A DNA stretch of 64,000 nucleotides from Paeniglutamicibacter quisquiliarum (lineage in GTDB: Bacteria > Actinomycetota > Actinomycetes > Actinomycetales > Micrococcaceae), in the NCBI RefSeq assembly GCF_019084045.1, contig NZ_JAHRED010000006.1, positions 62,001 to 126,000 on the forward strand, given 5' to 3'. This document shows positions 1-64,000 of this stretch, piece by piece (the first letter of the stretch is position 1; every line of letters begins with the position of its first letter). Below the pieces are notes generated by a model, which saw nothing but the letters and a program-made list of their open reading frames with translations, was not told where the DNA came from and ran no database searches. A program made the position numbers and the translations under genes.

Positions 1-962
1 GCGCGCAGTCCGTGGAGGGCAAACGCCGCGGCGGCGCGGGGCTCGGGGGCGTGCAGGCCGACGGTGGCGTTGCCGGTGCTGGTGCCGTCGATGCTCTGGA
101 TGGTGGCGGCAAGCAGGGCCACCGGTTCGCCGAGGTCGGCCGAGACCCGTTGCAGCCAGTCGGCCGGGACGGTCCGCGAATCGTAGGTCACGTGCCAGGC
201 CCGCGACCCCGCCCCGGGATCCGCCGGGGACAGGCGCGGCTGCAGCGCCCGGCCCAGTGCCGAGTCGTGGTCGGTGAGCAGGTCCACCAGGGACCCCTGC
301 TCGGTGATGCGGCCGTTTTCCAGCCGGGCGGCGGAATCGGCCACGTGCAGCACCGTGTCCATTTCGTGGGTGATGAACACGACCGCGAGGTCCAGGTCGT
401 CGCGCAGCTGGCGCAGCAGCGAGACCACCGAGCGAGTGGTTTCCGGGTCCAGTCCCGAGGTGGCCTCGTCGGAGAGCAGTACCGAGGGACGCAGTGCCAG
501 TGCGCGGGCGATGCCCACGCGCTGGAGCTGGCCGCCGGACAGTTCAAACGGGTAGTGGTTGGCGCGGTGGGACAGGCCCACGCGATCCAGCAGCTCCGCC
601 ACCCGCGCCTTCGTCTCGGCCGGGGTCACGCCCAGGTATTGGAGCGGCAGCGCAATGTTCTCGGCAGCTGTGCGGCGCGAAAGCAGGCTCGCGGACTGGA
701 AGACCGTGCCGATGCGGCGCCGGGCAACCCGAAGCTTGCGTTCCGGAAGCCGGGCCAGGTCTTCGCCGTTGACGATGACCTGGCCGGAGGTGGGGCGCTC
801 CAGGAGGTTGATGCACTGGGCCAGGGTGGATTTCCCGGCACCCGAGGGGCCCACGATGGCAAGGATCTCGCCGGTGGCAACGTCGATCTCCAGGTTGTCC
901 AGGACCGTGACGGATTTGTCTCCGTGTCCGTAGACCTTGGTGAGGTTCTTCAGGCTGATCAT
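1..962 (-). CDS. metN: Methionine ABC transporter ATP-binding protein MetN (C-terminus cut by window edge)
   Basis: ATPase of the MetNIQ methionine importer, on the cytoplasmic face of the membrane. The translated minus strand starts MISLKNLTKVYG. It has a Walker A (GPSGAGKST), a Q-loop, the signature LSGGQLQR and a Walker B ending LLSDEATSGLD, followed by a C-terminal extension that fits the NIL/ACT regulatory domain of MetN. The reading frame is still open at base 1, so the last residues lie outside the window, and metI and metQ would be expected there too. The ATG at 960-962 has GGAAAG eight bases upstream. The family call is strong. Methionine as the substrate rests on the NIL-type tail and on the SAM-riboswitch-like leader. 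Confidence 0.88.
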   Translation of the reverse strand, partial: MISLKNLTKVYGHGDKSVTVLDNLEIDVATGEILAIVGPSGAGKSTLAQCINLLERPTSGQVIVNGEDLARLPERKLRVARRRIGTVFQSASLLSRRTAAENIALPLQYLGVTPAETKARVAELLDRVGLSHRANHYPFELSGGQLQRVGIARALALRPSVLLSDEATSGLDPETTRSVVSLLRQLRDDLDLAVVFITHEMDTVLHVADSAARLENGRITEQGSLVDLLTDHDSALGRALQPRLSPADPGAGSRAWHVTYDSRTVPADWLQRVSADLGEPVALLAATIQSIDGTSTGNATVGLHAPEPRAAAAFALHGLR

Positions 963-963
963 G

Positions 964-1035
964 CGATGGCTTTCCGTGCTGGGTTGGCGCCGATGCGAGT
1001 CGGTTGCCGCGAGGGGGATGGTCAATTCTGCGCCG
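964..1035 (-). promoter_or_regulatory. Candidate SAM-riboswitch-like leader of metN
   Basis: Read on the minus strand, the leader contains CGGCAACC, then a short CCGA...TCGG hairpin, then GGCGCCAACCC-AGC and GGAAAG just before the metN start. This order and spacing resemble the 3' half of the SAM-I fold (GCAACC / P3 / GGUGCYAAUUCC / GGAAA). The 5' half and a closing P1 helix are not clear by eye. The GGAAAG would overlap the ribosome binding site, so control would be translational. It is a candidate only. Confidence 0.4.
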
Positions 1036-1040
1036 CGGCG

Positions 1041-1101
1041 ACAGGCCCGGGCCATGGGCCTGTCACGCAGGGGCACGCAGCGTCTTGCCGCGTCACGCAG
1101 G
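1041..1101. repeat. Triple 10-bp direct repeat plus hairpin upstream of metN
   Basis: GTCACGCAGG occurs at 1062-1071 and 1092-1101, with a diverged copy GGCACGCAGC at 1072-1081, so the copies are spaced 10 and 20 bp apart on one helix face. Directly beside them, 1041-1063 is an inverted repeat with 8-bp arms (ACAGGCCC / GGGCCTGT). This could be an operator array for a regulator of metN, or part of an untranslated leader. Confidence 0.5.
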
Positions 1102-1401
1102 CCGGCCGGGGCGCGCCTTTTATTGCGTTGCATGACGGACCAGGGGGCGAGGAAGACGTGCGGCGTCACAAACATGCCGCCGGTCGGAAACGCGGTGCCG
1201 CCCGCGAAAAAGCCGATTTTCGGTCCGTCCTGCCTCGTGCAGGACGGGGTGCGGCGTTCGGGGGGGGGCGAGTGGGGTTCGACCGCCGCCGCGGTTCGGC
1301 GTCCGCGCGGGGGGAGGGGGTGCGCCCGGGCAATCCGCGGTGCCGCGCCGGGCGCTTGCGCAGGGCGCGGAGATTGACGAAAAGGTGATCGTCCGCATAT
1401 C
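1102..1401. other. Intergenic stretch between divergent metN and paaA
   Basis: About 300 bp of very G-rich sequence (including a run of eight G at 1261-1268). Open frames cross it on both strands, but none has a ribosome binding site, a plausible -10-linked start or recognisable protein sequence. I see no gene here. Confidence 0.6.
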
Positions 1402-1417
1402 CTGAACGAACGGTCAG
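1402..1417. promoter_or_regulatory. PaaR/TetR-type operator palindrome
   Basis: CTGAACGAACGGTCAG reads CTGACCGTTCGTTCAG on the other strand, so it is symmetric as CTGA-n-CG-nn-CG-n-TCAG. The minus-strand half site ACTGACCG plus a central CG matches the motif I recall for actinobacterial PaaR repressors, which respond to phenylacetyl-CoA. It lies 35 bp before paaA, where it could block the promoter. No paaR gene is in the window, so the regulator is inferred. Confidence 0.6.
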
Positions 1418-1451
1418 TAAATAATCTTTTTGTCACAGTGAGGTGAGCACT

Positions 1452-2441
1452 ATGGCTGCACAGCAAGAAAGCGGCGGATCGCTATCCGCGGTACTTTCTC
1501 CTGAGGAGCAAGCAGGGCAGGATCGCTTCAACGCGATCATTGCCGAGGATTCACGCATCGAACCGCGCGACTGGATGCCCGAGGCATACCGCAGGACCCT
1601 GACGCGGCAGATGTCCCAGCACGCGCACTCCGAAATCATCGGCATGCAGCCCGAGGCCAACTGGATCACCCGGGCCCCGTCCCTGAAGCGCAAGGCCATC
1701 CTCATGGCCAAGGTGCAGGACGAGGCCGGCCACGGCCTCTACCTGTACTCGGGCACCGAGACCCTCGGCACCCCGCGCGATGTGCTCAACGACCAGTTGA
1801 TGACGGGCAAGGCCAAGTACTCCTCGATCTTCAACTACCCGGCACGCTCCTGGGCGGACATGGGCGCGATCGGCTGGCTGGTCGACGGCGCGGCCATCGC
1901 CAACCAGGTCCCGTTGTGCCGCGCCTCCTACGGCCCCTACGGCCGGGCCATGGTGCGCATCTGCAAGGAGGAATCCTTCCACCAGCGCCAGGGCTTTGAG
2001 ATCCTGCTGGAGCTGGCCAACGGCACCGAGGCGCAGAAGAAGATGGCACAGGACGCCATCAACCGCTTCTACGCACCCTCGCTGATGATGTTCGGCCCGC
2101 CGGACTCCGACTCCCCGAACTCGGGCCAGTCAACCGCGTGGAAGATCAAGCGGTTCTCCAACGACGAATTGCGCCAGCGCTTCGTCGGCATGATCGTCGA
2201 ACAGGTCAAGATCCTGGGCCTGACCCTGCCGGACCCGGAGCTGCGCTTCGACGAGGAATCCGGGACCTGGAAGCACATGGACCTGGACTGGGTCGAGTTC
2301 AAGGCAGTCATCGCCGGCAACGGGCCCTGCAACGCGCAGCGCCTCCAGCGCCGCCGCGATGCACACAATGAAGGCGCCTGGGTGCGCGAAGCTGCCGCGG
2401 CATACGCGGCAAAGATGGCTCGAAAGACCGAGGTTGCATAA
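1452..2441 (+). CDS. paaA: Phenylacetyl-CoA epoxidase oxygenase subunit PaaA
   Basis: Catalytic diiron subunit of the PaaABCE multicomponent monooxygenase, which turns phenylacetyl-CoA into the ring-1,2-epoxide in aerobic phenylacetate breakdown. The 329-aa product matches PaaA in length and carries the ferritin-like diiron ligands, seen as [13 protein letters not shown] and [15 protein letters not shown] 1452 is chosen because AGGTGAG ends five bases before it; a GTG at 1443 would sit inside that ribosome binding site. It is the first gene of a tightly packed operon: paaB begins 3 bp after its stop. A TetR-type palindrome at 1402-1417 suggests PaaR control. The identification is very secure. 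Confidence 0.96.
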
Positions 2442-2444
2442 ATC

Positions 2445-2738
2445 ATGACCGAATCAGAAGGCACCTGGCCGCTCTGGGAAGTATTCGTCCGCTCCTCCCG
2501 CGGGCTCTCCCACGTCCACGCCGGCTCCCTGCACGCACCGGATGCGGAGATGGCGCTGAAGAACGCCCGCGACCTGTACACCCGACGCAACGAGGGCGTG
2601 TCCCTCTGGGTCGTGGCCAGCAGCGACATCATCGCCTCGGACCCCGATGCCAAGGGCATGTACTTCGAATCCCCGCAGGGCAAGGACTACCGCCACGCCA
2701 CCTACTACACCAAGTCCGAGGGCGTGAAGCACCTGTGA
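2445..2738 (+). CDS. paaB: Phenylacetyl-CoA epoxidase subunit PaaB
   Basis: Small structural subunit (97 aa, the usual size) that holds PaaAC heterodimers together in the epoxidase complex. The WEVFVR-SS-GL-HVHAGSLHA start and the KDYRHATYYT end are typical of the family. It has no cofactor of its own. It lies 3 bp after paaA, and its stop overlaps the GTG start of paaC, so translation of the three subunits is probably coupled. Confidence 0.95.
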   Translation: MTESEGTWPLWEVFVRSSRGLSHVHAGSLHAPDAEMALKNARDLYTRRNEGVSLWVVASSDIIASDPDAKGMYFESPQGKDYRHATYYTKSEGVKHL

Positions 2739-3595
2739 GCGCACACAACATCGACCATTCCCTGGACAGCTTCGGCGACTCGACGGCCTCGGCCACCCGC
2801 GTCACCCCGGGCAACGCGCTGCGCCCCGAGGACATCGCCATCGCGCAGGAGAAGCCCAGCGAGCAGGTCGCCGAATACGCCCTGCGCCTGGGCGACGACG
2901 CCCTGATCCTGGCCCAGCGCCTCTCGCACTGGATCTCGCGCGGTCCGGAGATCGAGGAAGACATCGCCCTGGGCAACATCGCCCTGGACCAGCTGGGCCA
3001 CGCCCGCTCCTTCCTCTCCTACGCCGCCAAGGCCTGGGACAAGACCGAGGACGACCTGGCCTACTGGCGCGAGGAAGAGGACTTCCGCTCGCTGCACATC
3101 GTCGAACAGCCCAACGGCGACTTCGGCGTGACCATCGTGCGCCAGCTGATCATCTCCATCTACCAGCACCTGCTCTACACCGCGCTGCTGGACTCGGGCG
3201 ACGCGACCATCGCGGCAATTTCCGCCAAGGCCGTCAAGGAGGTCGACTACCACCGCGACCACGCCATCGCCTGGACGCTGCGCCTGGGCATCGGCACCGA
3301 GGAATCGGCGCGCCGGATGCGCCACGCCCTGGACATCCTCTGGCCCTACGTCGGGGAGATGTTCGAGGACGAGGAACTGCACGCCGCCCTGGGCGACGTC
3401 GCTGTGGCCCCCTCCTCGCTGCGCGCGGCCTGGGAAGAGGAATTCACCGCCGTGCTGCACGACGCCGAACTGGCGGTTCCGACCGTTCCGTTCGCGATGG
3501 CCCGCGGACGGCGCGGCGAGCACTCCGAGCACCTCGGCTTCATTCTGGCCGAGATGCAGGTGTTGGCGCGCAAGCACCCCGGCGCCACCTGGTAA
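2735..3595 (+). CDS. paaC: Phenylacetyl-CoA epoxidase subunit PaaC
   Basis: Ferritin-like partner of PaaA (286 aa). It is structurally related to PaaA but non-catalytic in characterised systems. Family blocks are visible: GNIALDQLGHARSFL, the EEDFRS segment, and KEVDYHRDHAIAW. It starts at GTG 2735, overlapping the paaB stop as GTGA. The N-terminus carries about 25 residues more than the E. coli protein before the conserved PSEQVAEYALRLGDDAL block. The next gene, paaD, follows after 17 bp, with a weak AAGGACGAAAG ribosome binding site. Confidence 0.95.
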   Translation: MSAHNIDHSLDSFGDSTASATRVTPGNALRPEDIAIAQEKPSEQVAEYALRLGDDALILAQRLSHWISRGPEIEEDIALGNIALDQLGHARSFLSYAAKAWDKTEDDLAYWREEEDFRSLHIVEQPNGDFGVTIVRQLIISIYQHLLYTALLDSGDATIAAISAKAVKEVDYHRDHAIAWTLRLGIGTEESARRMRHALDILWPYVGEMFEDEELHAALGDVAVAPSSLRAAWEEEFTAVLHDAELAVPTVPFAMARGRRGEHSEHLGFILAEMQVLARKHPGATW

Positions 3596-3612
3596 GCAAA
3601 GGACGAAAGAAA

Positions 3613-4098
3613 ATGATTGCCACCATCACCGAGCTGCGCGAGATCGCCGCACGCGTGACCGACCCCGAGATCCCGGTGCTCACCATCGCGGACCTGGGGA
3701 TCCTGCGGGACGTGGAGCTTCAGGGCGACACCGTGGTTGTCACCATCACCCCCACGTACTCGGGATGCCCGGCGATGGACGCAATCACCGAGGACCTGGG
3801 GACCGTCTTCCGGGCGTCCGGGTACCCGGATGTCCGGGTCAACCTGGTCCTTTCCCCTGCCTGGAGCACCGACTGGATGACCGAGTCCGGCAAGGCCAAG
3901 CTCCAGGCCTACGGCATTGCCCCGCCCACGGGCACCGGCCACCGCGGGCCGGTGACCCTGGGCCTGGGCGTGAAGTGCCCGCAATGCCACTCGCTGAATA
4001 CCAAGGAACTTTCCCGCTTCGGTTCCACCTCGTGCAAGTCCATGTACCAATGCAAGGACTGCCTGGAACCCTTCGACTACTTCAAGGTGCTCTCATGA
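3613..4098 (+). CDS. paaD: Phenylacetate pathway Fe-S maturation protein PaaD
   Basis: A MIP18/DUF59-family protein of 161 aa, thought to help Fe-S assembly on the reductase PaaE. The DUF59 core is seen as RVTDPEIPVLTIADLGIL and TPTYSGCPAMD. The C-terminus has a four-cysteine zinc-ribbon-like cluster (CPQCHS...CKSMYQCKDC) found in PaaD but not in general SufT proteins. Its stop overlaps the paaE start (ATGA), consistent with coupled production of PaaD and its client. Confidence 0.93.
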   Translation: MIATITELREIAARVTDPEIPVLTIADLGILRDVELQGDTVVVTITPTYSGCPAMDAITEDLGTVFRASGYPDVRVNLVLSPAWSTDWMTESGKAKLQAYGIAPPTGTGHRGPVTLGLGVKCPQCHSLNTKELSRFGSTSCKSMYQCKDCLEPFDYFKVLS

Positions 4099-5291
4099 CA
4101 GACACGACTGCTGCCCTGCCGGCCAACGACGGCGTTGACCCCGAGGTCCCGGGCCGTCGCCGGACCACGTTCCACACCCTCACGGTTTCCGAGGTCCGCC
4201 GGCTCACCGCCGACGCCATCGAGGTCACCTTCGAGGTCCCCGCGGACCTCGCCGGCCAGTACGACTACCTGCCCGGCCAGTACGTGGCACTGCGCAAGGA
4301 ACTGGAGGATGCCGAGGGCAACCTCGTGGAGCTGCGCCGCAGCTACTCCATCTGCGCCGAGCCCACCGCCGGGGAAATCCGCGTCGCCATCAAGCGCGAC
4401 ATCGGCGGCATCTTCTCCACCTGGGCCAACGAGTCGCTGCGTGCCGGGGACACCATGGACGTCATGAGCCCCACCGGCGGCTTCATCTCCAAGCACAAGA
4501 TGAACGGGATGAACGACCCCGAGGACATCGACGTCGAAACCGAGGACACCTTCGTGGCCGTGGCCGCTGGATCGGGCATCACCCCGGTCATGGCCATCGC
4601 CCGCACGGTGCTGGCAGCCAACGAGAACGTGCACTTCGACCTCGTCTACGCCAACAAGGCCGCCATGGATGTGATGTTCCTGGAGGAACTGGCGGACCTC
4701 AAGGACCGCTATCCGGCCCGCTTCGCCCTGCACCACGTGCTGAGCCGCGAACAGCGCATCTCCCCGCTGCTCTCGGGCCGCATCGACGCCGAAAAGCTGA
4801 ACAAGCTGCTGGGCTCGGTCATCCGCACCGACCAGGTCGATGAATGGTTCCTCTGCGGCCCCTTCGAACTGGTCCAGCTGGTGCGCGACAACCTCGCCGC
4901 ACAGGGCGTCCCGGCCGAGAAGGTCCGCTACGAGCTGTTCACCACCGGGGAGCCGACGCGTCCCGAGGGAAACATCGGCCGCCCCGTCGTGATCGACGAG
5001 TCCGACGAGACCTACCAGATCGCGTTCAAGCTCGACGGCCTGCAGGGCGAGGTCAAGAGCCCCGTCAACGCCCGCGAGACCATCCTGAACGCCGCGCTGC
5101 GCGTCCGCCCGGACGTCCCGTTCGCTTGTGCCGGCGGGGTCTGCGGCACCTGCCGTGCCAAGGTCGTCGAGGGTAGCGTGGACATGGACGAGAACTACGC
5201 GCTGGAGCCGGACGAGATCGAGCGGGGCTACGTGCTGACCTGCCAGTCGCGCCCCACCACCGAACGCGTCCTGGTCGACTACGACGCCTAG
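4095..5291 (+). CDS. paaE: Phenylacetyl-CoA epoxidase reductase subunit PaaE
   Basis: NADPH-dependent electron-transfer subunit that feeds the PaaA diiron site (398 aa). The order is an FAD-binding ferredoxin-reductase domain (YLPGQYVAL, RRSYSIC), a nucleotide-binding domain (AAGSGITPVMAIA, FLCGPFELV), and a C-terminal plant-type [2Fe-2S] domain with CAGGVCGTC and the final cysteine in VLTCQS. ATG 4095 overlaps the paaD stop. An in-frame ORF continues far upstream, but that part is only antiphase reading of paaD. A hairpin follows the stop, so this probably ends the epoxidase transcript. Confidence 0.95.
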   Translation: MTDTTAALPANDGVDPEVPGRRRTTFHTLTVSEVRRLTADAIEVTFEVPADLAGQYDYLPGQYVALRKELEDAEGNLVELRRSYSICAEPTAGEIRVAIKRDIGGIFSTWANESLRAGDTMDVMSPTGGFISKHKMNGMNDPEDIDVETEDTFVAVAAGSGITPVMAIARTVLAANENVHFDLVYANKAAMDVMFLEELADLKDRYPARFALHHVLSREQRISPLLSGRIDAEKLNKLLGSVIRTDQVDEWFLCGPFELVQLVRDNLAAQGVPAEKVRYELFTTGEPTRPEGNIGRPVVIDESDETYQIAFKLDGLQGEVKSPVNARETILNAALRVRPDVPFACAGGVCGTCRAKVVEGSVDMDENYALEPDEIERGYVLTCQSRPTTERVLVDYDA

Positions 5292-5308
5292 GCACCAACC
5301 ACACCGGC

Positions 5309-5340
5309 AAGGATCCATCCGCGGGAGCGGGTGGATCCTT
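5309..5340 (+). terminator. Hairpin after paaE
   Basis: AAGGATCCA-TCC pairs with GGG-TGGATCCTT (12 bp with one G-T pair) across an 8-nt loop. No T-run follows, so it may attenuate rather than stop transcription into the next gene. Confidence 0.55.
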
Positions 5341-5375
5341 GGCGTAGGACCATAACCGGAGGGACACGGACCAAC

Positions 5376-6155
5376 ATGATTGAACTGAACATCACCGACG
5401 GCGTGGCAGAAATCGTGCTCAACGCCCCGGAGAAGATGAACTCGCTGAACGAGGCAGCCCTCGATGAGCTGGGCGCGGCCTACGACCAGGCCGCCGCGGG
5501 AGTCGAAACCGGACAGGTCCGGGCCCTGCTGCTGCGCGGCGAGGGCCGCGGCTTCTGCGCCGGACGCGACATCTCCGGGGTGGTCCCGGCCGACGACGAC
5601 GTCCTGGGATACCTCGGCGGCAAGGTGCAGCCCTTGCTGGCCAAGATGTCCTCGTTCCCGGCGCCAACCTTCGCCGCCGTGCAGGGCGCGTGCCTCGGGG
5701 TCGGGCTGGGCCTGGCGATCGCCACGGATGTGGTGTACGTGGCGCAGAACGCGAAGATCGGTTCGCCCTTCGCCAACCTCGGAGCGACGCTCGACTCGGG
5801 CGGGCACTGGCTGTTCACCGAACGACTGGGCACCCACCGAACGCTGGATATGATCTACACCGCCGAGCTGATCAGCGGCGCCGACGCGGTGGCCTCCGGG
5901 CTCTTCTCCCGGGCCATGCCTGCAGACGATTTGCTGGAGACCACGCGCGGCATCGTCGCCAAGGTCGCCTCCGGGGCAACCGGTGCGTTCCGGGCCTCCA
6001 AGGAACTCGTGGCCGAGATCCGCGACCAGCGCCTGGGTTTGTGGGACTCGATGGCCAATGAGAACCAGGCCCAGGCGGACCTGTGCGCGACGGAGGACTA
6101 TGCCGAGGGGTTCCTGGCGTTCCAGGAAAAGCGGAAGCCGGTCTTCAAGGGCTAG
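5376..6155 (+). CDS. paaG: Enoyl-CoA hydratase/isomerase, probably PaaG
   Basis: Crotonase-family protein, 259 aa. The oxyanion-hole region GFCAGRDISG and the CLGVGLGLAIATDVV segment are clear. The catalytic position reads TLDSGGHWLF: an Asp in DSGG, as in PaaG isomerases, rather than the second Glu of true hydratases. The ending DYAEGFLAFQEKRKPVF also follows PaaG. PaaG isomerises 1,2-epoxyphenylacetyl-CoA to the oxepin, the step after the paaABCDE product. ATG 5376 has CCGGAGGGA upstream. paaF, paaH, paaJ, paaK and paaZ are not in the window. A general enoyl-CoA isomerase is the alternative. Confidence 0.8.
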   Translation: MIELNITDGVAEIVLNAPEKMNSLNEAALDELGAAYDQAAAGVETGQVRALLLRGEGRGFCAGRDISGVVPADDDVLGYLGGKVQPLLAKMSSFPAPTFAAVQGACLGVGLGLAIATDVVYVAQNAKIGSPFANLGATLDSGGHWLFTERLGTHRTLDMIYTAELISGADAVASGLFSRAMPADDLLETTRGIVAKVASGATGAFRASKELVAEIRDQRLGLWDSMANENQAQADLCATEDYAEGFLAFQEKRKPVFKG

Positions 6156-6180
6156 CGACCAGTGCCCGCGATGAAGCGGT

Positions 6181-6201
6181 GCCCCCGTCTCTGGCGGGGG
6201 C
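6181..6201 (+). terminator. Short GC hairpin after paaG
   Basis: GCCCCCG / CGGGGGC form a perfect 7-bp stem over a 7-nt loop, 26 bp after the paaG stop. There is no T-run. The following 170 bp to the convergent MFS gene show nothing else. Confidence 0.45.
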
Positions 6202-6378
6202 CCGTTCGCACGTGCGGGGTCCGGCCCGCATCCCGGCGCAACGTTCCGCCAGGTGGATCACGATCACGTTCGGGGTGGAAATCCTGCTGTGGGTGTTTGG
6301 CGAACCGGGGGGTGTGCCGGGGACGAACGTGCCGATCCGAGCCGCGTCCTTAAACCACTGAAGTCAACATGCTTTTGG

Positions 6379-7692
6379 CTAGGCCGATTCATGGCGCCGC
6401 CTGCCCGTTGCCGTCCAGAACGACAACAGCGGCAACCCCGCGCACGCCGTCACGCCCACCCATATCCACATGACCGGCTGCAGGCCCAGCGCATCGCCGG
6501 CCAAGCCGCCAATGATTCCCAGCAAGGGAACCGGACCCATCGTGAACACCAACCGGAATCCTTGCTGCCGACCCATCATGGTGTCGGGTGTCGCCCTGGC
6601 CAGAAGCCCGTAGGCAGTGGCGTTGTAGGACACCATGAGCGCGTTGTACAGCACCGAATGGGCGATCACCACGATGAGCGAGCCGGCGGTTAGGTTGCCC
6701 GCCAACGGAACCAACACGACCGAGAGCGGCAGGAAAAGAGCGGAGTACGCGAGGAGCCGGGTTTCGCCCAGCCTGGCCACCAAGGCGGGAACCGCCAATG
6801 AACCACACAGCCCCCCAACAGCGATCATCGAGATGACCAGCCCGATGGCCTGGGGCGTGAAGCCCAGGACCTTGACGAAGTAGAGGGTTTCCACGGCGGA
6901 ACCAAAGGCCAGGCCCATGTTGGTGATCGCCGAGGAGGAAACCAGGGCTCGGATGGCGGAGTGCTTGAGCGTGAATCGGAGGCCCTCCCCAAATGACTGC
7001 CGGAAGCCGATCCGTGGTGTCGCTTCCCCCGGGGGAGCGGCGGACTTTGCCGCCGTGCGGAGGCCCCACAGCAGGGTTGCTGCGGCGAGCAGGTTCGCCG
7101 TCCCGGCCACGAGGAGGGTGAAGGGCGCGGAGATGACGGCGACCAGGGGTCCTGCCAGGCCGGGTGAGATGATGCCGGCAGAGGTATCGACGGTTTCCTT
7201 GCGGGCAAACGCCGCGGAAACCAGGTCGCGCCCGACGATGGCCGGTAACGCCGAGCCCGCCCCCATGCCCCACACCATGCCGGCGGCTCCCACCAGGAAG
7301 GAAACCACCACCAGCTGCGGATAGCCCAGAAGACCCAGCGACCAGGCCAAAGGGACCGAAAGGATCGCCGAGCCCGCCGCCAGTTGAGCCCAGAACATGG
7401 TCTTGACCCGGTTCACGCGATCGAGCATGATGCCCGCGGGGATGGCCAGGAACAGGAATGCCACGGATTCGGCGGCATTGAGGAACCCGATTTGGGTGGC
7501 GTTCGCATCGAGGGCGTAGATCGCGACCAGGTCATTGGCCACATTCAGGATCCCGGTGGAGATCGCCCCGAAGGCCACGGAAACCATCAGCGTTCCAAAT
7601 CCGGGTCTGTCCCGCAGCCGGGGCGGCGTCTTCGCCGGCAGTCCCGGGGCTTGCCTCTGGCTCATGGGTTCCGCGCTTTCGTTCACGGGCAT
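6379..7692 (-). CDS. MFS transporter
   Basis: A 437-aa major facilitator protein with about twelve hydrophobic segments. The conserved loop after TM2 reads GIMLDRVNRVKTMF, in the position of the MFS motif G-x3-D-R-x-G-R-R. It resembles the MFS_3 exporter group (drug or siderophore efflux), but no substrate can be read from the sequence. The first ATG (7692) lies within a perfect palindrome and has no good ribosome binding site. An internal ATG at residue 10 (7665) has GCGGA upstream and may be the true start. It is transcribed in the same direction as the esterase gene but 128 bp from it. Confidence 0.85.
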   Translation of the reverse strand: MPVNESAEPMSQRQAPGLPAKTPPRLRDRPGFGTLMVSVAFGAISTGILNVANDLVAIYALDANATQIGFLNAAESVAFLFLAIPAGIMLDRVNRVKTMFWAQLAAGSAILSVPLAWSLGLLGYPQLVVVSFLVGAAGMVWGMGAGSALPAIVGRDLVSAAFARKETVDTSAGIISPGLAGPLVAVISAPFTLLVAGTANLLAAATLLWGLRTAAKSAAPPGEATPRIGFRQSFGEGLRFTLKHSAIRALVSSSAITNMGLAFGSAVETLYFVKVLGFTPQAIGLVISMIAVGGLCGSLAVPALVARLGETRLLAYSALFLPLSVVLVPLAGNLTAGSLIVVIAHSVLYNALMVSYNATAYGLLARATPDTMMGRQQGFRLVFTMGPVPLLGIIGGLAGDALGLQPVMWIWVGVTACAGLPLLSFWTATGRRRHESA

Positions 7693-7699
7693 CGTGAAC
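7681..7699. promoter_or_regulatory. Palindrome across the start of the MFS gene
   Basis: GTTCACG-GGCAT-CGTGAAC has perfect 7-bp arms around a 5-bp spacer and overlaps the upstream-most possible start codon of the MFS gene. It could be an operator, or an RNA hairpin hiding the start. Confidence 0.45.
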
Positions 7700-7820
7700 C
7701 CGATGCTACCCGAGGGGATTCGTCATCCGGCCGAGGGCGCCGGCCCCGGACGCGCGCGGCTCGCGGGCACGTTCCCGGCCAGCGCGGCTCCGGGCGAACA
7801 TGACGGCGTGGATCCAGGCC

Positions 7821-8759
7821 TCAGCGGGTCGGCCGAGTGCCCGGCGCGGCGGCCGAAATTCTCGGCTCGCCGCGCAGAATGCGCGCCATGGTCCGGCGAG
7901 CCTGCCGCCCCTCCGGGATGGGCAGCAGCGGGTAGACGTGGACCATGCCCGGCGCCTGGTGGAACTCGGTGTTCACGCCTGCCGAGCGGGCCTTGGATAC
8001 CAGGAGCTCGCAGTCCGGATGGGTGATGTCGCGGGTGCCTGCGAACACGGCGAGCGGACCGAGCCCGGCCATCTGGCCGAACAGCGGGGACACGAGGGGG
8101 CTGTCCAGCGGCAGGTCGCCGCGCCAAAGTTCCACGGCGGCCCGCAAGCCGGGCCTGACCAGCCACGGATCGTTGGGTTCGAGCTCGTCGATCACCGGAT
8201 TGTCAAGGTTCAGGTCCAGGGCGGGTGCGATCAGCACCGTGTGGGCGAGCGCCAGGTGTGCGTCGCGGGCCAGCTGGGCGGCGGCGAGTGCGATTTGGCC
8301 TCCCGCCGAGTCGCCGACGACCGACACGTTCTCGGCCCCGTGCTCGCTGGCAAGACGCCCGAGCAGGTCAGCGACGCGCGGGACCACCGTCGCGGCCGTG
8401 CCCCGCGGGGCCAGGGGATAGATGGGGACCAACACCCGGGACCCGGTGGTGACAGCCAGCTCGGCGACCAGCTGCCAATGCTGGAGTGCTATCTGGTTGA
8501 TCCACGCCCCGCCATGGACGTAGACGATCTGTCCGCGCGGAAGCCCGCTTGAGGGCACGATCTCGTAGAGGGGCCAGCCGCCCTCGTCCTCGACACTCAC
8601 ACTCACGCCCCGGCGCAGCAGCCGCGGGGGCCCGTAGGTGCGGGGACGCAAATTTCGTGCGGCAACAAGATCCTCGGTCGCCTGGGCACTGGCGAAGCGA
8701 CGCCGGTAGCCGAGCGCGGTCAATAACGGCGGCATCATCCGGCTGGCGAGACTGGGCAC
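7821..8759 (-). CDS. Alpha/beta hydrolase, HSL-type esterase/lipase
   Basis: A 312-aa hydrolase of the hormone-sensitive-lipase group (alpha/beta hydrolase fold 3), probably cytoplasmic because no signal peptide is seen. The family oxyanion motif is HGGAW, the nucleophile elbow is GDSAGG, and the rest of the triad is the Asp in DITHPD and the His in MVHVYPL. It starts at GTG 8759, with AAGGAG seven bases before it. Natural substrates of this group are short acyl esters, and nothing here narrows that. It stands alone between an Lrp-type regulator and an MFS exporter on the same strand. Confidence 0.88.
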   Translation of the reverse strand: MPSLASRMMPPLLTALGYRRRFASAQATEDLVAARNLRPRTYGPPRLLRRGVSVSVEDEGGWPLYEIVPSSGLPRGQIVYVHGGAWINQIALQHWQLVAELAVTTGSRVLVPIYPLAPRGTAATVVPRVADLLGRLASEHGAENVSVVGDSAGGQIALAAAQLARDAHLALAHTVLIAPALDLNLDNPVIDELEPNDPWLVRPGLRAAVELWRGDLPLDSPLVSPLFGQMAGLGPLAVFAGTRDITHPDCELLVSKARSAGVNTEFHQAPGMVHVYPLLPIPEGRQARRTMARILRGEPRISAAAPGTRPTR

Positions 8760-8901
8760 GACGCACTCCTTGGCGGGAAAGGTTCCGACCGCAAGGCTGC
8801 ATCCCGCTGCGCTGCGCCGGGCACAACTGACCTCTCGAACGTACCACCGCGGCGCGGGGTTTGATGCGGCCGGCGCCCTGAGGCCATGGGCCAGGACCGG
8901 C

Positions 8902-9351
8902 TCAGCGCGTGTCGACGTCCTCGAAGACCAGGAATGTCTGGGTGTCGAGAACCCCCGGCATGGACTGCAACTGGTCGAAGACCACCCTGCGCAGATCGAC
9001 GTTGTCGCGCGCCCGCACCAACAGGATCACGTCGAAGTTTCCGCCGACCAGGCCGATGTGGTGGACCTCGGGCATCGCCGAGAGGCGTTCGCGCATTTCC
9101 CGCCAGGAGTGTTGGCGAAGTTTCAGGGTCACGTAGGCGCTGGCCCTCAGGCCCGCACGAAGCGGATCGACGACCGCGGTGTAGCGGGTGATGACGCCCT
9201 CGTCCTGCAGGCGATTGATCCTCGAATAGGCGTGCGCACGGGACACGTGGACCTTTTGCGCGACGGTGGTCACCGACTGGCGCCCGTCCTTGGTGAGCTC
9301 CTCCAGGATGCGCCGATCCACCTCGTCCAGCCGAACCGGGGGAGTCTCCAT
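8902..9351 (-). CDS. Lrp/AsnC family transcriptional regulator
   Basis: A 149-aa regulator with an N-terminal helix-turn-helix (LDEVDRRILEEL...VSRAHAYSRINRL) and a C-terminal RAM ligand-binding domain (VGGNFDVILLVRARD). ATG 9351 (METPPV) is chosen over an in-frame start eleven codons upstream because AGAGG lies four bases before it. It is divergent from the branched-chain 2-oxoacid dehydrogenase operon, with a shared 216-bp AT-rich gap. By analogy with BkdR-type Lrp proteins it probably controls that operon in response to branched-chain amino acids. That link is an inference from position. Confidence 0.88.
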   Translation of the reverse strand: METPPVRLDEVDRRILEELTKDGRQSVTTVAQKVHVSRAHAYSRINRLQDEGVITRYTAVVDPLRAGLRASAYVTLKLRQHSWREMRERLSAMPEVHHIGLVGGNFDVILLVRARDNVDLRRVVFDQLQSMPGVLDTQTFLVFEDVDTR

Positions 9352-9567
9352 CAAATGCCTCTTTCCACTTTGTCCAAAAACCACGATGTAGCGACGGTCA
9401 CACTTTCAAACCGTCTCCAAGAATATCGATCCTATGCGCAGTTTTCCAGAATATTCCAAGATGCTGGATACATTTCATCGAAAATAACGATACTTAAGGC
9501 AAGAACTGACGCAATGACGGGCCACCGGGACGGTTGCGTCCCACCGCACAGGAGAAAGGCGTGAACC
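9352..9567. promoter_or_regulatory. Divergent lrp-bkd control region
   Basis: Clearly more AT-rich than its surroundings. It contains repeated GAATAT cores: CCAAGAATATCGATCC at 9417-9432, and CCAGAATATTCCAAG at 9446-9460, which contains the palindrome GAATATTC. Such AT-rich imperfect dyads fit Lrp sites. A ribosome binding site AGGAGAAAGG lies before the GTG of the E1alpha gene. Confidence 0.5.
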
Positions 9568-10737
9568 GTGACAAACACAGAAGCGCGCGAAGCCATTGAG
9601 CAGGTGAGCAGCAAGTTCGGGATTACGCCCGAGGACTACATGCTTCCGGCCCGGACCGAAATCCACATGCTTGACATCAACGGCAAGCTTCACCCCGCAG
9701 GCGAGCAGGGCGCCGAACCCGGGCACGAGTACCCGCTGCCCAGCCCCAGGGCACTGGTGGATGCCTACGAGCAGCTGGTCATCGGGCGCCGCGTCAACGA
9801 CCAGAACTCCGCCCTGGTGCGGCAGGGCCGCATGGCCGTCTACCCTTCCAGCCATGGACAGGAGGCCGCCCAGGTCGCGGCCGCGCTGTGCCTGGGGGAA
9901 GACGACTGGATGTTCCCCACCTACCGCGACACGGTGGCCGTCATGGCCAAGGGCGTCGCGCCCATGGAGGTGATGGCCGGGTTCCGCGGCGAATGGCACA
10001 GCGGATACGACCCCAAGCAGTACAAGGTGTCCATCCAGTCCACGCCGCTGACCACGCAGCTGCTGCACGCGGTGGGGGTTGCCCACGCGGCCAAGCTGCG
10101 CGGCGAGGACACCGTGGTGCTTGCCATGTGCGGCGACGGCGCCACATCCGAGGGCGACTTCCACGAGGCGCTGAACTTTGCCGCGGTCTTCAACCTGCCG
10201 GTGATCTTCTTCGTGCAGAACAACCAATACGCGATCTCGGTTCCGCTCTCCCAGCAATCGGTTGCACCGTCCCTGGCACACAAGGCCGTCGGCTACGGCA
10301 TGGCCGGCGAGCGCGTTGACGGCAACGACCTGGTGGCCCTGCTGGCCGTGCTGGGCCGCGCCGTGCGGCTGGCCCGCGAGGGCAACGGACCGCTGCTGGT
10401 CGAGGCCCACACCTACCGGATGCAGGCGCACACCAACGCCGACGACGCCACCCGCTACCGCGACGATGCGGAGGTCCAGGGCTGGATCGCCAAGGACCCC
10501 GTCACCCGCATGCGCAGCTACCTCCAGGAGGCCGGCCTGCTCCCGGAGGCCACCGAGGCACGGATCGCCGCCAGCGCGGAGGCCGTGGCGCAGGCGCTGC
10601 GCGACGGCATGAACTCGGAAAACAACCCGGCCCCGGCCGATCTCTTCGCCCATGTCTTCTCCACCCAAACCACCCAACTGGCCGAGCAGGCCGCCCTGCT
10701 GGCCGACGAACTCGCCCGCGAGGAGGACGCAAAATGA
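9568..10737 (+). CDS. bkdA: Branched-chain 2-oxoacid dehydrogenase E1 alpha subunit
   Basis: Thiamine-diphosphate-dependent decarboxylating subunit (389 aa) of a 2-oxoacid dehydrogenase of the alpha2-beta2 type. The ThDP motif GDGATSEGDFHEALN...NNQYAIS is complete, and YPSSHGQEAAQVAAAL and the phosphorylation-loop-like TYRMQAHTNADDATRYR are present. GTG 9568 is the only in-frame start compatible with the ribosome binding site at 9550-9559. The E1 beta gene overlaps its end (ATGA). The divergent Lrp gene favours branched-chain 2-oxoacids over pyruvate as substrate, because actinobacteria usually use a homodimeric AceE for pyruvate. The substrate is still an inference. Confidence 0.9.
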   Translation: MTNTEAREAIEQVSSKFGITPEDYMLPARTEIHMLDINGKLHPAGEQGAEPGHEYPLPSPRALVDAYEQLVIGRRVNDQNSALVRQGRMAVYPSSHGQEAAQVAAALCLGEDDWMFPTYRDTVAVMAKGVAPMEVMAGFRGEWHSGYDPKQYKVSIQSTPLTTQLLHAVGVAHAAKLRGEDTVVLAMCGDGATSEGDFHEALNFAAVFNLPVIFFVQNNQYAISVPLSQQSVAPSLAHKAVGYGMAGERVDGNDLVALLAVLGRAVRLAREGNGPLLVEAHTYRMQAHTNADDATRYRDDAEVQGWIAKDPVTRMRSYLQEAGLLPEATEARIAASAEAVAQALRDGMNSENNPAPADLFAHVFSTQTTQLAEQAALLADELAREEDAK

Positions 10738-11834
10738 GCCCCACGGCAACCACGTCATCGGCCGCAACTGGCCATGTCAGTGCCGCAACCGCCGCGGCAG
10801 CGGCGCGCAGCGCCGACACCGGCACCCAGCCGGTCACCTTTGCCAAGGCCCTGAACACCGCCCTGGCCGACTCCATGGCGGCCGAGGACTCGGTCCTGGT
10901 CTTCGGCGAGGACGTGGGGGTGCTCGGCGGGGTCTTCCGCATCACCGACGGGCTGACCAAGCGCTTCGGCACCGGACGCTGCTTCGACACGCCGCTGGCC
11001 GAATCCGGGATCGTGGGCATGGCCATCGGCATGGCAATGAACGGGATGCGCCCGGTCATCGAGATGCAGTTCGACGCCTTCGCCTACCCCGCCTTCGAGC
11101 AGATCGCCTCGCACGTGGCCAAGATGCACAACCGGACCAAGGGCCGGATGCCGCTGCCGATGGTCATCCGCATCCCGTATGCCGGCGGCATCGGGGGAGT
11201 GGAGCACCACTGCGACTCCTCCGAAAGCTACTACGCGCATACCCCGGGGCTGAAGGTCTTCACCCCGGCCACCGTCACCGACGCCTACCTGATGCTCCGC
11301 GAGGCCATCGACTCCCCGGACCCGGTCATCTTCATGGAACCCAAGAAGCTGTACTGGACCAAGGAACAGGTCGACCTGGACGCGCTGCGCATTTCGCACG
11401 AGACCGACGCCGTGCCGCCGACCGAGGGCCGGGCGGCCATTGCGCGCTCCGGCACCGACGCCACGCTGATCGCCTACGGGCCCTCGGTTTCCACCGCCAT
11501 GGCGGCGGCCGAGGCAGCCGCACTGGAAGGCCGCAGCCTCGAGGTCATCGACGTGCGCACCATCGTCCCGCTGGACGACGCGACCATCTGCGAATCCGTG
11601 CGCAAGACCGGACGGGCGGTCGTCATTGCCGAGGCGCCGGGCTTTGCCTCCGTCTCCAGTGAAATCGTGGCCCGCATCCAGGAACGCTGCTTCCACTCGC
11701 TCGCGGCCCCGGTGCTGCGCGTGACCGGGTTCGACACCCCGTACCCGGCACCGAAACTCGAAAAGTACTACCTGCCGTCCGTTGACCGCATCCTGGATGC
11801 CGTTGACGCATTGCAATGGGAGGGAGGGGCATGA
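10734..11834 (+). CDS. bkdB: Branched-chain 2-oxoacid dehydrogenase E1 beta subunit
   Basis: Partner of E1 alpha (366 aa), completing the ThDP site. Typical blocks are VFGEDVGVLGGVFRIT, RCFDTPLAESGIVGMAIG and IRIPYAGGIGGVEHHCDSSE, with the C-terminal transketolase domain around RTIVPLDDATI. The first 35 residues are Ala/Thr-rich low-complexity sequence not seen in most E1 beta proteins, so the core may begin near residue 36. It overlaps both neighbours by ATGA, so the three genes form one translation-coupled operon. No E3 (lipoamide dehydrogenase) gene is present, and that subunit is normally shared from elsewhere. Confidence 0.92.
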   Translation: MSPTATTSSAATGHVSAATAAAAARSADTGTQPVTFAKALNTALADSMAAEDSVLVFGEDVGVLGGVFRITDGLTKRFGTGRCFDTPLAESGIVGMAIGMAMNGMRPVIEMQFDAFAYPAFEQIASHVAKMHNRTKGRMPLPMVIRIPYAGGIGGVEHHCDSSESYYAHTPGLKVFTPATVTDAYLMLREAIDSPDPVIFMEPKKLYWTKEQVDLDALRISHETDAVPPTEGRAAIARSGTDATLIAYGPSVSTAMAAAEAAALEGRSLEVIDVRTIVPLDDATICESVRKTGRAVVIAEAPGFASVSSEIVARIQERCFHSLAAPVLRVTGFDTPYPAPKLEKYYLPSVDRILDAVDALQWEGGA

Positions 11835-13267
11835 GCGTGAAGACCTTTTTGCTGCCGGACCTGGGCGAGGGCCTGGCCGAGGCCGAGCTGGTGAAGTGGC
11901 TGGTCGCCGTCGGGGACACCATCGTCATTGACCAACCCGTGGCGGAGGTCGAAACCGCCAAGTCCATGGTGGAAGTGCCAAGCCCCTACGCCGGGACCGT
12001 GCACGAACTCCACGGCAGCGTCGGGCAGATGGTCATGGTGGACTCCCCGCTGTTCTCGGTGCTCGAGGAAGGCGCGACCGCGCCGGCCGCAAAGCCGCAA
12101 CCGCAGGCCACGGTGCCGGTGCGCGAGAGGGCCCAAAGCTACCGCGAAGAGGAGCGCGCAGGCACCAAGGCCCCGGCCGGCCAGGGCTCGGGCAACGTGC
12201 TCATCGGCTACGGGACCCCCGATGGTCTGTCGGCCACCGCGCGCAAGCGCCGTCCGCGCTCCGGTGCGGAAACACCCGCGGCGCCGCAACGCACCGTCGC
12301 GGCCGAACCCCGACGCGCCCCGCTGGTCATTTCCCCGTTGGTCCGCAAGCTGGCGAGGGATCGCGGCATCGACATCGCCGCCGTCACGGGCAGTGGTCCC
12401 GGAGGCCTGGTCTTGCGCTCGGATGTCGAGGCGGCATCCGCGGGCACGGCGGCGGCTGCCACCGTTTCGGCTCCGGAACCGGCGGGTGCCACCGCAACCG
12501 CCCAGGCGTCGGCACCTGCCACCGCCGCGACCCCGGGGGAACTCGATGCGCGCTCGGGCCTGGCCATCGCCTCCAGGACCCCGATCAGCGGCGTGCGCAA
12601 GACCATTGCCCAGGCCATGGCCAGGTCCCGGAGCGAAATCCCCGAGGCGACGGTGTGGGTGGACGTGGATGCGACCAACCTGTTGGCGCTGCGCGCCTCG
12701 ATGAAATCCACGGACCCGGAGAACACCCCGGGCATCCTGGCCTTCATCGCCCGCTTCGTGGTCGCCGGGCTGCAAAAGTACCCGGCGCTGAACACCCGCA
12801 TCGAACACAACGCCCAAGGGGATGCCGAGATCATCGGCTTTGACGGCATCAACCTCGGCATCGCGGCGCAGACCGACCGCGGCCTCATGGTGCCGGCCAT
12901 CCGCAACGCACAGCAGTTCAGCGCCCGCGGCCTGAATGCCGAGCTGGCCCGGCTCACCGAGGTCACCCGTTCCGGGAAGGCCACCGTTGCCGAACTCACC
13001 AGCGGCACGTTCACCCTGAACAACTACGGGGTCTTCGGGGTCGACGGCTCCGCGGCCATCATCAACTACCCGGAGGTGGCCATCCTGGGCGTCGGGCGGA
13101 TCATCGACAAGCCCTGGGTGGTGGGCGGCGAGCTTGCGGTGCGCAAGGTCACCGAATTGACGCTGGCCTTCGACCACCGGGTCTGTGACGGCGCCACGGC
13201 CGCAGGGTTCCTGCGCTTCGTGGCGGACGCGATGGAAAACCCCGCCGCGGTGCTCGCGGACCTGTAG
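11831..13267 (+). CDS. bkdC: Branched-chain 2-oxoacid dehydrogenase E2 (dihydrolipoyl acyltransferase)
   Basis: Core acyltransferase of the complex (478 aa). It has one N-terminal lipoyl domain (VETAKSMVEVPSPY, lipoyl Lys44), an Ala/Pro linker, a peripheral subunit-binding domain near residues 160-200 (ISPLVRKLARDRGID), a second Ala/Thr/Pro linker, and a catalytic domain ending in FDHRVCDGATAAGF, which carries the active-site His and Asp. The start ATG overlaps the E1 beta stop and has GGGAGGGG upstream. A single lipoyl domain fits branched-chain complexes better than pyruvate complexes. Confidence 0.93.
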   Translation: MSVKTFLLPDLGEGLAEAELVKWLVAVGDTIVIDQPVAEVETAKSMVEVPSPYAGTVHELHGSVGQMVMVDSPLFSVLEEGATAPAAKPQPQATVPVRERAQSYREEERAGTKAPAGQGSGNVLIGYGTPDGLSATARKRRPRSGAETPAAPQRTVAAEPRRAPLVISPLVRKLARDRGIDIAAVTGSGPGGLVLRSDVEAASAGTAAAATVSAPEPAGATATAQASAPATAATPGELDARSGLAIASRTPISGVRKTIAQAMARSRSEIPEATVWVDVDATNLLALRASMKSTDPENTPGILAFIARFVVAGLQKYPALNTRIEHNAQGDAEIIGFDGINLGIAAQTDRGLMVPAIRNAQQFSARGLNAELARLTEVTRSGKATVAELTSGTFTLNNYGVFGVDGSAAIINYPEVAILGVGRIIDKPWVVGGELAVRKVTELTLAFDHRVCDGATAAGFLRFVADAMENPAAVLADL

Positions 13268-13291
13268 CGGTTCCCGGGCTCGCGGCCCACC

Positions 13292-13337
13292 GGTGCCCGC
13301 GGCGACAGGTTGCTCCCCAACCCTCGCCGCGGGCACC
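13292..13337 (+). terminator. Long-loop hairpin after bkdC
   Basis: GGTGCCCGCGGCGA at 13292-13305 is perfectly complementary to TCGCCGCGGGCACC at 13324-13337 (14 bp, 18-nt loop). No T-run follows. It is probably the 3' end structure of the bkd transcript. Confidence 0.6.
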
Positions 13338-13414
13338 GCTGTATCGGTGGCAGTCGGGCAGAGCCCGCGCGCATCCACCGGATGACGTGTTTCTTCGCGA
13401 TTCCGCCACCCCTA

Positions 13415-13441
13415 TTGAAAGAGGCCCCGACCCACTATCCT
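13415..13441 (+). promoter_or_regulatory. Promoter of the 66-aa gene (leaderless)
   Basis: TTGAAA at 13415-13420, a 15-bp spacer and TATCCT at 13436-13441, which lies six bases before the ATG. Transcription would start at or next to the start codon. Confidence 0.55.
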
Positions 13442-13447
13442 GATGCC

Positions 13448-13648
13448 ATGGAAAAGCTACCTGCAGAATACGAGCACTACCTTGTAGGCAAGGACGAACT
13501 CCACATCGAGACGATCATGCCCATCTTCCGGGAATCGGTCGCCGAGGGTAAATACGGGGTCCACATCCGTGGACTCGGCGGCGTTTCCGAGCAGGCCTTC
13601 GTCGATGAGTCCGTCCCCTTCGGCAAGATCAAGATCACCGTTCCCTAG
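13448..13648 (+). CDS. Conserved-looking 66-aa protein of unknown function
   Basis: I do not recognise this protein. It is soluble and acidic, with no membrane segment, signal peptide or cysteine. The start MEKLPAEYEHYLVGKDEL is highly charged and the end GKIKITVP looks like a short beta strand. It has codon use like its neighbours, a clear -10 six bases upstream of ATG 13448, and a strong terminator 29 bp after its stop, so it is a complete single-gene transcription unit. An open frame extends 46 codons upstream but has no support. It sits between the bkd operon and an MBL hydrolase gene without overlap. Confidence 0.7.
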   Translation: MEKLPAEYEHYLVGKDELHIETIMPIFRESVAEGKYGVHIRGLGGVSEQAFVDESVPFGKIKITVP

Positions 13649-13677
13649 CGCCTGCCCTTCCCTGGCGGTGCGGCACG

Positions 13678-13718
13678 ATTGCCCGGGGACCGGCCTGCGG
13701 TCCCCGGGCAATTGATTT
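13678..13718 (+). terminator. Strong intrinsic terminator
   Basis: ATTGCCCGGGGACC pairs perfectly with GGTCCCCGGGCAAT (14 bp, 7-nt loop) and is followed by TGATTTTG. It closes the 66-aa gene unit. Confidence 0.85.
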
Positions 13719-13799
13719 TGCCCCGGCGCGTTTTCGTGCAGAATGAGCTAAGCGCCGCTACACCGGTGCAGACCGGAACCGAGGAAATGGGATCCCGCC

Positions 13800-14636
13800 A
13801 TGATGCAGCAACTGGTGCCACACGTTGAACAACTTGACGCGCACTGCTGGCGGATGCACCACCAGGGTTTCTCCATGAACTCCGGACTCATCGTGGGCGA
13901 GGAACGGGCCGCGGTCATCGACACCGGCTCCGGACCACGCGAGGCCGCGGGGCTGTACGCCGCAATTCGCCGGATCACCCACCTTCCCCTGCTGGTGGTC
14001 AACACCCACGCCCACGGCGACCACGTCTTTGGAAACAAGTATTTCGCCGCCCACGACGTGGAGGACTTCCACGCCACTGCCGCCGCGGCGGAACACCTGC
14101 GCGGGCACGGGGATGCGGAGCGCCAGTTGGTACGGTTCCTGGAACCGGAAATGGCCCTGCGCCAGGGTCCGTATTCGGGAATCGTCGTCCCCTCCGGGAT
14201 CGTTGCCGACAGCGGTGAGGTCCTCGAACTCGGCGGCGTCAACATGGAGCTCTTTGGCCTGGGGAGCGGGCATACGACCGGGGACCTGCTGGTGCGCTGC
14301 GGCCGGATCCTGTTCACCGGGGACCTGGTCGAGGAAGGCGGCCCGCCAAACTTCGAGGACGCCGACCCCGCTCTTTGGGCCGACCTGCTGGGCAGGCTCG
14401 GGGAGCAATGCGGCCGGGACACGGTGATCGTCCCGGGGCACGGCAACGTGGTGGACGTGGACTTCGTTCGCCGCCAGCACCGGGAAATGCTCGCCGCCAT
14501 CCGGGAGGGGAAGCAAATCGTGGCGTCCTGGCCGGCCGGAAGCTTCGACCCCACCGCCTACCAGTTGGAGCTGTTGCCGTACGGACCTGAACAGTCGACG
14601 ATCTTCCTGCAAAGGCTGAGTGAATTATTGCCATAA
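13800..14636 (+). CDS. MBL-fold metallo-hydrolase
   Basis: A 278-aa metallo-beta-lactamase-fold protein. It keeps the metal-binding THAHGDHVFGN motif near residues 70-80, the His in GSGHTTGD, the Asp in LFTGDLV, and the distal His in VPGHGN. This is the pattern of quinoprotein-relay and glyoxalase-II-like hydrolases. The substrate cannot be told. ATG 13800 is followed directly by a second ATG, and GAGGAAATGGG lies upstream. An MFS transporter gene follows 21 bp later but has its own -10, so the two may be only partly co-transcribed. Confidence 0.85.
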   Translation: MMQQLVPHVEQLDAHCWRMHHQGFSMNSGLIVGEERAAVIDTGSGPREAAGLYAAIRRITHLPLLVVNTHAHGDHVFGNKYFAAHDVEDFHATAAAAEHLRGHGDAERQLVRFLEPEMALRQGPYSGIVVPSGIVADSGEVLELGGVNMELFGLGSGHTTGDLLVRCGRILFTGDLVEEGGPPNFEDADPALWADLLGRLGEQCGRDTVIVPGHGNVVDVDFVRRQHREMLAAIREGKQIVASWPAGSFDPTAYQLELLPYGPEQSTIFLQRLSELLP

Positions 14637-14657
14637 CCGGTTGCGTAGGATGAATGC

Positions 14658-15857
14658 ATGAGTGAGCAACCCTTCAGCCTGCGTCGGATCGCGGTGAAGG
14701 TGTACTCACCCTCCCTGCTCTACGGGCTGGGGCTGGGCGCGGTGACGCCCATCATTGCCCTGTCAGCACTGGACCGCGGGGCCAATCTGGCCACGGCGGC
14801 ATTGATCGTCACCCTGGTCGGCGTCGGCTCGCTGATTTCCAACGTACCGGCCGCCATGCTCACGACGCGATTCGGCGAACGCCTGGCCATGGTCGCGGCC
14901 GCCGCCTGGGCCTCGATGGGCATGGTGCTGGGCATCGTCCCCTCCAACCTGGCGCTCTTTGCGGTGGGCGTCACCATGCTGGGCATGGCCGGCGCCGTCT
15001 TCAACCTGGCCCGCCAGAGCTACCTGGCCGAGGCCGTCCCGCTGGCGTTCAGGGCCAGGGCCATGTCCACCCTGGGCGGGGTCATGCGCATCGGGGTGTT
15101 CATCGGGCCCTTTGCCGCAACCCTGGCCATGACGTGGCTGGGGATCGCCGGTGCCTACTGGGTGGGAATGGCCGCGATGCTGGTTGCGATGATCGTGTGT
15201 TTCCGGATCCCCGACCTGGAATCGCGGGCACCGCTGGAGGCCGGCCAAAGCCGCGCCGGCGGATCCATGTGGAGCATCGCCAAGGACCAGTGGCGGACAC
15301 TGCTGGGGATCGGGCTGGGCATCGTGTGCATTACCGCGGTGCGCTCCACCCGACAGGTCGTGCTTCCCCTGTGGGGAGAGAACATCGGGCTGGACGCCGC
15401 CACCATTTCCCTGGTCTACGGCGTCTCCGGAGCCATTGACATGCTCATCTTCTACCCCGCCGGCAAGGTCATGGACAAGCGCGGACGGGTGTGGGTGGCG
15501 GTGCCGTGCATGGTGGTGATGTCCCTGGCGTTGTTCCTGCTGCCGCTGACCCACAGCGTGCCGAGCATGATGGCGGTGGCCATGGTGTTGGGGTTCGGCA
15601 ACGGCATCGGTTCGGGAATCGTGATGACCCTGGGCGCCGATTATTCGCCGGTGGCGGGCAGGGCCAAGTTCCTGGGGCTTTGGCGATTGATGTCCGACTC
15701 CGGGGCGATGGCTGGGCCGGTGCTGCTTTCGGCGCTCGTGGCCACGGCGACGTTGGGCGCCGGGGTCTGGGCCATCGGCGGGGTGGCACTGCTGGGGGCG
15801 GGGATCTTCGGCTACTTCATTCCGCGGACAAACCGCCGGCGAATGGGAGCCCCGTAA
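14658..15857 (+). CDS. MFS transporter
   Basis: A 399-aa major facilitator protein with about twelve predicted membrane helices and the cytoplasmic loop MLTTRFGERLAMV (motif A position). It is of the drug-efflux-like MFS_1 type; the substrate is unknown. TAGGAT at 14646-14651 lies six bases before the ATG and there is no ribosome binding site, so the mRNA is probably leaderless. The last 46 bases overlap the 3' end of the convergent PAP2 gene. Confidence 0.87.
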   Translation: MSEQPFSLRRIAVKVYSPSLLYGLGLGAVTPIIALSALDRGANLATAALIVTLVGVGSLISNVPAAMLTTRFGERLAMVAAAAWASMGMVLGIVPSNLALFAVGVTMLGMAGAVFNLARQSYLAEAVPLAFRARAMSTLGGVMRIGVFIGPFAATLAMTWLGIAGAYWVGMAAMLVAMIVCFRIPDLESRAPLEAGQSRAGGSMWSIAKDQWRTLLGIGLGIVCITAVRSTRQVVLPLWGENIGLDAATISLVYGVSGAIDMLIFYPAGKVMDKRGRVWVAVPCMVVMSLALFLLPLTHSVPSMMAVAMVLGFGNGIGSGIVMTLGADYSPVAGRAKFLGLWRLMSDSGAMAGPVLLSALVATATLGAGVWAIGGVALLGAGIFGYFIPRTNRRRMGAP

Positions 15858-16741
15858 CGGGCAAACAGCACGTGCACGAACAGGCCGGTAACCATCGCCG
15901 TACCCAGCACCAGGGCCAGGCCCACCGCCAGAAACAGCAATAGCGGTCCGTTTCCCACGGTCCCGATGGCCGGGTGCGGCATCACCAGCGCCAGGGCCAG
16001 GGAGCCTGCCACGGCCAATGCGCCGAGGCTCGCGAGGACCCGCAGGAACCTTTCCGGTGCGGGCCGCGGGCCATGGCCTCCGCTCCCGGGGGCCGCTGAA
16101 CTCCCGTGCGCATGGCGCAGGAACAATCCCGCCAGCACGCACCACCAGGCCACCACCAGATAGGCGGCGATCACGTCGCTCGGGCGGTGCCAGCCCAGCA
16201 CCAGGGTCGAGGCCCCGGCAATCGCGGCATACCCCCATCCGAGCAGGGCCAGCAGGGGCCGGTGCGCGTCCGGGGTGACGATGAAGATCGCGGCCATGGC
16301 GGCGGCGGCAAAGGTGGTGTGCCCGGAAGGGAACGAGTTCATGGCCGCCGCCGAGATGTTCAGGTCGGGCCTCTCCAGCACCACGTGCTTGAGCAGCTGG
16401 GTGGTGCCGGCGGCTCCCAGCAACAGTGCCCCGGCCACCGCAGGGCGAAGGAAGTCGCGCCGCCGAACCAGGGCAAAAAGGACGAACGCGCCCGCCGCCA
16501 GCGCAGATGCCGCGGGCATGTAGTCCAGGAAGGCCAGGGCCGGGCCGCGGGTCTTGTCGGCCGCCAGGAAGGCCTCCCCGCCCAGCAGTGCGGCCTCGTC
16601 GATCCACTGCCCCAATTTGGTGTTGACGAAGAAGGTGAAGCACGCCCAGAAGGCTGCCGCGATCAACACCAGCGCGCCATACCAGGGCCACAGGGCGCGG
16701 CCCGGGGAGACTGTCGTGGAAGGCATGGTGGAAGGACTCAT
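15812..16741 (-). CDS. PAP2-family membrane phosphatase
   Basis: Integral membrane phosphatidate-phosphatase-like protein, about 309 aa. The three signature motifs are visible in order: KHVVLERPD, PSGHTTFAAA, and GASTLVLGWHRPSDV (the motif-3 Arg-His-Asp set, with GW replacing the more usual spacing). Around them are six or more hydrophobic helices and a two-helix C-terminal extension. Likely substrates are lipid phosphates or undecaprenyl pyrophosphate. ATG 16741 and an in-frame GTG at 16747 are both possible, and neither has a good ribosome binding site. Its 3' end overlaps the convergent MFS gene. Confidence 0.88.
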   Translation of the reverse strand: MSPSTMPSTTVSPGRALWPWYGALVLIAAAFWACFTFFVNTKLGQWIDEAALLGGEAFLAADKTRGPALAFLDYMPAASALAAGAFVLFALVRRRDFLRPAVAGALLLGAAGTTQLLKHVVLERPDLNISAAAMNSFPSGHTTFAAAAMAAIFIVTPDAHRPLLALLGWGYAAIAGASTLVLGWHRPSDVIAAYLVVAWWCVLAGLFLRHAHGSSAAPGSGGHGPRPAPERFLRVLASLGALAVAGSLALALVMPHPAIGTVGNGPLLLFLAVGLALVLGTAMVTGLFVHVLFARYGAPIRRRFVRGMK

Positions 16742-16899
16742 TGCCACTAGGATTTCACAATTTCGCCGTCGCGTGCCCGGAACGTGGGCTTTATCCCACC
16801 GGTTCGCCGGGCATCCAGGGCCTGGACACCGACCGTCCGGAACCGGGGGCCCCGCAGCCGGCGACGCGCCGCGGTGTCGCTGCCGATAGGCTGGAAACC

Positions 16900-17898
16900 A
16901 TGAACCAGCTGCCCGGACTCGACGAACTCATCCATGCCGCGCATGTGGTGACCCTGCCCATGACGGTGCAATTCCGCGGGGTGCGGCACCGCGAGGCGCT
17001 GCTCCTTGAGGGACCGGCCGGCTGGGGCGAGTTCTCGCCCTTCCTGGAGTACGGGGCCCCCGAGGCGGCCTCGTGGCTGCGCTCGGCCATCGAGGCGGCA
17101 TGGGAAGGCTACCCGGATCCGGTCCGCGGCAGTGTTCCGGTCAACGCCACGCTGCCGGCCGTGGGCCCCGAACGCATTGAGGCCGTCCTGGCCTCCTACG
17201 ACGCCACGCACACCATCAAGGTCAAGGTCGCGGAGAAGGGCCAGGACCTCGCCCAGGACGTCGCCCGGGTGGCGGAGGTCCGCCGACTGCTCCCGGACGC
17301 CGCCATCCGCATCGACGCCAACGCCGGATGGACCCACGGCGCGGCAATGGAGGCGCTGGAGGCGCTGGCAGGCTTCTCCCTGCAATACGCGGAGCAGCCC
17401 GTGGCCGGGATCGAGGCCCTGGCCCGGGTGCGCGAAGAGGTGGCCCGCCGCGGGTTGGGGATCCTGATTGCCGCCGATGAATCGGTGCGCAAGGAGTCCG
17501 ACCCGCTGGCGGTGGCCCGCGCGGGCGCCGCCGACCTGATCGTGATCAAGGCCCAGCCGCTGGGCGGGGTGCGCCGGGCCCTGCAGATCGTGCGGGACGC
17601 CGGCCTGCCCGCCGTCGTGTCCTCGGCGCTGGACACCTCTATTGGCCTGCGGCAGGGTGCGGCACTGGCCGCCGCGCTGCCGGAGCTGCCCTACGCCTGC
17701 GGGCTTGCGACAGGCTCGCTCCTGTCCGCGGACGTCACCGCCGACAGGTTCATCGCCGTCGACGGGTCACTGCGGCTCAGGGACATCGCCGCGGACCCGG
17801 AGCTGCTGCGCCGGCACGCGGTCGACGCCGGCCGCCTGGCCTTCTGGCGGCAGCGGCTGGCCGACTGCCACGAACAACTGCGCCGGGCAGGCGCCTGA
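16900..17898 (+). CDS. menC: o-Succinylbenzoate synthase MenC
   Basis: Enolase-superfamily enzyme (332 aa) that dehydrates SHCHC to o-succinylbenzoate in menaquinone biosynthesis. Key residues are seen in IKVKVAEKG (catalytic KxK), RIDANAGW (metal Asp), YAEQP (metal Glu), ADESVR (metal Asp or Glu) and VIKAQPLGG (second catalytic Lys). ATG 16900 is seven bases after TAGGCT, so translation is probably leaderless; the longer upstream frame has no start signal. menD is 2.5 kb downstream and menF, menG and a prenyl synthase lie further on, with unrelated genes in between. Confidence 0.93.
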   Translation: MNQLPGLDELIHAAHVVTLPMTVQFRGVRHREALLLEGPAGWGEFSPFLEYGAPEAASWLRSAIEAAWEGYPDPVRGSVPVNATLPAVGPERIEAVLASYDATHTIKVKVAEKGQDLAQDVARVAEVRRLLPDAAIRIDANAGWTHGAAMEALEALAGFSLQYAEQPVAGIEALARVREEVARRGLGILIAADESVRKESDPLAVARAGAADLIVIKAQPLGGVRRALQIVRDAGLPAVVSSALDTSIGLRQGAALAAALPELPYACGLATGSLLSADVTADRFIAVDGSLRLRDIAADPELLRRHAVDAGRLAFWRQRLADCHEQLRRAGA

Positions 17899-17995
17899 CC
17901 GAGGCAGGTATCGGTCCCCGGCCGGTGCCGCGACACGCGCAACGGGCGAGATCCACCTCACAATTCAGTCCCGCGGGCCGAAAACGACTCCTCCC

Positions 17996-18039
17996 GGTCA
18001 CCCGCCGTTAACCCTGCGGCGGCCCGTCGCTCACCGGTG
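17996..18039 (+). promoter_or_regulatory. PHO box (PhoP direct repeats) upstream of phoX
   Basis: Four consecutive 11-nt units: GGTCACCCGCC, GTTAACCCTGC, GGCGGCCCGTC, GCTCACCGGTG. Units 1, 2 and 4 match the actinobacterial PhoP direct-repeat unit (G-n-T-C/A-ACC, 11-bp period); unit 3 is degenerate. The array ends 55 bp before phoX. A possible -10, TAGCGT, lies at 18075-18080. Confidence 0.65.
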
Positions 18040-18094
18040 GCTGGAACGCTAAGAGCCGAAGTCATCCACTCGATAGCGTTGCACGGAGAAAACC

Positions 18095-20170
18095 ATGAGC
18101 CTCACACGTACGTTCCTTCCCATGCTCGGCCACACCCGTGGCAACCGCGATGCCGCGACCTGCCACTTCAAGTGCGGCAACGCGTGCGCCAAAGACGTCT
18201 GCAACACCAGCGACAACGGCTACTTCCGGGACATTGCCGACGCGGCACTGAGCCGCCGCTCCATCCTCGGCTTGGGGGCCGTGGCATCCGCCGCTCTGGT
18301 GGTCGGCGTCGAGACCGTTGGCGCCTCCGCTGCCCGGGCCGACACCGTGGTGGCCCCCAACGGGGGCGGCAAGCTGGCCTTCAAGGCCATCGCCCCGGTG
18401 CCGCGCACCACCGACGCCATGACCGTGCCCGAGGGCTACGACTGGGCGCCGATCATCCGCTGGGGCGATCCGCTGTTCCACAACACCGCGCAATTCGACA
18501 TCACCGCGCAGAGCGCCAAGCGCCAGGCCGGCCAGTTCGGCTACAACAACGACTACCTGAACATCATCGTGGACAAGTACTCGGGCCGCTCGGGCGTGCT
18601 GGTGGCAAACCACGAATACACCAACGAAGACTTGATGTTCGATCCGGCCTGGTTCGCCGCCAACAAGGCCGAGGCCGCGAAGATCGCGATGGCCGCCCAC
18701 GGTTTCTCCGTGGTCGAGGTCAAGCGCGTCAAGAGCGGCACCCCCTGGACCTACGTCCGCGGGGGCGAGCGCAACCGCCGCATCACCGCCACCACCCCCT
18801 TCGCCGTCGACGGCCCGGCCGCCGGGTCCGACCTGCTCAAGACCGTTGCCGATCCCGAGGGACGCACGGTGCTGGGCACCTTGAACAACTGCGCCGGCGG
18901 CACCACCCCGTGGGGCACCGTGCTCTCCGGCGAGGAGAACTTCAACCAGTACTTCCGCGGCACCGGTTCGTCCACCGACGCGCGCTACGGCATTGCCGAC
19001 CAGGCGACCGAACGCGGCTGGGAGGACGTGGACCCGCGCTTCTCCGCCCGCAACCCGGGCTACGAGAACGAGATCAACCGCTTCGGCTGGGTCGTCGAGA
19101 TCGACCCGCAGAACCCGTCCTCCACCCCGGTGAAGCACACCGCGCTGGGACGCTTCAAGCACGAGGGCGCCAACGTGCGCATCGCCGCCGACGGCCGCGT
19201 CGTTGCCTACTCGGGCGACGACGAGCGCTTCGACTACGTCTACAAGTTCGTTTCCAAGGCCAAGTACCGCCGCGGGGACCGCAAGCACAACATGACCCTG
19301 CTCTCCGAGGGCGACCTCTACGTCGCCAAGTTCTCCGGCAATTCCCCGGCGGCCCAGATCGACGGCTCGGCGACTGTGCCTTCCGACGGGGCATTCGACG
19401 GCTCGGGCAGCTGGATCCCGCTGGTCAAGGACGGCGCCTCCATGGTTCCGGACATGAGCGTGGAGGAAGTGCTCGTCTACACCCGCCTGGCCGGCGACAA
19501 GGTCGGTGCCACCAAGATGGACCGTCCCGAGGACGTGGAGCCGAACCCGGTCACCGGAAAGCTCTACATTGCGTTGACCAACAACACCCAGCGCAACACC
19601 ACCGGCAAGGCGACCGTGGACGAAGCGAACCCGCGCACCAAGAACCGCGACGGCCACGTGATCGAGCTGACCGAACGCAACAACGACGCGACGGCCACCG
19701 AATTCGGCTGGAACATCCTGCTGGTGGCCGGCGACCCCTCCAAGGACGAAAGCACCTACTTCTCGGGCTACCCGAAGGACAAGGTCTCGCCGATCTCCTG
19801 CCCGGACAACCTGGCCTTCGACTCCAAGGGCAACCTCTGGATCTCCACCGACGGGCAGCCGGGAACCATCGGCTACTGCGACGCCCTGCACAAGGTCACG
19901 CTAACCGGTGCGGAGCGCGGACGCGTCGAGCAGTTCCTGGCCGTTCCGGCCGGGGCGGAAACCTGCGGACCGCTGATCCACGACCGCGACGGCTCGGTCT
20001 TCGTCGCCGTCCAGCACCCGGGCGAGAACGGCACCTACCAGGATCCGACGTCGTTCTTCCCCGACTACGTGCTCAGCCCCTCCCAGGCAAAGCGCGGCCA
20101 GGTCTATGGCCCGCGTCCCTCGGTGGTCCAGGTGTTCTCCTCGGCCAAGGGCAACGGGCCCAGGAAGTAA
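18095..20170 (+). CDS. phoX: PhoX-family alkaline phosphatase (Tat-exported)
   Basis: Large secreted phosphatase (691 aa) that releases phosphate from phosphate monoesters, with Ca/Fe cofactors in the characterised family. The export signal is a Tat motif, SRRSILGLGA (Arg54-Arg55), behind a long N-region with four cysteines (Cys23, 27, 31, 36), a pattern usual for actinobacterial PhoX. Family blocks include LVANHEYTNEDLMF, GTLNNCAGGTTPWGTVLSGEEN, NRFGWVVEIDP, and MDRPEDVEPNP near the C-terminal half. ATG 18095 has GGAGAAAA upstream. A PHO box at 17996-18039 predicts induction under phosphate limitation by PhoP. A terminator closes the unit. Confidence 0.92.
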   Translation: MSLTRTFLPMLGHTRGNRDAATCHFKCGNACAKDVCNTSDNGYFRDIADAALSRRSILGLGAVASAALVVGVETVGASAARADTVVAPNGGGKLAFKAIAPVPRTTDAMTVPEGYDWAPIIRWGDPLFHNTAQFDITAQSAKRQAGQFGYNNDYLNIIVDKYSGRSGVLVANHEYTNEDLMFDPAWFAANKAEAAKIAMAAHGFSVVEVKRVKSGTPWTYVRGGERNRRITATTPFAVDGPAAGSDLLKTVADPEGRTVLGTLNNCAGGTTPWGTVLSGEENFNQYFRGTGSSTDARYGIADQATERGWEDVDPRFSARNPGYENEINRFGWVVEIDPQNPSSTPVKHTALGRFKHEGANVRIAADGRVVAYSGDDERFDYVYKFVSKAKYRRGDRKHNMTLLSEGDLYVAKFSGNSPAAQIDGSATVPSDGAFDGSGSWIPLVKDGASMVPDMSVEEVLVYTRLAGDKVGATKMDRPEDVEPNPVTGKLYIALTNNTQRNTTGKATVDEANPRTKNRDGHVIELTERNNDATATEFGWNILLVAGDPSKDESTYFSGYPKDKVSPISCPDNLAFDSKGNLWISTDGQPGTIGYCDALHKVTLTGAERGRVEQFLAVPAGAETCGPLIHDRDGSVFVAVQHPGENGTYQDPTSFFPDYVLSPSQAKRGQVYGPRPSVVQVFSSAKGNGPRK

Positions 20171-20196
20171 CCCACTCCGCACCGTAGGTGTAGGGC

Positions 20197-20245
20197 AAGG
20201 CCCCTCGCGGCGGCGGTTCACGAACCGTCGCAGCCAGGGGCCTTT
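20197..20245 (+). terminator. Branched intrinsic terminator after phoX
   Basis: Outer stem AAGGCCCCT / AGGGGCCTT encloses a second hairpin, CGGTTC-AC-GAACCG. It is followed by TTT. Confidence 0.75.
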
Positions 20246-20367
20246 TGCCTGCCCGGGGGCCTTTCCGGCTGCGTGCCGTCGGGAACGGCAGGATGTTGGC
20301 CGCCACATCGCCAATTGCCCATGGCGGCGGAACGGTTCTGGTCGGGCACGGAATTAGGATGGAAGGC

Positions 20368-22065
20368 ATGCCAACTGATTCCGTTCCCGAACTCGCCTCC
20401 ATGGATGTTGCCCGCCTCCTGCTGGCCGCACTGCAGACCCACGGGATTCGCGACGTGGTGATCTGCCCCGGATCGCGCAGTGCACCGCTGGCCTACGCCC
20501 TGGCGGAGGCCGAGGCAGCGGGCACCATTCGCCTGCATGTGCGCATCGACGAACGCGGGGCGGGATTCACCGCGCTGGGCCTCAGCCTGGCCGGAGGTGC
20601 CCCGGTGGCCGTGGTGACCACCTCGGGCACCGCGGTGGGGGAGCTGCTGCCGGCGGTCATGGAGGCCAACCACGTCGGGGCCGGGCTGGTGGTGCTCTCG
20701 GCCGACCGCCCCACCGAATTGCACGGCACCGGAGCCAACCAGACCACCAACCAGGTCGACCTGTTCGGGGTGCACGTGCGCCGCAGCGTCAGCATCCCGG
20801 CCGGATCGGATCCGGAACCGCTGGTTGCCAAGGCAATGTCGGCGGTCCGCGGATCGCAGGCATCGGCTCCCGGCCCGGTGCAGGTCAACGTGGCCTTCCG
20901 GGACCCGCTCATCCCCGATCCGGGGGACAGGCTCCCGGATTTCGGGGCCAACATCATTGTCCCACCCGTTGCACTCGAGCCGAATGCGGAGCCGGGGTGG
21001 AAGAACCACATCCCGGTGTCCGAACACCGAACCGTGGTGGTTGCGGGACACGGAGCCGGCCCGGAGGCCGAGGACTTCGCCAGGACCCTGGGACTGCCGC
21101 TTTTTGCGGAGCCAAGTTCCAACGCCCGGTTCGGGCCCAACGCCGTCGGCCCCTACCGCACCCTGCTGGCCAAGCACATGGCACGCATCGAACGCGTGGT
21201 CCTCTTCGGCCGACCGACCCTCAGCCGGCCGGTCGGCATGCTGCTGGGAAACCCGAACATCGACTCGGCCCTCTGGTCTCCGGCACCGGCCCCATGGTTC
21301 GAACCGGGACGCAGACGCGAGCGGATCGTCGCCGATCCCGCCGCACTGGTGGAGTTCGCCGGGGTGGCCCCCGAGGGCTGGCTGGGACAATGGGAGCGCC
21401 TGGGCAAGCGGGCAGAGGAAGCCATCCAGGCATCCATCGCCGCCGGTGCGGGGCTGAACGGACCGGTGGTTGCCCGCGAGGTCTGGGAGTTGTCCCACGG
21501 GAACCTCGTGCTGGGGTCCTCGAACGTCATCCGCGACGCCGACCTCTGCGGACAGCCCGCGAAAAGGGCAGTCGCAAGCGTCTACGCAAACCGGGGCCTG
21601 GCCGGGATCGACGGAACCGTGGCCACCGCCACGGGCATCGCCCAGGCACGTGGCGGGACGAAGACCACGCTCCTGGTCGGGGACGTGACGTTCCTGCACG
21701 ACGTGGGTGGGCTGCTGATCGGTGAGGGCGAGCCCACGCCCGAGATGGATGTGGTGGTCCTCAACGATGCCGGAGGCGCCATCTTCTCCACCCTCGAACA
21801 CGGTGCGGTCGAGGAATCCGGGCGCTACGCAAATGCGGTCGAAAGGCTCTTTGCCACCCCGCACCGGGTGCGGATCCAGGCGCTGGCCGCGGCCTTCGGA
21901 TGGGACTACCTGGCGGTGGACACCGTGGAGGAGCTCAGAAGGGCGCTGCAAACCCCGGGAACCCGGCGCATCATCGAGGTCGCGGTGCCCCGAGCGGGAC
22001 TGCGCGCCATGCATGCCCGGATCGCGGCTCAAGTCAACGAACTTGGCTGGCCGGAAACACGCTAG
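20368..22065 (+). CDS. menD: SEPHCHC synthase MenD
   Basis: ThDP-dependent enzyme (565 aa) joining isochorismate and 2-oxoglutarate, the first committed step of menaquinone synthesis. The N-terminal domain has VVICPGSRSAPLAYAL and RIDERGAGFTALGL (catalytic Glu), then VTTSGTAVGELLPAVMEA. The C-terminal ThDP motif is GDVTFLHDVGGLL followed by VVLNDAGGAIF. ATG 20368 (MPTDSVPEL) is chosen because TAGGAT lies seven bases upstream; the extra 41 in-frame codons before it would overlap the promoter. It is the menC partner in the pathway but a separate transcription unit. Confidence 0.95.
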   Translation: MPTDSVPELASMDVARLLLAALQTHGIRDVVICPGSRSAPLAYALAEAEAAGTIRLHVRIDERGAGFTALGLSLAGGAPVAVVTTSGTAVGELLPAVMEANHVGAGLVVLSADRPTELHGTGANQTTNQVDLFGVHVRRSVSIPAGSDPEPLVAKAMSAVRGSQASAPGPVQVNVAFRDPLIPDPGDRLPDFGANIIVPPVALEPNAEPGWKNHIPVSEHRTVVVAGHGAGPEAEDFARTLGLPLFAEPSSNARFGPNAVGPYRTLLAKHMARIERVVLFGRPTLSRPVGMLLGNPNIDSALWSPAPAPWFEPGRRRERIVADPAALVEFAGVAPEGWLGQWERLGKRAEEAIQASIAAGAGLNGPVVAREVWELSHGNLVLGSSNVIRDADLCGQPAKRAVASVYANRGLAGIDGTVATATGIAQARGGTKTTLLVGDVTFLHDVGGLLIGEGEPTPEMDVVVLNDAGGAIFSTLEHGAVEESGRYANAVERLFATPHRVRIQALAAAFGWDYLAVDTVEELRRALQTPGTRRIIEVAVPRAGLRAMHARIAAQVNELGWPETR

Positions 22066-22100
22066 GCCCAACTGGCGTCATCCGGTAGGGCACCGAAGAG

Positions 22101-23855
22101 CTACTGCGGTGCCACCGGAGCCGCTCCCTCGCCGAGGTGCGGGGACGAGAGGATCCGTGGCGGCCCCGCGCTTGTGCCGTCCAATTCCAGGATGAGCACC
22201 TGGTTTGCACCTGGCCGCACAACCGGGGCGGGGACAAAAAGCCGGGACTGCGGCCCTGCATCCCAGAAGCGTCCCAGGGAAAAACCGTTGACCCAGACAT
22301 AGCCCTTGCCCCAGCCCGACATGTCGATGAACCCATCCGCCGCGGCATCGGCGCCAAAGCCGAAGGCGTGGAATGCGGCCTCGTGTGGTGAAGCCTTCGA
22401 CGCCTGGCCCAGCAATGTGGCTGCCGGGACCCGGGGGAGTTCCATGGCGGTCATTCGCCAGCCGTGAAGCTCCTGGCGTTCATGCAGCACCGCGCCCACA
22501 ATGCCCTTGCGTTCCCCGACTAGCCTGCCGTAATTGACCCTGCCCATGGATTCGACGTAGAGCTCAATTGCCAGCCCGCCCGCCGGTACCGGCAACTCGA
22601 AGGCTCGCTGGTCGTTGCGTTGGAAGACATGGACAATCTTCCCGTCAATGACCAAGTGGGCGCGGTCGTTGAGTCCGTCGATGCTCAACGGGTAGGCGCG
22701 GCGCGGACCTGGGATCGTGGTGGCATAACGGACCACGCCGTGGGATAGGCCCAGCTCCTCGAAGCTCAGCGGATGGCCGGCCTCCACCTCCGGGTTCCCG
22801 GTGGTTGCGAGCAGATTCATATAGGCACGCATGCTCACGGGCGCGGATTCCGCGAAGAGCTCGGTGGGCGGCAACAGCGGCTCGCGGAAATCTTCAAGGG
22901 CCGGAACCTCACGGTACTTCGCGATCACCCGTCGATAGGCGTGGAACTTTGCCGTCGGCGCGCCACGTTCGTCCAAGGGGGCGTCGTAGTCGTAGGAGGT
23001 CACCGTCGGCTGGTAGGTGCCGTTGGCCACCGCCTGGGGCGGATCGAAGTTCGCTCCGGCACCCGTGCCGAAGTTGGTGCCGCCGTGCGCCATGTAAAGG
23101 TTCACCGAGGAGCCCATGGACAGCAATTCATCAAGGGCGTCGGCCGCGTCCTGGGGTTGGCGAACGTGGTGCTCTTCGCCCCAGTGGTCGAACCAGCCGT
23201 TCCAGAACTCCATGCAAAAAAGCGGGTCGTTCGGGCGGTGCCGGCGGAAGTTGGCGAATGCCGGGCCGGCGCCCGAGCCGAAGTTCGCCGTTGCGGCGAT
23301 TCCCGGGACCATGCCTCCGGTGAGCATGTGGTCCTCGGGCCCATCGGAGGTAAACAGCGGTACATCCACGCCGCGTTCGACGAGGGCCTTGTGCACGAGA
23401 TCCAGGTAATGGGCATCGGAACCGAAGGACCCATATTCGTTTTCCACCTGCACCATGCTGATCGGGCCGCCGCGGGTTTCCAGCAGTGGCACCATGCGCG
23501 GCAGCAACTCGTCAAAGAACGCCTCGACGGCCGCAACGTAGCGGGCGTCGCGGGTGCGGACCCGAATTCCCGGTTGGGAGGTGAGCCAGGCGGGCAGTCC
23601 GCCGTTGTCCCACTCGGCGCAGATATAGGGCCCAGGACGCAAGATGACCTTGAGCCCTTCCTGCGCCGCAAGATCCACGAAATGCTCCAGATCGGCGCCG
23701 CCGCTGAAATTGAATTCTCCCTGGCGGGGCTCGTGGACGTTCCAAGCCACATAGGTTTCGACGGTGTCGAGCCCCATGAGCCGGAGCCAGTGCAACCGGC
23801 TGCGCCACTGTTCGGGATGCGTCCGAAAATAGTGAATGGCTCCGCTGATGATCAC
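22101..23855 (-). CDS. Beta-galactosidase, glycoside hydrolase family 35
   Basis: GH35 beta-galactosidase (584 aa) without a signal peptide, so probably cytoplasmic. The TIM-barrel start reads SGAIHYFR...METYVAWN-type sequence. The acid/base Glu is in VQVENEYG and the nucleophile in CMEFWNGWFDHWG. C-terminal beta-sandwich domains follow. The start is GTG 23855 (with GAGGA upstream), giving MIISGAIHYFR; most family members carry 15-20 more residues here for the first strand, and no start exists further upstream. It lies next to a lacI-type gene and faces an ABC sugar importer, so it should hydrolyse the imported galactoside. Confidence 0.9.
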   Translation of the reverse strand: MIISGAIHYFRTHPEQWRSRLHWLRLMGLDTVETYVAWNVHEPRQGEFNFSGGADLEHFVDLAAQEGLKVILRPGPYICAEWDNGGLPAWLTSQPGIRVRTRDARYVAAVEAFFDELLPRMVPLLETRGGPISMVQVENEYGSFGSDAHYLDLVHKALVERGVDVPLFTSDGPEDHMLTGGMVPGIAATANFGSGAGPAFANFRRHRPNDPLFCMEFWNGWFDHWGEEHHVRQPQDAADALDELLSMGSSVNLYMAHGGTNFGTGAGANFDPPQAVANGTYQPTVTSYDYDAPLDERGAPTAKFHAYRRVIAKYREVPALEDFREPLLPPTELFAESAPVSMRAYMNLLATTGNPEVEAGHPLSFEELGLSHGVVRYATTIPGPRRAYPLSIDGLNDRAHLVIDGKIVHVFQRNDQRAFELPVPAGGLAIELYVESMGRVNYGRLVGERKGIVGAVLHERQELHGWRMTAMELPRVPAATLLGQASKASPHEAAFHAFGFGADAAADGFIDMSGWGKGYVWVNGFSLGRFWDAGPQSRLFVPAPVVRPGANQVLILELDGTSAGPPRILSSPHLGEGAAPVAPQ

Positions 23856-23968
23856 GTTCTGGTTCCTCGGTTCTGGCTCGAAGCTGCTACCCAGCCACGA
23901 AATTTTCGGTGCCGGTCATCCGCCGCAGTGCGGGACGGCACCCGCGACTCACGCTGGTGTGTCATTCG

Positions 23969-23997
23969 ATTGTTATCGATAACAACTATTTTTGCAA
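23969..23997 (-). promoter_or_regulatory. Promoter with LacI operator for the GH35 gene
   Basis: On the minus strand TTGCAA (23997-23992), a 17-bp spacer and AACAAT (23974-23969) form a promoter. The 16-bp palindrome TTGTTATCGATAACAA at 23970-23985 covers the spacer and -10. An identical palindrome lies at 25178-25193. Confidence 0.8.
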
Positions 23998-24023
23998 TGG
24001 GTGTGTTGCGCAGCCTGGCGACC

Positions 24024-25043
24024 TTAGCGGTTTGTGGTGCTGGAGCGGACGATCAGCTCGGGGGTGATGAGCATGGTCTCGGTCCGCGGCCCGCGCCCGT
24101 CGTCTTCGCCGAGTTCGGAGTCCAGGTGGCGCACCGCATGGCGGCCGATCTCCTCCAGGGGCTGTCGGACGGTGGTCAATGGGGGAGTGCAATAGGGCGC
24201 CAGCTCGATGTCGTCGATGCCGACCACCGAGATGTCTTCGGGTACCGAACGCCCCAGCTCGGACACCGCCTTGATCAGTCCAAATGCCATCTCGTCGCTG
24301 GCCACGAACACCGCGGTGACATCGGGCATTCGCCCCAGGATCAGCCCTGCCCGATAGCCGGACTCGGCGCTCCAATCGCCATAGATCTCAGGCGGGACCT
24401 GCAGCTGCGCCGACTCCAGGGCATCCCGCCAGCCGGTGATCCGGGCGTCGGACTCCACCCAGTCCTTGGGGCCGGCGACATGCCAAATATTGGTGTGGCC
24501 ACGCTCGACCAGGTGTTCAACCGCGAGCCTCGCGGCATGGACCTGGTCAAAGGCAGCGACCTGCTGACCCGCGGGGAGCGGGGAGTCGATGGCCACCGAT
24601 GGAACCTCATTCAACAGGCTCTCGACCTCGGCGGAGGATCCCTGTAACGGAACAGCGGTGATGATTCCGTCCACTCCCTGGGTGACGAGCCTACTCAAGC
24701 CCGCTTCCAACGACCTGGCCGAGAGGTCGGTAATGGACACGAAGGTCACCGAATACCCGCGCGCCGCCGCCTCACGTTCAATGCCGACGATCAGGGTCAT
24801 GCGCGAGTACGAGCTGGAGGATAGGGTGATCACTCCTATCATGTTGCTGCGCCCGGTCACCAGCGCCCTTGCTGTGGCGTTCCTGCGGTAGCCCAGGCTT
24901 CGGGCGGCCTCCTTGACGGCCTGGCGTGTTTCAGCCTGCACGTTCGGATGGTCGCTCAGGACTCGGGAAACGGTTTGCGCCGATACCCCGGCTAGCTGGG
25001 CGACATCGCGCATTGATGGTGCGCGGTGCGGTTTCTGGGCCAT
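24024..25043 (-). CDS. LacI-family transcriptional regulator
   Basis: A 339-aa repressor. The N-terminal HTH and hinge read MRDVAQLAGVSAQTVSRVLS...NATARALVTGR, followed by a periplasmic-binding-protein-like sugar domain (SVVGIDDIELAPYCTPPLTTVRQP). It lies between a GH35 gene and an ABC sugar importer, each preceded by an identical LacI-type palindrome. It very probably represses both and is relieved by a galactoside or a breakdown product. The operator at 25178-25193 could also affect its own promoter, which must lie in the 25044-25177 gap. Confidence 0.92.
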   Translation of the reverse strand: MAQKPHRAPSMRDVAQLAGVSAQTVSRVLSDHPNVQAETRQAVKEAARSLGYRRNATARALVTGRSNMIGVITLSSSSYSRMTLIVGIEREAAARGYSVTFVSITDLSARSLEAGLSRLVTQGVDGIITAVPLQGSSAEVESLLNEVPSVAIDSPLPAGQQVAAFDQVHAARLAVEHLVERGHTNIWHVAGPKDWVESDARITGWRDALESAQLQVPPEIYGDWSAESGYRAGLILGRMPDVTAVFVASDEMAFGLIKAVSELGRSVPEDISVVGIDDIELAPYCTPPLTTVRQPLEEIGRHAVRHLDSELGEDDGRGPRTETMLITPELIVRSSTTNR

Positions 25044-25177
25044 CTAGTCCTTCTTTTCTCTCAGTGCGCGTCGCGTGCGTGGGCCCGGGGGCGCGTGTTA
25101 CGTATCAAGTGACTCTATGTGATGCAAACCAGCCTTGACCATGAAATGGGACGTATCCGGGAAATCGATCAAGGTAC

Positions 25178-25193
25178 TTGTTATCGATAACAA
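25178..25193 (+). promoter_or_regulatory. LacI operator upstream of the sugar ABC operon
   Basis: TTGTTATCGATAACAA is a perfect 16-bp palindrome, identical to the operator before the GH35 gene. It overlaps a possible -35 (TTGTTA), 17 bp before CATTCT at 25201-25206. The rest of the 303-bp gap between lacI and the binding-protein gene shows no other feature besides the GGAGGA ribosome binding site. Confidence 0.8.
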
Positions 25194-25346
25194 CCTATGG
25201 CATTCTGGTTTTCACGCCTAATGTTGCGCGGCTCACAGACGCTTGTTCCGAGAGATCCCGCGCAGGTCCAGGTGTCGGGTTGAAATCCCGAAGTCCCAGC
25301 CTTTGACAGACATGCCGGCCAGCCGGTGGTAGCAACTGGAGGAAAC

Positions 25347-26663
25347 ATGAAGAGCTTCAAGCGTTTGGGGATCGCCGCGGCCGGTGCCCTCGCAGCGACA
25401 CTCGCCCTGACAGCGTGCGGCGGCGCCAGCGGAGCCCCGGCTCCAGCGGCATCCAGCACCGAAGCGGCCTCGCCGGCCGAGCTGACCTTCTGGGGATGGG
25501 CCCCGGGCTATGCCGACAGTGTCAAGGCATTCAACGAATCCCAGTCGGATATCGTCGTGAAGTACGAAGAAATCCAGCCCGGATCTCGTGGCGGCTACGA
25601 AAAGATGCTGAATGCGGTGCAGGCCGGCAACGCGGCCTGCCTGGGCCAGGTAGGCTACGAAACCCTTACCAGCTTCGCTGCGCAGGGCGCGCTTGAAGAT
25701 GTCTCGCAGTTCGCCACCGCCAACCAGGCAGAATACGTTGAATTCGCCTGGAACAGCGTCAAGGTCGGAGACAAGGTGTTCGGGGCACCGGTGGACACCG
25801 GCCCCATGGCCCTGTACTACAACAAGGAACTCTTCGAAAAGCACAACGTCGACGTTCCAGCCACGTGGGACGAATACAAGGCCGCGGCCGAGAAGCTGAA
25901 GGCGGCCGATCCCAAGATCAAGATCAGCTCTCCGTACGCGAACTACGACTACGCCGGTATGTCCTGGCAGGCAGGTGCACCGTGGTTCGGGATCGAGGGG
26001 GACAGCTGGAAGGTTTCCGTCGACTCGGAGGAAAACAAGAAGGTTGCCGAATACTGGCAGTCACTGGTCGACGCCGGCACCATTGCCAAGGCGCCGATGT
26101 ACGACCCTGCATGGTTCAAGGGATTGGGCGACGGCTCGATCGCAACCCTGGTCGGTGCTGTTTGGCAAGCCGGAGTCCTCAAGGGCGATGCGGCCGACGG
26201 AGCCGGGAAGTGGGCGGTGGCCCCCATGCCGCAGTGGGATGCGGCCAATCCGTCGGTGGGCAACGTGGGCGGCTCGGCCACCGCGGTGCTCAAGGGGTGT
26301 GAAACCCCCGAAGCGGCCTGGAAGTTCGCGAACTTCCTGTCCACCGATGCGGACAGCTACGGCAACCTGATCGACAAGGCTGCCCTGTACCCGGCGGCCA
26401 AGGCGCTGTTGGACCTGCCGCAGCTGAGCAAGGAAGACAAGTACTTCTCCGGGCAGAAGATCTTCGATGTGTTCAAGGACGAGGCCCTGAAGGTCAACAC
26501 CGATTGGACCTGGGGACCCAACATGCCACTGACCACGACGAAGCTTGACGACGGGTTGAACAAGGCCTGGGCAGGCAACGGCAAGCTGGCCGATGCATTG
26601 GCCGAAGCCCGCACCGCGACGGTTGACGATATGAAGAGCCAAGGCATCAACGTCGCCGAGTAG
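25347..26663 (+). CDS. Sugar ABC transporter substrate-binding lipoprotein
   Basis: Extracellular solute-binding protein of the CUT1/MalE-like type, 438 aa, anchored by a lipobox (LTACGG) after a 20-residue signal peptide. ATG 25347 is chosen for GGAGGA four bases upstream. Family features are FWGWAPGYADSVKAFNESQ near the mature N-terminus and GPMALYYNKELFEKHNVDVPATWDEY. The adjacent LacI regulator and GH35 beta-galactosidase suggest a beta-galactoside or oligosaccharide ligand. It is the first gene of a three-gene operon with two permeases. Confidence 0.9.
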   Translation: MKSFKRLGIAAAGALAATLALTACGGASGAPAPAASSTEAASPAELTFWGWAPGYADSVKAFNESQSDIVVKYEEIQPGSRGGYEKMLNAVQAGNAACLGQVGYETLTSFAAQGALEDVSQFATANQAEYVEFAWNSVKVGDKVFGAPVDTGPMALYYNKELFEKHNVDVPATWDEYKAAAEKLKAADPKIKISSPYANYDYAGMSWQAGAPWFGIEGDSWKVSVDSEENKKVAEYWQSLVDAGTIAKAPMYDPAWFKGLGDGSIATLVGAVWQAGVLKGDAADGAGKWAVAPMPQWDAANPSVGNVGGSATAVLKGCETPEAAWKFANFLSTDADSYGNLIDKAALYPAAKALLDLPQLSKEDKYFSGQKIFDVFKDEALKVNTDWTWGPNMPLTTTKLDDGLNKAWAGNGKLADALAEARTATVDDMKSQGINVAE

Positions 26664-26739
26664 TCCGATTGCCGTGGCGGACCCGTTGGGCCGCCACGGC
26701 AATCCACCCCTGTAGCAAGCATCGGAAGGCAGCAAGACC

Positions 26740-27669
26740 ATGAGCGTGGTTACCCCAACCCGATCTCCGATCCCCAAGGCGAAAACCATTGGCCGCCAGG
26801 CACGAACAGCGGCATTGCTGCTGGCGCCATTCGTGGCGGTATTCGTTGGCATGTACCTGGCCCCACTGTGCTTCGCCGTCTATCGCAGCCTCTTTGTGCT
26901 CAAGCGTGACGGTCTTGGGCTCACGGCCCCCACCATGGTGTTTGAACCGTTCACCAACTACCTCAAGGCGTTCAGCGACCCGGTGTTCATCGAGTCGCTC
27001 GGACGGGTGCTCCTCTTTGGGGTGGTCCAGGTGCCGTTCATGCTTTGCCTGGCCACCGGGCTTGCCCTGTTGATCGATTCACGCTCGGCACGAGCCAAGG
27101 GATTCTTCCGCCTCACCAGCTTCCTTCCCTACGCGGTTCCCGGCGTGATCGCCGCGCTCATGTGGTCATTCCTCTACTCGGGCACCTCGAGCCCGATCAA
27201 CGCCCTACTCGCACCCCTCGGGATCGAGATTCCCTTCCTGAGCGAGGACATGGTCCTGTGGTCGGTTGCCAACATCGTGACCTGGGGCTGGACGGGCTAC
27301 AACATGATCATCATCTACTCCGCCCTCCAGTCGATCCCCGGGGAAATCCTCGAGGCGGCAAAGATCGACGGCGCCTCCGCTTGGAACATCGCGTGGCACA
27401 TCAAGATTCCCATGGTGCGCCCGGCACTCATCCTGACTGCGGTCTTCTCCATCATCGGCACGGCGCAGCTGTACAACGAGCCCAAGGTGCTGCAAAGCGT
27501 CTCGGGCGGTTCCATCGACTCGTCGTTCACCCCGATCATGGCCGCCCAGGCAGCCACAGCCGCACAGAACTATCCGTACGCCGCAGCCACCTCGGTGATT
27601 CTCGCGGTGCTCGTGGGCATCCTCTCCATCACCTTCTTCAAGATCACGAACCGAGGCTCGGACGCATGA
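26740..27669 (+). CDS. Sugar ABC transporter permease (MalF-like)
   Basis: Membrane subunit (309 aa) with six helices and the cytoplasmic coupling EAA motif EILEAAKIDGASAWNIAWHIKIPM. It belongs to the CUT1 MalF/LacF-like group. It follows the binding protein after 76 bp and overlaps the next permease by ATGA. Confidence 0.9.
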   Translation: MSVVTPTRSPIPKAKTIGRQARTAALLLAPFVAVFVGMYLAPLCFAVYRSLFVLKRDGLGLTAPTMVFEPFTNYLKAFSDPVFIESLGRVLLFGVVQVPFMLCLATGLALLIDSRSARAKGFFRLTSFLPYAVPGVIAALMWSFLYSGTSSPINALLAPLGIEIPFLSEDMVLWSVANIVTWGWTGYNMIIIYSALQSIPGEILEAAKIDGASAWNIAWHIKIPMVRPALILTAVFSIIGTAQLYNEPKVLQSVSGGSIDSSFTPIMAAQAATAAQNYPYAAATSVILAVLVGILSITFFKITNRGSDA

Positions 27670-28634
27670 GCACACAACTAGCGGCAGATGACACCTTGGC
27701 CTCGACCGACACCGAAACCAGAGGCGCGGCGGTATCCGCCGGGCGTACACGCGCCGGCCGGAACTTCGGCAGGGGATCGGGCTCGAACCCCCGCAACAAC
27801 CGGGAAACGTCGCTGACCAGCCGCCTGGTGGTGACCATTGTGTTGGGCTGTTTCGCCGTCTACTTCCTGGTGCCGATCTGGTGGCTGCTGGTCGCTGCGT
27901 CAAAGCCCATGGGGGAGCAGTTCTCCTCGCCCGGATTCTGGTTCAACGGAATGCACCTGGGCAGCAACGTCGCCGAGCTGCTGTCTTCCCGCGACGGCAT
28001 CTTCATGCGCTGGATCCTCAACTCGATCTTCTACGCAGGGGTGGGAGCCATCGTAGCGACCCTGCTCGCCTCCATGGCCGGCTACGCGCTGGCCAAGTAC
28101 AGCTTCCGCGGCAGAGAAGTCGTCTTTGGCGTGGTGCTTGCAGCCGTCCTGATCCCCAAGATCCTCTTTACCCTTCCGCTCTACCTGATGTTTTCCGAGG
28201 TCGGGCTGATCAACAACCCGTTGGCGGTCATCCTGCCCAGCATCGTCAGCCCCTTCGGCGTCTACCTGTCCAGGGTCTTTGCCGCGCAGTCCGTGCCCGA
28301 CGAGGTCATCGAGGCGGCGCGAATCGATGGGTTGGGAGAGGTGGGGATCTACTTCCGGATCGGCCTGCGCATGATGATGCCGGCGTTGGTCACGATCTTC
28401 CTCTTCAACTTCGTCGAAATCTGGAACAACTACCTGCTCCCGGCGATGGTCATCAACGACTCCTCACTGCAACCGGTCACGGTCGGCCTGGTGTCCTGGT
28501 TCGCCTCCAACGGCAAGGTTCCCATGGCCCTGGTAGTCATCGGTGCCCTGGTCTCGATCATTCCACTGCTGCTGCTCTTCCTGTTCCTGCAACGCTTCTG
28601 GAAGGCCGGGCTGACCGCGGGCGCCCTGAAATAG
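27666..28634 (+). CDS. Sugar ABC transporter permease (MalG-like)
   Basis: Second membrane subunit (322 aa), with coupling motif EVIEAARIDGLGEVGIYFRI and six helices after a 55-residue, Ala/Thr/Arg-rich cytoplasmic N-terminus that is longer than usual. ATG 27666 overlaps the stop of the upstream permease. No ATPase gene is present in the operon. In actinobacteria such CUT1 systems commonly share an MsiK-type ATPase encoded elsewhere, which is the likely case here. The operon ends at a hairpin at 28694-28735. Confidence 0.9.
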   Translation: MSTQLAADDTLASTDTETRGAAVSAGRTRAGRNFGRGSGSNPRNNRETSLTSRLVVTIVLGCFAVYFLVPIWWLLVAASKPMGEQFSSPGFWFNGMHLGSNVAELLSSRDGIFMRWILNSIFYAGVGAIVATLLASMAGYALAKYSFRGREVVFGVVLAAVLIPKILFTLPLYLMFSEVGLINNPLAVILPSIVSPFGVYLSRVFAAQSVPDEVIEAARIDGLGEVGIYFRIGLRMMMPALVTIFLFNFVEIWNNYLLPAMVINDSSLQPVTVGLVSWFASNGKVPMALVVIGALVSIIPLLLLFLFLQRFWKAGLTAGALK

Positions 28635-28693
28635 GGACCAACCGATTCCCGCGTAGCGGCGAGTCGGTGCCCCCGCTGGGACTACATGAAATG

Positions 28694-28738
28694 GCGTGGT
28701 CGGCATCCCCAAAACGGGGTGCCGGCCACGCTGCTTTG
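28694..28738 (+). terminator. Terminator of the sugar ABC operon
   Basis: GCGTGG-CGGCA-CCCC pairs with GGGG-TGCCG-CCACGC, with small bulges and an AAAACG loop region. It is followed by TGCTTTG. Confidence 0.65.
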
Positions 28739-28825
28739 CGCGTGAACGCGAGTTGGCTTTTGGTCGCCCCACTTGTTGTGGCGAGGCCAATTCCCCAAGC
28801 AGAGGGTCGCGGGTTAACGAGAGGA

Positions 28826-28855
28826 GCGGCCGGCATCCGGATGGATGCTGGCCGC
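28826..28855 (-). terminator. Terminator of the amino-acid ABC operon (minus strand)
   Basis: GCGGCCGGCATCC and GGATGCTGGCCGC form a 13-bp stem with one mismatch and a 4-nt loop, 20 bp beyond the stop of the ATPase gene. On the minus strand it is followed by TCCTCTCGTT. Confidence 0.6.
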
Positions 28856-28875
28856 CCCCTCGGCTGTTGAGCGAG

Positions 28876-29667
28876 CTACTCCGCGATCTCCACGTGGGTG
28901 GGATCGAGGACGCGCTTGAGGAAGTCCTGGGTGCGTGGCTGCTGCGGGTTGCCGATGACATCCTTGGCCGGCCCCTGCTCGACGACGACGCCGCCGTCCA
29001 TGAAGATCACCCGGTCGGCGACTTCCTTGGCGAATGACATCTCGTGGGTCACCACCAGCATGGTCATGCCGGCCTTGGCCAGCGAGCGCATGATGGCAAG
29101 CACTTCTCCGACGGTCTCAGGATCAAGGGCAGAGGTAGGTTCGTCAAAGAGCATCAGCGTCGGGTCCATGGACAGCGCCCGGGCGATGGCCACGCGCTGC
29201 TGCTGGCCTCCGGAGAGCTGGTCCGGGAAGCGGTCGCCGAAGTCACCAAGCCCCACTCGACCCAGGTTGGTCGAGGCAACCGCCCTGGCCTTGGCCGCGG
29301 GGCGCTTGAGCACCTTGGTCTGCGCCACCGTGCAATTCTGCATGACGGTCAGATGAGGGAACAGGTTGAACTGCTGGAAGACCATGCCGACCTTTTGGCG
29401 CATCTTGTCCAGATTGACGTCCAGGTCGGTGGCGTCGAAGCCGCCGACGTGGATCGTTCCGGCGTTGGGCTGCTCCAGCAGGTTGACGCAGCGAAGCAGG
29501 GTGGATTTGCCCGAACCCGAAGGACCGATCAGGCACACTACCTCGCCGGGCTTGACCTCGAGGTCGATGCCCCTGAGTACTTCGTTGTCGCCGTAGGACT
29601 TGTGCAAGCCGCGAATGTCCACGCCTGAGGCCTTGAACGTGCCTGGGGTGTTGGTGTTGTCAGTCAT
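28876..29667 (-). CDS. Polar amino-acid ABC transporter ATP-binding protein
   Basis: GlnQ/GluA-type ATPase (263 aa). It has Walker A ([11 protein letters not shown]), Q-loop ([12 protein letters not shown]), signature [15 protein letters not shown] and Walker B ([14 protein letters not shown]). It powers the importer formed with the permease 11 bp upstream and the binding protein. The gene order on the minus strand is binding protein, permease, ATPase. Family membership indicates a polar amino acid such as glutamate, glutamine or arginine. Confidence 0.92.
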
Positions 29668-29678
29668 GAGGAGGTTCC

Positions 29679-30473
29679 CTATCGCTTCGTCCGTGCGGAA
29701 CGGGATTCAAACTTTCGAGCGATGAGGCTCAATGGAATGGTGATCACGAGGTAAAGTGCGCCGGCCACGATCAACGGGGTGATGCCTGCACCCAGCGAGG
29801 CGATCCCGTCGCGTCCGAACTTAGTCATCTCGTACTGTGCCGCGGTTGCGCCGAGAATGAATGCCAGCGACGAATCCTTGGTCAGCAGGATGATTTCGTT
29901 GGTCAGCGGCGGCAAGACGATCTTGAATGCCTGTGGGATGACGATGGTGACCATGGCACGCCATGCCGGCATGCCCAGCGAGCGGGCTGCCTCGATCTGC
30001 CCCTTCGGCACGGCCTGGAGACCGGCACGCAATGTCTCGGCGATGTAAGCTGCCGAAACCAGGCCCAGTGAAACCATGACGATGACCGGCTGAGGCCAGC
30101 TCGTGCCCGGGAACGCGGTCGGCACGCCATATCCGAAGGTGATGAGGACCAAGATCGCGGGGATGCCTCGGAAGAACTCAATAAATCCCGTGGCGAACCA
30201 GCGGTACGGGGCGAAGGTGGCCATTTTCATCAGGGCCAGAAGCAGGCCCAGCGTCAGGCCGAAGGCAAAGGATATGGCCGTGTAGTACACGGTGTTCTTC
30301 AGGCCGATCGTGAGCAGATCGGGGAAAATGGGGCCAAGCTTGTCGAACGCGAAGAACTGTTCGCTCAATACTTTCCAGTCGACCTGCAGCACCACGGCGA
30401 GAATGACACCGAAGAAAACGACGATCTGGATGAGTTTGCTTAACCGGGCGCGTTGACGTGTTGTCATGGCCAT
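29679..30473 (-). CDS. Polar amino-acid ABC transporter permease
   Basis: HisM/GltK-type permease (264 aa). An N-terminal helix is followed by the typical block with [14 protein letters not shown] and the EAA coupling motif [17 protein letters not shown]. The ATG at 30473 (MAMTTRQ) is preferred: GGAAGG lies upstream, while the longer frame to 30584 would overlap the end of the binding-protein gene. ATG 30467 is an equal alternative. Only one permease is present, so it probably works as a homodimer. Confidence 0.9.
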
Positions 30474-30565
30474 GGGATGGAAGCCTTCCGTGAAAGGGGG
30501 AGAGGCCCCGGTTCCGATCGGGAGCCAGGGCCTCGCCTGAGTACGTGCATCAAGCGTTGCTGATG

Positions 30566-31354
30566 TTAGTTGGTCGCGCCGCACCAGGTCTCGGTGAACT
30601 TGGCCAGGGAACCGTCATCGGTCAGTCGCTTGAGCGAGGTGTTGACCTGCTCCAGCATGGCCGCCGAGCCCTTCGGGACTGCAATGCCCAGCTGTTCTCC
30701 CGTCTTGAAATCGGCAACGCGCTTGAGCGATGGATCATTCTTGATGGCGTAGCCCAATACCGACTGGTTACCCAGCGATGCCACGGTGGTGCCGGCCTTC
30801 AGTGACGCGAGTTGGAGGCCCGAGTCCTCGTAGCCGATGGCCTCAAGACCCTTTTCCTTGGCGAACTTGGCACCGGTGGTCGCTTGCTGCACGCCGACCT
30901 TCTTGCCCTTGGCGGACTCAAGATCGGTGATCCCCGAGCCCTCCTTGGCAACGAGGGTGAGGTCGTCATCCATGTAGGGGGTGGAGAAGTCCATGTTCCC
31001 CTTGCGCTCTGGGGTAATGGATACAGAGGAAATCGCGACGTCGCACTGGGTCCTGAAGAGGCCGGACTCGATGGAGTCGAAGCTTGAATCGATCACGTTG
31101 AGCTCGAGCTTCATGTCCTTGGCGATTTCGGCGGCGACATCCATGTCGAAACCGACGTTCTTGCCGTCCTTCACGAATTCGAATGGTTCGTACGGGATGT
31201 CCGAGCAAACAGTGAGTTTGCCGGCGTTGATCAGCTTGAGGGCGTTGGCATCCGTCGACGCAGCGGGGGTGTCGCTGCTGCCACAGGCAGTCAATGCGAG
31301 GGCCCCCACGGCCGCTACAGCCAATGACTTGAGCACAGTTGATGTAATCCGCAT
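30566..31354 (-). CDS. Polar amino-acid ABC transporter substrate-binding lipoprotein
   Basis: SBP family 3 lipoprotein (262 aa). A signal peptide ends in the lipobox LTACGSS. The bilobed domain shows LTVCSDIPYEPFEF, GFDMDVAAEIAKDM and SSVSITPERKGNMDFSTPYM. Ligands of this family are polar amino acids, and the exact one cannot be read. It is transcribed from a good promoter at 31445-31474 and heads the three-gene minus-strand operon. Confidence 0.92.
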   Translation of the reverse strand: MRITSTVLKSLAVAAVGALALTACGSSDTPAASTDANALKLINAGKLTVCSDIPYEPFEFVKDGKNVGFDMDVAAEIAKDMKLELNVIDSSFDSIESGLFRTQCDVAISSVSITPERKGNMDFSTPYMDDDLTLVAKEGSGITDLESAKGKKVGVQQATTGAKFAKEKGLEAIGYEDSGLQLASLKAGTTVASLGNQSVLGYAIKNDPSLKRVADFKTGEQLGIAVPKGSAAMLEQVNTSLKRLTDDGSLAKFTETWCGATN

Positions 31355-31444
31355 GGAGTGTGATCCTTCTCTTGGTGATCGCTCGCAGGGTTTGCGTTGG
31401 TGATCATTCTAACCGGAAGCGCAGACCCATGAGATGTGCCTCAC

Positions 31445-31474
31445 AGGCTACATTCATTTTCTATGGGTAAACAA
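31445..31474 (-). promoter_or_regulatory. Promoter of the amino-acid ABC operon
   Basis: On the minus strand TTGTTT (31474-31469), an 18-bp AT-rich spacer and TAGCCT (31450-31445). The untranslated leader of about 85 nt holds two GATCACCAA segments of unknown meaning. Confidence 0.65.
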
Positions 31475-31513
31475 GTCCCGTTGTGCAATTGTTGTCTGGA
31501 CTCGATCCAGTGG

Positions 31514-32851
31514 CTAAATGCCCAACGCCTCGCGCATGGGACGCATCTTGGCCCATGATTCCGCTAGTTCTGCGGCCGGGTCAGAGGCGGCGACGATGCC
31601 GCAACCCGCGTAGAGCCTAATTGAGGTCGGGGATTCAATCACTCCACCACGCAGGGCGATGCCAAATTCACCATTCCCGCGTGTGTCGATCCAACCCACG
31701 GGACCGGCGTAAGGTCCGCGATCCATGCCCTCAAGCTCACGCAGGATCAAGCCGGCCTCCTTGGTGGGAGTCCCACACACGGCCGCGGTGGGATGGAAAA
31801 CCTCGGTCAAATCCAGCATGCTCGGCACCGAACCGTCCGCCCGGATGGCCAGGGTTGCCTTCACGTCCGATGCCAGATGCCAGACGTTGGGCAGCTGCAG
31901 GACGAACGGCTCGTCGGGCGCGTCCATGCCCGAGGACAGTGGGCCGAGCTGTTCGGTCAACGAGTCGATGGCCAGCTGGTGCTCATGGCGTTGCTTCTCG
32001 TCCTCGAGGAGCATGCGGTGCGCGTAGTGCGCGTCCCCGCTGGGGGCGGTGGCGCGATCCAGGGTGCCGGCCAGCACGCGGGCCTCGGCAATGTCGCCGC
32101 GCACCCGGACCAGCATTTCCGGTGTCGCACCAATGAGCCCGTCCACCGAATAGGTCCAGCAATCGCTGTAGCGAAGTGCCAGTTGGCGCAGCACCTGGGC
32201 CACGGCGATCGGCGAGCCAAGTTCGGCAACGGCGTCACGGGCCAGGACCAGCTTGGTGACGGCGCCGGACTCGATGACGGAGACCCCCTTGCGCACGGAC
32301 TCCAGATAGGATTCCTCGGAAATCTGCCCGGCGACGAGCCGGTCGATGCCGGTGTCCAGTTCGTGTTCGGGGGAGTAGTCCTCCAGCAATGACGCCAGCT
32401 CCGCCTCGGCCGCTTCCACGCTCAGCTCGGCCCCGGGATCGGCGACGGTGTAGGTGATCCAACTGCAGGCGTCGTTGCGGCCCACGACAATCCTGGGAAC
32501 GATCAACCGGGAGACGTAGGAGCTGCTGAAGGAAAAGGAGAAGGCCCCGTAGGCGATCAGCCCCGTGCCCGACTGGTTCACGTTGTCCTCGACGTCGGCG
32601 GCGGCGGCCACCGCATCCCACCACGCACGTGCCTCTGCGAAGCGCTCGGCGCCCGTTGATTCAAAGCGCGCCACCTGGCCAAAACCGACGGTCCCCTCGC
32701 CACGGCGTGACCACACCAGGGAATCGTCGCGGACGACGTAATCGAGCAGGCCGTGCTCGCTCATGGCAGGTCGCTGGATCGTGATCGAGCGCAGGCTAGG
32801 TACTGTGCCCGGGGCCTGGGCCCCCAAGGCGGCGGAAAGTTGGGAAGTCAT
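31514..32851 (-). CDS. menF: Isochorismate synthase MenF
   Basis: Chorismate-utilising enzyme (445 aa) producing isochorismate for menaquinone. The family core is in the C-terminal half: [52 protein letters not shown] and [10 protein letters not shown]-type sequence (here [11 protein letters not shown]). Isochorismate synthases for siderophores look alike, but the divergent menG and nearby menC and menD favour menaquinone. There is no ribosome binding site; TAAGCT lies nine bases before the ATG. It diverges from menG across a 118-bp region. Confidence 0.9.
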
Positions 32852-32969
32852 GGTCTGCCAAGCTTACCGCCGGAAAACGGCCGCCATGGAGGCGCAGTGG
32901 CGCCGCTCACCCGCGTTCCCGGGAACGGGACGTTTTCCCCTAGCCCCGGAACTTTGCGACAATGAAAAG

Positions 32970-33668
32970 GTGAGCCGTGCATCGCTGGAAAAGCGCCCCG
33001 AAGAAGTCCAAGCCATGTTTGATGATGTTGCCCCGCGTTATGACGTGATGAACGACATCCTGTCCATGGGCCAGACCCGCCGATGGCGAAAGATCGTTGT
33101 CGATGCGGTGGGTGCCAAGCGCGGCCAGCGGGTCCTTGATCTGGCCGCCGGAACCGGCACCTCCTCGGAACCGTACGCGGATGCCGGCATCGGCGTTGTC
33201 GCGTGCGATTTCTCCCAGGGCATGCTCAAGGTCGGCAAGCGCCGCCGACCCGACATCGACTTCGTCGCCGGGGACGCCACCAACCTCCCCTTTGCCGATG
33301 ACAGCTTCGATGCCTCCACGATCAGCTTTGGCCTGCGCAACGTCAACGAGCCGAAGAAGGCGCTGGCGGAGATGCTGCGCGTCACCAAGCCGGGCGGAAC
33401 CCTGGTCATCGCCGAGTTCTCCCACCCGACCTTTGCCCCGTTCCGCACCGTGTACACCGAGTACCTGATGCGCGCCCTTCCTCCGGTGGCCAAGAAGATC
33501 TCCTCGAACCCCACCGCCTATGTCTACCTGGCCGAGTCCATTCGCGCCTGGCCGGCGCAGGACGGGCTGGCCTCGTGGATCGAGGACGCGGGCTGGGAAT
33601 CATGCCGCTACCGCAACCTTTCCGGCGGCATCGTGGCGGTGCACCGGGCCACCAAGCCCCTGGCCTAG
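32970..33668 (+). CDS. menG: Demethylmenaquinone methyltransferase MenG (UbiE family)
   Basis: SAM-dependent C-methyltransferase (232 aa) for the last step of menaquinone synthesis. It has SAM motif [48 protein letters not shown], and the UbiE C-terminal block [17 protein letters not shown] 32970 lies six bases after GACAAT and gives the normal length; the 69 codons upstream in frame cross the promoter. No geranylgeranyl-reductase-type gene (menaquinone side-chain reductase) lies between it and the prenyl synthase gene. Confidence 0.93.
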
Positions 33669-33853
33669 TCCCGCAGCGCGGGCCGCCGCCCGGCGTCCGA
33701 CCTGCCAGGATCCCGGCACATTGGATGGCCGGGCAATGAATGGCGATAGAGTGATCCATGTACTAGAGCAGCTGGTGCCTACCGACCAGCACCCAGAATC
33801 GGCCACGTGCCGCGGCTGGAGCCGACCGTCGAGAGATAGTAAGTCTTAGAACA

Positions 33854-34951
33854 GTGACCGATTCCCAGACAAACTGGACAGCTGCCGGACACGGCGTGCA
33901 CGACTCCTTTGATTTGAACCCCGAGACCGGCGTGCTGGCCGCGGCCGTCAACCTCCCCGGCGGCTTCGGCCTGATCGCCCAGGACCCCGAGTTCGGCCCG
34001 GCCATCGCCACCGGCCTGGCCAAGGTCGAAAAGCTGTTGCGCGACGCCATCGCCAACTCCGACCCGCTCATCGATGCCACCAGCCGCCACCTCGTCGAGG
34101 CCGGGGGCAAGCGCATCCGGCCGCTGCTGGTGATCCTCACGTCCTTGCTGGGCGAGGGCGTGACAGAGGACGTCATCAAGGCCGCCGCCATCGTGGAATT
34201 GACCCACTTGGCCACGCTCTACCACGACGACGTCATGGACTCCGCGCCGCTGCGCCGCGGTGCACCCACCGCCCACGAGGTCTGGGGCAACTCCGTGGCG
34301 ATCCTCACCGGCGACCTGATCTTCGCCCGCGCCTCGGTGATCGGCGCCGAGCTGGGCCCGGAGGCGGTGTCCATGCAGGCACGCACCTTTGAGCGCCTCT
34401 GCCTGGGCCAGTTGCACGAGTCCGTGGGGCCGCGCGAGGGCGACGACCCGATCGAGCACCACCTGAACGTGATTTCCGACAAGACTGCATCCCTGCTGGC
34501 CACCTCCGGGGCCTTCGGCGCACTCTTCGGCGGCGTGGGCCAGTACGTCGAGGTGCTGCGCTCCTATGGCGAGAAGGTCGGCGTGGCCTTCCAGGTGGCG
34601 GACGACGTCATCGACGTCACCGGCGCGCAGGTCCGTTCGGGCAAGACCCCGGGCACCGACCTGCGCGAGGGCGTTCCGACGCTGCCGATCCTGCTGATGC
34701 GCGATGCCGCCGCCGGCGGTGACAAGGATGCGGCAGCGGTGCTGGAATTGGTTGACGGCGATTTGACCGAGGATGCGGCCCTTGCCCGTGCCGTTCAGGC
34801 AGTTGCGGGAAACCCCGCCACCACGCAGGCCTGGGATGTTGCCCGGCACTGGGCCGATGCCGCCATCGAGGCCCTGGCCCCGTTGCCGGAGGGAACCGTC
34901 AAGGAGTCGCTGGCGGCGTTTGCCGATGCCGTGGTGACACGCGAACTCTAG
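33854..34951 (+). CDS. Polyprenyl diphosphate synthase (trans, menaquinone side chain)
   Basis: Isoprenyl synthase of the HepT/IspB/GrcC type, 365 aa. The first Asp-rich motif is HDDVMDSAPLRRG, with LATLY just before it, a small-residue pattern that allows long chains. The second is FQVADDVIDVTG. GGKRIRPLL binds the isopentenyl diphosphate. The N-terminus has about 40 extra residues before the conserved fold. GTG 33854 is the start; no ribosome binding site is seen. Given the neighbouring menF and menG, it should make the octa- to nonaprenyl tail of menaquinone. The 185-bp gap upstream holds no gene. Confidence 0.9.
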   Translation: MTDSQTNWTAAGHGVHDSFDLNPETGVLAAAVNLPGGFGLIAQDPEFGPAIATGLAKVEKLLRDAIANSDPLIDATSRHLVEAGGKRIRPLLVILTSLLGEGVTEDVIKAAAIVELTHLATLYHDDVMDSAPLRRGAPTAHEVWGNSVAILTGDLIFARASVIGAELGPEAVSMQARTFERLCLGQLHESVGPREGDDPIEHHLNVISDKTASLLATSGAFGALFGGVGQYVEVLRSYGEKVGVAFQVADDVIDVTGAQVRSGKTPGTDLREGVPTLPILLMRDAAAGGDKDAAAVLELVDGDLTEDAALARAVQAVAGNPATTQAWDVARHWADAAIEALAPLPEGTVKESLAAFADAVVTREL

Positions 34952-34971
34952 GGCAGGCGCATAGACGACAA

Positions 34972-35487
34972 CTAGAAGCTGAACCTTTCGGGGCGTTCTC
35001 CCCAAAGGTTCCCCTCGCCAAGGGCCGCCCGCAACTGGGCGGCCTTTTGCGCGCGCTGCTCCACCGGGACGGGGTGTCGCAGGTGCCCGTAGAGGTTGTC
35101 GTCCGGGAAGCGCGGGAAGACATGCTGGTGGTAGTGCCACACATGCTGGTTTCCGGCAGGCTCGTTGTGCTGCCGGGTGCTGGTTCCCTCGGGGTTCCAG
35201 GCCAGCTTCATGGCCAGGGCGATGCGCCTGGTTTCGAGCATGATGTTCGCCGCCACCTCGTCGGGCAGGTCGTAAAGGGCCTCGTGGTGGTCCGCCGGGA
35301 TGACCATGGCGTGTCCGCCGTAGGGGCCGAAGCCGTCGCACGCCATGATGACGGCGACGGACTCGGTGCGGTAGATCAGGTCACTGGGCGCGCATCGGTT
35401 GCCCGGGGAGAGCACTCCGCCGGCGAGCAACTCGCAAAACGGGCAGAGGTAGCCTTGCGGAGCGTGCGATTTCCACAACCCGTCCAT
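34972..35487 (-). CDS. HIT-family protein
   Basis: Histidine-triad hydrolase or transferase (171 aa). The triad reads HYHQHVF near residue 118, and a CPFC pair near residue 15 may bind zinc. HIT proteins act on nucleotides such as AMP-linked substrates; the precise reaction is unknown. Its stop lies 20 bp from the stop of the convergent prenyl synthase gene, with almost no room for a terminator. The SUKH-like gene lies immediately upstream on the same strand, 9 bp away, so the two are probably one transcript. Confidence 0.85.
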   Translation of the reverse strand: MDGLWKSHAPQGYLCPFCELLAGGVLSPGNRCAPSDLIYRTESVAVIMACDGFGPYGGHAMVIPADHHEALYDLPDEVAANIMLETRRIALAMKLAWNPEGTSTRQHNEPAGNQHVWHYHQHVFPRFPDDNLYGHLRHPVPVEQRAQKAAQLRAALGEGNLWGERPERFSF

Positions 35488-35496
35488 GAACGATGG

Positions 35497-35931
35497 TTAG
35501 TTGTTCAGTTCGGGGGATAGTTCGTCAAAAACCCAGCTGAACATGTCCAGGACGTATTCGCTGAAGGTTCCTTCTTCGCTCTTCCAGATGCCGCGGGCGT
35601 TCTGGCGGCGGTACACAATCGGGTCGGGGACCTCGAGCTGGTCCACGCGGATGCCCCACACGTACTTTTCCTCTTCGTCCTCCAGGAACAGGAGATAGCC
35701 GTCCTCGACCTCCAGCTCGTCGGGATCGAAGAAGTAATGGTACGCCTCCATCAGGTCCTCGCAGCCGCCCAATGCCAGATAGAACTCTCGCAGCACCAGC
35801 GGGATGGGGGAGGGGACCAGGGACAGGGCGTCGTCGAGCTCGGACTCGGTCAACCCGTCCTCAACCTGCCACTCGTCCTCAAGGTACAACGGAACCAGCG
35901 AACGGAACTTCTCAAGGAACATTTCAGCCAT
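35497..35931 (-). CDS. SMI1/KNR4 (SUKH)-like small acidic protein
   Basis: A 144-aa acidic protein that resembles the SUKH superfamily. It has IPLVLREFYLALGG near residues 40-55, then DGYLLFLEDEEEKYVWGI, then PDPIVYRR, and FSEYVLDMFSWV at the C-terminus. SUKH proteins are often immunity partners of secreted toxins, but no toxin gene is next to it. It lies just upstream of the HIT gene on the same strand. ATG 35931 is chosen because TAGAAT lies seven bases upstream; the ATG three codons earlier sits inside that -10. The function is unknown. Confidence 0.6.
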   Translation of the reverse strand: MAEMFLEKFRSLVPLYLEDEWQVEDGLTESELDDALSLVPSPIPLVLREFYLALGGCEDLMEAYHYFFDPDELEVEDGYLLFLEDEEEKYVWGIRVDQLEVPDPIVYRRQNARGIWKSEEGTFSEYVLDMFSWVFDELSPELNN

Positions 35932-35956
35932 GTCACCCATTCTATCGGGCGGGGTG

Positions 35957-37363
35957 CTAGTTCAAGTCCATGGCCGTGAGCGCGAGCCACAATTGCACGC
36001 GGTCGGCCGTTTTCGTCGGGTCGTAGCCGGAGAGCTCGCTGATCTGCTGCAGCCGGTAGCGGACGGTATTGCGGTGCAATCCCAGGGCATCGGCCACGGC
36101 CCCGACGCTCCCGTCGAGTTCCAGGTAGCTGCGCAATGTGCCCAACAACTCGGCAGAGTGCTTCTTGTCAAAGGCCTGCAGCGGTTCCAGGGCCTCCTGC
36201 GCCAGGGCATGCAGCGGCACGTCGCGGGCCGCGAGCAGCAGGGAAGTCAGCGAGAGCTTGGAGGGGGTGTTCAGCCGTTCGCCGTGGCGCAGCGCCTCGA
36301 TGGCCTCGAAGAAACTCCAGCGCAGGCCGTTGGGCTGGGTGTAGCCGCCGCCGAAACCGACGCGCGCCCCGATGCCCGCCCCCTGCAGGTACTTGTCGAT
36401 CCCGTCGGCCAGTGGCGCTCCGTCGTGCAGCGCCACGACCAGCGCGAGCCTGTCATCGACGATGGCCGAGACCGCGTAATCGAATTCCGGCGGGACGGGC
36501 AGGGTGCGCAGGGCCTTTTCCTGGCCCGGAGCCGCTGCCACCAACACGACCGAGTGCGGCTGGCTGGGTGCCACGCCGATTCCCTGCAGCCTGGCGTTGG
36601 CCTCGGAGCCCGTGAGCGTTCCTGCCAGGAGGTCCGAGAACGCCTGCCCTGCGACCAGCCGCGTGGATTCGCGCAGCCGCGACTGGTTGGCCAGTTCCAG
36701 CCCGATCAGGCCCTGGGCGTAGTCCACGAGGCCGTCGTGCCCGTAGGGCTCGGCCAGGTGCAGGGTGCACTTGTCCCGCAGTCCGGTGGCGATGGGCACC
36801 TCGTGCCACGAGTCCTCACCCAGTTCCGGCCCGTGGATCCGCGCGGCGAACTGGGTCAGCGCCACCGCGGTCCCCAGCATGCGGGAGAGCTCGTGCAGCA
36901 TGGCCCGCAGGCCGCCGGTGAGCAGCGTGGAGGCCAGCTGCTGGTGGCCCTTGAGCAGCTGCTCGAGCCGCTGCAGGTGGTCGGCGTTCAGCGCATCGGC
37001 AATGAGCTTGGTGATGGCCATGAACGGTGTTTCGTAGGGAACCTCGAAGACCGGCAGGCCCAGCTCGGTCGCCTCGCGGATCACGGCGGCGGGCACGGAG
37101 CGGTGGCTCAGCCCGGTCCCGTACCCCAGGGCCAGGACGCCGGCCGCGTGAACCGTCCGAACAAACGACTCCTGGTTGGCGATCGTGGTCTGCCGCAGGC
37201 CCGTGGTGAGCACTATGGCCCCGGTGGTGAGGAAGGGGGAAGGGTCGCGCAGTTCGGTGACGGCCGCCCATTCGATGGGGGTCTCACCCACGGCGGAAAA
37301 GTCCGTGTGCGCCTTGAGCCCGAGGCTCTTGGACTCTAGAAGTTTCAACAGGGTGATGGCCAT
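35957..37363 (-). CDS. PucR-family transcriptional regulator, GabR-like
   Basis: A 468-aa regulator. It has an N-terminal PucR sensory domain (EWAAVTELRDPSPFLTTGAIVLTTG), a central GGDEF-like region, and a C-terminal PucR helix-turn-helix (VGAVADALGLHRNTVRYRLQQI). It diverges from the NSS transporter gene, and gabT lies beyond that. A PucR-type protein, GabR, controls GABA use in Corynebacterium glutamicum, so the same role is likely here. The start ATG is six bases after TAGTAT on the minus strand, so the mRNA should be leaderless. Confidence 0.85.
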   Translation of the reverse strand: MAITLLKLLESKSLGLKAHTDFSAVGETPIEWAAVTELRDPSPFLTTGAIVLTTGLRQTTIANQESFVRTVHAAGVLALGYGTGLSHRSVPAAVIREATELGLPVFEVPYETPFMAITKLIADALNADHLQRLEQLLKGHQQLASTLLTGGLRAMLHELSRMLGTAVALTQFAARIHGPELGEDSWHEVPIATGLRDKCTLHLAEPYGHDGLVDYAQGLIGLELANQSRLRESTRLVAGQAFSDLLAGTLTGSEANARLQGIGVAPSQPHSVVLVAAAPGQEKALRTLPVPPEFDYAVSAIVDDRLALVVALHDGAPLADGIDKYLQGAGIGARVGFGGGYTQPNGLRWSFFEAIEALRHGERLNTPSKLSLTSLLLAARDVPLHALAQEALEPLQAFDKKHSAELLGTLRSYLELDGSVGAVADALGLHRNTVRYRLQQISELSGYDPTKTADRVQLWLALTAMDLN

Positions 37364-37475
37364 GCACCAATACTATGAAAGTTTTTGTGCATTCGTACGA
37401 CAGAAGGCGGCGGCAGCGGGAGATAAAGCGCGCGGTGACCTGTGGCCACGCTCACCAGTGGGTTAACGTAGGTGC

Positions 37476-39056
37476 ATGACCACAGCATCTTCGGGCGGGA
37501 CGCCACTGGCGGCACCCGTCGGCAGGGAGACCTTCTCCTCGCGCAAACTCTTCATCCTCTCCGCCATCGGCTCCGCCGTCGGCCTCGGGAACATCTGGCG
37601 CTTCCCGTACATCGCGTACGAAAACGGAGGCGGCGCCTTCCTGATTCCTTATCTGGCAGCACTGCTGTCAGCGGGCATCCCGCTGCTCTTCCTCGACTAC
37701 GCGATCGGGCACAAGTTCCGCGGTTCAGCGCCGCTGGCCTACCGCCGCATGCACCGCGGCGCCGAGGTCCTGGGCTGGTGGCAGGTGCTCGTTTGCTTCA
37801 TCATCGCCATCTACTACGCGGTCATCATTGCCTGGGCCGCGATGTACACCTGGTTCTCGGTGACGCAGGCCTGGGGCGACGACCCCGGCGCCTTCTTCAC
37901 CGGCGAGTTCCTCGAGGTCTCCGAGACGGTGAACGTCGGCTTCAACTTCGTGCCGGGTGTTTTCTGGCCACTGCTGCTCACCTGGGTTGCCGTCATCGGC
38001 ATCATGGTCGCCGGCGTGCGCAAGGGCATCTCGCGGGCCAACGGCTTCTTCCTGCCGCTGCTCGTCGTGATGTTCGTGTTGCTCGTGGCCCAGTCGCTGT
38101 TCCTGCCCGGGGCCATCGACGGACTGAACGCATTCTTCACCCCGAATTGGGCCGCACTGGGAGATCCCAGCGTGTGGGCGGCAGCCTACGGACACATCTT
38201 CTTCTCGCTCTCGGTGGCCTTCGGCATCATGATCACCTACTCCTCCTATCTCAAGCGCAAGACCGACCTGACCGGTTCGGGCATGGTCGTCGCGTTCTCC
38301 AACTCGGCGTTTGAAATCCTCGCCGGCATCGGTGTCTTCGCGGCCCTGGGCTTCATGGCGTTCACCGCGGGCTCGACCGTGGGCGACGTCGCGGTGCCCG
38401 GCATCGGGCTCGCCTTCATCGCCTTCCCGACGATCGTTTCGGAGGCGCCGTTGGGTGGGCTGATGGGCGTGCTGTTCTTCGGTTCGTTGGTATTCGCGGG
38501 TATCACCTCGCTGATCTCCATCCTGGAGGTCATTGTCGCCGCGGTGCAGGACAAGTTGGGCTGGCCGCGCGTGAAGGCCTCGCTGGCAGTGAGCATCCCG
38601 GTGGCGTTCATCTCGCTGCTGCTCTTCCCGACGGCCACCGGCCTGTATCTGCTTGACACCTTCGATGCCTTTGTGAACAGCTTCGGCATCCTGGCCGGCG
38701 CGCTGGTTGCCGTGATCCTGGTTGCCTGGTTCCTGCGCAAGCTGCCGATGCTCTCGGACCACCTGAACAGGGTCTCCTCGGTGCGCATGCGCTCCGTCTG
38801 GATCGCCTTGGTCGCAGTGGTGGCCCCTGTGGTGTTGGGCTACATCCTGATCAACGAGTTCATTTCCAAGATCGGGACAACTTACGAGGACTACCCGACC
38901 TGGTTTGTCGGGGTCTTCGGCTGGGGCATGGCCGCCGCGCTTGTTGTCGTGGCCGTGGTGCTCACTCTCATCCCGTGGAGCTCCAAATCCAAGCTGCACC
39001 ACGATCCCGAATACGCGGCCCTGATCGCCGCGGAAGAAAAGGAGGAAGGACGATGA
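37476..39056 (+). CDS. Neurotransmitter:sodium symporter family transporter (MetP/GABA-type)
   Basis: Na+-coupled amino-acid importer of the NSS/SLC6 family (526 aa, about twelve helices). The unwound TM1 reads GSAVGLGNIWRFPYIAYENGGGAF, the family hallmark. The small subunit gene metS overlaps its stop by ATGA, as in the MetPS methionine/alanine importer of Corynebacterium. Position beside a GabR-like regulator and near gabT raises the alternative of GABA transport. ATG 37476 is six bases after TAACGT, suggesting a leaderless mRNA. The substrate is undecided. Confidence 0.9.
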   Translation: MTTASSGGTPLAAPVGRETFSSRKLFILSAIGSAVGLGNIWRFPYIAYENGGGAFLIPYLAALLSAGIPLLFLDYAIGHKFRGSAPLAYRRMHRGAEVLGWWQVLVCFIIAIYYAVIIAWAAMYTWFSVTQAWGDDPGAFFTGEFLEVSETVNVGFNFVPGVFWPLLLTWVAVIGIMVAGVRKGISRANGFFLPLLVVMFVLLVAQSLFLPGAIDGLNAFFTPNWAALGDPSVWAAAYGHIFFSLSVAFGIMITYSSYLKRKTDLTGSGMVVAFSNSAFEILAGIGVFAALGFMAFTAGSTVGDVAVPGIGLAFIAFPTIVSEAPLGGLMGVLFFGSLVFAGITSLISILEVIVAAVQDKLGWPRVKASLAVSIPVAFISLLLFPTATGLYLLDTFDAFVNSFGILAGALVAVILVAWFLRKLPMLSDHLNRVSSVRMRSVWIALVAVVAPVVLGYILINEFISKIGTTYEDYPTWFVGVFGWGMAAALVVVAVVLTLIPWSSKSKLHHDPEYAALIAAEEKEEGR

Positions 39057-39190
39057 CTCCCATCGCAATCACCTTTCTGGTGATCTCCATCCTGACCGTG
39101 TGGGGCGGGCTGGGGCTCGCCCTGGTCAACCTGTCCCGGCACCCCGAGGACGAGGGCCACCTGCCCGAGGAGATCGCCCCGGAGCTTTAG
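39053..39190 (+). CDS. metS: MetS-type small subunit of the NSS transporter
   Basis: A 45-aa protein with one membrane helix (ITFLVISILTVWGGLGLALV) and an acidic tail ending LPEEIAPEL. This matches the methionine/alanine importer small subunit MetS, needed for activity of MetP in Corynebacterium. It starts at an ATG overlapping the transporter stop codon. It is too small to be found easily by length alone, but the context makes it firm. Confidence 0.88.
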   Translation: MTPIAITFLVISILTVWGGLGLALVNLSRHPEDEGHLPEEIAPEL

Positions 39191-39197
39191 CCAACAC

Positions 39198-39274
39198 GAC
39201 GTGTAACCACACGTCAGCCCCTTGACCGGCCCGGTGCGGCGGCAGGAACTTCCTGCCGCCGCACCGGGCCGGTC
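39198..39274 (+). terminator. Tandem hairpins after metS, the second exceptionally long
   Basis: The first is GACGTGT-AACC-ACACGTC at 39198-39215. The second pairs 39224-39248 perfectly with 39250-39274 (25 complementary bases per arm, so about 23 bp plus a tight loop around AACTT), starting GACCGGCCCGG. No T-run follows. Confidence 0.8.
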
Positions 39275-39483
39275 GTGTGTGAGGCCGGCGCCCGGGCGGC
39301 CTGTGCATTTGCACTGGAATCCGGGATTCCGACTGTGCCAATTCCACTGGCGGGCGCTGTGGCGCGCGGCATAGGCTACTGGGTAGTAGAGACCACCAAC
39401 ACACCGGGTTCCAGGGTGCCCCGGTGCCCGGACCGCAACGGCCCCGGCACCGGCAGCCAGGTCCGGGAAAGGACTGAACCTTC

Positions 39484-40824
39484 ATGGACATCACCTATCG
39501 CATCGAGCAAAAGCGACACATCGGCGGCGCATTCCCCGGGCCCAAGTCGGCGGAGCTCGCGGCCCGCCGCGCCAACGCCGTCGCACTGGGCGTGGCATCT
39601 GCCATGCCCGTCTACGTGGCGGACGCCGACGGCGGGATCATCGTGGATGTCGACGGCAACGCCATCATCGACCTGGGCTCGGGCATCGCGGTGACGTCGG
39701 TCGGCGCGTCCAACGAAAAGGTCGCGGCCGCGGTTGCAGCGCAGGCCGCCCGCTTCACCCACACCTGCTTCATGGTCACCCCCTACGAGGGATACGTCGA
39801 GCTGGCCGAAAAGCTCGCCGAGATCAGCCCGGGCACCCACGCCAAGAAGGCGGTCTTCTTCAACTCCGGCTCCGAGGCCGTCGAAAACGCCATCAAGGTG
39901 GCCCGGGTGGCCACCGGACGCACCGCGGTGGTCGCCTTCGACCACGCCTACCATGGCCGCACCAACCTGACCATGGGCCTGACGGCCAAGGCCGCCCCGT
40001 ACAAGCGCGGCTTCGGCCCGCTGGCCTCGGAAATCTACCGCATGCCCATGAGCTACCCGTTCCGCGAGGAGAACCCGAACATCTCCGGCAAGGAAGCCGC
40101 CGAGCGCGCCATCCTGGCCATGGAAAAGCAGATCGGCGGCGACCAGATCGCGGCCATCATCATCGAGCCGATCCAGGGCGAGGGCGGCTTCATCGTCCCG
40201 GCCGACGGCTTCCTCCCCCGCCTGGCCGAGTGGGCCAGGGAACAGGGCATCGTCTTCGTCGCCGACGAGGTGCAGGCAGGCTTCTGCCGCGCCGGTGCCT
40301 GGTTCGCCTCGGAGATTGAGGGCATCGTCCCGGACATCATCACCGTGGCCAAGGGGATTGCCGGAGGCATGCCGCTCTCGGGCATCGTGGGCCGGGCCGA
40401 TCTCCTGGACTCGGTCCACCCCGGCGGCCTGGGCGGCACCTACGGCGGCAATCCGGTTGCGGTTGCGGCGGCGCTGGAGACCATCAGGTTCATGGAAGAG
40501 CAGGACCTCTCGGCCCGTGCCCGCGAGATCGAGGGGCAGTTCTTCACCCGCATGCGCAAGCTTCAGTCCGAGGTCCCGGCCATCGGCGACATCCGCGGAC
40601 GCGGCGCCATGGTGGCCATCGAGCTGGTCAAGGCCGGCGGCATCGAGCCGGACGCCGAGATCACCAAGAAGATCGCCGCCGACTGCCTCGCCGAGGGCGT
40701 GCTGATCCTGACCTGTGGAACCTACGGCAACGTCATCCGCCTGCTTCCCCCGCTGGTCATCGGCGACGAGCTGCTGGCCGAGGCGTTCGAGGTCCTCGAA
40801 AAGGCCATCCGCGCCAACGCCTAG
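39484..40824 (+). CDS. gabT: 4-Aminobutyrate aminotransferase GabT
   Basis: Class-III PLP aminotransferase (446 aa) converting GABA and 2-oxoglutarate to succinate semialdehyde and glutamate. The PLP Lys is K290 in TVAKGIAGGMPLSG. Other blocks are FFNSGSEAVENAIKVAR, AYHGRTNLTMGLT, IIEPIQGEGGFI and VADEVQAGFCRAG. ATG 39484 has AAAGGA upstream. A possible -10, TAGGCT, lies near 39373. The usual partner gabD (succinate semialdehyde dehydrogenase) is not adjacent; rarD follows in the opposite direction. A GabR-like gene 2.1 kb upstream is the likely regulator. Confidence 0.92.
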   Translation: MDITYRIEQKRHIGGAFPGPKSAELAARRANAVALGVASAMPVYVADADGGIIVDVDGNAIIDLGSGIAVTSVGASNEKVAAAVAAQAARFTHTCFMVTPYEGYVELAEKLAEISPGTHAKKAVFFNSGSEAVENAIKVARVATGRTAVVAFDHAYHGRTNLTMGLTAKAAPYKRGFGPLASEIYRMPMSYPFREENPNISGKEAAERAILAMEKQIGGDQIAAIIIEPIQGEGGFIVPADGFLPRLAEWAREQGIVFVADEVQAGFCRAGAWFASEIEGIVPDIITVAKGIAGGMPLSGIVGRADLLDSVHPGGLGGTYGGNPVAVAAALETIRFMEEQDLSARAREIEGQFFTRMRKLQSEVPAIGDIRGRGAMVAIELVKAGGIEPDAEITKKIAADCLAEGVLILTCGTYGNVIRLLPPLVIGDELLAEAFEVLEKAIRANA

Positions 40825-40853
40825 CCGGTCCCCGGCAGGACCGGGAAGTGGGT

Positions 40854-40902
40854 CGGCGGGCTGTCCAGTTTCCTGGACAACCCGCCGGCCCGCTTCTTTT
40901 TT
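40854..40902 (+). terminator. Intrinsic terminator after gabT
   Basis: CGGCGGG-CTGTCCAG pairs with CTGGACA-ACCCGCCG with one mismatch and a short loop, then CTTCTTTTTT. It lies between convergent gabT and rarD. Confidence 0.85.
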
Positions 40903-40913
40903 CGTGCCGCGCC

Positions 40914-41870
40914 CTAGCCGACCTTGACCGGCACGATGCGGCGGGGCAGGCGGGCCATGTCGATGCAGAGCAGGATCACCGCGACCCAGACCAGCGAAAA
41001 ACCGATCAGGCGTTCGGGGGGCATGGGTTCCTTGAAGACCACCAGGGCCACGATGAACTGCAGGATGGGGGCCAGGAACTGCAGCGTTCCAATCGTGGTC
41101 AGCGGCAGGCGCCGCGCGGCCGCCCCGAAGAGCAGCAGCGGCACGGCGGTGATGATTCCGCTGGAGGCCATCAGCCAGAAGTGGGCGGGCCCGGAGGAAA
41201 GCACCGTGTCGGTGTTCGTGGCCACCAGCCACGCCATGAACCCGAGCGCCGGGAGCGCCAGGATCGCCGTCTCCATGCTGAGCGAGGTCAGTGCGGTGGC
41301 GGTGCGGCCCACCCGGTTTTTCACGAAGCCATAGAATCCAAAGGAGAACGCCAGGACCAGCGCAACCCAGGGAACGTTGCCGTAGGCAAACGACAGCGTC
41401 GTGACGGCGGCCAGGCCGAATCCGATGGCCACCCACTGCAGCGGGCGCAGCCTTTCCTTCAGGAAGACCACGCCCAGGGCGATCGACACCAGCGGATTGA
41501 TGAAGTAGCCCAGCGCCGCCTCCGCCGCGTGCCCGTTGAGCACCGCATAGGTGTAGGTCAGCCAGTTCACCGCAATGAGGACCGATGCCACGGCGAGGCG
41601 TGCCATCGCCCGGCGGTCGCGGCCCAGCGCGGTGAAGCGGCGCCAATTCCGGGTCGCCAGCAGCAGGACCGCACAGAACACCACCGAGAAGACGATCCGG
41701 CCGGCGACGATTTCCAGGGGAGAGGCGATGGAAATGGTGAGGAAGTACAGCGGCAGTATTCCCCACAGGCCGTACGCGCCCAGGCCCTGGAGCAGCCCGG
41801 CATGGCGTTCGTTTGCGGGGGCGCTCGAAGCCGCGGTGGTCGTCGTTGCCGGGGAGGGCATCTGGGTCAT
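40914..41870 (-). CDS. rarD: EamA-family transporter RarD
   Basis: A ten-helix drug/metabolite transporter of 318 aa. The start GLLQGLGAYGLWGILPLYF, VNWLTYTYAVLNGHAAEAALGYFINPLVS and FLAPILQFIVALVVFKEP are characteristic of RarD (chloramphenicol-sensitivity protein). The transported substrate is not known for the family. It converges with gabT across a terminator. Confidence 0.9.
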   Translation of the reverse strand: MTQMPSPATTTTAASSAPANERHAGLLQGLGAYGLWGILPLYFLTISIASPLEIVAGRIVFSVVFCAVLLLATRNWRRFTALGRDRRAMARLAVASVLIAVNWLTYTYAVLNGHAAEAALGYFINPLVSIALGVVFLKERLRPLQWVAIGFGLAAVTTLSFAYGNVPWVALVLAFSFGFYGFVKNRVGRTATALTSLSMETAILALPALGFMAWLVATNTDTVLSSGPAHFWLMASSGIITAVPLLLFGAAARRLPLTTIGTLQFLAPILQFIVALVVFKEPMPPERLIGFSLVWVAVILLCIDMARLPRRIVPVKVG

Positions 41871-42219
41871 GGTCGCTTCAACCGCGTTTGCATGGTTTCC
41901 ATTCCGGGTGTGCGTGTCCGCGGGGCGTTCACGCTGGTCGGTGTCGGCCGTGGGCCGGAGTCAGGCGCCGTGCCCGGCACGGGTGCCGGGCGTCGCGCCG
42001 GGGCGCAGCCTGCGTCGCAACCGAGCCTATCGCGCGCCGGGTGCCCGGGATGACGGGCCCGTGGGGCCCCCGCTGCCGGGCGCCCGATTCGCGCGGGTCC
42101 GGCCCCGGGGAGGGTGAGCATGCCCACACCGGTTCACGTTTAGTGGCCGCGGCCAATTAGACTAGCGTGGCGTGCGCTATTTGCGCGCCCGAATGATCAT
42201 TCTCCGGAAGGAACCCCTC
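41871..42219. other. Intergenic region between divergent rarD and ferredoxin reductase
   Basis: About 350 bp, very GC-rich, with no supported gene. It has a perfect 8-bp hairpin (GCCCGGCA-CGGG-TGCCGGGC, 41972-41991). TAGACT at 42158-42163 is the likely -10 of the reductase gene, leaving a leader of about 50 nt with the GGAAGGA ribosome binding site. Confidence 0.55.
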
Positions 42220-43617
42220 GTGTCCGATTCAGCAGTTCGCCCGCTCCGTGTCGCCATCATCGGGGCAGGTCCGGCTGGCGTCTATGCTGCCGACATTCTC
42301 ACCAAGGCGGAGCGTGAATTCGAGGTAAGCATCGACCTGCTCGATGCCTACCCCGCTCCCTACGGCCTGATCCGCTACGGCGTGGCCCCGGACCACCCGC
42401 GGATCAAGGGGATCGTCAATGCCCTGCACAAGGTCCTTGACCGGGGGGACATCCGCTTCCTGGGCAACGTGACCTACGGACGCGACCTGACGCTGCACGA
42501 CATCCGCGACATGTACGACGCCGTCATCTTCGCCACCGGCGCCATCAAGGACGCCCGCATGGACATCCCGGGAATCGACCTCGAAGGGTCATTCGGGGCC
42601 GCCGACTTCGTCTCCTGGTACGACGGACAGCCAGACGTGCCGCGGACCTGGCCGCTCGAGGCCAAGCAGATCGCCGTCCTGGGCAACGGCAACGTCGCCC
42701 TGGACGTGGCGCGCGTGCTCTCCAAGCACGCCGAGGACCTGCTGGTCACCGAGATCCCGGAGAACGTCTTTGAGTGCCTGAAGGATTCGCCCGTCACCGA
42801 CGTCCACATCTTCGGACGCCGGGGACCGGCACAGGTGAAGTTCACCCCGCTTGAACTTCGCGAACTGAGCCACAGCCGCGACGTCGACATCGTGCTCTAC
42901 CCCGAGGACTTCGAGTTCGACGAGGCCTCCGATGCGCTGATCAAGTCCAACAACCAGGTCAAGACGATGGTCAACACGCTGACCAACTGGATCGTCGAGG
43001 AACAGGACACCGGCGCCTCGCGCCGCCTGCACCTGCACTTCCTGCACAACCCGATCGAGGTCACCGGCGAGGATGGCAAGGTCACCGGAATCAAGTTCGA
43101 GCGCCAGGAACTAGACGGCACCGGCAATGTCAAGGGCACCGGGGAATTCATCGACTACCCGGTGCAGGCGGTGTACCGGGCCATCGGGTACCTCGGCTCC
43201 GAGCTGGCCGAGCTCGAATTCGACGAGAAGCGCGGCGTCATCCCCAACGAGGGCGGGCGGGTGCTTGACGCCGCCGGCGCGCACGTGCCGGGCCTCTACG
43301 CCACGGGTTGGATCAAGCGCGGACCCGTGGGCCTGATCGGCCACACCAAGGGAGATGCGCTGGAGACCATCGGCAACCTGCTCGAGGACCGACTGTCGCT
43401 GCCGGTTGCCTCCAACCCCGACGAGGACGCAATCATCGAGCTGCTGGAGTCCCGCGGCGTTGAATACACGACCTGGGACGGCTGGAAGAAGCTGGACGCG
43501 CACGAGATTTCCCTGGGCGCGGCGGCCACCCCGACGCCGACCTCCAACGGCCCGGTGGACCGCGCCCGCATCAAGGTTGTCGAACGCGAGGAAATGGTCA
43601 GGATCTCACGGGGCTAA
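42220..43617 (+). CDS. fprA: Ferredoxin/adrenodoxin-type NADP+ reductase (FprA family)
   Basis: FAD flavoprotein (465 aa) moving electrons between NADPH and ferredoxins. It has the FAD motif IIGAGPAGVYAAD, LIRYGVAPDHPRIKG, the NADPH motif VLGNGNVALDVARVL, FGRRGPAQVKFTPLELREL and the C-terminal GWIKRGPVGLIGHTKGDALET. GTG 42220 is chosen because GGAAGGA lies seven bases before it, although the frame is open for 16 more codons. A possible partner is a ferredoxin or cytochrome P450 system elsewhere. A strong terminator separates it from catalase. Confidence 0.92.
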   Translation: MSDSAVRPLRVAIIGAGPAGVYAADILTKAEREFEVSIDLLDAYPAPYGLIRYGVAPDHPRIKGIVNALHKVLDRGDIRFLGNVTYGRDLTLHDIRDMYDAVIFATGAIKDARMDIPGIDLEGSFGAADFVSWYDGQPDVPRTWPLEAKQIAVLGNGNVALDVARVLSKHAEDLLVTEIPENVFECLKDSPVTDVHIFGRRGPAQVKFTPLELRELSHSRDVDIVLYPEDFEFDEASDALIKSNNQVKTMVNTLTNWIVEEQDTGASRRLHLHFLHNPIEVTGEDGKVTGIKFERQELDGTGNVKGTGEFIDYPVQAVYRAIGYLGSELAELEFDEKRGVIPNEGGRVLDAAGAHVPGLYATGWIKRGPVGLIGHTKGDALETIGNLLEDRLSLPVASNPDEDAIIELLESRGVEYTTWDGWKKLDAHEISLGAAATPTPTSNGPVDRARIKVVEREEMVRISRG

Positions 43618-43629
43618 GCTATAGGTGGG

Positions 43630-43681
43630 CAGGGGCCCGTATTTTTCGAAGTAGCGGAAAATACGGGTCCCTGTTCTTGCT
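43630..43681 (+). terminator. Intrinsic terminator after fprA
   Basis: A 16-bp stem (CAGGGGCCCGTATTTT with its complement, one G-T pair) encloses a 12-nt loop and is followed by TTCTTGCTT. The A/T-rich inner stem would also give a T-run in reverse, so it may act in both directions. Confidence 0.85.
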
Positions 43682-43688
43682 TAACGGC

Positions 43689-43726
43689 GAAGCGGCCCGG
43701 CCTCCCGCAGGAGACCGGGCCGCTTC
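43689..43726 (-). terminator. Terminator hairpin of katA
   Basis: GAAGCGGCCCGG / CCGGGCCGCTTC is a 12-bp stem with a nested CTCC-CGCA-GGAG, 28 bp beyond the catalase stop. Confidence 0.7.
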
Positions 43727-43754
43727 ACCGGTGGCGGCCGGAGCCGGAGGCCGG

Positions 43755-45251
43755 TTAGGCCTTGCCGGCCATTTCGGCGGCGCCATCGGTCGAGCCCGCA
43801 ACGCCGGCCGCGTAGGCCTCGCGCAGGATCGCGCCGAGGTTCGCATCAACGTTGGTCCAGTACTGGAAGAAGCCTTCGCGGATGGACTCGATGCTGATGC
43901 CCTGGCACTGGCCCAGCAGGGTCGCGTGGAAGCGTTCCTTGGCAGCTGCATCGTAGACCTCGCGGTACAGGGTGCCTGCCTGGCCGAAGTCGTCGTCCTC
44001 CGAGCGCAGGGTCTGCGCGGCGCGAACCATCTCGCCGTCGGTCTCCCAGCCGCCCTCGCCGGCACGTTCCGGCTGTGCCGCCGGGCCGCCGAAGGAGTTC
44101 GGGGTGTAGACGCGGGCGTCTGCGTCGTTGAAGTGGTACTGCATGGAGCCCTCATGCATGTAGTTGTTCACCTTGGCCGCGTGCGGCTGGTTGACCGGCA
44201 ACTGGTTGTAGTTGGTGCCGATGCGGTTGCGCTGGGCGTCCGGGTAGGAGAACACGCGCGCCATCAGCATCTTGTCGGGGCTGATGTCGATGCCCGGGAC
44301 CAGGTTAGAGGGCGAGAATGCCGCCTGCTCGATCTCGGCGAAGAAGTTGCGCGGGTTGCGGTTCAGCGTGAAGTGGCCAACCGGGATCAGCGGGTAGTCC
44401 GCGTGCGGCCAGACCTTGGTCATGTCGAACGGGTTGAAGCGGTAGGTCTTGCCCTCTTCGTACGGCATGATCTGGACCTTGACGTCCCAGGTCGGGAAGT
44501 TGCCGGCCTCGATGTTGTCGAACAGGTCGCGGCGGTAGAAGTCGGCGTCGGAGCCCGCAAGCTTCTCGGCCTCTTCGTTGGACATGTTGTGCACGCCCTG
44601 GCGGGAAATGAAGTGGTACTGCACCCAGAACCGCTCGCCCTCGGCGTTGATCCACTGGTAGGTGTGCGAGCCGTAGCCGTTCATTTCGCGCCAGGAGGTC
44701 GGCAGGCCGCGGTCGCCCATCAGGTACGTCACCTGGTGTGCGGACTCGGGGGAGTGGGTCCAGAAGTCCCACTGCATGTCGGCATCGCGCAGGCCGGAGG
44801 CGCCCAGGCGCTTCTGCGAGTGGATGAAGTCGGGGAACTTAAGCCCATCGCGGATGAAGAACACCGGGGTGTTGTTGCCCACGACGTCGTAGTTGCCCTC
44901 GGTGGTGTAGAAGCGAAGTGCGAACCCGCGCACGTCGCGCCAGGTGTCCGGGGAGCCCTGCTCGCCGGCCACGGAGGAGAAGCGCAGCAGCGTCTCGGAC
45001 TTGGCGCCCGGCTGGAAGACGGCCGCGCGGGTGTACTTCGAGACGTCCTCGGTGACGGTGAATTCACCGAAGGCCCCGCCGCCCTTGGCGTGCGGGTTGC
45101 GCTCCGGCACGCGCTCGCGGTTGAACGCGGCAAGCTTCTCGACGAGGTAGCGGTCGTGGAGGGCGGTGATGCCGTCCGGGCCGGAGGTCAGCGAATGGGC
45201 ATCGCTGGCAACCGGGGCGCCGCTCTGGGTGGTGGTGAAGTTCTCGCTCAA
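43755..45251 (-). CDS. katA: Monofunctional haem catalase KatA
   Basis: Cytoplasmic catalase breaking down hydrogen peroxide (about 498 aa). The catalytic His is in [12 protein letters not shown], the catalytic Asn in [12 protein letters not shown], and the haem-ligand Tyr in [19 protein letters not shown] at 45251 is chosen as start because AAGGAG sits six bases before it and gives the usual MSENFTTT terminus. The ATG at 45269, six codons upstream, has no ribosome binding site and would place the AAGGAG inside the gene. The Fur/PerR gene is 58 bp upstream on the same strand, so furA-katA is probably one peroxide-controlled unit. Confidence 0.94.
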
Positions 45252-45308
45252 GAGATTCTCCTTCTTCATGTGGGTTGGTAACTCTTCTGCCGGATTTCCG
45301 ACGGGCGG

Positions 45309-45728
45309 CTAGGCCGCGCCGGTTTTCCTGCAGTTTTCACAGAAGCCCTGGTAAAGGACATCGGCAATCTGGATTTCCATGCCGTGGCTGTCCGACGGGG
45401 TCAGGCAGGGGGCGTGGCCCACCGCGCATTCCACATCTTCGATCCTGCCGCAGCTGGTGCAAATGGCGTGATGGTGGTTGTCGTTGACGCGGGTCTCATA
45501 GAGGGCCGCGGAGTGCGGGGGAGTGAACCGTCGCAACATGCCTTGTTCCGTCAGATCATTAAGCACGTTGTAGACGGACTGGATGGAAACATCCGGCAAC
45601 GCCCGGTGGACCGCGGTGACAACTCTCTCCGCCGAGGAGTGCGGATGGTGCTCCAGGGCCTCGAGCACGGCAAGGCGGCCGCGGGTGACCCGCAGTCCAA
45701 GTTCCCGCATCCGTGCCGAATAGTCCAT
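45309..45728 (-). CDS. Fur-family repressor (FurA/PerR/CatR-like)
   Basis: Metal-dependent regulator of 139 aa. It has a winged HTH (VTRGRLAVLEALEHHPHSSAERV, SIQSVYNVLNDLTEQGML), a regulatory metal site NDNHHHAICTSCG, and a C-terminal structural zinc pair CENC. Its place just upstream of katA is that of peroxide-sensing FurA/CatR proteins. Start M4 (45728) is favoured: TTGACA, a 17-bp spacer and TGGAAT end seven bases before it, whereas the first ATG lies inside the -10. The operator at 45746-45770 should mediate autoregulation and katA control. Confidence 0.9.
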   Translation of the reverse strand: MDYSARMRELGLRVTRGRLAVLEALEHHPHSSAERVVTAVHRALPDVSIQSVYNVLNDLTEQGMLRRFTPPHSAALYETRVNDNHHHAICTSCGRIEDVECAVGHAPCLTPSDSHGMEIQIADVLYQGFCENCRKTGAA

Positions 45729-45745
45729 GTGATCCATTCCACCGT

Positions 45746-45770
45746 CTTATTTTGAATCTGTCAAGATAAG
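45746..45770 (-). promoter_or_regulatory. FurA-type operator over the fur-katA promoter
   Basis: Read on the minus strand: CTTATCTTG, seven bases, CAAAATAAG (arms match at 8 of 9 positions). It contains the -35 TTGACA of the fur promoter. The same gap also serves the divergent MFS gene at 45809. Confidence 0.7.
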
Positions 45771-45808
45771 GGTCGGCGTGTTGCGGCCGCTGTCGCTAGA
45801 CTCGATCC

Positions 45809-47089
45809 GTGGCCCGACTCCTTGCCGACCTGACCCCCTTGCGCGAAAGCCCCGCCTTCAAGAGGCTGTGGATCGGCAATGCCCTCTCGGCTGTCGGCGG
45901 ACAACTCACCCTCGTGGCGGTCAGCCTCGAGGTCTACGCCCTGACGGGCTCCAGCCTCTACGTCGGCCTGCTGGGCGCCTTCGCGCTGGTGCCGCTGGTG
46001 CTGACGGGCCTGTACGGCGGTTCCATCGCCGATGCCCATGACCGCCGCAAGGTCGCGCTGGCCTCGGCGCTGGTGCTGTGGGCCGCCACGGCCGCCATTG
46101 CTGCCCAGGCCTGGCTGGGCGTGGACAACGTCTGGGTGCTCTATGGGCTGGTGGCCGTCCACTCCGCGGCCGGCGGCATCAACCAGCCCACCCGGGGGGC
46201 CATCATCCCGGCCATCGTCGGGCTCAAGGCCCTGCCGGCGGCCAACTCGCTGAACATGGTCACCTTCGGCATCGCCCAGATGGTCGGGCCGTTGCTCGGC
46301 GGGCTGCTGGTTGCCCAAATCGGGTTCGGCTGGACCTACTCCATCGATGTGCTGACCTATGGCGCCGCCGTGTGGTCCGTCTACAAGCTGCCCTCGCTGC
46401 CGCCTGAGGGAACGCCGGCGAAGGCCGGGCTGCGGTCGGTCATCGAGGGGTTCAGGTTCCTGGGCACCCAGCCCAATGTCCGCATGACCTTCCTGATCGA
46501 CCTGGCGGCCATGGTCCTGGCCGCACCCCGGGCGCTGCTTCCCGCCATCGGGGCCGTGCTGATCGGCGGTGGCGAGCTGACCATGGGCGTCCTCCTGGCG
46601 GCGACGGCCATGGGTGCCTTCCTGGCGGGACTGTTCTCCGGGCCCGTGGGACGGATCCACCGCCACGGCGTGGCGGTGTTCATCTGCGTCTGTGCCTGGG
46701 GAGCGAGCATCGGCCTCTTCGGTGCCTTCGTCATCCTGGCCGCCCGCAGCCCGGTTCCGCCCGACGGCACCGCCGGTGCCTGGATCTGGCCGGCCGCGGC
46801 ATGCATGGCGTTGGCCGGCGTTGCCGACGCCGTTTCCTCGGTCTTCCGCACCACCATCCTGCAAACCGCCACCCCGGATCACCTGCGCGGGCGCCTGCAG
46901 GGGGTTTTCATCGTGGTGGTCGCCGGCGGGCCGCGGCTGGGGGAAATGCTCTCCGGTTCCGTCGCCGGCGGCATCGGCGAAGGCTGGACGCTACTTCTCG
47001 GCGGGATTGCGTGCATTGCGGCCGCCGCCGCACTGATGCGCTGGGAGCCCGGGTTCCTGCGCTACGACGCGCGGGAACCGAAGCCCTGA
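45809..47089 (+). CDS. MFS transporter (MFS_3/EntS-like)
   Basis: A 426-aa MFS protein. The N-terminus RESPAFKRLWIGNALSAVGGQLTLVAVSLEVYALTGSSLYVGLLG and the loop GGSIADAHDRRKVALASALVL are typical of the MFS_3 group, which includes enterobactin exporters and macrolide efflux pumps. The substrate is unknown. GTG 45809 lies six bases after TAGACT, suggesting a leaderless mRNA. It diverges from the fur gene across 80 bp, so the Fur-type operator might affect it too, but it has its own -10. Confidence 0.88.
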   Translation: MARLLADLTPLRESPAFKRLWIGNALSAVGGQLTLVAVSLEVYALTGSSLYVGLLGAFALVPLVLTGLYGGSIADAHDRRKVALASALVLWAATAAIAAQAWLGVDNVWVLYGLVAVHSAAGGINQPTRGAIIPAIVGLKALPAANSLNMVTFGIAQMVGPLLGGLLVAQIGFGWTYSIDVLTYGAAVWSVYKLPSLPPEGTPAKAGLRSVIEGFRFLGTQPNVRMTFLIDLAAMVLAAPRALLPAIGAVLIGGGELTMGVLLAATAMGAFLAGLFSGPVGRIHRHGVAVFICVCAWGASIGLFGAFVILAARSPVPPDGTAGAWIWPAAACMALAGVADAVSSVFRTTILQTATPDHLRGRLQGVFIVVVAGGPRLGEMLSGSVAGGIGEGWTLLLGGIACIAAAAALMRWEPGFLRYDAREPKP

Positions 47090-47194
47090 GCGGTGCTCCC
47101 GGCGGGAACAAAGCACGCTCCCAGACACGTTCACTAGACTGGACCCAACAATCGGCACGACGCGGCCGAACCGTACCCCGAGGAGAGAAACACA

Positions 47195-48064
47195 GTGCAC
47201 AATCACAACAACGGCCTGAAGACGGCGGGGTTGCTTGGCGGCATGTTCGCGCTGCTGCTGGCCATTGGTGCCCTGCTGGCGTCCGGGACCGGAAGCAGCA
47301 GTTTTATCTGGATCTTCGCCCTCATCGGCGTGGCAACGACGGCCTACGGTTACTGGAATTCCGACAAGCTGGCGATCCGCTCGATGCAGGCCTACCCGGT
47401 CACCGAGGCGGAACAGCCTGCCATGCACCGGATCGTTCGCGAGCTCTCCATTGCCGCCCAGCAGCCGATGCCGCGCCTCTATGTTTCCCCGACCAACGCG
47501 CCCAATGCCTTCGCCACCGGACGCAACCCGGAAAATGCCGCGGTGTGCTGCACCGAGGGCATCCTGCACCTGCTCAATGAACGCGAGTTGCGCGGGGTGC
47601 TGGGCCACGAGCTGATGCACGTCTACAACCGGGACATCCTCACCTCCTCGGTGGCCGCGGCCGTTGCCGGTGTCATCACCTCGGTGGCGCAGATGATGCT
47701 CTTCTTCGGAGGCGGCGACCGACGCAACTCCAACCCGATCGCCCTGATCGCCATGTCGCTGCTGGCTCCGCTGGCCTCGACCGTCATCCAGATGGCCATC
47801 AGCCGCACCCGCGAATACGATGCCGACGAGGACGGGGCCAAGCTGACCAACGACCCGCTGGCACTGGCCTCGGCACTGCGCAAGCTCGAGGGCGGCGTGC
47901 AGCGTGCCCCGCTGCCGGCCGACGACCAGCGCCTGGTGAACACCTCGCACCTGATGATCGCCAACCCCTTTGCAGGTGCCCGGAAGCTCTTTGCCACGCA
48001 CCCGCCGATGGACGACCGCGTGGCCCGGCTGGAAAAGATGGCGGGCCAGTCCCTAGGCTACTGA
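47195..48064 (+). CDS. htpX: HtpX-family zinc metalloprotease
   Basis: Membrane M48B protease (289 aa) that degrades misfolded membrane proteins. Two N-terminal helices (residues about 8-50) are followed by the zinc motif HELMH at His138-His142, a pair of helices, and the third zinc ligand in [25 protein letters not shown] is also diagnostic. GTG 47195 has AGGAGAG nine bases upstream. TAGACT near 47134 could be its -10. It is a single gene closed by a strong terminator. Confidence 0.93.
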
Positions 48065-48094
48065 CGGTAGCCCGCACCACCACGGAACCCAAGC

Positions 48095-48127
48095 AACGGT
48101 CCCGGGCCTTGGCCCGGGACCGTTTTT
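48095..48127 (+). terminator. Strong terminator after htpX
   Basis: AACGGTCCCGGGCC-TT-GGCCCGGGACCGTT is a perfect 14-bp stem with a 2-nt loop region, followed by TTTCG. Confidence 0.9.
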
Positions 48128-48300
48128 CGTGTCGCATCAACCGGCCGTCCCGGCGGGTCACCCGGATCGCCTGCGTCGCGCCGCCGACGATCCCCTTTAT
48201 TTCCGCAGGGTTCGCACCCACAATGGATCCAAGCGGGCAACAATCCCGCCGCGGCTTTCCGCCTGACCCCGTCCGTGACCCACCCACACCCGAGGACCCC

Positions 48301-49461
48301 ATGAAAATCGCTCGCCCGCTCCGGTTCACGGCGGTACTGTCCGTGGCGGCGCTGTCAGTCACCGGCTGCACCGGCACCACCCCCGAGGCTGAAGGGGAGG
48401 GGCCCATCCAGGTCACCAGCAGCGAGGACTCCTGCACGCTCTCCACTGCGACCGCACCCGGCGGAACCGTCACCTTCAACGTGAAGAACGAGGGCAACCG
48501 GGTCACGGAGTTCTACCTCCTGGCCGAGGACGGGCTGCGCGTCATTGGCGAGGTGGAGAACATCGGCCCCGGACTGACCCGGGACCTGATCGTGGTGGCA
48601 CCGGAAGGAAAGTACGTCACCGCCTGCAAACCCGGAATGGTGGGCGACGGCATCCGCGCCGACATGGTGCTCAGCGCCGCACCCGAGGGGCAGAACATCA
48701 GCACCGACCGGGCGGAGAAGCAGCGGCAGGCCGTCACGCTGTACGCCGCCTACGTCAAGGACCAGACCGGGCAGCTGGTGACGGGCACCGGGGAATTCGC
48801 CAAGGCCTTCACCGACGGGGACACGGCCACCGCGAAGGAGCTGTACCCCGTGGTGCGCATGCACTGGGAGCGCATCGAACCTGTCGCCGAATCCTTCGGC
48901 GACCTCGACCCGATCCTGGACGCCCGCGAGGCGGACCTGGAAGAGGGACAGGAGTGGACGGGCTGGCACCGCGCCGAGAAGGACCTCTGGCCGCCGGCCA
49001 CCGGATACAAGCCGATGAGCGCCGCCGAACGCTCGGAGCTGGCCGCCAAGATGGTCGCCGACACCGGGGAACTCTACAACCGCACCCGCGAGCTGACCTA
49101 CACCCCGGACAAGCTCGCCAACGGCGCCAAGGAACTGCTCGACGAGGTCGCCACCGGGAAGGTGACCGGCGAGGAGGAAATCTGGTCGCACACCGACCTC
49201 TGGGATTTCCAGGCAAACATCGATGGCGCCCGCATCGCCTACGAGGACCTCAAACCGCTGCTCTCCGATTCCGACGCGGAATTGGACGCCTCGCTGCAGC
49301 AGAAATTCGACGAACTGCAAAAGCTGCTCGACCAGCACAAGGTGGGCGAGGGATTCGTGTTCTATGACAAGCTCAGCCGGGCACAGGTGCAGGAACTCAG
49401 CGCCGCCGTCGACGCGCTGGCCGAGCCGCTGTCCAGGCTGACCGCCGCCGTGGTGAAGTAG
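48301..49461 (+). CDS. efeO: Iron uptake system lipoprotein EfeO
   Basis: Surface-anchored iron-binding component of the Efe system (386 aa). A signal peptide ends in the lipobox VTGCTG. It is followed by a cupredoxin-like domain (CTLSTATAPGGTVTFNVKNEG) and an M75 domain with the metal-binding HxxE seen as MHWERIEPVAESFGD. ATG 48301 is chosen because it directly starts the signal peptide; the open frame upstream is non-coding. efeB follows after 5 bp. The permease gene efeU, normally first in efeUOB, is absent: htpX and its terminator are upstream. No clear DtxR/IdeR iron box was found in the 170 bp upstream. Confidence 0.9.
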   Translation: MKIARPLRFTAVLSVAALSVTGCTGTTPEAEGEGPIQVTSSEDSCTLSTATAPGGTVTFNVKNEGNRVTEFYLLAEDGLRVIGEVENIGPGLTRDLIVVAPEGKYVTACKPGMVGDGIRADMVLSAAPEGQNISTDRAEKQRQAVTLYAAYVKDQTGQLVTGTGEFAKAFTDGDTATAKELYPVVRMHWERIEPVAESFGDLDPILDAREADLEEGQEWTGWHRAEKDLWPPATGYKPMSAAERSELAAKMVADTGELYNRTRELTYTPDKLANGAKELLDEVATGKVTGEEEIWSHTDLWDFQANIDGARIAYEDLKPLLSDSDAELDASLQQKFDELQKLLDQHKVGEGFVFYDKLSRAQVQELSAAVDALAEPLSRLTAAVVK

Positions 49462-49466
49462 GGACC

Positions 49467-50780
49467 ATGCGCAGCAAGGCCAGCGCCACGGCGGGTACCG
49501 GGGGAGATCACGTGGCTCCGGAGGCAGGGTCGGGGCGGGCCTTGCCCAGCAGGCGCTCCCTGTTGGTCGCGGCGGGGGCCGGCGGACTCGGGGTTGCCGC
49601 CGGTGCCCTGGGGCACGCCAAGCTCGGTGCCGCCCAAGAGCCCGCCGGCGACGTCGTGGCATTCCATGGCCCCCACCAACCCGGCATCGCCACACCGGCG
49701 CAGGATCGCATGCACGTCGCGGCCTTCGACGTCACCGCCGAGGGCCGGCGGGAGCTCATTGCCCTGCTCACCGAATGGACGGCAGCCATCGAACAGCTGA
49801 TGCGCGGCGCGGACGTGGGGGAGTCCGGGGCCACCGGGGGCAGCTACGATGCGCCGCCGGAGGACACCGGCGAGGCCCTGGGCCTGTCGGCGAGCCACCT
49901 GAGCATCACCGTGGGCTTTGGCCGCAGCCTCTTCGCGGACGCGCACGGCCCGCGGTTCGGGTTGGAGGGAAGGATTCCCGCGGCGCTGATCGCGTTGCCG
50001 CACTTCCCCGGCGATGCCTTGGAGGACACCCGCAGCGGGGGAGACCTCGTGGTCCAGGCCTGCGCGGATGACCCGCAGGTGGCGGTCCATGCGGTGCGGA
50101 ACCTGGCGCGCATTGCCTTTGGCCGGGCGCGGGTGCGGTGGTCCCAGATCGGTTTTGGCCGCACCTCCTCGACTTCCACCGCACAGGCCACCCCGAGGAA
50201 CCTCTTCGGCTTCAAGGACGGCACGGCAAACCTGAAGGCGGAGGAGCAAAAGGCCCTGGACGAACACGTCTGGGTAGGTGGCGCCACCGGCGCTGAGGCG
50301 TGGATGAACGGAGGCACCTACATGGTGGCGCGCCGTATCCGCATGCACATCGAAACCTGGGACCGGACGTCCTTGCGCGAACAGGAAAACATCTTCGGCC
50401 GCACCAAGCGCGAGGGTGCACCGCTGTCCGGCGGCACTGAATTCTCGAAGCCGGACTTTGCCATGGCGGGCCGCGGAGGGCCAATCATGCCGGTGGATTC
50501 ACACGTGGCGCTGGCCCACCCCTCGGCCAACGGCGGCGTGCAGATGTTGCGCCGCGGCTTCAACTACACCGACGGCTCCGATGGCCTGGGCCGCCTGGAT
50601 GCGGGTCTGTTCTTCATAGCGTTCGTAGTGGATCCGCGCACGCACTACGTGCCGATGCAAAATGCCATGGCGAGGAACGATGCGCTCGTTGAATACCTGA
50701 AGCACACCGGGTCCGGGCTCTTCGCTGTCCCGCCGGGGGTGCGGGAGGGCCAATATCTCGGGCAGGGCCTGTTTGGCTGA
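49467..50780 (+). CDS. efeB: Deferrochelatase/DyP-type peroxidase EfeB
   Basis: Haem-containing, Tat-exported dye-decolorising peroxidase (437 aa) of the iron uptake system. The Tat signal is PSRRSLLVAAGAGGLGVAAG. The DyP fold shows VGFGRSLF and the distal Asp motif GFKDGTANL; the proximal His lies in the C-terminal MNGGTYMVARRIRMHIETWD...DSHVALAHP region. In E. coli EfeB oxidises ferrous iron or removes iron from haem. It starts 5 bp after efeO. A hairpin separates it from the convergent yajQ gene. Confidence 0.92.
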   Translation: MRSKASATAGTGGDHVAPEAGSGRALPSRRSLLVAAGAGGLGVAAGALGHAKLGAAQEPAGDVVAFHGPHQPGIATPAQDRMHVAAFDVTAEGRRELIALLTEWTAAIEQLMRGADVGESGATGGSYDAPPEDTGEALGLSASHLSITVGFGRSLFADAHGPRFGLEGRIPAALIALPHFPGDALEDTRSGGDLVVQACADDPQVAVHAVRNLARIAFGRARVRWSQIGFGRTSSTSTAQATPRNLFGFKDGTANLKAEEQKALDEHVWVGGATGAEAWMNGGTYMVARRIRMHIETWDRTSLREQENIFGRTKREGAPLSGGTEFSKPDFAMAGRGGPIMPVDSHVALAHPSANGGVQMLRRGFNYTDGSDGLGRLDAGLFFIAFVVDPRTHYVPMQNAMARNDALVEYLKHTGSGLFAVPPGVREGQYLGQGLFG

Positions 50781-50805
50781 TGGCTGCCGCGTGCCGCACC
50801 TAAAG

Positions 50806-50847
50806 CAACGGGAGGCCGTCACCTCTGGTGGTGACAGCCTCCCGTTG
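50806..50847. terminator. Bidirectional hairpin between efeB and yajQ
   Basis: CAACGGGAGGC-GTCAC pairs with GTGAC-GCCTCCCGTTG with one mismatch, a 16-bp stem. It lies between two convergent stops. Confidence 0.7.
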
Positions 50848-50880
50848 TCCGCGGCGGAGCCGCGCGATCAAGGACTTCGC

Positions 50881-51369
50881 TTAGCGGAAGTTCACGAACT
50901 GCAGATCTGCTTCCTCAAAGCCGCGCAGCAGGGTCATGGTGGCCTGCAGATCGTCGCGGGACTTGGAAGACACGCGAAGTTCGTCACCCTGGATGGTGGA
51001 CTTCACACCCTTGGGGGCCTCGTCGCGGATCAACTTGTTGATCTTCTTTGCCACATCCTGGGCGATGCCTTCAACGATCTCGGCCTCGATGCGGTATTCC
51101 TTGCCCGAGGCGAATGGTTCTCCGGCTTCCAGGGACTTCAGTGAGATGTTGCGCTTGACCAGCTTGGACTGGAAGACGTCGAGAACCGCCTTGACGCGTT
51201 CCTCGGAGTTTGCCTTCATGAGGATCTTTTCGCCGCTGAAGTCAATCTCGGCGCCGATGCCCTTGAAGTCGTAGCGCTGGACTATTTCCTTCTGCGCCTG
51301 GTTCAGTGCATTGGACACTTCCTGGCTGTCAACCTTGCTGACAACATCAAAAGTTGAATCGCTCGCCAT
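50881..51369 (-). CDS. YajQ-family nucleotide-binding protein (UPF0234)
   Basis: A 162-aa protein with the YajQ fold. It starts DSTFDVVSKVDSQEVSNALNQ and has QRYDFKG and KLIRDEAPKGVKSTIQGDELRVSSKSRDDLQA, all diagnostic. Some members bind cyclic di-GMP; others bind GTP or ATP, and the role here is unknown. ATG 51369 has AAGGAGG six bases before it, so the longer frame to 51549 is rejected. Confidence 0.93.
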   Translation of the reverse strand: MASDSTFDVVSKVDSQEVSNALNQAQKEIVQRYDFKGIGAEIDFSGEKILMKANSEERVKAVLDVFQSKLVKRNISLKSLEAGEPFASGKEYRIEAEIVEGIAQDVAKKINKLIRDEAPKGVKSTIQGDELRVSSKSRDDLQATMTLLRGFEEADLQFVNFR

Positions 51370-51470
51370 GTGAGCCTCCTTGGGTAGTGATTGTGCTTTG
51401 CCTACAAGAGTACCGGGGCGCCCCAAATGCCCGGAGGAACCATGTGCTGACGCGCCGTCGAACCCTCGAT

Positions 51471-51511
51471 TTGCACTCTTGGGAAATAGTCGGGTAGAGT
51501 TTCTACTCGTT
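51471..51511 (+). promoter_or_regulatory. tRNA-Tyr promoter
   Basis: TTGCAC (51471-51476), an 18-bp spacer, TAGAGT (51495-51500), then TTCTA and CTCGTT (51506-51511). The TAGAGT-N5-CTCGTT block recurs at both tRNA-Thr genes. Confidence 0.75.
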
Positions 51512-51527
51512 CCGAAGGGAACAATTC

Positions 51528-51609
51528 GGCAGATTACCCGAGCGGCCAAAGGGGGCTGACTGTAAATCAGCTGGCAACGCCTTCACTGGTTCGAATCCAG
51601 TATCTGCCA
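51528..51609 (+). tRNA. tRNA-Tyr (GTA)
   Basis: Class-II tRNA with a 7-bp acceptor stem (GGCAGAT / ATCTGCC), anticodon loop CTGTAAA (anticodon GTA) on stem CTGA/TCAG, a variable arm around GGCAACGCC, and T-arm ACTGG-TTCGAAT-CCAGT. The 3' CCA is only partly encoded (ACC follows). Confidence 0.95.
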
Positions 51610-51619
51610 CCGAATGAAC

Positions 51620-51662
51620 AAAGCCCGTGTTCAAATCCACAAGATTTGAACACGGGCTTTTT
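51620..51662 (+). terminator. tRNA-Tyr terminator
   Basis: A perfect 18-bp stem (AAAGCCCGTGTTCAAATC and its complement) with loop CACAA, followed by TTC. Confidence 0.9.
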
Positions 51663-51779
51663 CGTGCCCGGACCGCGTTGCTGCAGGTGGGGGCCTGATT
51701 GGAAGTCGGGCGGCGGGCTTCGTTCCGGAATGTGACCCACTCAACATCCCTAAGTTGGGCGATGCCCACCACCCAAGAT

Positions 51780-52193
51780 TCATGCGGCCAACTTCTCGCT
51801 CATCGGGACCACATAGATGTCCCAGAGCAACATGATGGAATCACGCGGGGCCGACAACACTGCGTGATAGTGCGCCCACTGCCATTCCGTCGCCCCGTTG
51901 TCGTCCCTCGGCCTGGGAGGGCAAGAGCCGGGGGTGAGCCACCGCTTGCCATTCCAGATGGCCTGCAATGGCCCAACGGCAGTGGCCGCGGCCGTGGTGT
52001 CTTCCAGCGGGCCGGGAAAGGAAACCCGTTCCTGGATCCGCAGTGCGGGGGCAACCGCAAAAGGCGTGGATTCAACGATGGCCAAATCCATGGGCAGTGC
52101 GTCGACGTAGCGCTCCGCGAGCAGCATTCCTTCGGAGAGGGCCTTGCGCCCGGATTCCCCGGTCGTTATCAGCAACAAGGTGCAGCGTGTCAT
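51780..52193 (-). CDS. Hypothetical 137-aa protein
   Basis: I do not recognise this protein. The start MTRCTLLLITTGESGRKALSEGM is fairly hydrophobic but is not a clear signal peptide, and the middle contains two Trp-rich stretches (AIWNGKRWLTP, EWQWAHYHAV). No cysteine clusters or catalytic motifs are seen. There is no good ribosome binding site or -10 before the ATG, and the opposite strand also has an open frame. It may be a lineage-specific gene or a chance ORF in the gap between tRNA-Tyr and thioredoxin. Confidence 0.35.
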   Translation of the reverse strand: MTRCTLLLITTGESGRKALSEGMLLAERYVDALPMDLAIVESTPFAVAPALRIQERVSFPGPLEDTTAAATAVGPLQAIWNGKRWLTPGSCPPRPRDDNGATEWQWAHYHAVLSAPRDSIMLLWDIYVVPMSEKLAA

Positions 52194-52543
52194 ATCCGAG
52201 TTGGCAGCCGACCCGCATCCGTCTCTACGCGGTCCGGGTCAGGATGCATCCTTCCTGTTATCCGTGGCGCCCGCTGTTTCCTCTGGAAACCGGGCCTGGC
52301 TGGCGAACCGGATGGGACCACAAGACCCGCGCTTCGCCCGATGCTTTGGTGGATGGCTGCCTCCTTGGTCGGCTGTGGCATTTCCTTGAGCATACGGAGG
52401 CGTGCGCATGGATGGGGGCTGCCGGAATAGATTGTGGATAACTTGTTGCCCGTGGTCGTGACGGGGAGGTGAAAACGGCGTGGGGAAGCCGAAATCCGAG
52501 TGCCGACTGCGGCGACTCCTGCTTCACGCGGTACCGTTGGTAT
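52194..52543. other. Gap upstream of thioredoxin
   Basis: About 350 bp. Overlapping frames occur on both strands, but none is recognisable or has start signals. The last bases hold the thioredoxin -10, TACCGT (52532-52537). Confidence 0.5.
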
Positions 52544-52915
52544 ATGGCTACTATCAATATCACCGAGTCTGAGTTCACGACGACGTTGGAAGAAAACGAC
52601 ATTGTCTTCGTGGATTTTTGGGCGGCGTGGTGCGGACCCTGCCGCCAATTCGCCCCGGTCTATGACGACATTTCCGAGAAGTACCCCGATGTGAAATTCG
52701 CCAAGGTGGACACCGAGGCCGAACAGGGCCTGGCACGCGCCGCGAACATCACCTCAATCCCGACGCTGATGGCCTTCCGCGACAAGGTGCTGGTCTTCTC
52801 GCAGCCCGGCGCGATGAACGCCTCGCAGCTCGATGACCTGGTTGTGGCCGTCAAGGGCATCGACATGCAGCAGGTGCACGCACAGATCGCCGAGCAAGAG
52901 GCCCAGGCCCAGTAG
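52544..52915 (+). CDS. trxA: Thioredoxin
   Basis: Cytoplasmic thiol-disulfide reductant of 123 aa. The active site WCGPC is at residues 29-33 in FWAAWCGPCRQFAPVYDD, with the cis-Pro region at ITSIPTLMAF. The C-terminus has a 15-residue Gln/Glu/Ala-rich tail beyond the usual fold. ATG 52544 lies six bases after TACCGT and has no ribosome binding site, so the mRNA is probably leaderless. The in-frame extension upstream is not supported. Confidence 0.93.
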   Translation: MATINITESEFTTTLEENDIVFVDFWAAWCGPCRQFAPVYDDISEKYPDVKFAKVDTEAEQGLARAANITSIPTLMAFRDKVLVFSQPGAMNASQLDDLVVAVKGIDMQQVHAQIAEQEAQAQ

Positions 52916-52932
52916 CTTTCTCCCTGGCGGCC

Positions 52933-53925
52933 CTAGCGGCGCCGGTGGTCCATCGGCGCCAGGCGCGGGCCAAAGGCCTGCTTGCGGTGCCCGGACAACC
53001 CGATCAAGCGCACCACGCGCTGGCGATGCCCGGAGAAGGGTTCCAGCAACTCGAGCATCCCGGCGTCGTCGACCCGGCGTCCGGTGAGCACCTGCCCGAC
53101 GAAGGCGGCGAGGTGGAAATCGCCCACCGAGACGTAGTCTGCGGCACCATGGGTGCGCTGCAGGACCTCGGCGATGCTCCACGGTCCCACGCCGGGAAGC
53201 GATGCCAGCGCCGCGGACAACGTTCCGGCACCCATGGTGTTCTCCCGTCTGGCCCCCAGCTCCAGCAATGCCCAGCGCTCGAGGGCGGGGGCCGCCACGG
53301 CGGCCCGGAGCGCGGTGGCCGAACGCTTGGAATCAACGCGGGCCTGGTGCCACTGCCACGGTCGCAGCGAGCGGACGGCCGCCGGCGTCGGCGGCAGGCG
53401 CATGCCGGACGGGGCGGGGCCCGGGGGCAATTCGCCGACGGCCAGGCAGAGGTAGCGCCAGGCGAAGTTGGCCTCGAGCACCGTGACTTTCTGTTCCAGG
53501 ATCGCCGGAAGCAGGGCATCGAAGATGCGCCCGGTGGAGGGGAACCGCAGCCCCGGATTGGATTTCCGGCTGCTGGCCACGACCGGGTGCAACCGGCCCC
53601 TGGTTTCCGGGGAATCGAAGGCGCTCCAGTCGTCATAGGCCCCCAGCAGGTGCAGGCCACGCTCCACCGCGTGTGCGGATCCCGGGCCCCAGGCCCTGAG
53701 CAAGACTTCCGCATGCAGTCCCACCGAACGGGTGGCCAACAGGGTGACGGGACCGGCAGGGGTGTGGAAACACAACCATGCACCGGTGTCCCCGACCTGG
53801 GTCGCCGGATCCCCGGTGCCGCGTTGCAGGATGCCCAGGGACTGGCGCAGGGAATAGGGCCCGTGCGGCCTCCAGGAGGCCTGCGCGTCGCATGCCGGCA
53901 ACGGGGTCGAGGGGGTAAGGGGCAT
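52933..53925 (-). CDS. DNA-3-methyladenine glycosylase-like HhH-GPD protein (AlkA type)
   Basis: Base-excision repair glycosylase of 330 aa. The HhH-GPD core is LASLPGVGPWSIAEVLQRTHGAADYVSVGDFHL, where the Asp of VGDFHL is the catalytic residue and no Fe-S cluster cysteines follow. The helical part begins near LLPAILEQKVTVLEANFAWRYL. It removes alkylated bases by family analogy. The start ATG is six bases after GAGTAT on the minus strand. Its stop is 17 bp from the convergent thioredoxin stop. Confidence 0.85.
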   Translation of the reverse strand: MPLTPSTPLPACDAQASWRPHGPYSLRQSLGILQRGTGDPATQVGDTGAWLCFHTPAGPVTLLATRSVGLHAEVLLRAWGPGSAHAVERGLHLLGAYDDWSAFDSPETRGRLHPVVASSRKSNPGLRFPSTGRIFDALLPAILEQKVTVLEANFAWRYLCLAVGELPPGPAPSGMRLPPTPAAVRSLRPWQWHQARVDSKRSATALRAAVAAPALERWALLELGARRENTMGAGTLSAALASLPGVGPWSIAEVLQRTHGAADYVSVGDFHLAAFVGQVLTGRRVDDAGMLELLEPFSGHRQRVVRLIGLSGHRKQAFGPRLAPMDHRRR

Positions 53926-54021
53926 GCATCCATACTCTCATCGGCACCGGCCCTTCCAGCGCATGAAGAATCACTACGAACGGCGTCGGGAATGTGACGG
54001 GGCGCCGGTAGAGTGAGCGCC

Positions 54022-55398
54022 ATGAAGTATGCGCGCACAGTCCTGGACCTGATTGGGAACACCCCGCTGGTCAAGCTCAATTCGGTCACCGCCGGCATCG
54101 AGGCAACCATCCTCGTCAAGCTGGAATACCTGAACCCCGGCGGGTCCATCAAGGACCGGATCGCCCTGAAAATGGTGGAAAACGCAGAGGCCGACGGGAA
54201 GCTGCTTCCGGGCGGCACCATCGTTGAGCCCACCAGCGGCAACACCGGGGTGGGACTGGCCATGGTCGGCCAGCTCAAGGGCTACAAGACCATCTTCGTG
54301 ACCCCGGACAAGGTCGGGGAGGAAAAGCGCGACGTGCTGCGCGCCTATGGCGCCGAGGTGGTGGTGACCCCCACCGCGGTGGCACCCGATTCCCCCGAGT
54401 CCTATTACGGCGTTTCGGACCGCCTGGTGCGCGAGATCCCCGGGGCGTACAAGCCCGACCAGTTCTCCAACCCCGCGGCCCCGGAGAGCCACTACGAGTC
54501 CACGGGTCCGGAAATCTGGAACGACACCGACGGCACGCTGACCCATGTGGTCATCAGCGCCGGCACCGGCGGCACCATCACCGGCACCGGGCGCTACCTC
54601 AAGGAAATCTCCGCCGACCGCTCCTCCGGCCCGGTCAAGGTCATCAGCGTCGACCCGGACGGCTCGGTCTACTCCGGCGGCACGGGCCGCCCCTACTTCG
54701 TCGAGGGCGTCGGCGAGGACATGTGGCCGGGCAACTACGACCCGGCGGTCCCCGACGAGGTCATCGCCGTGACCGACGCGGACGCATTCGCGATGACCCG
54801 CCGCCTGGCCAAGGAGGAGGGCCTGCTGGTCGGGGGTTCCTCCGGCATGGCGGTGGTCGCGGCCCTGCAGGCGGCCAAGGACCTTCCGGCAGAGGCAGTG
54901 GTCGTGGTGATCCTGCCCGACGGCGGGCGCGGCTACCTGGGCAAGATCTTCAACGACTCCTGGATGCGCTCCTACGGCTTCCTGCGCGACGACTCGGCGG
55001 ACACCGTGGGACAGCTGCTCGCGGCCAAGCCGAAGGACCTGCCGGACCTGGTCCACACGCACCTGAAGGAGACCGTCCGCGACGCCATCGGCGTGATGAA
55101 CGAGTACGGCGTCTCGGCCCTGCCGGTGCTCTCCGCCGAGCCCCCGGTCCGCCTCGGCGAGGTGCGCGGCTACATCGACGAGCGCACGCTGACCGAAAAG
55201 CTCTTCCGCAACGAGATCGCCCTGACCGACCCGGTGGGCCCGCTGGTGACCACCGCGCTGCCGCTGATCGGCATCCACGAAACCATCGACCGCGCCAAGG
55301 AACGGCTCTCGGAGCACGACGCCCTGCTGGTCACCGACGACGGGGCCGCGGTCGGGGTCATCACCCGCCACGACCTGCTGACCTACCTCACCCACTAA
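54022..55398 (+). CDS. cbs: Cystathionine beta-synthase
   Basis: PLP enzyme (458 aa) condensing serine with homocysteine to cystathionine. The PLP Lys is K44 in NPGGSIKDRIA, the phosphate-binding loop is SAGTGGTITGTGRYL, and the substrate loop is PTSGNTGVGLAM. Two C-terminal CBS domains (from about residue 340) distinguish it from cysteine synthase; no haem-binding N-terminus is present. ATG 54022 is seven bases after TAGAGT, so the mRNA may be leaderless. The cystathionine lyase gene follows 18 bp later, making a reverse transsulfuration pair. Confidence 0.93.
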   Translation: MKYARTVLDLIGNTPLVKLNSVTAGIEATILVKLEYLNPGGSIKDRIALKMVENAEADGKLLPGGTIVEPTSGNTGVGLAMVGQLKGYKTIFVTPDKVGEEKRDVLRAYGAEVVVTPTAVAPDSPESYYGVSDRLVREIPGAYKPDQFSNPAAPESHYESTGPEIWNDTDGTLTHVVISAGTGGTITGTGRYLKEISADRSSGPVKVISVDPDGSVYSGGTGRPYFVEGVGEDMWPGNYDPAVPDEVIAVTDADAFAMTRRLAKEEGLLVGGSSGMAVVAALQAAKDLPAEAVVVVILPDGGRGYLGKIFNDSWMRSYGFLRDDSADTVGQLLAAKPKDLPDLVHTHLKETVRDAIGVMNEYGVSALPVLSAEPPVRLGEVRGYIDERTLTEKLFRNEIALTDPVGPLVTTALPLIGIHETIDRAKERLSEHDALLVTDDGAAVGVITRHDLLTYLTH

Positions 55399-55416
55399 GA
55401 AAGTTGGCTCCCAGAC

Positions 55417-56574
55417 ATGACTGAGAACATCCCAGGATTCAACACCCGCGCCGTGCACGCCGGGCAGGAATTCGAGCCGCGCACCGGGGCAGTGGTCCCG
55501 CCGCTGCACTTCTCCTCGACCTACGCCCAGGACGGCATCGGGAACCTGCGCGCCGGCTACGAGTACGGCCGCGGCGGCAACCCCACCCGCGACGCCCTGC
55601 AGGAGCAGCTCGCCGCGCTGGAAAACGGCACCCACGCCTACTCGTTCTCCTCCGGCCTGGCCGCCGAGGACTCGCTGATCCGCGCGCTGGCCGAACCCGG
55701 TGACCACATCGTGCTGGGCAACGACGCCTACGGCGGAACCTACCGGCTGATTTCCAAGGTCCTGGGCGGCTGGGGGATCGGCAACACGCCGGTGGACATG
55801 TCCGACCACGCGGCGCTGAAGGCGGCCGTCGCGGCAAACAAGACCAAGCTGGTCTGGGTGGAGACGCCGTCGAACCCGATGATGCGCATCTCGGACATCG
55901 CCGCCATCGCCGAGATCGCCCACGCCGCCGGCGCCCTGCTGGTGGTGGACAACACCTTTGCCTCCCCGTACCTGCAGCAGCCGCTGGATCTGGGCGCGGA
56001 CGTCGTGGTGCACTCCACCACCAAGTACATCGGCGGGCACTCCGACGTGGTCGGCGGCGCCATCGTGGTCAAGGACCCGGTGCTGGCCGAGGCCATCGGC
56101 TTCATCCAGTTCGCCGTCGGCGCGGTCTCCGGCCCGATGGACGCGTTCCTGACCACCCGCGGCCTGAAGACCCTCGGCGTGCGCATGCGCACCCACTCGG
56201 AAAACGCGATGGCCGTGGCCCAGTGGCTGGCGCAGCGCCCCGAGGTCGAGGCCGTGCACTACCCGGGCCTCGAATCGCACCCGGGCCACGAACTGGCCAA
56301 GGCGCAGATGCGCGACTTCGGCGGCATGGTCTCGGTGCAGTTCGCCGGCGGCGAGGACGCGGCGCGCATCGTGGCCGAGGCCACCCGCGTGTTCACCCTG
56401 GCCGAGTCCCTGGGCGGCATCGAGTCGCTGATGAACTACCCCTCGGAAATGACCCACGCCTCGGTCAAGGGCACCGAACTGGCGGTGCCGGTGAACCTGC
56501 TGCGCCTCTCGGTGGGCATCGAGGACGTCCAGGATCTCATCGCGGACCTCGACCAGGCCTTCGCCAAGTTGTAG
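55417..56574 (+). CDS. Cystathionine gamma-lyase / gamma-synthase
   Basis: Cys/Met-metabolism PLP enzyme of 385 aa. The PLP Lys is K203 in HSTTKYIGGHSDVVGG, with YEYGRGGNPTR and SSGLAAEDSLIRAL earlier and SLGGIESLMNYPSEMTHAS late. Sequence alone does not separate gamma-lyase from gamma-synthase (MetB). The operon with cystathionine beta-synthase argues for gamma-lyase, completing homocysteine-to-cysteine conversion. An AAGAAAG-like weak ribosome binding site lies upstream. Confidence 0.9.
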   Translation: MTENIPGFNTRAVHAGQEFEPRTGAVVPPLHFSSTYAQDGIGNLRAGYEYGRGGNPTRDALQEQLAALENGTHAYSFSSGLAAEDSLIRALAEPGDHIVLGNDAYGGTYRLISKVLGGWGIGNTPVDMSDHAALKAAVAANKTKLVWVETPSNPMMRISDIAAIAEIAHAAGALLVVDNTFASPYLQQPLDLGADVVVHSTTKYIGGHSDVVGGAIVVKDPVLAEAIGFIQFAVGAVSGPMDAFLTTRGLKTLGVRMRTHSENAMAVAQWLAQRPEVEAVHYPGLESHPGHELAKAQMRDFGGMVSVQFAGGEDAARIVAEATRVFTLAESLGGIESLMNYPSEMTHASVKGTELAVPVNLLRLSVGIEDVQDLIADLDQAFAKL

Positions 56575-56592
56575 GCAGCGGGCCGAAACCAA

Positions 56593-56645
56593 ACGGGGGC
56601 CGCGCGCCGGGGGAGCAGTTCACCCCCCCGGGGCGCGGCCCCCGT
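56593..56645. terminator. Hairpin between the cystathionine gene and the amidohydrolase gene
   Basis: ACGGGGGCCGCG pairs with CGCGGCCCCCGT, with an inner CCGGGGG / CCCCCGG. It lies between convergent stops and can serve both. Confidence 0.75.
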
Positions 56646-56659
56646 CCTCGGCGCCCGCC

Positions 56660-57847
56660 TTACTCGGGCACGACCTTGCGCGGTGCCACGACCGGGGTGC
56701 GGGTCCCCGCGTCGTATTCCATGACCTGTTTCCCGCCGATCCACACGCGCAGGGCCCGGGACATCACATCCAGCGGGTCCCCGCTCCACAGCACCAGGTC
56801 CGCATCCTTGCCGGCCTCCAGCGAGCCCAGGCGGTCGGCCAAGCCCAGCACCCTCGCCGGGTTCAGGGTGATCGCCCGCAGCGCGGTCCCGGGATCCAGG
56901 CCCTCCTTCACCGCCAGCGTGCACTGGTGGACCAGGAAGTTGATCGGGACCACCGGGTGGTCGGTGATGATCGAGATCTCGACCCCGGCCTCGGCGAGCC
57001 GGCGCGGGTTGGCCAGCGACCGGCCGCGCAGCTCGACCTTCGACTTGGTGGTGAACAGCGGGCCGATGAGCACCGGCACCTTCCGCTCGGCGACCACGTC
57101 GGCGACGACGTGGGCCTCGGTGCCGTGGTCAAGGACCAGCTCGTAGCCGAACTCCGCGGCCAGGCGCAGGGCCGTGGCCACGTCATCGGCACGGTGGCAG
57201 TGCTGGCGCCACGGGATCTCCCGGCGCAGCACCATGCCCAGGGCCTCGAGCCTCGCATCGCGCTTGGCCGGGTCGCGGGCGGCCAGGTAGTCCTGTGCCT
57301 CGATGAACGCCTGGCGGATGACCATCGCGGTGCCCAGCCGGGTGGAGGGGGTCTTGTCCTTGGCGCCGTAGATGCGCTTGGGGTTCTCCCCGAGGGCGGA
57401 CTTGATGCCGCTGGGGGACCGCAGCACCATCTCGTCGACCCGGCGCCCGTGCGTGTGGATGGCCGCAGTCTGCCCGCCGATCGGGTTCCCCGACCCGGGG
57501 TTCACGTTCACTGTCGTCACCCCGCCGGCCAGGGCGTCGTCGAAGCCGGGGTCGAAGGGGTCGATGGCATCCAGGGCACGGACCGCAGCCATGTTCGGGT
57601 CGGTCATCTCGTTCACGTCCGACCCGGCCTCGTGCTCGCCCTCCGGGTGCATGCCCAGGTGGACGTGCGCATCGATGAACCCGGGCAGCAGCCACGCGCC
57701 TTCGGCATCAAAGACGGGAGTGTCCTCGGGGATCGGCAGATCGGGACCCAACGCGGCGATCGCCGCGTCCTTGACGATGAGGCTGCCGGTGAAGTTCTCC
57801 CCGGAGATGGGCACGATGAACGCATTGGTGATGGCAAAAGTACTCAT
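56660..57847 (-). CDS. Amidohydrolase family protein (imidazolonepropionase-like)
   Basis: Metal-dependent TIM-barrel hydrolase of 395 aa. Metal ligands are seen in PGFIDAHVHLGMH (HxH), HCHRADD, VLDHGTEAH, and the Asp in SIITDHPVV. The C-terminus returns to the small beta domain (LEAGKDADLVLWSGDPLDVMSR). This is the imidazolonepropionase-like or prolidase-like group; the substrate is not evident. ATG 57847 (MSTFAITN) is preferred over an in-frame start 12 codons earlier. A small membrane protein gene lies 58 bp upstream on the same strand. Confidence 0.88.
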   Translation of the reverse strand: MSTFAITNAFIVPISGENFTGSLIVKDAAIAALGPDLPIPEDTPVFDAEGAWLLPGFIDAHVHLGMHPEGEHEAGSDVNEMTDPNMAAVRALDAIDPFDPGFDDALAGGVTTVNVNPGSGNPIGGQTAAIHTHGRRVDEMVLRSPSGIKSALGENPKRIYGAKDKTPSTRLGTAMVIRQAFIEAQDYLAARDPAKRDARLEALGMVLRREIPWRQHCHRADDVATALRLAAEFGYELVLDHGTEAHVVADVVAERKVPVLIGPLFTTKSKVELRGRSLANPRRLAEAGVEISIITDHPVVPINFLVHQCTLAVKEGLDPGTALRAITLNPARVLGLADRLGSLEAGKDADLVLWSGDPLDVMSRALRVWIGGKQVMEYDAGTRTPVVAPRKVVPE

Positions 57848-57905
57848 GAAGGCACTCTTCCATGGATTGTCGCCCGGGAACACGCCCGGGCCGGCAAGCG
57901 GCGGT

Positions 57906-58343
57906 TCAGCCGGCGTTTTCCCGCTTGCGGCGTTGGCGTTCGGCCTTGCGCTGCGCGCGGGCGGCCTTGGATTGCGGGGCGAAGTACTTCACGGTGCCGG
58001 GGCTGAAAAGCAGGGCGACTCCCACCAGCAGCAGCGCGCCGAAGATGCCCACCCGCACGCCGCGGGTCAGCAGCGGGACACCCACGATGACCCCGCACCA
58101 GATCAGGGACATCCGGCCGGCGAGCTTCCCGCGCCAGAGCTGGAGGGTGCAAAAGCCGATGACCAGGCCGAGGCCCACCAATGCGATGCCGGCGCCCCAG
58201 AAGCCGGGGGCCTCGTTGCCGGGGCGCGCGGTTGCATTGAGGAAGAAACCGCCGGCGAAGGCCACCGCGGATAGCGCGGCGGCGGTCCACCACCAGCGGG
58301 CGACACGCAGCGAGGTCGGGAGCGCCGATTTCACGTTCTTCAC
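57906..58343 (-). CDS. Small integral membrane protein of unknown function
   Basis: A 145-aa protein with four likely membrane helices (about residues 17-35, 47-67, 78-95, 97-112). It ends in a strongly basic tail (KAARAQRKAERQRRKREN) that would lie in the cytoplasm. It starts at GTG 58343. It lies upstream of the amidohydrolase gene on the same strand and may be co-transcribed. No function can be given. Confidence 0.7.
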   Translation of the reverse strand: MKNVKSALPTSLRVARWWWTAAALSAVAFAGGFFLNATARPGNEAPGFWGAGIALVGLGLVIGFCTLQLWRGKLAGRMSLIWCGVIVGVPLLTRGVRVGIFGALLLVGVALLFSPGTVKYFAPQSKAARAQRKAERQRRKRENAG

Positions 58344-58466
58344 TCGGCGGCCACGGGATTGTTTTCAGGCTTCTCCATGCACCGCAGGTTACCGGAAGAA
58401 CGCCGCAGTGCGGATTCCGTGGCGCGCCCGGGGTGGTTCTGCACCTTGCCTTATAGGATTTATTCC

Positions 58467-59156
58467 ATGAGTATTTCCCCCGAACCCGGCCGCCCCGAAA
58501 CAGTGCCTGTCGCCACCGGCACCCTGGAGGCGGTCTGCGTTGTCCATGCGCTGAAGCCGGATGCCGGCCCCGTGGGCACCACCGCAATAGACAAGCGGCC
58601 GATCGACGGCCCGGTCAAGGTCCGCAAGATGGGGCTGTACGCGGATGTGCAGGTGGACCGGGAACACCACGGCGGCCACGACCAGGCCGTCTACGCGTAC
58701 TCGCAAGCCGAGGCCGGTCGCTGGGGCGGGGAACTGGGCAGGGAGATTCAGGCCGGCCTGTTCGGGGAGAACCTGCGGGTCTCCGGGATCGACACCACTG
58801 ACGCGGTCGTGGGGGAGCGCTGGGCCATCGGCAAGTCGGTGGTCCTGGAGGTCACCTGCCCGCGGATTCCCTGTTCGACCTTTGCCCGGCACCTGGGGGA
58901 GGAGAACTGGGTGCGCCGCTTCACCGAACGCGGGGATGTGGGCTGTTTCCTGAAGGTGGTCCGGACCGGGAAGATCGGTGCCGGTGAGCCGATCGCGGTG
59001 ATCTCGCGGCCCGAACACGGGGTGCGGGTGCGCGATATCTTTGTGGGGCCCACCCCTGAACAGGCCGAACGGTTGCTGGAATACCAACACGCCAGCGGAC
59101 GCCCGCTGCCGGCCAAGGTCCTGCGCACGCTTCCGGAGCCCGAAGCGGGGCAGTGA
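58467..59156 (+). CDS. MOSC domain protein (YiiM-like)
   Basis: A 229-aa MOSC protein. DREHHGGHDQAVYAYSQAE, LFGENLRVSGID and the conserved cysteine region TCPRIPCSTFARHLG match the YiiM group, which reduces N-hydroxylated compounds using a Mo cofactor in studied members. ATG 58467 is seven bases after TAGGAT with no ribosome binding site, so a leaderless start is likely; the 36 upstream in-frame codons are rejected. It is a stand-alone gene. Confidence 0.88.
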   Translation: MSISPEPGRPETVPVATGTLEAVCVVHALKPDAGPVGTTAIDKRPIDGPVKVRKMGLYADVQVDREHHGGHDQAVYAYSQAEAGRWGGELGREIQAGLFGENLRVSGIDTTDAVVGERWAIGKSVVLEVTCPRIPCSTFARHLGEENWVRRFTERGDVGCFLKVVRTGKIGAGEPIAVISRPEHGVRVRDIFVGPTPEQAERLLEYQHASGRPLPAKVLRTLPEPEAGQ

Positions 59157-59462
59157 CACGGGCGCCAAATGCGCAATCGAGGCACATCATAGACCGGCTG
59201 GGAGTGGCGTGTGCGCAACCTCACCGGGATTAAGTCCCCCAAGTTACGCACGGGGCGATAGTATTAGGTGTTCACTGTATCCGGCTTCCCTCGCATTCTG
59301 CCCAATAATTGAGGCAGGAGCTCGTCGTGTGTGAGCCCGCCAATTGCGTGCGGGTTGTTGCTTTCATAGGGGAGTCGCCGGACCAAAGTGATGCGTCCGA
59401 TTGTGCTGCGGAACCTCGTTGATACGGGGTCTATTCCGCCCCTATGAATGAGGTAATTCTCC
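59157..59462 (+). promoter_or_regulatory. Long leader of the DEAD-box helicase gene
   Basis: About 300 bp without a gene. A -10-like TAGTAT lies near 59260, implying a leader near 190 nt. CATAGGGG (59365-59372) is exactly complementary to CCCCTATG (59439-59446), which abuts the ribosome binding site GAGGT. An out-of-frame ATG at 59444 overlaps the start. Long structured leaders are known on cold-induced DEAD-box helicase genes. Confidence 0.5.
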
Positions 59463-61499
59463 GTGTCTTCCGACATGCCCGAAAACCAGCCCACCGCCGA
59501 AACCAAGACCGAAGAAGATTCGATTCTCTTCACCGATCTGGGCCTCGACGGCCGCGTCCTCGCCGCCGTCTCCGATCTGGGCTACGAAAAGCCCTCCCCG
59601 ATCCAGGCTGCGACCATCCCGCTGCTGCTCGAAGGCCGCGACGTCGTCGGCGTTGCACAGACCGGCACCGGCAAGACCGCCGCGTTCGCCCTTCCCGCGC
59701 TGTCCAAGATGGCCGAACTTGCCGACCTGAACGGAACCGCACGCAAGACCCAGGTCCTGGTTCTTGCCCCGACCCGTGAACTCGCGCTCCAGGTCGCCGA
59801 GGCCTTCACCTCCTACGCCAAGCACATGGGCGACTTCACCGTCCTTCCCGTGTACGGCGGATCCGCCTACGGCCCGCAGCTTGCAGGCCTGCGCCGCGGC
59901 GCCCAGGTTGTCGTCGGCACCCCGGGCCGCGTCATCGACCACATCAACAAGGGTTCCCTGGACCTCTCGGACCTGCAGTACGTGGTCCTTGATGAGGCCG
60001 ACGAAATGCTGCGCATGGGCTTCGCCGAAGAGGTCGACAAGATCCTCGAGGCCACCCCGGAAGAGAAGCAGGTCGTGCTGTTCTCGGCCACCATGCCTTC
60101 CTCGATCCGCCGCATCTCCAAGCAGTACCTGCGCAACCCGCAGGAAGTCTCGGTCAAGTCGAACACCTCGACCGGCACCAACATCCGCCAGCGCTACGTG
60201 CAGGTCATGGGAGCCCACAAGCTCGACGCCATGACCCGCATCCTGGAGTCTGAAAAGTCCGAAGGCGTTATCGCCTTCGTGCGCACCAAGATGGCAACCG
60301 AGGACCTGGCCGACAAGCTCAAGTCCCGCGGCTTCACCGCCGCAGCCATCAACGGCGACATCCCGCAGCAGCAGCGCGAGCGCACCATCGAGAACCTCCG
60401 CGATGGCAAGATCGACATCCTGGTTGCCACCGACGTCGCGGCCCGCGGCCTTGACGTTGAGCGCGTGTCCCACGTGATCAACTTCGACATCCCGCACGAC
60501 ACCGAGTCCTACGTTCACCGCATCGGCCGCACCGGCCGTGCAGGCCGCTCGGGCGACGCGATCCTCTTCATGACCCCGCGCGAAAAGTACTTGCTGCGTG
60601 CCATCGAAAAGGCCACCCGCCAGACGGTCGAGCACATGCACCTGCCGAGCGTCGACGCCGTGAACGACAAGCGCCTGGCCAAGTTCGCCGACCAGATCGG
60701 TGAGACCATCTCCTCGCAGGACCTCACGGTCTTCCGCAACCTGGTGGAGAAGTACTCGGCCGAGCACGAGGACATCACCGAGGTCGAGATCGCCGCGGCG
60801 CTTGCCCACATGGCACAGGGCGGCCGCCCGCTGCTCATGCAGGAACTTCCGGTTGCCCCGGCCAAGCAGGCACGCCTTGCAGGCGGCGGCAAGGACGGCT
60901 TCGGCTCCCGCGGCCCGTCCCGCGCCCTGACCGAAGGCAACGCCACCTACCGCCTCGCGGTGGGACGTCGCCAGCGCGTCATGCCCGGCTCCATCGTTGG
61001 CGCACTTGCCAACGAAGGCGGCCTGACCTCCGCCCAGATCGGCGGCATCGACATCCGTGCCGACCACACCCTGGTGGAACTGCCGGCAGACCTGTCCTCC
61101 GAGCAGCTCCGCTCGCTTTCCCGCACCCGCATCGGCGGCGAGCTGATCCACCTTGAGCTGGACAACGGCCGCAGCCCGAAGTCCGACCGCGAGGGTGGCC
61201 GCGAAGGCGGCTACCAGGGTGGCGGACGCGGCGGCTACGGCGGAGGCCGCGGCGGTGGCGGCGGCTACCAGGGTGGCGCACGCAGCGGTGGCGGCGGTGG
61301 CTACCGCGGTGGCAACGACCGTCGCACCGAAGGCGGCTCCTCCGAAGGCGGCCGTGGCGGCTACGACCGCAACGCCGGTGGCGAGCGCAGCGGTGGCTAC
61401 CGCGGCAACGCCGGTGCCGGAGAGCGCAGCTTCGGCGGCTCCTCGCGCAAGCCCCGCACCGCCGGTGGCACCGGTGGCCCGCGTCGTCGCGACTACTAA
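59463..61499 (+). CDS. DEAD-box ATP-dependent RNA helicase (DeaD/CsdA-like)
   Basis: RNA helicase of 678 aa for ribosome assembly and mRNA unwinding. The order is Q-motif (FTDLGLDGRVLAAVSDLGY...PSPIQ), motif I AQTGTGKT (Lys71), motif II DEAD (residues 177-180), SAT in LFSATMPSS, motif V VATDVAARGLDVERV and motif VI YVHRIGRTGRAG. An RNA-binding domain (DbpA-like, around AGGSIVGALANEGGLTSAQIG-type sequence) follows, and the tail from about residue 570 is Gly/Arg/Tyr-rich repeats. GTG 59463 has GAGGT eight bases upstream. Confidence 0.94.
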   Translation: MSSDMPENQPTAETKTEEDSILFTDLGLDGRVLAAVSDLGYEKPSPIQAATIPLLLEGRDVVGVAQTGTGKTAAFALPALSKMAELADLNGTARKTQVLVLAPTRELALQVAEAFTSYAKHMGDFTVLPVYGGSAYGPQLAGLRRGAQVVVGTPGRVIDHINKGSLDLSDLQYVVLDEADEMLRMGFAEEVDKILEATPEEKQVVLFSATMPSSIRRISKQYLRNPQEVSVKSNTSTGTNIRQRYVQVMGAHKLDAMTRILESEKSEGVIAFVRTKMATEDLADKLKSRGFTAAAINGDIPQQQRERTIENLRDGKIDILVATDVAARGLDVERVSHVINFDIPHDTESYVHRIGRTGRAGRSGDAILFMTPREKYLLRAIEKATRQTVEHMHLPSVDAVNDKRLAKFADQIGETISSQDLTVFRNLVEKYSAEHEDITEVEIAAALAHMAQGGRPLLMQELPVAPAKQARLAGGGKDGFGSRGPSRALTEGNATYRLAVGRRQRVMPGSIVGALANEGGLTSAQIGGIDIRADHTLVELPADLSSEQLRSLSRTRIGGELIHLELDNGRSPKSDREGGREGGYQGGGRGGYGGGRGGGGGYQGGARSGGGGGYRGGNDRRTEGGSSEGGRGGYDRNAGGERSGGYRGNAGAGERSFGGSSRKPRTAGGTGGPRRRDY

Positions 61500-61516
61500 G
61501 CACTAAATAAACAACG

Positions 61517-61575
61517 ACCCCCGGTGGGGGCGCGTTTCCGGAAACGGGAGGGCGCCGCCGCCGGGGGTTTTGTTT
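61517..61575 (+). terminator. Terminator of the helicase gene
   Basis: ACCCCCGG and CCGGGGG form the outer stem, with an inner GTTTCC-GGAAAC hairpin, then TTTTGTTTG. Confidence 0.8.
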
Positions 61576-62406
61576 GTTCCGGCAGGTAACGGGATTCGTT
61601 GGCGGGCTCCGGGGTCGATCTGGCCGCGGTCAATGAACCGGCGGGCACCGGCATCATCCGGGCTGCGAGGACTTCGCGGCCTTTGCGCGGAACCGGGGAG
61701 CGGGGCCGGCGCCCACCGCTGGTAATCCATCGACCACGACGAGGACGGTGCAGTCATTGGCCAGGGGCACCGTTGGATTGACGGGGAAGCACCGGAACCC
61801 AGCCACGACGCGTCGCCCACCACGTGCGCTTTGTCCCGCTGGCCCGGGGGAGCGGGCGCTGGCCGCGCGCCTCGAGGACACGGAGTCGGAAAAGGGCACG
61901 CGCATCACCCTGGATCCCGTGGACCCCTGACCGCGACCCTCGGGCTGGAATTGAGGACCGACTGTCGGCAGCTCGCAGCGCCCGACATCATTTTCCCGCG
62001 TGCTGTTGCCATGCCTGCGTCCAATCACACCAGGATGCCGACGATGAACCGGATATCTTGGTGCTCGGAGTCGCGCGGTCTGGGATTCGCCGATCGCGTC
62101 TACGAGGTGGGCGGCCAACCCTGGAACCGGTTCCAGATGGCTTCGCCTGACGGGAACTGCATCCGCGGCGGGGAAGGGGACTGGCCCGAACGCGAACCTT
62201 GGCGTCGCGAGGACCATGCCGGAAGAGCTGCCTGGTGGATGGCACACCTGGCCGGAGCGGGCGCCGTCCCGAAGGGGGCTGCCGCCGGGCGGCCGACGAC
62301 CCAAAATATGTCAGTGATTTGAGTCACCGGAAGCGGTTAGGAATTGCGGTCTGACCTGCCCCTTCCGACCACTTTTGTGTGGTCGGTCACAAAGTGCCAT
62401 CCCGAT
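61576..62406. other. Gene-poor stretch between helicase and tRNA-Thr
   Basis: About 830 bp. Overlapping frames of 60-216 codons exist on both strands, but none has start signals, family motifs or a convincing composition. A hairpin GACCAC-TTTTGT-GTGGTC lies near 62366-62383. It may hold remnants of a decayed gene. Confidence 0.5.
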
Positions 62407-62446
62407 TTCACAGCGTCGAAAAATGCTGGTAGAGTTCTTACTCGTT
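62407..62446 (+). promoter_or_regulatory. tRNA-Thr promoter (first copy)
   Basis: TTCACA (62407-62412), a 17-bp spacer, TAGAGT (62430-62435), then TCTTA and CTCGTT (62441-62446), which touches the tRNA. The precursor leader would be only a few bases. Confidence 0.75.
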
Positions 62447-62518
62447 GCCCCCCTAGCTCAGTGGTAGAGCGCGTTCTTGGTAAGAACGAGGTCACCGGAT
62501 CGATTCCGGTGGGGGGCT
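62447..62518 (+). tRNA. tRNA-Thr (GGT), copy 1
   Basis: Cloverleaf: acceptor GCCCCCC/GGGGGGC, D-stem GCTC/GAGC, anticodon stem CGTTC/GAACG with loop TTGGTAA (anticodon GGT), T-arm ACCGG/CCGGT. CCA is not encoded. It is identical to the copy at 63906-63977. Confidence 0.95.
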
Positions 62519-62531
62519 CTGAATGGAATGG

Positions 62532-62580
62532 CCCGCGTCTTAGTCAGCTCGAAAGAGAATCGGACGCGGACGCGGGTTTT
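62532..62580 (+). terminator. Hairpin between tRNA-Thr and tRNA-Met
   Basis: CCCGCGTC (62532-62539) pairs with GACGCGGG (62569-62576) across a long loop and is followed by TTTT. It may end or process the tRNA-Thr transcript only 9 bp before tRNA-Met. Confidence 0.55.
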
Positions 62581-62589
62581 ACCATTCGT

Positions 62590-62663
62590 GGCGGCTTAGC
62601 TCAGCTGGTTAGAGCGCACGACTCATAATCGTGAGGTCCCGGGATCGAGTCCCGGAGCCGCTA
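62590..62663 (+). tRNA. tRNA-Met (CAT)
   Basis: Acceptor GGCGGCT/AGCCGCT (first pair G-T), D-stem GCTC/GAGC, anticodon stem CACGA/TCGTG with loop CTCATAA (anticodon CAT), T-arm CCCGG/CCGGG. It lacks the three consecutive G-C pairs of the initiator anticodon stem, so it is an elongator Met tRNA, or a tRNA-Ile2 if lysidinylated. Confidence 0.92.
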
Positions 62664-62670
62664 CAGATTG

Positions 62671-62704
62671 ATCCCCGTCTTCCTTGTGAGGGCGGGGATT
62701 TTTT
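62671..62704 (+). terminator. tRNA-Met terminator
   Basis: ATCCCCG pairs with CGGGGAT, extended by TC/GG near the loop, then TTTTTG. Confidence 0.85.
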
Positions 62705-62969
62705 GTGTCCCCGGGAGTAGGAATCCCGAGCTTGGCTTAGGGGCCCAATTAAGCGTGTCCGCCCCGGGTGAGCCAGGGGTGCCCGGTTGCCCCATCATGC
62801 CGTGTTTAAGCAGGACCTGTCGGCCGAACCCGGAAATCCGTGGGGATCCGGGAGGTTGGACGGAGCGATCTGCGGAACCGGTGACGGGCGAAACCTGTAT
62901 TCGGCCGTGAATCCGCTGGGAAAAGCACTTGGCAGGGCCCGGCTCGGCGGTCGGTGCGCCCCGATGCCA
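62705..62969. other. Gap between tRNA-Met and dedA
   Basis: About 265 bp of GC-rich sequence; I see no gene or clear repeat in it. Confidence 0.5.
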
Positions 62970-62981
62970 TAGGGTGGTGCG

Positions 62982-63680
62982 GTGATTCCAATAGCAAACA
63001 TGCAGGCAACGCTTGCCGCGGTCGTGGTGAGGCCCCCATCAGCCAGTTTTCTGCCGGATTGGCTGAATCCCGATGTCTTCCTGCGCGACCCGGCGCTGGG
63101 CCCATGGGTCATCCTGCTCATTTGCGGCATCGTGTTTGCCGAGACCGGGCTGTTGGTCGGATTCTTCCTTCCCGGGGATTCCATGCTCTTTACTGCCGGG
63201 TTGTTGGTCGCCACAGGTGCCCTGGACGTCAGCCTGCCGCTGTTCACTGCGCTGATATTTGTTTCGGCCTTCGTCGGTGACCAGACCGGATACCTCATCG
63301 GGCGCAAGGCGGGGCCCCCGATCTTCAACAAGCCGGATTCACGCTTCTTTCGCCAGGAATACGTGGAGAAGGCCCACGCGTTCTTTGAGCGCTTCGGCGG
63401 GAGGGCCGTGGTGCTTGCCCGTTTCGTTCCCATCGTCAGGACGTTTGTTCCCGTCATCGCCGGGGTCGCGCACATGCAGTACCGGGTCTTCGTGTTCTAC
63501 AACCTGCTGGGTGCCCTGCTGTGGGGCGTGGGGGTGACACTGCTGGGCTTCTGGCTGGGCCAGTATGAGTGGGTCGGGAACAACATTGACCTGATCTTCA
63601 TCGCGATCGTGCTTCTGTCTGTCATACCGATCGGCATCGAAATATTCATGGCCGGACGTCGCAGGAAGACTGCCGGCTAG
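62982..63680 (+). CDS. DedA-family (SNARE-associated) membrane protein
   Basis: A 232-aa polytopic membrane protein of the DedA/VTT family, some members of which recycle undecaprenyl phosphate or other lipid carriers. FAETGLLVGFFLPGDSMLFTAG, VGDQTGYLIGRKAG, the FERFGGRAVVLARFVPIVRTFVPVIAG block with its conserved arginines and GVTLLGFWLG are all present. It starts at GTG 62982, six bases after TAGGGT, with no ribosome binding site, so it is probably leaderless. It lies between two identical tRNA-Thr genes. Confidence 0.92.
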   Translation: MIPIANMQATLAAVVVRPPSASFLPDWLNPDVFLRDPALGPWVILLICGIVFAETGLLVGFFLPGDSMLFTAGLLVATGALDVSLPLFTALIFVSAFVGDQTGYLIGRKAGPPIFNKPDSRFFRQEYVEKAHAFFERFGGRAVVLARFVPIVRTFVPVIAGVAHMQYRVFVFYNLLGALLWGVGVTLLGFWLGQYEWVGNNIDLIFIAIVLLSVIPIGIEIFMAGRRRKTAG

Positions 63681-63905
63681 GGGCGGCCGCATCGGACGTG
63701 AAATCGGACCGGTACCTTGGCGAAGCGATCCGCGGTAGTGGATTCCGCTACCCGCCGGCGGTGAAATGAAGCTGGATCCGGTGTGACTCCTCCTGTCGCG
63801 CCGGAGTGAACCGGTCCGGGGGAGCGGCCAAGATGTGGCGTTGGTCATGTTGGCGGTTTTCGATGTGCAATTTGTGCCAGCTATTGGGTAGAGTATTCTC
63901 TCGTT
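63681..63905 (+). promoter_or_regulatory. Gap after dedA with the second tRNA-Thr promoter
   Basis: No gene. TAGAGT at 63889-63894, then ATTCT and CTCGTT at 63900-63905, which touches the tRNA. The -35 is weak (TGTGCA region near 63864-63869). Confidence 0.65.
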
Positions 63906-63977
63906 GCCCCCCTAGCTCAGTGGTAGAGCGCGTTCTTGGTAAGAACGAGGTCACCGGATCGATTCCGGTGGGGGGCT
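63906..63977 (+). tRNA. tRNA-Thr (GGT), copy 2
   Basis: All 72 bases are identical to the copy at 62447-62518, including anticodon loop TTGGTAA, and CCA is again not encoded. The preceding CTCGTT is also the same, but sequence further upstream and downstream differs. Confidence 0.95.
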
Positions 63978-64000
63978 CGGAAAAAGAACCGCGGTTGGGC

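Follow-up and report, generated by a model that had tools for sequence, protein, structure and literature searches.

Leaderless genes are a described class in the Actinobacteria. Zheng et al. (2011; PMC3160421) reported TA-led, i.e., leaderless, genes of Actinobacteria at an average of 19.2% (2.3 to 29.8%; 86 of 89 genomes). In Mycobacterium tuberculosis and M. smegmatis, leaderless genes have been mapped (PMC3898074, PMC4633059), and in mycobacteria an RTG codon at +1 was found to be necessary and sufficient, with C preferred at −1 (PMC4633059). A further case comes from the Deinococcus-Thermus group, where −10 motifs lie adjacent to open reading frames and their promoter function was shown by mutation (PMC12340547).

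The genes analyzed here are from Paeniglutamicibacter quisquiliarum, taken from one stretch of 64 kb (64,000 nucleotides, positions 62001–126000 of contig NZ_JAHRED010000006.1; the window) and from further stretches of the same genome. They resemble the TA-led genes in carrying TANNNT with its first T about 12 bases ahead of the start, as known for high-GC actinobacteria, and in standing first in transcription units (PMC3160421). Their share is 119 of 801 genes, or about 13% after subtraction of chance matches, compared to the average of 19.2% in that survey (PMC3160421); Paeniglutamicibacter and Arthrobacter are not named in the portions of that paper used here, and the division into six- and seven-base distances is made here. 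With M. tuberculosis and M. smegmatis, the genes share TANNNT as the −10 element, a weak or missing −35 element and the use of both ATG and GTG, and TTG is not enriched here either (PMC3898074, PMC4633059); transcription starts and N-termini were measured in the mycobacteria, whereas we infer them here. The Deinococcus-Thermus promoters are alike in that TANNNT stands about 6–7 bases before the open reading frame, is conserved in relatives and corrects start codons, although they belong to another phylum (PMC12340547). Our literature searches returned no work linking "leaderless" with Paeniglutamicibacter and none on leaderless genes and transcription start sites naming Arthrobacter in its title. 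The leaderless genes of P. quisquiliarum are a well-supported example of a class already known in Actinobacteria (PMC3160421, PMC3898074, PMC4633059), which matches the remark of a first-pass annotation of the window that leaderless mRNAs are common in this group. The leaderless interpretation proposed there is supported, and we put the probability that the TANNNT-start genes are leaderless at about 93%.

Fourteen gene starts in the window

The first-pass annotation had listed 14 gene starts with a −10-like hexamer ending six or seven bases before the start codon, and re-reading of the sequence reproduced the coordinate, strand, hexamer and spacing of every one. Its title spoke of a fixed TAnnnT hexamer, which is slightly too strong because TANNNT is present at only 12 of the 14 sites, the exceptions being menG (GACAAT) and fur (TGGAAT). 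Twelve of the 14 proteins had Pfam matches; none was obtained for the 66-aa protein encoded from 13448 or for the SUKH-like protein. The names menC and SUKH-like were taken over from the first-pass annotation, the latter without a Pfam match. Site intervals given below include both the hexamer and the start codon.

The distance is six bases at eight sites. On the plus strand, TATCCT precedes the ATG of the 66-aa protein (site 13436–13450, gene 13448–13648), TAGGAT the ATG of an MFS transporter (14646–14660, gene 14658–15857) and GACAAT the GTG of menG, which codes for a UbiE methyltransferase according to Pfam (32958–32972, gene 32970–33668). The minus-strand gene for a PucR-type regulator (37363–35957) starts with ATG behind TAGTAT (37361–37375), and the plus-strand gene for an SNF-family symporter (37476–39056), which is divergent from it, starts with ATG behind TAACGT (37464–37478). 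The remaining three sites, again on the plus strand, are TAGACT before the GTG of an MFS protein gene divergent from fur (45797–45811, gene 45809–47089), TACCGT before the ATG of trxA with its thioredoxin domain (52532–52546, gene 52544–52915), and TAGGGT before the GTG of a gene for a VTT-domain membrane protein (62970–62984, gene 62982–63680).

Seven bases separate hexamer and start codon at the other six sites, all of which have ATG. On the plus strand these are TAGGCT before menC, whose product contains enolase-like domains (16887–16902, gene 16900–17898), TAGGAT before menD, coding for a thiamine-diphosphate enzyme (20355–20370, gene 20368–22065), TAGAGT before cbs, coding for a PLP enzyme with a CBS domain (54009–54024, gene 54022–55398), and TAGGAT before a gene for a MOSC-domain protein (58454–58469, gene 58467–59156). 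An in-frame ATG at 20359 sits within the menD hexamer, and the cbs hexamer is partly overlapped by a GTG that stands in frame at 54013. The two minus-strand sites are TAGAAT before the SUKH-like gene (35929–35944, gene 35931–35497) and TGGAAT before the Fur-family gene fur (45726–45741, gene 45728–45309); a TTGACA on the minus strand at 45759–45764, 17 bases 5' of the fur hexamer, was read from the sequence as a −35 element. Scans of the window with Rfam and for tRNAs yielded four tRNA genes and nothing else, and a phage search with the symporter gene gave no match, which has no bearing on the leaderless question.

Enrichment over chance and gene context

Genes were called by a home-made dicodon-score caller trained on 284 open reading frames, and TANNNT was counted at each distance upstream of every in-frame ATG or GTG near the gene start, without any motif-based choice of the start. 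The sample outside the window comprised 60 stretches (1.13 Mb) of the same 4.44-Mb genome, from which 801 genes with scores above 30 were retained; 935 genes were called in all, including the window. The caller places starts poorly, agreeing with the leaderless start in 55 of 120 cases, and covers low-GC stretches badly (coding 16% in L009 and L022, 39% in L023 and 49% in L010), so that genes from these stretches are largely absent from the counts.

In the window, the 146 in-frame ATG/GTG candidates of 53 called genes gave 12 TANNNT matches at six or seven bases (7 + 5) and at most four at any other distance from 0 to 25 bases, and 121 out-of-frame candidates gave no match at six bases and one at seven. 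One of the 12 matches, at 18122, is probably due to chance, because its frame contains a further ATG upstream, at 18095, that follows a GGAG. The menC and fur sites are outside these 12 matches, since the menC start lies beyond the scanned range (caller start at 16741) and fur was not called. The count against shuffled sequence that the first-pass annotation had proposed for the whole genome covered roughly one quarter of it here and turned out strongly positive: among 1,960 in-frame ATG/GTG candidates outside the window, we counted 66 matches at six and 54 at seven bases vs. about 7 each in 100 dinucleotide shuffles (on average 7.4 and 7.1, at most 15 and 14). The neighbouring distances of five and eight bases gave 5 and 2 matches, respectively, and 1,603 out-of-frame candidates gave 6 at six and 4 at seven bases. 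The 120 matches, about 14 of which are expected by chance, fall in 119 of the 801 genes. They start with ATG (48 at six, 38 at seven bases) or GTG (18 and 16), and the 424 TTG candidates outside the window contributed 1 match at six and 2 at seven bases. As a control, 47 annotated starts of E. coli K-12 showed none at six and one at seven bases. Six further genomes from this family and order showed the same two peaks (53 + 41 of 2,115 candidates); in genome G025, 5 matches stood at eight bases vs. 6 + 6 at six and seven. The window is not special in this respect, as indicated by the comparison of 12 of 53 with 119 of 801 genes (Fisher p = 0.16).

Consistent with a position at the head of transcription units, only 4 of 113 TANNNT-start genes lie within 10 bases of a same-strand upstream gene, compared to 143 of 627 other genes, and 50 of 113 vs. 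192 of 627 have a divergent upstream neighbour; within 50 bases, 16 of the 113 have a same-strand gene upstream. The −35 element is weak or absent: TTGACA was matched at four or more of its six bases in 25 of 120 cases vs. 318 of 2,400 shuffled ones, which is a slight excess only. An extended −10 motif (TGN) was present in 7 of 120.

Conservation in relatives and choice of start codons

Orthologues were collected from 39 relatives and 80 named loci and aligned at their start codons, dropping rows below 60% identity, repeated 70-base surroundings and copies from the P. quisquiliarum genome itself. This left 251 distinct orthologues with at least 60% identity, 224 of them for the 12 TANNNT genes; the rows are mutually related and some genomes are nearly identical, so the counts are not independent. 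With this reservation, 194 of the 224 related rows carry TANNNT at six (112) or seven bases (82), the 30 rows missing it belonging to cbs (28) and the SNF symporter gene (2), and both distances occur among the orthologues of 8 of the 12 genes. The middle hexamer columns, which are free of the TANNNT filter, show 92, 85 and 96% identity vs. 34 to 84% in 40 upstream columns. As judged from these alignments, the hexamer and its distance are retained in relatives, while the flanks vary.

All orthologues examined contain TANNNT in the case of the 66-aa protein (12 of 12, at six bases), the MFS transporter at 14658 (15 of 15), menD (11 of 11), the PucR-type regulator (13 of 13), the VTT-domain gene (3 of 3) and the MOSC-domain gene (3 of 3 at 60% identity or more). 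In L233–L235 the 66-aa protein starts three codons earlier, with the six-base distance from the hexamer retained. Mixed distances were found for menC (12 of 12; 3 six, 9 seven), the SUKH-like gene (13 of 13; 4 six, 9 seven), the MFS protein gene at 45809 (14 of 14; 13 six, 1 seven), trxA (38 of 38; 31 six, 7 seven) and the SNF symporter gene (14 of 16; 12 six, 2 seven). For cbs, whose nearest named records are from Arthrobacter sp. C2 (94%), Paeniglutamicibacter psychrophenolicus (93%) and P. terrestris (92%), 46 of 74 orthologues have the hexamer (7 six, 39 seven); the 28 without it are all at 61–68% identity and mostly from outside the family. Several cbs loci of Mycobacterium, Mycolicibacterium, Rhodococcus, Gordonia and Williamsia show, by eye, GA-NN-AT near the same place. 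In menG and fur the hexamer deviates, and the alignments indicate that its position is retained: of the 14 menG orthologues, 13 show [GA]ACAAT at the six-base distance, with ATG replacing GTG in three, and all 13 fur orthologues have TG[GA]AAT at the seven-base distance as well as TTGAC upstream of it. TANNNT also recurs at one other distance each in the rows of fur (12 of 13), the SUKH-like gene (9 of 13) and the PucR gene (6 of 13).

The first-pass annotation had further held that the spacing rule settles disputed starts of fur, the SUKH-like gene, trxA and cbs, and comparison with the orthologues upholds this for the SUKH-like gene, trxA and cbs and supports it weakly for fur. A start-capable codon at −9 occurs in just 9 of 46 cbs orthologues, which makes the GTG at 54013 unlikely as a start. 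The −9 ATG of the SUKH-like gene is absent from 4 of 13 orthologues, and a stop closes off the upstream alternative of trxA in 21 of 38 and the sole upstream alternative of menC, a TTG at −159, in 10 of 12. These patterns support the predicted leaderless starts of cbs, the SUKH-like gene, trxA and menC, and the absence of the −9 ATG from 1 of 13 fur orthologues weakly supports that of fur. The inner ATG of menD (20359) is present in 11 of 11 orthologues, so that conservation cannot choose between 20359 and 20368 and the choice is left to the promoter alone. Within the seven-base class outside the window, an in-frame NTG lies three codons upstream, inside the promoter, in 9 of 54 cases as ATG, GTG or TTG and in 7 of 54 as CTG. 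Automatic annotation may therefore misplace start codons in this genus, and the leaderless rule would supply them.

Proposed initiation on the start codon and competing explanations

According to the leaderless reading, the hexamer would be the −10 element of a housekeeping promoter, placed such that RNA polymerase would initiate on the first base of ATG or GTG. The resulting mRNA would contain neither a 5' leader nor a Shine-Dalgarno sequence, and the ribosome would begin on the 5'-terminal AUG or GUG. The exact coincidence of transcription start and start codon is a prediction from the hexamer spacing, and translation of such mRNAs would follow the example of the mycobacteria, where it was mapped by others. 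Six and seven bases may represent two settings of one rule: where the seventh base behind the hexamer is a purine, the polymerase would start there, which in the six-base class means on the start codon's first base; with a pyrimidine there, i.e., at −1 of a seven-base start, it would use the next base, again the first one of the start codon.

The same hexamers might be disguised Shine-Dalgarno sequences of ordinary leadered genes, since the AGGA within TAGGAT is suitably spaced for this, and position 3 of the hexamer is indeed occupied by G more often than by any other base (35 of 66 six-base and 30 of 54 seven-base matches). The first-pass annotation had stated that the genes lack a ribosome binding site, which applies to the class and not to each single gene: 5 of the 14 window genes reach duplex energies of −6 or below with the anti-Shine-Dalgarno sequence (menD −7.8, the gene at 62982 −7.3, menC −6.5, fur −6.5 and cbs −6.2), in our reading partly because TAGGNT hexamers resemble AGGA, whereas the median of the 120 TANNNT starts is −3.3, no better than inside genes (−3.2) and compared to −5.8 for 663 other starts. 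Moreover, many hexamers have no GG (TATCCT, TAACGT, TAGACT, TACCGT, TAGTAT), orthologues retain the flanking T, A and T, and the distance is restricted to six and seven bases. Because of the background-level pairing of the class, the GG-free hexamers and the strict distance, we rejected disguised ribosome binding sites as highly improbable. The peak could also be produced by the choice of candidates, as the TAG or TAA of a six-base hexamer is an in-frame stop at −12 in 45 of 66 matches and would inflate TAnnnT before first start codons. The other in-frame distances (0, 3, 9, 12, 15, 18, 21 and 24) yield 2 to 9 matches, so the in-frame stop does not make the peak, and the seven-base class reaches 54 matches with 0 of 54 having an in-frame stop at −12; these two controls refute such an artefact, to which we give practically no chance.

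Transcription might also begin slightly early, 1 to 5 bases before the start codon, and leave a tiny leader, at least in the seven-base class. With a promoter geometry in which hexamer and start site are a constant seven bases apart, genes of this class would have a one-base leader. Cortes et al. scored starts within 5 bases as leaderless (PMC3898074). The would-be leader base is a pyrimidine in 85 of 95 seven-base starts, however, and thus a poor start base, given that purines account for 85% of the M. tuberculosis starts (PMC3898074). We regard a tiny leader as unlikely, and initiation directly on the start codon remains the preferred reading.

The difference at −1 was first noticed in the P. 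quisquiliarum set, where 48 of 54 seven-base vs. 46 of 66 six-base starts have a pyrimidine (Fisher p = 0.014), with a background of 1,146 of 1,960 for all candidates and 119 of 185 for TANNNT at other distances. The six other genomes served as an independent test and gave 37 of 41 vs. 33 of 53 (p = 0.002); the combined values, which include the first set, are 85 of 95 vs. 79 of 119 (p = 8e-5). From these base frequencies, we lean slightly towards the view that the seven-base distance is tolerated only with a pyrimidine at −1, so that the polymerase would skip to the start codon. This refinement by six- and seven-base class may be new; in a literature search of limited extent, we met no report of a −1 dependence on the two distances. 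If it holds, selection across this bacterial order would act even against leaders of a single base, and the sequence by itself would reveal that initiation is required to fall precisely on the start codon; the exact 5' end could then be predicted from the −1 base with no information beyond the sequence, and whether a one-base leader harms translation would become directly testable. Among the orthologue rows, which are not independent of each other, a pyrimidine occupies −1 in 92 of 95 seven-base and 89 of 122 six-base starts.

Candidate regulatory elements upstream of fur, the PucR-type regulator gene and menG

The fur gene and an MFS gene are arranged divergently in the window (45728-45809, both strands). 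In this region, the -35 of fur is covered by the inverted-repeat-like sequence CTTATCTTGACA...TTCAAAATAAG, most of which was found again in 13 fur orthologues by orthologue alignment. Because a catalase gene (43755-45269) adjoins fur directly downstream, this sequence may represent a Fur/PerR operator controlling the catalase gene.

Divergent orientation was also observed for the genes of the PucR-type regulator and the SNF symporter (37363-37476, both strands). In most orthologues from the same genus, alignment at the start codons revealed that the PucR -10 is preceded upstream by GTACGAATGCACAAA or close variants, and we regard this element as a candidate operator. Upstream of menG (32920-32970), GTTTTC and AACTTTGC[GA]ACAATG are largely conserved in 13 same-genus orthologues, a pattern which may reflect either an operator or the use of another sigma factor.

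A SUKH-like orthologue and two cbs records

In the SUKH-like orthologue of locus L136, which shares 57% identity and was therefore kept outside the orthologue counts, TAGGAT lies far upstream and AGGGAGA precedes the ATG, perhaps indicating a switch from a leaderless to a leadered start. The cbs genes in the records titled Vibrio cholerae (L059) and Sporosarcina beigongshangi (L074) are 72% and 69% identical to that of the window, respectively, resembling Arthrobacter records in this value. Judged by these sequences, both assemblies are probably mislabelled or contaminated.

Low-GC stretches and tRNA genes

Two stretches of the window's own genome, L009 (contig C2) and L022 (contig C1), showed low GC contents of 0.54 and 0.58, and the gene caller assigned only 16% of either as coding; they possibly constitute acquired DNA. 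The window itself carries two tRNA-Thr genes with the identical anticodon GGT (62447-62519 and 63906-63978), separated by about 1.4 kb.
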